Positions 1 to 34,819 of a DNA stretch of 34,819 bases are shown piece after piece. The notes below the pieces were generated by a model. That model was not told the origin of the DNA. It saw nothing but the letters and a program-made list of their open reading frames with translations, and ran no database searches. The stretch lies in assembly GCA_947174975.1 (NCBI GenBank), contig CAMWLA010000002.1, positions 1-34,819 on the forward strand, in the 5' to 3' direction. The first letter of the stretch is position 1. Each line of letters begins with the position of its first letter. This DNA is from an uncultured Clostridia bacterium. Its GTDB lineage: Bacteria > Bacillota > Clostridia > Christensenellales > Borkfalkiaceae. A program made the translations under genes and the position numbers.

Positions 1-1470
1 GCGCTCATTAAAGCGCAGATGGAAGCAGAGTTTGCAAAACAGCAAGCCAAGAGCGAAATCGATCGCGCTAAGGCAGACGCGGAAATCGCACGCTTAAAGC
101 AAGAAATCGAAGAAGCTAAACGCAGAGTAGACCCCTCAAAGGCTCAAGCGGACAGCAGCGAACTTATAAAAGCAAAGGTAGATGCCGAACTTGCAGTAGC
201 ACGCGCACAAATGGAAATGGAGCGCGTAAAGGCGCAAGCGCAAGCTGAAATCGAAAAGGTTAAGGCTGAAGCGGAAATTTCAAGGCTTAAAGCTCAAGCA
301 ATGGGTTCTAAGGGCACTGATTCGGGTTCCGATGCAGACGTTATCAGAGCAAGAGTCGAAGCAGAGCTTGCTACGGCCCGCGCTCAGATGGAAGCAGAAC
401 GCGCTAAGGCTAAAGCTCAAGCCGAGATTGACAAGGTCAGAGCGGAAGCCGAAATTGCAAAAATGCGCGCAGACGCATACGTTTCCGGCAACGGTATGGG
501 CTTGGATCCCAAAGAACAGCCCAACAGCGACGACGCCGTAAAGAAAATGGTTGAAGCCGAGCTTGCAAAAGCCCGTGCGGATATGGAAGCGGAGCGTATC
601 AAAGCTAAATCCGAAGCTGAAATCGAAATGGCTAAGGCTCAGGCGGAAATCAGCCGTCTTAAAGCCCAGGTTGCTTCTCATCCCGAAGTTAACAAAAACG
701 CTAACAGCGATTTAATCAAAGAAAAAGTCGAACTCGAACTTTCCAAGGCACGTGCTGAGCTTGAAGCAGAGCGCATGAAGATGAAGGCTCAGCAAGAAAT
801 CGACAAGGCTCATTCCGAGGCGGAAATTGCCCGCATGAAAGCACAGCTTATGCCCGTGCAACAGCCCTACGGAATGGCTCCTTACGGACAGCCGTTCAAT
901 CCTTACGGACAGCCGTTCAATCCTTACGGACAGCCGATGCAAGGCATGCCTCAGCAATCGGATAGCGCGCTTGCAATGATGAAAATGGAAATAGAGATGG
1001 AAAAAATGCGTTCCGACCAGCGCGTTCAGCAAGAAGCTCACCGCGCAAGCCAGGAAATCGCAGCCATCAAGTTCCAGGCAGCGCAAGAAGCTTCGGCTAT
1101 GAAAATGGCTAACGAGCTTATGAAGATGCGTTCCGACCAGACTAATCAGCAAAATCCTTACGGACAGCAGCCCTACGCTCAGAACGGCGGTATGCACCAG
1201 TTGCCCCCCACGGTTCAGCCGATAATAATCAACACGGCCGATCAGCAAGCACCCAAAAAGGTGATTGACGTGGACGCACAGCAGTACCGTCAGCCCGCGC
1301 AACCCGCGCAGCCGAACGTACCGCCCGATTCCGTAATGACCAGCACGACCACCACGACGACCCGCGTTGAACCTCAGAAAAACGCGTCTCACCGTGATTC
1401 GGGTAACGGCTTCTACGACGTAGACGGCTTCTACGACGCATATAGCGGTAACTTCAACCCCAATAAATAA
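1..1470 (+). CDS. Partial CDS (5' end outside window): Ala/Lys/Glu-rich repetitive coiled-coil protein with Pro/Gln/Tyr-rich (PYGQPFN) region and C-terminal FYDVDGFYDAYSGNFNPNK tail
   Basis: Frame is open from base 1 (A-L-I-K-A-Q-M-E...), so the ATG at 19 is probably internal. About five copies of a segment like [DE]x[IV][KR]xxVEAELAxARAxMEAERxKxKAxAEIDKxxAEAEIARMKAQ. Stop TAA 1468-1470, followed by a terminator hairpin. Confidence 0.85.
   Translation, partial: ALIKAQMEAEFAKQQAKSEIDRAKADAEIARLKQEIEEAKRRVDPSKAQADSSELIKAKVDAELAVARAQMEMERVKAQAQAEIEKVKAEAEISRLKAQAMGSKGTDSGSDADVIRARVEAELATARAQMEAERAKAKAQAEIDKVRAEAEIAKMRADAYVSGNGMGLDPKEQPNSDDAVKKMVEAELAKARADMEAERIKAKSEAEIEMAKAQAEISRLKAQVASHPEVNKNANSDLIKEKVELELSKARAELEAERMKMKAQQEIDKAHSEAEIARMKAQLMPVQQPYGMAPYGQPFNPYGQPFNPYGQPMQGMPQQSDSALAMMKMEIEMEKMRSDQRVQQEAHRASQEIAAIKFQAAQEASAMKMANELMKMRSDQTNQQNPYGQQPYAQNGGMHQLPPTVQPIIINTADQQAPKKVIDVDAQQYRQPAQPAQPNVPPDSVMTSTTTTTTRVEPQKNASHRDSGNGFYDVDGFYDAYSGNFNPNK
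880..936 (+). repeat. 21-nt tandem repeat (ccttacggacagccgttcaat), two full copies plus a partial, encoding PYGQPFN
   Basis: 880-900 and 901-921 are identical; 922-936 is a partial third copy, read directly from the sequence. Confidence 0.95.
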
Positions 1471-1484
1471 TCAAACGCAAATTT

Positions 1485-1516
1485 TGCGCCCGAGCATTAC
1501 CAAATGCCCGGGCGCA
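1485..1516 (+). terminator. Intrinsic-terminator-like hairpin after the coiled-coil ORF
   Basis: TGCGCCCGAGCAT-TACCAA-ATGCCCGGGCGCA, 13-position stem with a single A/C mismatch, followed by a short T-rich stretch (ttgcttt). Confidence 0.8.
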
Positions 1517-1623
1517 TTGCTTTACAAAAATATATAGTTAAATAAGTAAAATGACCTTAAAACGGCAGATGCGAATATAATATTAAGGTAAAAGAATATT
1601 AAAAATTAGGCATTCAAACGGCG

Positions 1624-1664
1624 GGCGAGGGGCAAATTAGGCAAAAAAGGCAAAAAAAGGCAGC
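1624..1664 (+). repeat. Phased A-tract region upstream of promoter 1 (ggcaaattaggcaaaaaaggcaaaaaaaggcag)
   Basis: A-tracts recur about every 9-10 nt separated by GGC; a similar tract lies upstream of promoter 2 (16803-16861). Confidence 0.7.
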
Positions 1665-1714
1665 CCGGATTTGCGCTAAAAGCAAGAAAAAACCATAATT
1701 ATGCCGAAAGATTA

Positions 1715-1744
1715 TTGACAGAATACAATTTATTATGTTAAAAT
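1715..1744 (+). promoter_or_regulatory. Sigma-A/70-type promoter for giant gene 1
   Basis: TTGACA (1715-1720), 18-nt spacer, TAAAAT (1739-1744). Aligned counterpart upstream of the paralogous gene at 16871-16899. Confidence 0.75.
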
Positions 1745-1815
1745 AATGAATGCTAAAAAGGAAATTGGGGTTTTGCACCCCCGAACAAGAAAAACTATTA
1801 TTTTGGGAGTACGTT

Positions 1816-4800
1816 ATGAAAATTACGGGTACTAAAAAATTATTAATATTATTCTTCGCGCTTACTTGCTTGCTTGCATCGGCGCTGGGCGTTGTTATAA
1901 CACGCTCATCCGCAAGCAAAGGCGTCGCATACGCTGAAACTGCAGTTTCGGCACCAGACGTTGAAGAAGTGACGGAGGAGATCGCAGAACTCGAGGCTGA
2001 AGAAGCTTCAAAGGAGGATACGTTCTTCGAGGAAGAATACGACGCGCGTTACGACGAGGACGTCATCCGCAAGGTTGCGGAGCTTCTCGGCCGTAAGTAC
2101 GAGGCTATAAATTTATATTGCCACGCCAACGAGATTGACGCGCGCGAGCTTTTGGCGCTCCTTTTAGAGGATGAAGCGAAAAAGGCAGCTGAGCCCGCTG
2201 AGCCTTCTTTCAGTGTATACGTCGGACATGAAACGACGGGTGAAGAGTACGTTTCGCCCGAAGGTACTTCAAACTACTCTGAAGATGAGGCTTGGCCTCC
2301 GTTTGAAGAAGAAGAGAAAACAAATGCCGATGCAATTATTTCGGATCTTATCGATTTCCAGATAGCTTATACGGACGGCGAAATCACCCTTCCCGAAGGC
2401 TCGGAAGATAACGATTGGTACATAGCTCCCGACGACTTGACTACATACGCCACGACATATTATTTCATGGGCTATAACTTCAGTACTGCGGCAAGCCAGA
2501 TGGGTTGGAGCTTCTCTTCGACTCAGCTTAGAAATGCGAGGACTATTCATCATCCGGAGACAGCTGATCGGTTAGGTGGTAACTGGTCTTCGTTGTATTG
2601 GCAGTATGATCTTGAACTCGCTCCCGGCGAAACGTATACAATAACAAGACCTTCGGCTAACGTCACTTATAACACCGGTGCTGCATATGGCGCGAACGAT
2701 CACTGGGCATACGTTCTCAGCTACGGTTGGAGAAGCGAACCGAGTTGTAAATACGTTATAGACGGAGACGCTCCTTCGGGAACAGTATTTTATGTCGGGT
2801 CTACAATTTCCAATAATGGCAATGATAATAATCAGTATTATGGATGGCAAGCATATTATAGTTGGTATGCTGCTGACGCTAATCGTACATATAGAAATGG
2901 AGTTGCAGACAATAACGGCGCGTTCAATAACTATGCAACCAGATGCGCAAAGCAGATCAGTTTTAAATTTGTCGTAAAACGTACGGCTCCCGTTGCGCCG
3001 GAATTAGTTGACGATACGGCAACGAACGGCGGAGCTGTAAATCTTAGTACTAAAACAAAAACCGCTTACTATGAAGGTAGTCCCGTAGTTATTACAATGT
3101 CTCACGACTTCGGTGCGGGCATTATCGGTTATACTTACGACGACACCGTAACGTTGAAATCGCGTTCACAGCACGGTATGGATAACGGCGGTACGGCTTC
3201 CCCTACTTCACAGCTTAACGGTAAAAATATAGAATTCCAATGCTCAACTGCGGGAACTCACGTTATAAAAATAAAGCTACTGCAACCAACGGTAACGCAA
3301 ATATCGTGGCCGAGCGTGAACAATACGCCAAATAGTATGACTGCGGGTACCATGGTTCCCACCCGAATGAACTGGAAGGACAGCTCCGGAAATGCAATGT
3401 CCGTAACGGAAATATCCTTTACGCTAAAGATAGAGCTACAGAGTACTACCAAGCCGACTATGGTGAGGGACGACGGCGTTGACGGTTACGGGCAAACCAA
3501 AACTGTCAACTATACGGGGGGCGAACAGAAGATATCGTTCAGAAATGCCGACCCCGACTTTGTGGGATGGTCGTCAAACGGTCTTGTTCAAGATTCGTGG
3601 GATCCCACGACCAAAGTGCTCGTATTAAAGCAGACCGAGCGCGGAACTTACACTATAAACCTTTATCTTAAGAACCCCGCGGGCGTAGTCTGGGACGGCG
3701 ACGGCTCGACCGATACTTTGCAGTTTAACTTCTTTATAAAGGAAATGCTTATCGAAAGACCGACGATGGTCGGGTCTACGTCCTACAACAAGACTGTAAA
3801 ATATAGCGGCGGTGAGCAATATCTAAAAGTTGCACCGGCTGATGTGGATCAGTTAGTTATAATAGCCGCCGGTATTAAGTACGACCCCGCCGACGAGGAC
3901 GGCGACGGGGTGAACGAGACTATCGTCTTTAAGATGACGGATGCCGGTACGGTTTATATTAAGCTTTCGCCCGCCGAAGGCTACATCTGGAGCGATAAAA
4001 AAAGTGATACAATAACGTTCACTTTCACGATAGAGGCCGTTGAGGTTTCCGTACCCAAGCTTTTGGGTGGCGGAACTACGAAGACTGTAACCTTCAACCC
4101 CGAGAAAGATTGGGCTGCAGAGCTTGTAATTTTAGATATTCCGAGGGATGCAATAGCAGTTACTACGGCGTTGCAGTTCAATAGAGACGCCGACTGGCTT
4201 CCCAAGGACGTATACAACGGAACGGTTGCAATCGAAGATATGGCAAGCCAAGGCTATACCGAATACGATTACGACGTATTAAAGCTTTATGCGTCAAACG
4301 CCAACACCTATCCCGTTCAGTTTTCACTCACAAGCACCAACTACCGTTGGCCCGACGGCGCAAAGGTTCCGACGTTCTATCTGACAATCAACAGATATGC
4401 GCTTCAGACGCCGAAGATCTCCGATTACGAGTATACCAATAATAGGGATAAGATCGAAGGCTCAACTAAGACCATATATTATAACACCGACAGCACATCC
4501 GGTAATTATACGGATAATGCTGACAAATACTTCAAATTATATGCGGGCGGATTTACTTCCAACAAACAGGTTACCATAAGGTATTCTATGGAAGGACTCC
4601 GTGAAGAATGGCCCGATGAAACTGCGCCTAACCTCACGCTGTGGGGCACTACGCTTGGCGGAGCTTCTGGACCCGCGGGCAACTACATAATTTATATCAC
4701 GCCTACCAGCAATTACATTTGGGATACCGGCAATGATGATATGTACACATTTAAGTTCGTCATTACGCCCATTTATCGCGACCAGCTGAGAATGTACGTT

Positions 4801-7800
4801 CAGCAAGGTGCTGGCAGTGCATGGGTAGTCGACGGCGGCGATAGAACGGGTTCGGCAGATTACGACGGAACGGAAAAATTCTTCCGTATCGGTACGCCGG
4901 ACAGCGCTTCCCAGTTCTTCTACGACTCGGAAGCAACGTATCAGCTTGTAAACCAGGCGCATGAACCCACTTCCAGCTTCGGCGGCTTTACGATGGGTGT
5001 CAAAAACGACTACCCCGACCTTGACGGTAAAAAGCCTTCCGTATTGATGTGCAGTGCGATTGAAGCTGGTGTTTATATCGTTAGATTACAACTTCGTAAC
5101 ACTAACTACGCTTGGCGTGACGGTTCCGGTGTAGATATATTCTATACCTTTACCATAAAGGCTCAGTCTATAAAGGACCCCATAATTCTTCCTCAAGAAT
5201 GTTCGGGTCACGATCTTAAAACTTACGATACTTATATTCACTGCGGATATAACGGATTTGCGGCACAGCTCGTAATCGGGCTCAGCGACGTTAAAAACAG
5301 CAACGGCGAATCAATTGTCAAAGTATTCACCAACGCTTCGGGTACGGACGTTGACGAAGACGGTAATGACGCGCTTAAACTTCTCAGCTGGGGCGAAGGT
5401 ACCCAGGAGGATATCGGCAGACTTATACTTTCCGCTGTTGTAGTCGGCGATCATAAAGTATTACTTATGATCGAAGACACCAACTTTAGATGGGAAACCG
5501 ATTGCGAGTATTACGAATTCGAACTCAGAATCGACTATGCGGAAGTTGACGACGTCGTATTCAATTACGGCTTGCCTGACGATATGACGGAAATCGGCGG
5601 AAACGGCGAAAGATGGGAAGAGGAATTTAACCCCGAGGCCAGCCATTTCATAACCGTTACGAGATCCTCAGACGAGTTCAAGGGTACTGCATTCAATTCG
5701 CAGTTCAGAGTTGAAGTCAGCTGTGTAGACTCTGCTTATGCAGAAAGGCAAATCATCACGAACGACGATAACTTCGTAATCGAGTTCTACGATGCAAATA
5801 TTTACTATATCAGTATTTATCTTACCTCTAACTATCGTTGGAGATCTAACCACAGATCGGATACCGCGGTTCAGCTGACGTTCCAGCTGTATGCGAAATT
5901 CGTTGCGTTGCCTCAGATTGCCGATAACGAAGCGAACGCGTCGGTAAATAATTCCACGCGCACGAAGACGGTAACTTACGATACCGGCAAATCGCAGAAT
6001 ATTACGCTTATTTTCGGAAACGACTATAAAGCGTATGCTGTGGATGAATCGCAGATTCAGCCGCTCGGTGCGCTTAAACAAGACAAAACGGTAGTTATAA
6101 GCCAGTCCAAGATGGTAAGGTACACCGCAGTAAATGCGGGTTCGTACGTGCTTGCCTTGACGCTTTCCAACACGAACAACTATGCGTGGGCGTCCGGCGA
6201 CGATACCGTATTCTATACGCTTAAAATCGAACAGCGTGCAATTCCCGTTCCCGACGCGTTCTATATCGATGCGGACGACCTCAATAAGTTACATGAGGAC
6301 TACGCAGATATCAAGAGCGGAGTGAAGGGCGAGCAAATTCTTGAAGTGGCGGGAGAGTACAAGAAAGAAGTAATCTACGACGCGGATTTAAACTACATTT
6401 ATCTGTTCGGTTACGCTATCGAAAACAAAGAGGTAACCGTTGAAGTTACTCCTTTGAACCCCGACAACGTAAACGGTAAGGACCAAGGCTACGTATCCGT
6501 CGGCGGTGAAACCAAGGGCTACTACGTCTTTGCTAAGACGGTAAACGTCTATACAATTTCAGTTAAGTTTAACCTTAACACGGAATTCGGCAAGCCTAAC
6601 TGCCACTGGGCGGGCGTTTCCGCGGGTATCGATACCGATCCGAGAGATTATATTCTCGTAATCACCAAGAAGGGGCTCGATCTTCCCGAAATCGTCGGTG
6701 CACCTCAAGCTTGGACGGACAACAAAATCAGCAAGCACTTCACGTATGACGGCGCTGCTACGGGTCCCTCGATAGACGTTACCAACTGTCTTTCGTCAAC
6801 CGATTCAAGGCCGTTCATGCACTACGATTACGATACGTCAAGAACGGGTTACACCCTTGACAATTCGACGCATATACTTACGTTTAGCATATTAAAGACC
6901 GCGAACGTAGGCGTTGACTACACGTTGACTATATCGCTTGACGAGGCTAACGAGTACTGGAATACGGGCGTTCCGGGCGATATGTCCGACGTTGACGACA
7001 AGTATGTATCTATAATTATAGATAAGAAGGAAATAAACAAACCTACGGTCGTAGACACCGGCGACGGCGTCGTTGGCAAGGTAGTTTACGACGATCAGAA
7101 TCTTCCCGATATACTCTGGAAATCCGTTATTTATAACGCAAGCGTATGGACGGATGAATTAAGAGTTACCGGTTTCGACAGCAAGTGGATGACTTGGAAG
7201 CCTTCCGACTTTGCAACTACGAGAGAGGACACTAACGGCGATCTTCTGTTATCTACGACAAGAAGCGACGTGGGTACCTACTCGGTAATTGTAACGCTTA
7301 GGGATACTACCAACTTCAAATGGGCGTCTACGGCGGACGATTCCGACGACAGACTTCTCAGCCTTATTGTCGAACCCAAGAAAATCGCTAAACCCTCAAT
7401 TGTAATAAGTGACAGCAGTCTTGACCCTACCGACGGCACGATTACTTCGTCTGCGGGCAACACGACTTATGACACGGCTACTTCGATTTACATTAGGGAT
7501 TACGTAAACACCACTAACCTTAACGACCCGAAGGGCGTTGTACAGAAGATAGTTATTGAGAACTTCCTCTTCAACGATCCCGACGGCACAATGAAAGTTA
7601 CTACGGTTTCCACGGATAAATTCTCTGACAGCGAAGACGATACTACCAACGAATTGCTTATTTACAAAGCTGTCAATGCTGGCACGTATAAGCTTAAATT
7701 CTCGCTTACGGGCAACGTTGCGTGGGACGACGGTACCGGCACGGACGATTACTTCATCACGCTTACTATATCTAAGCGCGAGTATAAGCCGCTTACGATC

Positions 7801-10800
7801 GACGATCCGGGTGCGCTTCTGCCTATTCCCGAAATTACAGTTTCGGCAGACGGACTCACGAAGACGCTTACCTACAACTTCAAAGCCCAGCAGATGGTAA
7901 TAAACGACTACGACGTCAATATTATGAAATGGGACGGCACCACGCCCGATCCTACTACGGGCAAAGCGCTTGAAGATAAGGGCACGGCGGTTGTCGGCAC
8001 TATGACGACGTACACGTTTGAGGCAACAGACGCGGGTACGTACACTGCAACGTTCAGTTTGAGAAACTTCAGAAACGAATGCTGGACGGGTATCACGGAT
8101 TCCAATATTACTTTCACGTTTAAAATTGAAAAACTTGCAATTGCAATTCCCGAAATCGACACGAGCGTAGATTTCTTGCTTAACGGCGAAACCGCTACGA
8201 ATACGGAATTCAAGGTTACTTACGATACGTTAAGACACTCGGTTCTTGCACTCAACGTTCTCGACGAAAATTACATGACTTTCGCAATGGGCGGAGATTA
8301 CAACGACACCGTGTCGGATACGTTCCAAGTGAGCGACAGAGTTGACAGATCGTTCACCGGCACCGACCCCGGTCCGTACACGTATAATAGCGTTTCGCAA
8401 GTATTCGGTACTACGAAGCGCGACGGAGAATTCCAGAATACTTCGATTACTACCGGCAGCGACGTTGACAGAGTAAACTTCATTCTCTTACAAGCGACCG
8501 AACCCGGTACTTACGACGTAGTGTTCACTCTCGTTGATACGCTGAATATCGAGTGGGATGACAGCACAGTCGCAAACAAGAAGGTAACCTTCAAAATCGA
8601 AAAGGTTAAGCTTACTTCGCCTACTTATAAGGTGGGTGCGGCAAACAGCCAGACCTACGAAGGTAAACCCTTGAAGTTCTACGTTGCAAACGCAAACAAC
8701 AACGTTGCAACTCTCGGCGCGGTACCCGCATTCTACTACGAAACCGCATCGTACAGCTGCACAACCGAACAATCTAACAAAATTGAGCTTGTAAGCTGGT
8801 ACGGAAGCGAACTTATCGTTCAAGCTACGAACTACGGTACTTATGAAGTTAAAGTATATAGAAATACCAAGTACGTAGATTGGACCGATATAACCACTCC
8901 AGTAAAGACGTTTACTTTCTACATCACTCAAGCGGAAATCGTTCCCGAAATCACTTACGGCGATGCGATATTCGCGACGGGCGTTGGCGGTCCTATCGGT
9001 ACGTCAGACTCTTACACCAACGGACTTCTTGCCACGGGCGGAACTGCGTGGGCGAAGAGCAGAACTGTTACCGCAACCGTTAAACTGCCCAAATTGAGCG
9101 TAAAAGCTGCCACTGGCGAGCTTGACGTTGACGGACTTCAGATAGAAATCTATTATTTCAACACCGGCAAGCCTACGCAGAAGCTTCATTCGGATTCTAC
9201 AAAACTCGTATTTGCTCCTCCTTCGGATATAATTGACGCTACTACAATTTCCGGTCTTGTTGCGGGCGATCCCACAGACGGAATAAAGGTATCGACTGCG
9301 GATCCTAACTGGAGTATAGAGCTTACGGCGGCAAACGAATATAATCTCTACTATAAGTATCAGATTATTGCCGACGCAGATCCTACGTTCAATAACGGTG
9401 ACGGCACTCTCAAGAAGGGTACCTATAAGATTTGTGTAGAACAGAATAACGTCAGCAACAGCTACACAGTAAGAAAGGTAGATAAACCGTTTACTATCGA
9501 AGCGGATCCCGCACCGTTCAGCACCTCGAATACGGAAGTTAATATTATCTGGGAAGTTTACAAGGCAAGCGCTCCCACTACCGTACACGCAACTTACGTG
9601 CTTGCGGGCGCAACGTATACTAATTGGTATAAGACGGGCGCAGCGGGCGAAATGATGCCTACGGACGCAATCGAGCTTCCTTACCTTGAAAACGATTCGT
9701 ATTTCTTCAAGGTGAATTTCGACGCTACGGGCTTGCAAGGTCCCAATACCTTGATACTGCCGGCAACCAACTTTATGGATGCGCTGGACAGATGGGAAGT
9801 TAAGTGGGACGGCGTTTACGGCGGAACTTCGAGCGCAAGGTATGCTTCCAAGATTGGCACGACGCCTACACCTTACGAAGTAAGCATTACTTTAAAGGCG
9901 AAGGATCCCGACGCGTTCAGCTTCACGGATACTACTTTCAAATTCTTCTATCACATCACTCCAATACTTTATGACCTCAAGGGCATAGAGTGGGATTATG
10001 ACGGTACGCCTTTCGTATACGACGGCACGGCGCACACGGTTAAGCTTAAAAATCTTCCCGCGGGTCTGTCTGTAGCTTCTTACGACGTAACCGGCCATGA
10101 CAGAAACGTACAGATTTACGCTAAATCGGTTGCAGACCACGGCACGGGCGAGTATTACGAAACGCACGTAGAATTTACAACCTCCAATAAGAACTACGTC
10201 ATCCCCGTAGAGGGCGACAATGCTACTTATACCGACACAAGCCCCGCCGGCAGCGGTTTCGAGTGGTACGTTCGTTGGGAGATTGAAAAGGCTACCATCA
10301 ACGTCGTTTGGGATAACAAACTGAACGAGGACGGCACGTCATCGGCATACATTCCCAGGCTTAAATACGACAGCAACAAGGTCAACTATACCTACTTTAT
10401 GGACGACGGCAGCGGTAGTGTCAACCACACCAACTGGCCTGCGGTTACCTCGTTCGCGCACAGCGGTACCGTTGATTTCAAGGTTGTTGCAACGCTTAAA
10501 ACCAACGCTGACGATCCTGCACTCGATTACGACAATAACTATAAGTTTGATACGGATAATTTCCTTATCTTCCCCTTAGGTCCTTCGATGCAGATAAGCG
10601 TTGACCTATTCGTAGGAAATATAAAGGATGACGGCACTCCCGATATTCCTTCGTTCAAGCAGATTACTTTCGGCGATACTCCCGACGAGGCAACGAATGT
10701 AAATACGGTTATTTACAACGAAAAACCGTTTGAAATTTACCTTCAGCCCGAAGGCACGACCGACACTACGGGCGTTGCAACGGCGCTTAACGGCGTACCT

Positions 10801-13800
10801 ACAAAACCCGGCACGAGCGATCCTACGATTGATATCTGGAACAATATCGTAATTACCTATTACAGCACCGTAAATAAATTCAGACCCATTTCGGCTCCTA
10901 CCGACCCCGGACACTATATCGTTAAACTTCAGTTTAAGAATCTGCCCGACGACGGTAACTCTTACGAGCTGGCAATGACCGAATTCTATTTTGACATTGT
11001 AAAAGGTACGATAGACCCCGACACTTATTACTGGCGCTATACGCACACGGATAAGGACGGTAAGTCGTACGAAGCAAGATACGACTTCGTCAATGAAGCT
11101 TGGTATATTCACCATACCAGCGATTCTATTGACAACGGCGACGGAACTTGGTCAGATCCCGCCGGTTTGCCGGTTCCCGAAATCGGACAGCAGATCACTG
11201 AATTCGTGTTCGATTCAAGGACTCATACCGTTGAACTGTTCAGCGAAAACACGTCGATACTCGACGCCCGCACAAAGGGCGCAAACGGTACGCGTGCGGG
11301 TGATTACAAATCTACCGTTTCGTTCAGCTACAACGGCAAGCTGTGGAATGCGCCTTCTATCCCCACAACCTTCGAGTGGACTATTGAAAAAGCAACTATT
11401 TCACTTGCAGACGTTAAGTGGACGGATTCAACAGGGTTCGTTTACACCGTAAGCGGTGGAGAAGTTAAGACATTTACTATGACGGTTACGGGAATAGATC
11501 CCTTACTGTTAAGCTTTATCAGCTACGTAACCAAGGACGCAAGCGGCGAAGTAGTCAAGGATTCTGACGGAAAGCCTACAAACACGCTGTCAAATGCGGG
11601 TTCGTATACTACCGAATTAATTATCGACGAAGGCTTCGATGCGGCAAATCCCGACTATAAGCTCGGCGACGATTGGCCCGCAAGCGTTCTCAACCCCATG
11701 CCTTGGACGATTGCAAGGCGCGAAATAGTAGTTCCTTCCGGTAACGGAAAGTGGACGGAGTTCGACGGCAATCAGCACGATTTGCTTGAAGCTATCACGA
11801 TCGACGACGACTGGGCTGAATACTTCACGTTTACAATCAACTACAAAGATTTCACCACGACATCTTCCGTTGATTACTTCCCCTTGGGAGTTAAGGAGTT
11901 CGGCAACAAGTACTTCGCAAGCCATGCGGGCGATTACGAATTCACGTTTAAGCTCATTGAAACGTGGAATGCAAGCAACGAAAACGTTGTATGGAAAACG
12001 CACAACGGATTTACGTTCGTTTATACCCAGGACGATCAAGACAGCTTGCTTACGATAAATAAAGCAACTATGTCGTTAACGTCATGGAACCAGAACGACG
12101 AGTCTTCAACGGCTAATTTAACCGGAACTTACGCGTTCGATTACAACCAGTTCGTTGATTACAAGTACTATCTCAACGGCACGGGCTTTGCGGCTCCCGC
12201 AATCGACCCGACAGAGGCAAATCTCACACCCGTTGAACTGATTGACGTTCTTTCAATCGTTACTGATACCGAATTCGTTATCGAAGTATTTGTAAGAGAT
12301 ACCTTTGCCAAGGATATCGAGCTTGACAACGCCGGCACGAATGCGGTAAGACTTGCGTTCCTTATGCAAGCGCCTTCCACGCTGATGGCAGACCAGCAAA
12401 TCGTTCCTAAATATCCTTATATCAAAGGTTACGTTTCGGACGGTTCTGAAACTATCTTCACCGATAGCGACTGGAAGCAGATGTTTATCGCAGACGGACG
12501 CTTCGGCGACGTTACGGATATGGACGCTTGGTACGAGGATCTTCAGTTAAACGATCCCGAGAAGCTTGCAACTTATAAGTCACAGATACGCGTAAGCGTA
12601 ACCTACGACGGCGCGCCCGTTACGTTCCTTATCAACGATTGGGAAGACGGCGTAAAATATAATGGCCATCTCAATATCTGGCAAGGCAATCTCACGCAGA
12701 ACGCCGCAGGTGATTATTCGGTAACCTTAATGTTCATTAAGGATGTTACAAATCCCCGCTGCTGGAGCGCGGTGGACAATGACGGCGACGGCGTGGCGGA
12801 CGATATCGACCGTTCACCCTTAACGCTCAGTTTCAGAATTTCCTTCCGTGTTATTGACCCTCACGAAAAAGAAATTCTGGCTAACTTGCCTACTTATACT
12901 GGCAGCCAGATAGATATCTTGCAGTACGCACTCGGTGAAGCGGCATACGACGAGTGGATAGCACAATACGGCAAGTACTTCGAGATCGTAGGATCGAAGG
13001 GTACCGACGCCGGAAGCTATACTCTCCAGCTTAAAATCAAGGAAGAGTATATCAGCACTATTCACTGGGCTAACGACACGCCTAACGGACAGCCGGGAAC
13101 CTATACGATAAAGTGGAAGATAAAGCCCATTTACGTAGTTGACCCGCTGGCTCTGAGAGGTAAAACCTCATCCGTCGTATACAGCGGCGATGAGCATTTC
13201 GTATACGAGACCTTGGGCTACGAAAACGGAGATGATGCAACTAAAGATATTGCAGGACTTAAACAGTACGTCAATATCGTAGGAGCTTCGGGCGTCGACG
13301 CGGGCGATTATACCGCATACTTCACGCTCCTCAACGATAACTACGCGTGGTGGAACCCCACCAACAACGAGGAATCGTCCGATAAGGATCCCAAGAGAAA
13401 GATAGAGTGGAAGATCACTCCTAAACCTCTTGATATGAGCAAGGTTAAGTGGGATTATACCGGTCCTTACCAATACTCGATTGACGCCAACGGCGATCCT
13501 ACCGAGTACGAGGTAAAACTTACGGATATACCCGAAGAACTGAACGACTTCATATCCTACCTTACCGACGAGAATACCGTAAATACGCGTACGTCAATGG
13601 GTAAATACAGAACGGTAGTTTACCTCTTCGAAAACGACGTAAGACAGAGTGCAAACTACTCTTTGGTAAACATACCTAACCAGTTCCGTCTTGATTATCC
13701 CGATCCCGCGGGCTTCGGCTTCGCTTCGATTCAATGGGAGATTATTCCTCACAGATTTACTATCCCCACGGATATAACCGTTGATTTCAGCGGTACTCTC

Positions 13801-16680
13801 CGCGATATAGTAGAGGATGAAACTCTGTTCGGCTTCGAAGACGGATGGGAGAATTACCTCGAAGTAGGTATTCTGTATAAGGAATACGGCACGGACGACG
13901 ACAAGTACGCTTCGTACTACGAAATAGCAAGTGTTGACGAAGCGCTTGACTACTCGATGTTCAACGTTCTGTATGCAGGCGATTATAAAGTTACGTTCAC
14001 TATTAAGAGCGAACTTAACGCAACCGAAGAATGCATTGTTTGGTATGACGGCAACAACCATACCGGCGATCAGACGGCAGTTCTTACGGTTAAACCTAAG
14101 GAAATCAAGATAACCGGTTGGGCTCCCGTAATGGACGGCGACGGAGTTACGCAGCTTACGGCAACGATTACTTCCGCAGATTTCGATGCGATGACGCAGG
14201 AATCGAAAGATCTGTTCACTTACGTCGTACGCGATAAGGATACGGGCGAAGTAATAGAGGATTTGGCTGAAGTCAAGGCAAGAGGAAACGGTATCTACTA
14301 TACCGTTGAGTTCAAGCTCATAGACGGCGACAGCTATGCTGCAAAGTGCGGTTTCGAACTCGTTTGGGAAACCAATGTTAATAATCCTTACGAATTCATT
14401 AACGAGAACTACGGTTCACAGCCCGTAATCTGGATTCCTATGCCTAAGCTGGTTACCACCGCAAGCGATACTTACGACGGTAAACCTAAGGTATACACTA
14501 TTGTAAATTCGGAAGCTTACGAGCTTACGGCTGATATGAAGACGGCTTTGGACGGCTACGGCGTAGACGTTTCGGCGTTCGATAACCTTATCCAGGCAAT
14601 CGGCAAAAACGCGGGTCTTGTAAATCTTGAAGACGGCGTTGTGACGATTACTAAGGCCGGCGACTTCGAAATTATGTTCCGTGCTTTGGCTAACGTAAAT
14701 ATTTCGTGGTTCGACCCGGATGATTATGAGGTTGACGCAGCTACCGGTAAGCTTTGCTACAAGGGCGGCTCGGCACTGTCCGATACTGAAATTGCAACCA
14801 AGAAACTTATCAACAGAAGTGCGCAAAGCGTTGACTTAACCATCAAGAAGGCAAGCGTTGATTACATTACTCCCGAAATGCTCGAACAGTACGCGGCGAT
14901 GATTCCCGACCTCGAGTACACCGGCAAGGAATATAATCTTAAAACGCTTGAAGATACGAAGCCTCTGTTTGATCTGTTAGACCGCACTTACGGCAAATTG
15001 ATTACTTTCGAAGGCTTCACGGCTACCGACGCGGGCGAGCATATTCTTAAAATTTCGCTTACCGACCCGACGAGCAGCTATTGGAACCTCAAAGCTAAGG
15101 AAACGATTATCGTTAACGATAAAAACTATTCGGGTTACGACTCATCGTTCCAGCTTAAATACGTCAAGATTGACGGCAAGTGGGATGTAAGATACGTCGA
15201 TGCAGACGGCAACGAGTACAATAACGGCGATTATAAGGTTGAAAAAGTTTACAAGATGATTAAGCTTATAGACTCTTACGTAGCTTTGGACGGATTGCTT
15301 GACGACGACGGCAAACCTCTTGAAGATGGCAAGTACGAAGTTGACGAAAACGGCGTTGCCGTAAGGTACGCTTTAATTGCCGGCAACTACGTTGCAAGCA
15401 ATGACGGCACTTATATTGCCAAGTTAAAGCTGAGAGCGGACGGCTCCGTTGCTGAAATGCCCGAGCTTGACGCAGAAGGCAGAACGGCTATCGATGTCGA
15501 AAAGACGCTCGTTAAGGTAACGCGTACCAAGACGAGTACGGATCCTTACGAAATCACCTGGCGTATAACCACTTCGACTTTGGCTGCTCCTACCGTAAAC
15601 GAAGATATCGTTCTCCGTTTCAACGGCGCAGAACAGCGCGTAGAATCTGTTCTTAAGGGCTTCAATGCAACCTATATGGAAATCATTGAAGGCGGAGTCG
15701 GTAAAGATGCGGACACGTATACCGCAAAGATCGGCATTAAGGACGACAACTACGTATGGCGCGACGGCAGCGAATTCGTATACGTAACTTGGAAAATCGA
15801 AAAAGCGATAATCGACTGGACGGGAGTTACTTGGAAGTTCACCGACGGCACCAAAGATTATAAGAACGGTGCGGGAATGGTTTATACCCGCGTAAACGGT
15901 AAGGCTACTGTTTACTGGGTAGAGCTTGCAAATCTTCCTCAAGCACTTCAAGGCTCGATTAAGTACACGACGAACGGTGTTCCCGGTGCTTACGCGGGTA
16001 GAGATGCGGGTAAATACGTGACGATGTTCGACGTCGATAAGAAAGATAAGAACTTCGAAAATCTTACTATTCCCGAGTCGCTTGCTTCGATTGAATGGAG
16101 CATTCAGCGCAGAGAAATCAGCGTACCCGAGCTCGGCTCAACCCAGTTCATCTTCGATGACGGCACACACGACTTGTTCTCGATGTTAAAGCTCCCCGAT
16201 AACTGGGAAGAGTACATCGATATCAACGTTCTGTACGCAAGCAACTTCATTACGTTCGTTACGTACGGCGGACACAACGGTAATCCTTACGAGGCTTACG
16301 GCGCCGGTGCTTACAAGTTTGTCGTTTCCTTCAAGGACGGCATCAACGTAAACAAGAATAACCCCAGCGTTATTTGGGCGAAATCTTCGTCAGGCGAACT
16401 GCTTCCTACAGTTCCGGTAAACGAAGCAACCAAGCTTCTCAAAAATGATACTACCGAAGCGGTTAAGGAGCTTGCAAAAGCACCCGCTAAGAAGGTGGTT
16501 GCTGCGGAAGAGGTTGCTATCGAAACGGTAACCGTTGAGGAAACCAAAACCGTACCTGCGGTACGTCCCCATGCGGAAGCACCCGCTACGGTTACGGAAA
16601 TCCAGCGTGTTTGCGATAGGATCAAGAGATTGGTCTGCTGTACCGAAAGCCAGTTGAAAGATTTCAGAAAGCAGTACTGA
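1816..16680 (+). CDS. Giant secreted surface protein 1 (about 4954 aa): signal peptide, N-terminal domain, about 36 bacterial-Ig-like (MBG/YDG-type) modules, Pro/Val/Glu-rich linker, conserved C-terminal motif VCDRIKRL...QLKDFRK
   Basis: ORF track start 1750 revised to ATG 1816: GGGAG Shine-Dalgarno at 1805-1809; translation MKITGTKKLLILFFALTCLLASALGVV...GVAYA|ET is a signal peptide; the predicted TSS lies near or after 1750. Repeating motif AGTY.V...L...NY.W.DG....F.I......P. Family assignment is by motif recognition, not by a profile search. Confidence 0.9.
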   Translation: MKITGTKKLLILFFALTCLLASALGVVITRSSASKGVAYAETAVSAPDVEEVTEEIAELEAEEASKEDTFFEEEYDARYDEDVIRKVAELLGRKYEAINLYCHANEIDARELLALLLEDEAKKAAEPAEPSFSVYVGHETTGEEYVSPEGTSNYSEDEAWPPFEEEEKTNADAIISDLIDFQIAYTDGEITLPEGSEDNDWYIAPDDLTTYATTYYFMGYNFSTAASQMGWSFSSTQLRNARTIHHPETADRLGGNWSSLYWQYDLELAPGETYTITRPSANVTYNTGAAYGANDHWAYVLSYGWRSEPSCKYVIDGDAPSGTVFYVGSTISNNGNDNNQYYGWQAYYSWYAADANRTYRNGVADNNGAFNNYATRCAKQISFKFVVKRTAPVAPELVDDTATNGGAVNLSTKTKTAYYEGSPVVITMSHDFGAGIIGYTYDDTVTLKSRSQHGMDNGGTASPTSQLNGKNIEFQCSTAGTHVIKIKLLQPTVTQISWPSVNNTPNSMTAGTMVPTRMNWKDSSGNAMSVTEISFTLKIELQSTTKPTMVRDDGVDGYGQTKTVNYTGGEQKISFRNADPDFVGWSSNGLVQDSWDPTTKVLVLKQTERGTYTINLYLKNPAGVVWDGDGSTDTLQFNFFIKEMLIERPTMVGSTSYNKTVKYSGGEQYLKVAPADVDQLVIIAAGIKYDPADEDGDGVNETIVFKMTDAGTVYIKLSPAEGYIWSDKKSDTITFTFTIEAVEVSVPKLLGGGTTKTVTFNPEKDWAAELVILDIPRDAIAVTTALQFNRDADWLPKDVYNGTVAIEDMASQGYTEYDYDVLKLYASNANTYPVQFSLTSTNYRWPDGAKVPTFYLTINRYALQTPKISDYEYTNNRDKIEGSTKTIYYNTDSTSGNYTDNADKYFKLYAGGFTSNKQVTIRYSMEGLREEWPDETAPNLTLWGTTLGGASGPAGNYIIYITPTSNYIWDTGNDDMYTFKFVITPIYRDQLRMYVQQGAGSAWVVDGGDRTGSADYDGTEKFFRIGTPDSASQFFYDSEATYQLVNQAHEPTSSFGGFTMGVKNDYPDLDGKKPSVLMCSAIEAGVYIVRLQLRNTNYAWRDGSGVDIFYTFTIKAQSIKDPIILPQECSGHDLKTYDTYIHCGYNGFAAQLVIGLSDVKNSNGESIVKVFTNASGTDVDEDGNDALKLLSWGEGTQEDIGRLILSAVVVGDHKVLLMIEDTNFRWETDCEYYEFELRIDYAEVDDVVFNYGLPDDMTEIGGNGERWEEEFNPEASHFITVTRSSDEFKGTAFNSQFRVEVSCVDSAYAERQIITNDDNFVIEFYDANIYYISIYLTSNYRWRSNHRSDTAVQLTFQLYAKFVALPQIADNEANASVNNSTRTKTVTYDTGKSQNITLIFGNDYKAYAVDESQIQPLGALKQDKTVVISQSKMVRYTAVNAGSYVLALTLSNTNNYAWASGDDTVFYTLKIEQRAIPVPDAFYIDADDLNKLHEDYADIKSGVKGEQILEVAGEYKKEVIYDADLNYIYLFGYAIENKEVTVEVTPLNPDNVNGKDQGYVSVGGETKGYYVFAKTVNVYTISVKFNLNTEFGKPNCHWAGVSAGIDTDPRDYILVITKKGLDLPEIVGAPQAWTDNKISKHFTYDGAATGPSIDVTNCLSSTDSRPFMHYDYDTSRTGYTLDNSTHILTFSILKTANVGVDYTLTISLDEANEYWNTGVPGDMSDVDDKYVSIIIDKKEINKPTVVDTGDGVVGKVVYDDQNLPDILWKSVIYNASVWTDELRVTGFDSKWMTWKPSDFATTREDTNGDLLLSTTRSDVGTYSVIVTLRDTTNFKWASTADDSDDRLLSLIVEPKKIAKPSIVISDSSLDPTDGTITSSAGNTTYDTATSIYIRDYVNTTNLNDPKGVVQKIVIENFLFNDPDGTMKVTTVSTDKFSDSEDDTTNELLIYKAVNAGTYKLKFSLTGNVAWDDGTGTDDYFITLTISKREYKPLTIDDPGALLPIPEITVSADGLTKTLTYNFKAQQMVINDYDVNIMKWDGTTPDPTTGKALEDKGTAVVGTMTTYTFEATDAGTYTATFSLRNFRNECWTGITDSNITFTFKIEKLAIAIPEIDTSVDFLLNGETATNTEFKVTYDTLRHSVLALNVLDENYMTFAMGGDYNDTVSDTFQVSDRVDRSFTGTDPGPYTYNSVSQVFGTTKRDGEFQNTSITTGSDVDRVNFILLQATEPGTYDVVFTLVDTLNIEWDDSTVANKKVTFKIEKVKLTSPTYKVGAANSQTYEGKPLKFYVANANNNVATLGAVPAFYYETASYSCTTEQSNKIELVSWYGSELIVQATNYGTYEVKVYRNTKYVDWTDITTPVKTFTFYITQAEIVPEITYGDAIFATGVGGPIGTSDSYTNGLLATGGTAWAKSRTVTATVKLPKLSVKAATGELDVDGLQIEIYYFNTGKPTQKLHSDSTKLVFAPPSDIIDATTISGLVAGDPTDGIKVSTADPNWSIELTAANEYNLYYKYQIIADADPTFNNGDGTLKKGTYKICVEQNNVSNSYTVRKVDKPFTIEADPAPFSTSNTEVNIIWEVYKASAPTTVHATYVLAGATYTNWYKTGAAGEMMPTDAIELPYLENDSYFFKVNFDATGLQGPNTLILPATNFMDALDRWEVKWDGVYGGTSSARYASKIGTTPTPYEVSITLKAKDPDAFSFTDTTFKFFYHITPILYDLKGIEWDYDGTPFVYDGTAHTVKLKNLPAGLSVASYDVTGHDRNVQIYAKSVADHGTGEYYETHVEFTTSNKNYVIPVEGDNATYTDTSPAGSGFEWYVRWEIEKATINVVWDNKLNEDGTSSAYIPRLKYDSNKVNYTYFMDDGSGSVNHTNWPAVTSFAHSGTVDFKVVATLKTNADDPALDYDNNYKFDTDNFLIFPLGPSMQISVDLFVGNIKDDGTPDIPSFKQITFGDTPDEATNVNTVIYNEKPFEIYLQPEGTTDTTGVATALNGVPTKPGTSDPTIDIWNNIVITYYSTVNKFRPISAPTDPGHYIVKLQFKNLPDDGNSYELAMTEFYFDIVKGTIDPDTYYWRYTHTDKDGKSYEARYDFVNEAWYIHHTSDSIDNGDGTWSDPAGLPVPEIGQQITEFVFDSRTHTVELFSENTSILDARTKGANGTRAGDYKSTVSFSYNGKLWNAPSIPTTFEWTIEKATISLADVKWTDSTGFVYTVSGGEVKTFTMTVTGIDPLLLSFISYVTKDASGEVVKDSDGKPTNTLSNAGSYTTELIIDEGFDAANPDYKLGDDWPASVLNPMPWTIARREIVVPSGNGKWTEFDGNQHDLLEAITIDDDWAEYFTFTINYKDFTTTSSVDYFPLGVKEFGNKYFASHAGDYEFTFKLIETWNASNENVVWKTHNGFTFVYTQDDQDSLLTINKATMSLTSWNQNDESSTANLTGTYAFDYNQFVDYKYYLNGTGFAAPAIDPTEANLTPVELIDVLSIVTDTEFVIEVFVRDTFAKDIELDNAGTNAVRLAFLMQAPSTLMADQQIVPKYPYIKGYVSDGSETIFTDSDWKQMFIADGRFGDVTDMDAWYEDLQLNDPEKLATYKSQIRVSVTYDGAPVTFLINDWEDGVKYNGHLNIWQGNLTQNAAGDYSVTLMFIKDVTNPRCWSAVDNDGDGVADDIDRSPLTLSFRISFRVIDPHEKEILANLPTYTGSQIDILQYALGEAAYDEWIAQYGKYFEIVGSKGTDAGSYTLQLKIKEEYISTIHWANDTPNGQPGTYTIKWKIKPIYVVDPLALRGKTSSVVYSGDEHFVYETLGYENGDDATKDIAGLKQYVNIVGASGVDAGDYTAYFTLLNDNYAWWNPTNNEESSDKDPKRKIEWKITPKPLDMSKVKWDYTGPYQYSIDANGDPTEYEVKLTDIPEELNDFISYLTDENTVNTRTSMGKYRTVVYLFENDVRQSANYSLVNIPNQFRLDYPDPAGFGFASIQWEIIPHRFTIPTDITVDFSGTLRDIVEDETLFGFEDGWENYLEVGILYKEYGTDDDKYASYYEIASVDEALDYSMFNVLYAGDYKVTFTIKSELNATEECIVWYDGNNHTGDQTAVLTVKPKEIKITGWAPVMDGDGVTQLTATITSADFDAMTQESKDLFTYVVRDKDTGEVIEDLAEVKARGNGIYYTVEFKLIDGDSYAAKCGFELVWETNVNNPYEFINENYGSQPVIWIPMPKLVTTASDTYDGKPKVYTIVNSEAYELTADMKTALDGYGVDVSAFDNLIQAIGKNAGLVNLEDGVVTITKAGDFEIMFRALANVNISWFDPDDYEVDAATGKLCYKGGSALSDTEIATKKLINRSAQSVDLTIKKASVDYITPEMLEQYAAMIPDLEYTGKEYNLKTLEDTKPLFDLLDRTYGKLITFEGFTATDAGEHILKISLTDPTSSYWNLKAKETIIVNDKNYSGYDSSFQLKYVKIDGKWDVRYVDADGNEYNNGDYKVEKVYKMIKLIDSYVALDGLLDDDGKPLEDGKYEVDENGVAVRYALIAGNYVASNDGTYIAKLKLRADGSVAEMPELDAEGRTAIDVEKTLVKVTRTKTSTDPYEITWRITTSTLAAPTVNEDIVLRFNGAEQRVESVLKGFNATYMEIIEGGVGKDADTYTAKIGIKDDNYVWRDGSEFVYVTWKIEKAIIDWTGVTWKFTDGTKDYKNGAGMVYTRVNGKATVYWVELANLPQALQGSIKYTTNGVPGAYAGRDAGKYVTMFDVDKKDKNFENLTIPESLASIEWSIQRREISVPELGSTQFIFDDGTHDLFSMLKLPDNWEEYIDINVLYASNFITFVTYGGHNGNPYEAYGAGAYKFVVSFKDGINVNKNNPSVIWAKSSSGELLPTVPVNEATKLLKNDTTEAVKELAKAPAKKVVAAEEVAIETVTVEETKTVPAVRPHAEAPATVTEIQRVCDRIKRLVCCTESQLKDFRKQY

Positions 16681-16714
16681 GAATTCTTGAAAAAGTTAAT
16701 ACTGTAACACTTAA

Positions 16715-16742
16715 TAAGGTGTCGGCAAAAGCCGACACCTTA
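16715..16742 (+). terminator. Rho-independent terminator of giant gene 1
   Basis: TAAGGTGTCGGC-AAAA-GCCGACACCTTA perfect 12-bp stem followed by ATTCTTTTTTTAT. Confidence 0.95.
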
Positions 16743-16762
16743 ATTCTTTTTTTATGATAAAA

Positions 16763-16782
16763 AAACCGCAAGTTTGCGGTTT
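16763..16782. terminator. Second hairpin, possibly a terminator acting from the opposite strand
   Basis: AAACCGCAA-gt-TTGCGGTTT inverted repeat preceded by an A-run (T-run on the minus strand). No minus-strand gene needing it is evident. Confidence 0.45.
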
Positions 16783-16802
16783 GAATATAATAATATAGAA
16801 AA

Positions 16803-16861
16803 AGATGGCAAAAAAGCAGAAAAAAGGCAGTAAGAATTAGGTCGAAAAAGGTAAAAAAGCA
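16803..16861 (+). repeat. Phased A-tract region upstream of promoter 2
   Basis: agatggcaaaaaagcagaaaaaaggcag...gtcgaaaaaggtaaaaaagc; A-tracts at near-helical spacing, counterpart of 1624-1664. Confidence 0.65.
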
Positions 16862-16870
16862 AATATTATG

Positions 16871-16899
16871 TTGACAGAATAAATTGTTTATGTTACAAT
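16871..16899 (+). promoter_or_regulatory. Sigma-A/70-type promoter for the giant gene 2 - anchor gene operon
   Basis: TTGACA (16871-16876), 17-nt spacer, TACAAT (16894-16899). Homologous to 1715-1744. Confidence 0.8.
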
Positions 16900-16971
16900 A
16901 ATGGATGCTAAAAAGGAAATTGGGTCTTTGTACCCTAAATCAGAAAAAAACTATTATTTTTGGAGTACGTT

Positions 16972-19900
16972 ATGAAAATTACGGGTACTAAAAAATTATT
17001 ATTATCATTTTTTGCGCTTGCGTGTGCGCTAGGCACGGGCTTGGGCTTCGGTTTGTCTCGCTCCGGGGCGACCGATATCACGGCTTACGCCGCTTCGGAT
17101 AAGCACGTCTTGCCGATGGCTGTCGGTGAAAGGGCGTCCGACGCGGTTTCGGCTGCCGACATAGAGGCGCGCGACGCACTTGCAGAAGCTACGGGTATAC
17201 CCGCAGACTTTATATCTTTCTACGCGCGTTCAAACAACGGCACGGAGAAGGAGCTTTACGATTCTTACGTGGAAGACGAACTTACCACGTTTGACGGTAT
17301 GAAGTCTTTTGCCGAAATGTACTCCGAAGGCGAACTTGTGCCCGAAGAAGACATTTCAGATGAAGACTGGTACGTTTCACCCGATCAAACAGCGGGTTAT
17401 GCTCCTTATTGGAGTTGCTATCTGATTGGACTCGGAGATTCTTGGAGTAACTATTATTCTTCCAAACCGGGCGGGATAACGACTGAGCAGCAGTATTACA
17501 GAAACGCCAACTTTACAATGGGCTATTATGTCAAGTGGGACCAGAGGAAGAGTGCAACACACCACGCTATGGGTAAGCACAACTATATGCTCTACAATAT
17601 CGTTTGGTTGGAAGAGGGCGAAAGCTATACATTCGGCTTTAATTCTGCTACTGGAATGAATAGCGTATATTGCGAAACTACGTCCTCGGTAAATTTCTTA
17701 TCAACGTCGACTTTACTTAGTAACGGTTCATATTCTGGCTATGTGCGTGACTATCTTTTTAATTCAACTAAAGCAAACGAGGCAACCGTACCTAATCCTA
17801 AGGTTAATATCGACCCCGACACTTCAAGGAATACGTATAACGACTATCTTGACGAATTTGGCTCAACTATTGCTCCGGCATCGTCGGACTACACTTCTTC
17901 TTTGGGCACCGGTACGGGCGCAAAGAGAATGACAATTAAGCCTGATGCTCCCAGCGGTGCATATATGATTGTATTGCAGTCGTCAAACAATACGCAAGCC
18001 GGTACTCAGTTTATATGGTGGAACCGAGGCGGTGGATCTTGGAGGTGTAACTATAACGGTTATGTTGCTGATGGCACCGGTAATACGGTTTACTCAATCT
18101 ACTGTACGTACGCTACTTTAGTTTGCCGTAAGGGTATAACCAAACCCAAGCTTGAGTATAACGACGGTGTATCTGCAGACCTTTCATCAAAAACGGTTAA
18201 CTTCAATAACGAAGATCACGAGATGATTATCCAAGGAGACTGGGGTTCCGGTCTTATGGATTATCAGATTTCCGAGTATGTCGGCGGTACGTGGGTTCCC
18301 GCGGCAAAGAACACAAGCTCTACTAACGTTACGCAAGTTTCGCGCGGTACTCGCGGAAGCATAACAAAGGCTGGAAATCTTAAGTTCAAAGCTAAAAATG
18401 CGGGGCAGTACAAAATCGAGATAACTCCTTTTAGGAACTGGAAGGTGGAATCTAACGAAAAAGACGAAAGTGACAGAACTCCCGTAACTTTCTATTTTAC
18501 CATAAAGCCCCGCGAGCTGACGATACCTACAATAATGGACGACAACGTCGGCACCATCGATTCAGCTACCAACACCAAATCGGTGTTCAGAACGGGCAAA
18601 TCTTTGTACATAAGTATTTATCCCGCACCCACCACGTGGACTACTTACGACAATCCTGACGGGCTCAGCCAGTTTGACTGGTCCACAAACGGCGTTTTGA
18701 CTCTCAGCCATTCTGAGCAGCACGTCTATACGGTAACTATAAACTTAAAGTACAATACTCCTACGCAAACCAACCTAAGTTGGTCGGACGGTACAACGTC
18801 GCCCAAGACTTTTAAGTTCGATATAGGGCCGATGAAGGTCGTCGTGCCGGATATTATAAAAGATGGTGGCGGCGGTGTAACAACGTTTACCAAGACGGTT
18901 GAGTATAACGGCGCATACCAGATACTCAGCTTTATGCCGGTTGACGAGGATCAGCTTGTTATTAACGCAATAAACGTAACGACGGGTATGGGTTTATCAA
19001 AAACCAACACGCCTCTCGTTCCCGACACTTTTTGCATCAAGGATAATACGCTTACGCTTACTGCACTCGACGCCGGTCGTTACGAAATGACCGTATCGGT
19101 AAGCGACGAATACGTCTTTGACGATCCTGCGCTGTCTGTTGAACTGACTTACGTGCTGATAATCAACCCTAAGCCGATTGATGCGCCGATACTAAACGAG
19201 CCAACGGCGGTAAACAACGTCAAGACTGTCACGTACGGCGGCGAAAAAATGGCGGACGGCACGACCGACTGGATTGCTACGCTTGAATTTATAAATGCGG
19301 ACCAGTCGCGTATAGATTGGGTATCCGATACCTTAAACGATGCGGGCTGGCTTGACAGTACCCTCAAACTTGCTGGTCGTTCGGCAAAAATTTACGACGT
19401 AACGTTTACACCTAAAAAGAACTATAGGTGGAAGGACGGCGTCACCGTACCTACTTACACGCTTGTAATCGAAAAACTGAAAATAGGCGATCCCCAACTC
19501 GTTAAAGACGGGGAGGCGGGCGCGACGTATGACGGACCCAGCGCAAGCACTCCTACTTCCAAAACGGTAAGATTTAACGGTGATCCTCATCCGTTCAAAA
19601 TTTACTTCCCTACGCTTGCTTCTGTAAAAGATATAATTTATACGAAAGCAAGCTCTATCGAAATGCAGTATAACGGAACGTTCGACAGAGAATGGGACGG
19701 CGATTACGTAACGTTTAAGACCAGTACCGCGGGCGAATATACGTTTGAAATTTTCCCCACGCAGAACTACTGCTGGTCGGACGGTACTACGGGTAGTAAA
19801 ATATTCAACTTCATAATTCAGCCTATTGATATTAAGAGCTTGGAATTCTGGGCAACCAACCAGTGGGCCACCGGTATTCAACAATATTTCTATACCTCAA

Positions 19901-22900
19901 ACGGTTTCAATGCTATTATCAATTACGACGGTACGCCCAAAACAATGCGTATCGGTAACGATAAGCCTACGACTGAAGCTCATAAATATCAGTTAACCGG
20001 CGATTACGCAATGTATTTCGGTATTCTGGATGAAAACGGCGGCTTTGTCGACCGTACCGACGAGGGTTTGACGGGTCTTGCCGCAAAGCTTCCCGACGGC
20101 GTTACTTGCACCCAGGAAAACGGATACCTTACCTTAACTATGACAACTGCCGGCGTTTACCGCGTGGCGGTAATGCTGCAGAACACCAACTTCTGGTGGA
20201 CGGAAACTATGTCCACACAAGTTGTGTATACTCTTACGATTAATCCCGAGGGAATAACTGCTCCCGAAATCGACACGGCTAAGTGTGAAGGACACGATAT
20301 CCACGGGCACTTCTCGGATACGAGTATGCACGGTACTTATTACAACGTTGACTTTGCGCTTGCACTCAAGCTCGACGCTAAATTCACCGATGAAGAGTAT
20401 CAGGATTTAATCGAAGTTATAACACCCGACAATCAGACTTTCGTATATATTGCTAACAGATCCGACAGTTTGATACTTCAGGAGCGCGACGAAGCTCTTG
20501 CGGAAAAGAACGGCACGTACACCGACTGGTATAACGGAGTATTATACTTCTACGCCAAGGACCAAGGCGAATACAACTGGACTGTTAAAATTATAAGCCC
20601 CAACCACGCGTGGGCTGGCAAGACCGAAAAAGAGATTACGTTTACGATCACTATCGATCGCTCACCCGTTTCCGGTCTTGAAATGCACTACGTAGGCGAC
20701 GAGGAAGAAAACAAAAACATACTCGTTCAAGGCGCTACCAATGTTTGGGGCGACGCAATAAACGCGCTTACCGTTAAATACGAGCTTGCTGTTTACAGCG
20801 AAGCCAATAAGGTAATTTTCTTTAAGCGTACCAGCACAGACCACCTCGTTGATACAGGCTTCTCGGCTCAGTTCAGCTACGTAGTTAACAAGTTCGTTAT
20901 GGACAGTGACTACGACGTTGAAGATTTGACCGACGTTACGGAGTTGGTATTTGACGACGGCGAACTTAGACTCGGCGTTCTTGACGCGGGTACTTACGAA
21001 ATAGTCATTACCCCTACGGATAACTATTGCTGGAACGATAACAGCAAATCGATAAGTTCAATTAAGTTCACGCTTGTTATTAACAAGCTCACTATCGATA
21101 CGCCGCTCGTAATTCTCGACGACGGCAGCACGACACTGACTGGCGTCAAGGAGGCAGAGTACGACCATAAGTACCTCACGATGCAGCTCGATCTGCTCAC
21201 TTGGCCTAAGGGTTACGCTATCAAGTCGTTCGAATACGTCAGCACCGATAAGGCCGATAGAGAAGCGGAAGGCGACTTAAAGCCCGTTAAGATTTCGGGC
21301 ACGGGTGACCTTCACGGAACAGACGACGTTAACCTCGGCGTTGACGTTGATACCGGACTTATGTCCGTTCAGGCGCAGAGCGCGGGCGAATATCTGTTAA
21401 CGGTAGTAGTTTCCAACGTCAACAACTATCAGTTGGCGGCGGGCGACAAGCTTTTATACCGTTTCAACATTTCAAGACTTTCGGTATCGCTTCCCGACGC
21501 ATTCCTCTATAAGACTCATCTCACCGAAACAGAGGCGAAGGCTATTGATAAAACCGACGCCGACGTAAGAGTAATGGCTGGCTCGGCAGATGCAAGCAAA
21601 TTCAATTCCGAAAATTCGAATACGGCAGAGTTCGACAGCTATTACCATGCAGTATATCTGTACGGCGACAGTATCAAACTCGGCGACTTCAACATCACCG
21701 TAGAGACGAAGACCGGAAACGGCGACGTTAAGCAAGAAATTATTCAGCCCGTTGACACCGTTGACGGTACCTCGGATGCTACGAATTATTTCAGACTTGC
21801 AGCATTCGGCGTAGATACTTATACTATCGTTCTCAAATTTAACACGCGCGACTTCTATTGGGATAAGGATATCTCAAGCAGCGGTCAGACACGTTCATAC
21901 AAATTCGTAATCACGAGTAAGCTGATTTCAGTGCCTACCGTCAAGGGAGAAAGCAACATTACGCTTATCGACAACAGATACACTGTTGAATTCCCTTACG
22001 TCAAAGACGTTGCTACGCCTAACGACAGCCACAGAATGATTACGCTTACGCACGTGGAATTCGGCGTGGCTATCGCGGGAACAACTCCCACGGAATACGC
22101 AATTATCAACTCCAAGGTAAGCACGTCTTCTACCGCAAACGGCGTACTTCTTACGAATTTCCCTAATCAGATAAATGGCAGTTATGATCCGGTTTACGGT
22201 GAAATAACTATGGCTACTTCGCTTGACGGAATCGTCGGCGGTGAAGCTAAGGTTACGTATACTTACGTTATCGAACTCAATATCGACCCCAACAATATGC
22301 GTTGGGATACGGGCGCCGAGGGCGATACGCTTACGAAGTACTACGAAATCAAGATAGTTAAGCAGAAGATTGCGCGTCCTTACATCATCGATACGAAGAA
22401 CACAACCGGTAACGATAAATACGTTGTATACGACGGTTCCGACTGGGTTGAAGAGCTTCAGATTGCGTTGATGGATCCGGCACTTATTTCACATACTCTG
22501 TCTGTGACAACTATGACGGATATGCTTGATACGACTGATCCGGATTATGCAAATCTGCTTAAAGTTACGGCTCCCGCTCCCGCGGCTACGTATACGGTGG
22601 TTGCAAAGATTATCGACCCCGATAACGCAGAATGGTTAGACGGTTCTACCGACGATATAACGTTTAATCTTATAGTCAACCCTATCGAAGTTGCTAAGCC
22701 CTATATCTTAATTCCTACCGGCTCAACCGAAGCGCAGGAAGGAGTAGTGGGCTGGACTAAGACGGTTACTTATGAAGACGTTGGCGGCGTTGTAGAGCAC
22801 TTTATGAACGTCAACGGCTTCTGGCAACAAGACGGAAGCAAGTTTACTGATCTTCCCTCGGGAACGCAGATTCCCGACGTAATGACGTATACGATTGAAA

Positions 22901-25900
22901 ACCTTGCGTTCAAGACGGAAGGGTATACGAAGCCCGCGTACGTTGCCGGTAACGATTATGTCTTTAATGACGGTACGTTGAATTTCGGCGCGGAAAATGC
23001 CGGAAAATACGTAGTAAGATTCAAGCTCAGCGGCAACGCAGTATGGCTTGACGGCTCAAAAGACGATTTAGACGTTACCCTCATAATCAATAAGAAGACC
23101 CACACGGATCTTGCAATCTACCTTGACCGCGCCGACGCGAACGAGTGGTGCGACGAGGTTGTGGGCAACACCAAAACGTTTACTTACAAGCTTGATGCAA
23201 GCGGCAATCCCGTTGATGCGTTTATGAAAATCGTAAACTTCGACGATACGCTGATGACTTACGACAGCTTGATCAGCGGCACTATGTCCGCAACCCCCGG
23301 CGACGGTTATTTGGAAGAAAGCGGTACGGGTCTCGGACTCTCTGCCGACAAAACCAACTATACCGTCAAGGCGTTCAATGCGGGCGAATACGTAATTCAG
23401 TTCAGCCTTAAAGACAACGCTAACCACCGTTGGGAATTTGCCGACGTAGCAACTTGCACTTTCAAGCTGCAAATTAAAAAACTCAAGCTTTTACAGCCCG
23501 TAATCAATTCCGATTACAGCCTTACCAACGAAAGCATTGAAGGCAATACCCTTACCGTAGACTACGATAAGAATTTGCACACGATACTTGTTGAATCGCT
23601 CTTCGATAATCTGAATAACGGCGCTTACAGCGTTTTGGGTTCGAAATACTTTACCGTAGCCGATAATACTGCGGCAAAGAACCTTGCGGGCGACCCCGCA
23701 TACAATGCGGCAACCCACCTTACGGTATTCAAGTCGTACGACGATACGAAGACGGCCGGTCTCAAGATTAAGGACTTGTTCGAGGATACGGTAACGTTTG
23801 ATTCGACAATCCTCAATCCCGCATACTCGTACAACGGTGTCAGTGCGAATACGGATGCAGAGCTTATAAATCTGTTCCGTCTTACGGCTTACACCCCCGG
23901 CGATTACTATATGACCTTCACTCTCACCGATTCCGCTAATATGGAATGGTCGGGTGTGACTGGCAACGATATAGAGTTCAAAATCGTTATTAATAAAGTA
24001 GTGCACGACGCACCCGTCTTTGCGGGAAGTACTTTAATCACGCAGTCCAAGGAATATACCGGCGACAAAGTTGAGTTTACGTTCAACAACGTTTCAAACG
24101 GTAAAATGACGGCTGTCGGCGCGGTAATCACTACTGCAAGTGAAGAGTATGAGATTACCGGATACACCGGTCCGGACGCTACAATTACCGCAAACTTCGC
24201 AACGATGAATTTCGAAGTCAGCTGGTTCAACGGCGTTCTCGTTCTCGGCTTCACCGAGATAGGTACCTACAACGTAAGGATAAGTATTACGGATACCGAC
24301 TTCATCGCTTGGGACGGAACTACCGATACTTATAAAGATTTTGAATGTATCGTAGCAAAGCGCACCGTTAAATCGGAAGTGACCTTCTCGGCGCCCGGCG
24401 ATTCCGAGCTTGACGCAAAGCTCAGGGAGCATAAAGACGTTTGGCCGATAACGGTAACGGGCGGAGTAGGCGCACAGATAGTATTATCCGGACTTCGCAC
24501 GACTCCTACGGCCGCTTCTTGGAATCAGCGTCTCGGCTTCAAGGTTTACTACGAAAAAATAACCGACGTAGGCGTTGAGATAGGCTCAAAGACCTATGAA
24601 GATACGGATACACCCGTAATCTGGACTCCTCCCGTAAAACAGTCCGACGGCACCTATAGCTTGACGTTATGGTACGCGGAAATCGGTAACGGTAAGGGCA
24701 ATATCAAGAAGGGTAAATATAACCTCGTCATAGAGCAAGTCGATACCGACGGCAACCACAAACTGGATAAGGTTATCGTTCCCTTCGAAGTAGAGGGCGA
24801 TCCCGCTCCTTTCAAGGCGGAAATGCTTGAATGGGTATATACGAGAAATATCGATCCCCCTTCAACAGCTCCCGCTTCCGTAAACGATCAAGGTGCGAAA
24901 CCCGAAAACAGATTCATTCTCAATTACGAGGAAGGCGTAACCTACACGTTCTTGCCTAAGCTTAAATCTGCATATGGCGGTTACGACGGTTCTAATCCTC
25001 TTTTCGTAACTCAGCTTGAAACGTATTACGTTACTTGGGACAAAAGTTATGACGGCGTTCAGAGTCCTCTTAATGCCGGGGATAATTACGTCAAGATAGT
25101 TATCAAGTTAGACGTAGCTAATTCCGACACCGAAGACTACAAGTTCGACGATTACGAATTCATTCTTTACTACAATATTAAGAAAGCTAAGTACAACCTC
25201 AGCAATCTTGAATGGTACTATGACGATACCATTGCTACGGCGCCTTACACGTATACTTACGACAATGCCGACAAGTCGGTAAGCATAGTTGCCAAAACCG
25301 GCACTACCATGCCTACGGGTCTTGTTCCCAGTGCGTATAAGACGGGCGGCATCTATCAAACGGCGGCTACTCCCAATGTAGACTTCCCCGTTGCAACGGT
25401 AAATACTAATTTAATGAGGTATGCGGGTCAGTACACTACGGAAGTAGAGTTTACGGTTACGAGCCCCAACTATGAAAGACCTATAAAGGGCGATCCCGAC
25501 ACTTACGACGGTTCGTTCGAGTGGACGAGAGACTGGACCATTACCCCCCAGCACATAGTAGTTGACTGGGTACAGGGACAGACGACCTCCTCCGACGGTA
25601 CCGTAACCACGCGTTCGAAACCTTCGGTTGCGGGAACGCACGCGGGTAAATTCTCGTTCATCTACGAAGTCGAGGATTCAAGTCAGCCTACGGGTTGGAG
25701 AGCCGTTTCTGCAATTACGCGTTCGCCCGGTCAAACCATAATGTACAGAGCAACCGCTTCTTTGAAGCCCGGTTCCGGTGCAACAGATTACGCACGTAAC
25801 TATACGTTCGAGTTTTTGGGCGGCGACGATCCTACGATAGGCAATCCCCTTGAATTCGAAGTCGGCGGCGACGATACGATAATCTACAACCATATCACGG

Positions 25901-28900
25901 TTGACGGCAAAATCGAACTCGATTACGAGTATACGGGCAGTGCATTCGAAGCTGATACGGAAATCGACTTCGATACGTCAAACGGTCAGATTACAGTTGC
26001 CGGAAACATCAACATTCTGTACTATAGAAGAGATTTGACTACCGGCGATCCCGTAGGTTCACCTATCGCGGCTCCTTATGATATCGGTAATTACATTGTA
26101 ATACTCAAGCTCAGATACAGCGGTACTACGGAAGACTTTGCGCTCAGCGAAGACAGATATGAGTACAACATCATTAAGGCTAAGTTGAAGGCGGAAGACT
26201 TTGAGTGGCGCGTTAAGCACAACGACGGCACCAACGATATCGAAGCTGTATACAGAGACGATCTCGGCGGAAAGTGGGTTAACGTAGACACCAAGGAAGA
26301 GGTAACCGTTGAATACGACGGCAAGCCTTACGAGGTATATCTCTACTCTGAGTTTGCTGCTTCGATAATCCGTTTCACGTACACGGACGCTTCGCAGATT
26401 TATGCGGATACCTATACGACGACGGCTACGGATATAATGGATACGGCTCATTACGAGTTCGACCCGTCAGATCCTCCTTCGTTGACGTTCACTTGGGAAA
26501 TCAAGAAACATTTCCTTGACTTGAAGAACGTAAAGTGGAACTACGAAGAAGCTTACGTATTCACGGTAGTCAACGGCACACCTAAGGCGTTCTTTGTCGA
26601 AATCGATAATCTTCCCGATTACCTCTCCTCAGACAAAGTAAAGTACACCGTATACCGCGGTGCGGAATTTGTCGACGGTGATATTACCGATTACGGTACT
26701 TACACGACTACGGTCGAAATTCTCGAAGATAAAATCGATACGGATAACTACGAGTTGGGTACTTGGCCGGCAGCGGTTGAGAAAACCATCACGTGGGAAA
26801 TCAAGCGTAGAGAGTTAGTCGTTCCCAAAGATGACAGAAGCTGGTCTGAATTCGACGGTGTTCAGCACAATCTCTTAAAGCCTTTCGGCTTTGCGGTAGA
26901 TTGGAACGAATACTTCGACGTTGAAGTAACTTATACCGACTTCGAAGGTAACGTAACTCCCAACTACGACGGAACGGCAAGGTTCGGCGGAAAATACTAT
27001 GCGTATGACGCGGGTACTTACAAGTTTGATCTTAAAATCAAGCAGAAGTTCAACGGCGGAACCGCAGCAGATCCCCGTAACAATATCGTTTGGGTCGTAA
27101 CGGATGATGAAGGAACGCGTAAAACTCCCGACGATCAGCCCGTTTCGTATAAAGTAGAAAAGAAGCAGCTTATCGTAACCGGCTGGGTTGAAAACTTCGA
27201 ATTATCTCGAGTTGTTCTTTTCGGCAATATCGATTCCGCTAAGTTTGTAGATTACGACTTCTATAAAGGTAATTCGGGTTCTGCCGGCGCAGAAGCAACG
27301 CTTAACGACGTACTGCAATCGGCGGGCGGAGACGTGTTCTCTATGGTTCCCAAAATCCGTGGAGCGTACACCGGAAATATAGAGCTGTCCTATGAAACTA
27401 AGGATAAGTTCATTTCGTTCACGACTCCGGAAATTACCGAAGATAATGCGGATAAAGTAGTCGGCAAACCTTATATCTACGGATATTCGATTAACGGCTC
27501 GATCACGTATTTCACGAACGATCAGATTGCGGCTGGCGATATATCAGTCACCTACACGGGCGAAGATATAACGTTCAGAATTCAAAACTGGGATACTTAT
27601 TACAGTCAATACGTAACCGTTTACGGCGGATCGCTTGACGATTTGACACAGCGTGAAGCCGGTGAATACACGTTGACTCTCATTCTCAGAACCGATCTTG
27701 AGAAACCTCTTTATTGGGGCAAGACGGACGATAATAAAATCGACCGTTCGGCAGTAGAACTCAAATTCAAAATCAGCTACAAGATGCTGACGATACCCGA
27801 GTTACCCGCTGAAATCACTTATAACGGCAGCGTAATCAATATTCTTGAAAAAGCTACCAACTCAACGTATTCGAAACTGCTTGCAGAATACGGCAATTAC
27901 GTTGAAATTTCGGGCAACACGGCTATTAACGTAGGCGAGCAGACGCTGTACCTCAACATCAAAGAAGAATACGGCAACGCTGTAAGATGGAACAACAATA
28001 CCGACCAAGGTATCGTAGGCGCTTACACGTTTGCATGGAAGATTATTCCCGTACTCATTCAGAAACCCGAAAAGGACCTCGACGTGAGAATTGAATACGA
28101 CGGATATGCGCACAGCGTATTCGAAGTACTCAAAGGCTATGACGAAAAGAATCCTACCCCCGCAATCGCTACGCTTATGGCTAACATAAACGAAGTCAAC
28201 GGACGCAGCATCAACGCGGGTGAATTCGAGGCAGAGCTTTCGCTTCCCAACAATAATTACTCTTGGTGCGATGCAGACGGTAAAGCGCTTGCAGACAGAT
28301 CACCCGTGATTATTCCTTGGAAGATCGGTAAGAAAGTCATCGACTTCGGTGACGCTTACTGGGGTTATATGGACGGCGAGGAAGAGGTTGCATACGATGA
28401 AAATTCACCGTTCACGTTCACTATCGTAAACGGCAGAGTTAAGAACTTCACCGTAGAAATCCTCGGTATGCCCGAAATTCTTAAAACTTATACATCTTAC
28501 AGCACTAACGGCTTGCCCGGAAATTCAGCCGGTGCAGTAAGTACTTACACCACTACGGTTGTATTCGATCTGGATAGAATCGACAGAAAGAACTTCGAAG
28601 TAGGCGTTCTTCCCGACGACATTTCACAGTTGGTATGGAAGATAGTACCTCGCGAAATCGATCTTCCCGAATACGACGAAAGCTGGACTACGTTTGACGG
28701 AAAAGTTCACGACCTTACCGCACTTTTAGGTCTTCCCGAAGACTGGGCGGAATATCTCGACATTTCCGTTGAATACAAGGCAACGGAAGCTGATTCGTAT
28801 GACGCATATATGGGTGAAGACGATTACGTCGTCGGTTACTCGAATTATAACGGCTTCTACTTCGGCTTCTACAAGATAACCGTGACCCTTAAAACCGGTT

Positions 28901-31900
28901 CGTCTATCCTCGGCAACGTCAAGTGGGTAGGCGGAGTTGCTCCCGAAGATATCGTAATAGAGGTATCCGAGCTCATAATCAACGTTACAGATTGGTTTGA
29001 GGACGACGAAAACTCATACGTTATGCTTGAGGACGGCGCAACCCTTCCCGACGAAATAGCGGAAAGATTAGAATACATTCTCTACGAAGACGGCGATACG
29101 AACAAGACTTTGTTGAAGCCCGATGATATCGTCGGAGGAAAGAAGTATTACATCGAGTACGTATTTAAGACCGGCAGAGACGAAAAGGGCGTTGCGTACA
29201 ACTACGGTATCAAACTCGTGTTTGCAAAGGGCGTTCCCAATCCCCTTGAATTCGACACCGGAAACTACGGCGATCAGCCTATAATCTGGTTGCCCGCACC
29301 CGTTCTCAAAACGGCGGTACTTGAATACAACGGTGAAGCACAGACGTTTGTAATCAACGGTATGGATTCCGTTTACAAGCTCACCTATGCAAAGAAGAAC
29401 CAGCTTAACGCAATGTACTCGCTCGGACTCGGCGATAACGTCAACAGCTATATCTATCTGACAAACGAAAAAGCCCTTACGGCTACTTCTGCAGGTACGT
29501 ATACTGCGGTTATCAAACTTCTGGGCAAAGTAAGACTTTCGTGGTACGACAGCACTGTTTACAGTGTAGACTCAAACGGAAATCTTATCTACAAGTCAAG
29601 CGGTTTCACGGTACCTAATGCCGAAAATCTGTTTAACAACAAATCGTTCACCGTTTCGTACACGATTACTCCTAAGAGAGTTCCCTTATTGACCGATGAA
29701 GACCTTGAAAAGCTTATGGGCATAATCGTCGGCTATGACGGAACCGAAAAGGACGTAACCGTAGAAGCGAAGGAAGTATTTGACGAGCTTGAAGCAAAAT
29801 ACGGCAAGATATTCGACTACGCGGGCAAAACCGGCACTGCGGCAGCTGAATACGAGCTTACTATAACCCTTGCTGATCTTTCAAGCAGCTACTGGTACTC
29901 CGAAGAGCCTACCAAAGAGGTAGTATCCAAGGTAAGACTTGACGGCTATGAGTTCAAATACGTTCAAGACGGTTCAAGCTGGAAGCTTGTGCTTGTCAAA
30001 GTAGACAAATACGGAACTCCCGAACTTGATTCTGCGGGTAAATACGTTGAATTCAATTACGGCGAGTATGACGTCGACGTTGAATATCTTCCCGATTTCG
30101 AATACGAATTCGTCAAGATTAAAGAAAACGACGGCGATCCCGAAGCACTCTGGCTTACGAACCCCGACGGTACTATCAACGTAGCAAACAGCTACTTCCT
30201 TGATGAAGACGGCGACCAAGTAACTATTGACGGCAAGTTCGTTACGTACACCTACGAAATGGATAAAGCCGATAACACGGTTGTGGTTTGGTATAAGAAA
30301 GACGATACTCTCGGCTTCATTCCTACCACCAACCCCGACGAAGCCGAATACGTTAAACGTATCGTGCTCGACATAAATGCAGACGTTAAGTACGGTTACA
30401 AGAAGTATAAGACCGAAGACGCAACAGAATACACGTATCTGTTCAATAAGCTTACGATCGTAGACGGCGTTCCCGTTGCGATTGTTGACAGCGAAGGAAA
30501 GTTTATCGATACGTATCTGTTCTTCAACGGAACCGATTACGAGCTTCGTAAGTACGATCTTGACACGGACGGCAAATTTATTTCCGACGGCGGAACTCAC
30601 TACACCTTCACACCGGTTGAAGCAACGTGCGAAATGGTTAACAGTGATTTCTACACGATTTCGGGCGGTAAGTTTGTTGTTTCCGTAACCGGCGAGTATA
30701 TGCTCAGATACGTACTTGACGGCACTAATAGAAAACAGCAAATTGTATATGCTAAAGATGATAACGGCAACTTAATCGTTGATACTGAGTTCACTGTTGT
30801 TTCCGAAGACGTTTATGTAAGAATAACGGATAAGGAATACAAAGTTAAGTGGGAAATCAGTAGCGCGGTTCTTCCGATGCCCGAATTCGACGAAGAAAAG
30901 ATGCAGCAGTACACCGGCGGCACGTTATATGCAAAAGACGTACTCAAAGGCTTCTTGCCCGACCTTATGGAAATCGTAGAGGGCGGCGAAGGAGTCGACG
31001 CGGGCGAATACACTGCAAAGATTATAATAACTTCGCCTAACTCCAAGTGGAATCCTAACGATACCACCGAGGATTACGTCCTTGTAAAATGGCGTATCGA
31101 TACTGCAAAGATCGATTTAAGCGAAGTTAAGTGGGTATTTACCGACGGTACTAATACCTATGACGATTGCAGCGAATTCGTATATACCCGAGTAGACGGC
31201 AAACCCGTTGTTTACTGGGTAGAGCTTGCAAATCTTCCCGAAGCATTGAAGAGCAAAGTTACCTTTACCACCAACAACAAACCCGGCGCTTATGCCGGAA
31301 CCGATGTGGGTAAATATACCACCCTCGTTGAATACGGTACCGAAAACGATCCTAACTTCGAGGCGTTCGATATACCCGAAGAATTAAAGGTAATCGAGTG
31401 GAGCATCAAGAGAAGATTCCTCGACGTTCCCGAAATCGGTTCGGTATGGCTGGTATTTGACAGCGAAAAGCACGATTTGCGTGAAGTTTTGGGACTTCCC
31501 GAAGATTGGAACGAGTATTACACAATTAAAATTCTGTATGCAGACAACTTCGTTGACTATAAAGATTATAAGGGCTACGAAGGCGACCCGTACACAGCAT
31601 TCGGATCGGGCGCATACAAGTTCACGTTCACAATCAAGACGGGTATCAACCCCACAGTAACCAATCCCAACGTAGTTTGGAAAACGACCGGAACTAATCC
31701 CCCCGTTTCGGGGGGGCCGGCCGAGTCCGGACCGAGCGAGTCGGGGCCCGAAGCTTCTGCTCCGGAAGGTGAATCTCTTGAAGCTCCGACGGCTGCCTCA
31801 TTCGTTTCCGTTTATTCGGAAGAAATAGAGGAAAGCACCGCTATCGTTGAGGAGACGGAAGAAGTTAAACTTGTAAAAGCCGAAATCAAAGAAACGGCGA

Positions 31901-32019
31901 AGCAAGAAGTTAAAGTTGACGGCGACGTTCACGTTCAAGAAGTTTGCGACAGACTTAAAGAGCTTGCATTCGGTGCAGAACCTCAAATAAAGTCTTTTAG
32001 AAAAAGAGGTACGGTATGA
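16972..32019 (+). CDS. Giant secreted surface protein 2 (about 5015 aa), full-length colinear paralog of giant protein 1
   Basis: ATG 16972 preceded by GGAG; the TTG start at 16960 in the ORF track adds only MEYV and is unlikely. MKITGTKKLLLSFFALACALGTGLGFG...ITAYA|AS signal peptide. About 36 Ig-like modules match giant 1 module by module. C-terminus VCDRLKELAFGAEPQIKSFRKRGTV. TGA overlaps the next ATG. Confidence 0.92.
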   Translation: MKITGTKKLLLSFFALACALGTGLGFGLSRSGATDITAYAASDKHVLPMAVGERASDAVSAADIEARDALAEATGIPADFISFYARSNNGTEKELYDSYVEDELTTFDGMKSFAEMYSEGELVPEEDISDEDWYVSPDQTAGYAPYWSCYLIGLGDSWSNYYSSKPGGITTEQQYYRNANFTMGYYVKWDQRKSATHHAMGKHNYMLYNIVWLEEGESYTFGFNSATGMNSVYCETTSSVNFLSTSTLLSNGSYSGYVRDYLFNSTKANEATVPNPKVNIDPDTSRNTYNDYLDEFGSTIAPASSDYTSSLGTGTGAKRMTIKPDAPSGAYMIVLQSSNNTQAGTQFIWWNRGGGSWRCNYNGYVADGTGNTVYSIYCTYATLVCRKGITKPKLEYNDGVSADLSSKTVNFNNEDHEMIIQGDWGSGLMDYQISEYVGGTWVPAAKNTSSTNVTQVSRGTRGSITKAGNLKFKAKNAGQYKIEITPFRNWKVESNEKDESDRTPVTFYFTIKPRELTIPTIMDDNVGTIDSATNTKSVFRTGKSLYISIYPAPTTWTTYDNPDGLSQFDWSTNGVLTLSHSEQHVYTVTINLKYNTPTQTNLSWSDGTTSPKTFKFDIGPMKVVVPDIIKDGGGGVTTFTKTVEYNGAYQILSFMPVDEDQLVINAINVTTGMGLSKTNTPLVPDTFCIKDNTLTLTALDAGRYEMTVSVSDEYVFDDPALSVELTYVLIINPKPIDAPILNEPTAVNNVKTVTYGGEKMADGTTDWIATLEFINADQSRIDWVSDTLNDAGWLDSTLKLAGRSAKIYDVTFTPKKNYRWKDGVTVPTYTLVIEKLKIGDPQLVKDGEAGATYDGPSASTPTSKTVRFNGDPHPFKIYFPTLASVKDIIYTKASSIEMQYNGTFDREWDGDYVTFKTSTAGEYTFEIFPTQNYCWSDGTTGSKIFNFIIQPIDIKSLEFWATNQWATGIQQYFYTSNGFNAIINYDGTPKTMRIGNDKPTTEAHKYQLTGDYAMYFGILDENGGFVDRTDEGLTGLAAKLPDGVTCTQENGYLTLTMTTAGVYRVAVMLQNTNFWWTETMSTQVVYTLTINPEGITAPEIDTAKCEGHDIHGHFSDTSMHGTYYNVDFALALKLDAKFTDEEYQDLIEVITPDNQTFVYIANRSDSLILQERDEALAEKNGTYTDWYNGVLYFYAKDQGEYNWTVKIISPNHAWAGKTEKEITFTITIDRSPVSGLEMHYVGDEEENKNILVQGATNVWGDAINALTVKYELAVYSEANKVIFFKRTSTDHLVDTGFSAQFSYVVNKFVMDSDYDVEDLTDVTELVFDDGELRLGVLDAGTYEIVITPTDNYCWNDNSKSISSIKFTLVINKLTIDTPLVILDDGSTTLTGVKEAEYDHKYLTMQLDLLTWPKGYAIKSFEYVSTDKADREAEGDLKPVKISGTGDLHGTDDVNLGVDVDTGLMSVQAQSAGEYLLTVVVSNVNNYQLAAGDKLLYRFNISRLSVSLPDAFLYKTHLTETEAKAIDKTDADVRVMAGSADASKFNSENSNTAEFDSYYHAVYLYGDSIKLGDFNITVETKTGNGDVKQEIIQPVDTVDGTSDATNYFRLAAFGVDTYTIVLKFNTRDFYWDKDISSSGQTRSYKFVITSKLISVPTVKGESNITLIDNRYTVEFPYVKDVATPNDSHRMITLTHVEFGVAIAGTTPTEYAIINSKVSTSSTANGVLLTNFPNQINGSYDPVYGEITMATSLDGIVGGEAKVTYTYVIELNIDPNNMRWDTGAEGDTLTKYYEIKIVKQKIARPYIIDTKNTTGNDKYVVYDGSDWVEELQIALMDPALISHTLSVTTMTDMLDTTDPDYANLLKVTAPAPAATYTVVAKIIDPDNAEWLDGSTDDITFNLIVNPIEVAKPYILIPTGSTEAQEGVVGWTKTVTYEDVGGVVEHFMNVNGFWQQDGSKFTDLPSGTQIPDVMTYTIENLAFKTEGYTKPAYVAGNDYVFNDGTLNFGAENAGKYVVRFKLSGNAVWLDGSKDDLDVTLIINKKTHTDLAIYLDRADANEWCDEVVGNTKTFTYKLDASGNPVDAFMKIVNFDDTLMTYDSLISGTMSATPGDGYLEESGTGLGLSADKTNYTVKAFNAGEYVIQFSLKDNANHRWEFADVATCTFKLQIKKLKLLQPVINSDYSLTNESIEGNTLTVDYDKNLHTILVESLFDNLNNGAYSVLGSKYFTVADNTAAKNLAGDPAYNAATHLTVFKSYDDTKTAGLKIKDLFEDTVTFDSTILNPAYSYNGVSANTDAELINLFRLTAYTPGDYYMTFTLTDSANMEWSGVTGNDIEFKIVINKVVHDAPVFAGSTLITQSKEYTGDKVEFTFNNVSNGKMTAVGAVITTASEEYEITGYTGPDATITANFATMNFEVSWFNGVLVLGFTEIGTYNVRISITDTDFIAWDGTTDTYKDFECIVAKRTVKSEVTFSAPGDSELDAKLREHKDVWPITVTGGVGAQIVLSGLRTTPTAASWNQRLGFKVYYEKITDVGVEIGSKTYEDTDTPVIWTPPVKQSDGTYSLTLWYAEIGNGKGNIKKGKYNLVIEQVDTDGNHKLDKVIVPFEVEGDPAPFKAEMLEWVYTRNIDPPSTAPASVNDQGAKPENRFILNYEEGVTYTFLPKLKSAYGGYDGSNPLFVTQLETYYVTWDKSYDGVQSPLNAGDNYVKIVIKLDVANSDTEDYKFDDYEFILYYNIKKAKYNLSNLEWYYDDTIATAPYTYTYDNADKSVSIVAKTGTTMPTGLVPSAYKTGGIYQTAATPNVDFPVATVNTNLMRYAGQYTTEVEFTVTSPNYERPIKGDPDTYDGSFEWTRDWTITPQHIVVDWVQGQTTSSDGTVTTRSKPSVAGTHAGKFSFIYEVEDSSQPTGWRAVSAITRSPGQTIMYRATASLKPGSGATDYARNYTFEFLGGDDPTIGNPLEFEVGGDDTIIYNHITVDGKIELDYEYTGSAFEADTEIDFDTSNGQITVAGNINILYYRRDLTTGDPVGSPIAAPYDIGNYIVILKLRYSGTTEDFALSEDRYEYNIIKAKLKAEDFEWRVKHNDGTNDIEAVYRDDLGGKWVNVDTKEEVTVEYDGKPYEVYLYSEFAASIIRFTYTDASQIYADTYTTTATDIMDTAHYEFDPSDPPSLTFTWEIKKHFLDLKNVKWNYEEAYVFTVVNGTPKAFFVEIDNLPDYLSSDKVKYTVYRGAEFVDGDITDYGTYTTTVEILEDKIDTDNYELGTWPAAVEKTITWEIKRRELVVPKDDRSWSEFDGVQHNLLKPFGFAVDWNEYFDVEVTYTDFEGNVTPNYDGTARFGGKYYAYDAGTYKFDLKIKQKFNGGTAADPRNNIVWVVTDDEGTRKTPDDQPVSYKVEKKQLIVTGWVENFELSRVVLFGNIDSAKFVDYDFYKGNSGSAGAEATLNDVLQSAGGDVFSMVPKIRGAYTGNIELSYETKDKFISFTTPEITEDNADKVVGKPYIYGYSINGSITYFTNDQIAAGDISVTYTGEDITFRIQNWDTYYSQYVTVYGGSLDDLTQREAGEYTLTLILRTDLEKPLYWGKTDDNKIDRSAVELKFKISYKMLTIPELPAEITYNGSVINILEKATNSTYSKLLAEYGNYVEISGNTAINVGEQTLYLNIKEEYGNAVRWNNNTDQGIVGAYTFAWKIIPVLIQKPEKDLDVRIEYDGYAHSVFEVLKGYDEKNPTPAIATLMANINEVNGRSINAGEFEAELSLPNNNYSWCDADGKALADRSPVIIPWKIGKKVIDFGDAYWGYMDGEEEVAYDENSPFTFTIVNGRVKNFTVEILGMPEILKTYTSYSTNGLPGNSAGAVSTYTTTVVFDLDRIDRKNFEVGVLPDDISQLVWKIVPREIDLPEYDESWTTFDGKVHDLTALLGLPEDWAEYLDISVEYKATEADSYDAYMGEDDYVVGYSNYNGFYFGFYKITVTLKTGSSILGNVKWVGGVAPEDIVIEVSELIINVTDWFEDDENSYVMLEDGATLPDEIAERLEYILYEDGDTNKTLLKPDDIVGGKKYYIEYVFKTGRDEKGVAYNYGIKLVFAKGVPNPLEFDTGNYGDQPIIWLPAPVLKTAVLEYNGEAQTFVINGMDSVYKLTYAKKNQLNAMYSLGLGDNVNSYIYLTNEKALTATSAGTYTAVIKLLGKVRLSWYDSTVYSVDSNGNLIYKSSGFTVPNAENLFNNKSFTVSYTITPKRVPLLTDEDLEKLMGIIVGYDGTEKDVTVEAKEVFDELEAKYGKIFDYAGKTGTAAAEYELTITLADLSSSYWYSEEPTKEVVSKVRLDGYEFKYVQDGSSWKLVLVKVDKYGTPELDSAGKYVEFNYGEYDVDVEYLPDFEYEFVKIKENDGDPEALWLTNPDGTINVANSYFLDEDGDQVTIDGKFVTYTYEMDKADNTVVVWYKKDDTLGFIPTTNPDEAEYVKRIVLDINADVKYGYKKYKTEDATEYTYLFNKLTIVDGVPVAIVDSEGKFIDTYLFFNGTDYELRKYDLDTDGKFISDGGTHYTFTPVEATCEMVNSDFYTISGGKFVVSVTGEYMLRYVLDGTNRKQQIVYAKDDNGNLIVDTEFTVVSEDVYVRITDKEYKVKWEISSAVLPMPEFDEEKMQQYTGGTLYAKDVLKGFLPDLMEIVEGGEGVDAGEYTAKIIITSPNSKWNPNDTTEDYVLVKWRIDTAKIDLSEVKWVFTDGTNTYDDCSEFVYTRVDGKPVVYWVELANLPEALKSKVTFTTNNKPGAYAGTDVGKYTTLVEYGTENDPNFEAFDIPEELKVIEWSIKRRFLDVPEIGSVWLVFDSEKHDLREVLGLPEDWNEYYTIKILYADNFVDYKDYKGYEGDPYTAFGSGAYKFTFTIKTGINPTVTNPNVVWKTTGTNPPVSGGPAESGPSESGPEASAPEGESLEAPTAASFVSVYSEEIEESTAIVEETEEVKLVKAEIKETAKQEVKVDGDVHVQEVCDRLKELAFGAEPQIKSFRKRGTV

Positions 32020-34733
32020 AAACATTAAGTACTAAAAAATTATTAATATTATGTTTCACGCTCATATTTGCGGTAGCAACGGGGTTGTTTGCAACCTTAC
32101 TTTGCCGCAATGCTTACGCTGTCGTAAATCCCGACTCCATCGTCGTATACGATGAAGAGGGCGGAGAACCCGCCGGCGACGATAACACCGGCGATAATAC
32201 GGGCGATAATACGGGCGACAACACCGGCGACACCGGCGACACCGGAACTAAAATTCCCGGTGATGACGCAATTGCTAAACCACAACCCGGTGATGATGAG
32301 CCTGTGCCCCCCGCAGTTATCGAGTTGGTTGTCGAAGTCGACAAACTTGTATTGCGCGTTACCGAGTGGGTACGTCCCGTAACCCCCGAATCACAAGCGA
32401 TTATCAATAGAAACCCTTACGGCGAATACAGTAACGACATGGTTGCTAAAATCGACGCGCTCATTAAAGACGGAACCTTTATCAGCTATTCCATTTGGGA
32501 TATGGACGGCAACCCCGTTACGGATATAACCGCTCTTCCCGCGGGAAGTTCGTATTTCATTCACCTCGACGTCAATGAAAAATACAAAAATTTCGTTGTA
32601 ATCGAGTATGCGGACGGCATCGAAAGAAGTCTTGCGGGTCAAATTGCTTTCCCCACAAGCGAACCGCTTGAACCTTTCCCTCAATTAAATCCGCTCACGA
32701 AAGAGTATGACTATGCGGGTAAGCCCATAGACGTTAGGGCTGATTTCCTTAACGGTTTGATAGCGGGCAATGAAGATTACCTTGTAATCGTAGAAAGCGA
32801 AAGCGACAATTTCGTTCAGAACGGTGCGGGCGAATTCCATTACAGAATAGCTTTTAAAACCGACGCTAAGGTATATTGGGAAGGTACGTCAAGAGACAGA
32901 ACTCCCGCAGACGTCATCGTTACGATTAAGCCTTTGGTTTTATCTACAAAGGATATCGACTTCGGTGAAATACCCTATACCGGCTTAAAAATCGATATAT
33001 CCGATAAAATTGCCAACTACGAAGCATTCAAGGGCTACGTAATAGGTCAGAAGGTAAGCATCGGAGCAGCCAATTCCGGCACAGTCGGTGAAGACGTCGG
33101 CGAATACGAGGTTAAGTTGGTAATTAAATCCGAGGTTGCCAACAGCATTAAGTGGGAAGACGACGTAGAGTACGTAATCGTAAAGTGGTACATTTCGAAG
33201 ACGGTAATTGCCGGCGAATGGGACACTTTCGGTGAGTTCGGTATAATGACTATCGTCAGTGACGTGTACAAGGGCGGTGACGCTAAGGCAATTAAGTACA
33301 CGTATTACGACATTACCGACGGTGCTGCACCCGGCCCGGATACAAAAGTAACCAAGCTTGACCAAATCGGTCATACGTATAGAGTTGAAGTTGAATTAAT
33401 CAACGAAAACTTGGAATTCACTCCCGAGACTGTGCTTTTCCACGAGTTCACTCTCGAACACGAGATTAAAACGCTTGAAAAACCCGTAATCGAGGTTGTC
33501 GAGCAAGAATTCACCGGCGAATCGATTACTTTCAAAGTTACTATCAACAATATCGATATTACCGATAGCGAACTTGCCGAGTATATCGAAATTGTTACAG
33601 AGGAAAGCGACAGCCTTACCCAGACAAACGCCGGCGAGTACACGGTAGTAATCCGTCTTAAAGAGGGCGTGTTCTGGACTACCGAAGACGGCGGTTACTT
33701 CACCAACGACGAGCGTTTGACCTTCACGATCAAGGCTACCGAGCTTGACGTAAAGTGGAACGAAGATACGGGTATCCCCACCTACGAAAGTAAGTACACG
33801 GGTAAAGATTATTCTTCCTACGTTATATGCACGTATTACGACGAGTTGAATAACGAAATATCCATGGCTGATATGGTAGTAGGCGGAACTTATAAAGCAG
33901 TTCTCACGCTTACGGATCTCGGCGCAGTAAACTTCACTTGGAAAGATATAAGAAAAACCACGTTTGAATTTACCCTTAAAGTAGCTTTCGAAACGGTAGA
34001 AGTTCCTTCTTTCGAATCATCCTTTGATTTCACCGGTAAGGCAATTGAAAATTATCCCGTCGGCTGGGATGATATAAAGGATAAAGTTACCATTATCGGC
34101 GGAGATAAAAACGGTTTCGTACAGACTAACGCCGGAACCTACACGGTTGTAGTTCAAGTTAACGAAGGCTTAATCTGGAAGGGCGAAGGCAGCGAAAACG
34201 TTTTGGTTGCCGGCGATACCGTAATCTTCAAGTTCACGATCAACAAAGCAGTGCTTACAATCGAAGAATGGCAAGCAAACGGAAAAGTTAAATTCACCAG
34301 TAGTTATACCGGTAATTACGACGACGTTGTAGATTATGTCTACTATAAGAAAGACGACGTCGAAAAAGCTCATCCGCTTACGTTCAATGACTTGGTTGAG
34401 GGTGAATCTTATATTGTAGTAGTAAAGCTTAAAGCGGGTCAGGAAGCAAACTTCAGCGCTCCCGATCTTCCCGCCGAACACGAGCTTGCAAGCTTCAAGC
34501 CCGACCCCGCTCCGAGCAGCGGCGGTATCCCTTGGTGGGTATGGCTGATTATCGGCGCAGCGCTTCTCATTCTTATCTTAATTATAATCATTATAATTAT
34601 TATCTTGAAGAGACGTAAGAAGGACGACGAATACGACGACTTCTACGGCGACGAGTATTACGGCGACGAAGAAGGCGACGGCTACGGCGAAGGCGACGGC
34701 GACGGCGGCTACGACGACTACGGTGATTATTAA
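32016..34733 (+). CDS. Membrane-anchored Ig-like repeat protein (905 aa): signal peptide, DNTG/DTG low-complexity linker, about 8 modules, Ile-rich TM, acidic D/E/G/Y tail
   Basis: MKTLSTKKLLILCFTLIFAVATGLFATLLCRNAYA|VV signal peptide. GGIPWWVWLIIGAALLILILIIIIIIIILKRRKK TM plus stop-transfer. Tail DDEYDDFYGDEYYGDEEGDGYGEGDGDGGYDDYGDY. Overlaps the upstream stop as ATGA with AGAGG 7 nt upstream. Confidence 0.95.
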   Translation: MKTLSTKKLLILCFTLIFAVATGLFATLLCRNAYAVVNPDSIVVYDEEGGEPAGDDNTGDNTGDNTGDNTGDTGDTGTKIPGDDAIAKPQPGDDEPVPPAVIELVVEVDKLVLRVTEWVRPVTPESQAIINRNPYGEYSNDMVAKIDALIKDGTFISYSIWDMDGNPVTDITALPAGSSYFIHLDVNEKYKNFVVIEYADGIERSLAGQIAFPTSEPLEPFPQLNPLTKEYDYAGKPIDVRADFLNGLIAGNEDYLVIVESESDNFVQNGAGEFHYRIAFKTDAKVYWEGTSRDRTPADVIVTIKPLVLSTKDIDFGEIPYTGLKIDISDKIANYEAFKGYVIGQKVSIGAANSGTVGEDVGEYEVKLVIKSEVANSIKWEDDVEYVIVKWYISKTVIAGEWDTFGEFGIMTIVSDVYKGGDAKAIKYTYYDITDGAAPGPDTKVTKLDQIGHTYRVEVELINENLEFTPETVLFHEFTLEHEIKTLEKPVIEVVEQEFTGESITFKVTINNIDITDSELAEYIEIVTEESDSLTQTNAGEYTVVIRLKEGVFWTTEDGGYFTNDERLTFTIKATELDVKWNEDTGIPTYESKYTGKDYSSYVICTYYDELNNEISMADMVVGGTYKAVLTLTDLGAVNFTWKDIRKTTFEFTLKVAFETVEVPSFESSFDFTGKAIENYPVGWDDIKDKVTIIGGDKNGFVQTNAGTYTVVVQVNEGLIWKGEGSENVLVAGDTVIFKFTINKAVLTIEEWQANGKVKFTSSYTGNYDDVVDYVYYKKDDVEKAHPLTFNDLVEGESYIVVVKLKAGQEANFSAPDLPAEHELASFKPDPAPSSGGIPWWVWLIIGAALLILILIIIIIIIILKRRKKDDEYDDFYGDEYYGDEEGDGYGEGDGDGGYDDYGDY
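32181..32246 (+). repeat. 12-nt (DNTG) tandem repeat decaying into a 9-nt (DTG) repeat
   Basis: gataacaccggc / gataatacgggc x2 / gacaacaccggc followed by gacaccggc, gacaccgga. Confidence 0.95.
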
Positions 34734-34763
34734 TAAATAATAATCAAATAAAACTTATAATTA

Positions 34764-34787
34764 TAGGCTTCCCGCAAGGGAAGCCTA
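34764..34787 (+). terminator. Rho-independent terminator of the giant 2 - anchor operon
   Basis: TAGGCTTCCC-GCAA-GGGAAGCCTA perfect 10-bp stem with GNRA-type loop, followed by AATTATTTTTTATT. Confidence 0.95.
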
Positions 34788-34819
34788 AATTATTTTTTAT
34801 TGACATTGAAATATAATTA

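Follow-up and report, generated by a model that had tools for sequence, protein, structure and literature searches.

How do two exported proteins of about 5000 residues each, which have neither an LPXTG-type motif nor a membrane anchor of their own, stay on the cell that makes them? The question is raised by a stretch of 34,819 nt (hereafter the window; contig CAMWLA010000002.1 of assembly GCA_947174975.1, a genome labelled G000) in which three intact open frames, giant 1, giant 2 and a 905-aa membrane-anchored protein, follow one another (Table 1). All three have the same type of start, MKITGTKKLL or MKTLSTKKLL followed by a hydrophobic stretch and an AYA-type cleavage site, recognized by eye. 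This agrees with an earlier note on this DNA, which had read the three as secreted proteins with alike signal peptides.

Table 1. Features of the locus; positions are those of the window unless a contig or residues are named.
Feature	Position	Strand	Remarks
Upstream half of locus	G000:C17 (L074) 178-15440		Joined to window position 1
Coiled-coil protein, C-terminal part	1-1470	+	Exact 47-bp overlap with end of G000:C17
Giant 1 sigma-70-like promoter	1715-1744	+	TTGACA-18-TAAAAT; conserved in alignment with G114 and G078
Giant 1	1816-16680	+	ATG start, 4954 aa
Giant 1 signal peptide	about residues 1-40		
Giant 1 module array	3058-16419	+	About 34 modules of ~95 aa, predicted beta-rich
Giant 1 tail, last 28 aa	16594-16677	+	Predicted to form two short amphipathic helices; preceded by a disordered linker of ~70 aa
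Intrinsic terminator after giant 1	16715-16742	+	12-pair, strong, separates the giants
Giant 2 sigma-70-like promoter	16871-16899	+	TTGACA-17-TACAAT; the leader that follows resembles the giant 1 leader
Giant 2	16972-32019	+	ATG at 16972, 5015 aa
Giant 2 signal peptide	about residues 1-40		
Giant 2 module array	18190-31710	+	About 35 modules
Giant 2 tail, last 27 aa	31936-32016	+	VQEVCDRLKELAFGAEPQIKSFRK core
905-aa membrane-anchored module protein	32016-34733	+	8 modules
905-aa protein signal peptide	about residues 1-35		
905-aa protein C-terminal transmembrane helix	34518-34601	+	Hydropathy peak, hydropathy-window starts 834-852
905-aa protein KRRKK stop-transfer and acidic Asp/Tyr/Gly-rich cytoplasmic tail	34602-34730	+	
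Intrinsic terminator after 905-aa protein	34764-34787	+	Closes giant 2-anchor operon
G114 orthologues	giant 1, C60; giant 2, C60/C132; 905-aa protein, C132		

Both giant promoters score 11 of 12 matches and the leader regions that follow are 74% identical to each other; the promoter core and the start region are conserved in two relatives, G114 and G078. No giant-type promoter precedes the gene for the 905-aa protein, whose ATG overlaps the stop codon of giant 2 by 4 nt (ATGA). Promoters, terminators and this overlap thus indicate that giant 1 is expressed alone and giant 2 together with the 905-aa protein as one unit. Regulation common to all three genes, as it had been claimed, holds for the two giants and not for the 905-aa protein, which is coupled to giant 2 only. 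A short GC hairpin (GGGGTTTTGCACCCC, window 1767-1781) lies in the leader common to both giants; the forms found ahead of giant 2 and in G114 are similar but altered. Searched against Rfam, the giant 1 leader returned nothing convincing.

The window does not hold the whole locus. Its start joins the end of a second contig of the same genome (G000:C17), which carries an LRR_5 protein of 1868 aa with a C-terminal transmembrane helix, a 177-aa protein with an N-terminal transmembrane helix, a 2303-aa fibre with a C-terminal transmembrane helix, an Asp/Tyr tail and a DUF6273 match, and the start of the coiled-coil gene that ends within the window. This last gene start encodes an N-terminal transmembrane helix and a Lys/Arg-rich segment, and the protein is predicted by the positive-inside rule to be cytoplasmic. 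The upstream gene order is the same in G019:C4 and G078:C65, reaching the giant where the contigs allow, while G100:C11 shows the upstream part of the locus and G114 shows the locus in pieces. Since the window begins in the middle of a cluster, the three-component system of the earlier note reflects the start of the contig and has to be given up for a larger one: what the window shows is the downstream half of a cell-surface locus that is conserved in a lineage of uncultured gut Clostridia. Across the genus, many proteins share a C-terminal transmembrane helix followed by a basic stop-transfer sequence and an acidic, often Asp/Tyr-rich tail (loci L003-L031, L075, L102, L108, L135 and L138), with 29 matches in G010 and 16 in G020, partly in large ORFs of 1500-2200 aa. 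The long Lys/Arg-rich segment of the coiled-coil protein might bind such acidic Asp/Tyr tails.

Among the 94 species genomes of the genus that made up the comparison set, the N-terminal part of the giants finds matches in six, five of them convincing (G000, G114, G100, G078 and G019), and a scan of genome collections gave only those same relatives. The two giants and the 905-aa protein recur in G114 in unchanged order (65 and 69% identity for giants 1 and 2, 65% for the 905-aa protein), and by the dN/dS ratios between the two species (0.12, 0.11 and 0.16, respectively; Nei-Gojobori, with dS near or beyond saturation) all three are under purifying selection. Open frames of about 5000 codons, together with ratios of 0.11-0.16 against a second species, exclude chance. 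A full-length orthologue of the 905-aa protein is present in two of the five giant-bearing genomes (G000 and G114), a count limited by contig breaks: none was found in the G019, G078 and G100 bins, in all three of which the 3' ends of the giants are unassembled, so that the missing orthologue is not proof of absence. A search with the end sequences found no contigs adjoining the giant ends in these three bins.

Several observations were made on the giants of these relatives. At the 3' ends of G078:C65 and C25 and the 5' starts of G100:C41 and C40, giant contigs break in stretches of 77 and 55 bases that are identical between paralogues; these lengths are probably the k-mer length of the assembler, and the breaks suggest that the ends of the giant genes are homogenized within a genome. 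A short sequence at the start of a further giant contig (G100:C41, 1-61), within giant coding sequence, is present in many copies across G100, with identities of 75-100%. In G114:C51 (L099; 2820-4724), the N-terminal fragment of a giant, about 31-42% identical to giant 1, follows a coiled-coil gene; it is distinct from the giant 1 orthologue on C60 and is probably a third giant of G114 or the product of a co-binned strain. The giant 1 equivalent of G019 is frameshifted (C4, L072, about 1500-1800), with 4181 aa followed by a frame of 519 aa, possibly through an assembly error, as a pseudogene or by frame switching. In G078, a gene ending in DYGDSSDIGDDYNL, an anchor-like Asp/Tyr tail, directly precedes the second giant. 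The gene after the anchor in G114 (C132, L108; 3781-4271) looks, by eye, like a member of the alpha-amylase family, with an FYQIFTDRF motif.

The two giants are collinear over their full length (32% identity over 4439 aligned residues, rising to 51% in residues 4601-4800), and since they align end to end they are tandem paralogues. A module profile tiles giant 1, giant 2 and the 905-aa protein with about 34, 35 and 8 modules, respectively, of about 95 aa each. A profile built from the modules of the giants alone picks out four in the 905-aa protein (E from 3e-7 to 2e-4); 40 shuffled control sequences gave no match. This bears out the common module family that had been proposed. The same profile also matches a 7625-aa protein of G078 and, within the cluster, the 2303-aa protein. 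A model of a single module (31 window modules) comes out as beta-rich, with a pLDDT of 82. When giant 1 and the 905-aa protein were scanned against Pfam and NCBIfam, nothing rose above cut-off. Module-wise searches of Pfam, PDB profiles and Foldseek gave only weak Rib-, MBG-, PKD- or cadherin-like leads: an MBG match in one of the 31 modules (E=0.0056), the adhesin LAR_0958 as the best PDB profile match (E=0.0045) and, in Foldseek against the PDB, no significant match, the best being Rib domains of Gram-positive adhesins (E=0.07).

Which anchors, then, do these proteins have? Hydropathy shows no C-terminal transmembrane helix in either giant and a very strong one in the 905-aa protein, with hydropathy-window averages above 3, and no motif of the LPXTG type ([LN]PxT[GAS]) occurs in the giants or in the 905-aa protein. 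No sortase (PF04203) was found in G000, G114, G078, G100 or G019, with positive controls and with G000 and G100 being 81 and 97% complete, respectively. As none was found in five genomes, one of them nearly complete, the sortase route is unlikely and was rejected. Attachment through SLH domains was also rejected, as the five genomes hold a single marginal match, in G100, and giant 1 and the 905-aa protein hold none. The earlier note had described exported giants with neither LPXTG nor a transmembrane helix at the C-terminus, next to a third protein that alone has a transmembrane anchor, and on all these points it is upheld. The 7625-aa giant of G078, of the same module family, has a C-terminal transmembrane helix of its own; anchoring in cis is therefore an option open to the lineage, and giants 1 and 2 depart from it as exceptions.

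What the giants do have at their C-termini is a short conserved tail. The consensus [V/I]QxxCxR[I/L]KxL...ExxxKxFRK is found in all four assembled giant C-termini, from two species, as the note had anticipated in pointing to a conserved C-terminal motif in both giants. In the 94 genomes, a search with the tail finds these four C-termini at E<=2e-14 and no other significant match, the next best being at E=0.005; in G019, G078 and G100 the contigs stop within the repeated giant ends. In giant 1, the linker that precedes the tail evolves near neutrality (dN 0.84, dN/dS about 0.76), and dN in the tail is 0.15. In a model of the giant 1 C-terminus, the modules reach a pLDDT of mostly 75-95, the linker is disordered (below 50 over residues 268-337) and the tail forms two helices, with low confidence (pLDDT about 50). 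The first helix lies between the 97.6th and the 100th percentile of hydrophobic moment, and the net charge of the tail is +2 or +3, as against -309 and -322 for the giants and -77 for the ectodomain of the 905-aa protein. Such a tail on such a linker would fit the appearance of a tethered retention or docking element.

The 905-aa protein had been cast as a dedicated anchor. Its C-terminal transmembrane helix, the coupling of its gene to that of giant 2 and its place in G114 speak for this part; however, its ectodomain is tiled by ordinary modules, so that no dedicated docking domain is seen. Moreover, the protein resembles the C-terminal 400 or so residues of the 2.2-2.3-kaa transmembrane fibre of the cluster (E=3e-22 in G100 and 9e-14 in G078) and, judged by its modules, this "anchor" is itself a short module fibre.

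We propose that two tandem, anciently duplicated genes would encode Sec-exported fibres of about 35 beta-rich modules each, roughly 140 nm long if extended, which have neither a transmembrane segment nor a sortase signal or SLH domain and would rely on non-covalent retention through the C-terminus. A flexible linker of 70-100 residues would present two amphipathic helices with a positive net charge, and their likeliest partner would be an acidic, membrane-proximal surface component from the same locus. The first candidate would be the 905-aa protein, on account of the co-transcription layout, its co-conservation in G114 and its acidic ectodomain; the fibres themselves would probably act in adhesion or spacing at the cell surface. 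We give this explanation as a whole, of tail-held fibres with an acidic surface component of the locus as partner, an even chance of being right. Its parts differ in strength: the giants are likely to be held non-covalently through the tail, docking to the 905-aa protein is only a tentative candidate contact, and other attachments to the envelope through the tail are, in sum, somewhat more probable than that docking.

Wall polymers or the membrane are equally conceivable as what the tail binds. That the tail binds the envelope directly, through anionic wall polymers or the membrane surface, with the 905-aa protein being a shorter fibre and no docking base, is a possible though doubtful reading: the tail is cationic and strongly amphipathic on an otherwise acidic giant, the 905-aa protein is missing from three of the five giant-bearing bins, and the giants of Apilactobacillus kunkeei, which also lack a transmembrane segment, have been proposed to attach loosely through a cationic C-terminal SH3b-like domain (PMC12863079). 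However, scans of giant 1 and the 905-aa protein revealed none of the known wall-binding domains, the tail is far shorter than such domains, and the gene for the 905-aa protein is co-transcribed with giant 2 and conserved beside it. Other membrane-anchored proteins of the cluster could also be the partner of the tail. Attachment to the upstream 2303-aa or LRR transmembrane proteins instead of the 905-aa protein would account for the three genomes (G019, G078 and G100) where these genes adjoin the giants and no 905-aa orthologue was found; but the giant tails of these genomes are unassembled and the upstream genes are not co-transcribed with giant 2, and we consider this partnership improbable. 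It is likewise improbable that the giants are released as a matrix or spacer, with the tail serving export, folding or giant-giant assembly, since they are tightly clustered with at least four membrane-anchored proteins and, in a set of proteins otherwise built on modules, same-module giants, such as the 7625-aa protein of G078, carry a C-terminal transmembrane helix. For release speak the lack of an anchor in cis, the occurrence of the A. kunkeei giants in the supernatant as well as in the lysate (PMC12863079) and the conserved Cys of the tail, which could mediate pairing.

Among described systems, the Giant1-5 cluster of A. kunkeei comes closest and follows the same logic: consecutive genes encode exported repeat proteins of 3000-8000 aa that have a signal peptide, no transmembrane segment and a conserved segment at the C-terminus by which they are proposed to be kept on the wall, in a likewise small genome of about 1.5 Mb (PMC12863079). 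The A. kunkeei giants have a beta-solenoid at the N-terminus, repeats that are mostly helical, and DUF5776/SH3b-like domains at the C-terminus (PMC12863079). The giants of the window, in contrast, are built from beta modules with a two-helix tail and lie next to a module protein that is anchored by a transmembrane helix; Pfam found no DUF5776/SH3b-like match in giant 1, and its C-terminal model has no SH3b fold.

In the cellulosome, a C-terminal two-helix element of an exported protein docks to a surface scaffold, through the cohesin-dockerin pair. This pair is an analogy for how the giant tail may work; unlike a dockerin, however, the tail has only about 27 residues, without duplicated calcium loops, and Pfam gave no dockerin or cohesin match at E<=0.1 for giant 1 or the 905-aa protein. 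Ebh of Staphylococcus aureus is built of helical repeats. It is a giant repeat surface protein with its own C-terminal transmembrane/cytoplasmic domain (PMC6548404), and the 905-aa protein and the 7625-aa giant of G078 seem Ebh-like in this anchoring, whereas giants 1 and 2 have no transmembrane helix and cytoplasmic tail in their own chain and the module fold differs. A 7651-aa adhesin of Mobiluncus mulieris is, like the giants, a chain of tens of modules, Ig-like in its case, but it is anchored by LPXTG and sortase (PMC10619420), neither of which was found for the window giants. In gene layout, the locus can be likened to gli123-gli349-gli521-gli42 of Mycoplasma mobile, which encodes giant surface proteins with repeats of about 100 aa and a small partner alongside, as the gliding machinery of a wall-less cell (PMC7052211).

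Should the 905-aa protein be the partner, a form of trans-anchoring not described before would be at work in sortase-less Gram-positive-type bacteria, in which a short C-terminal two-helix plug, borne on a flexible tether by fibres of about 500 kDa, clips into a dedicated membrane-anchored module protein from the same operon, as a minimal counterpart of the cohesin-dockerin pair; from the sequences at hand we hold this to be conceivable, if rather unlikely. The tail could also serve as a tag for protein display. In any event, these small-genome gut bacteria spend about 2% of the genome on two giant exported fibres, and the 27-residue tail, together with the adjacent membrane protein, is a concrete and small candidate for a new attachment device.
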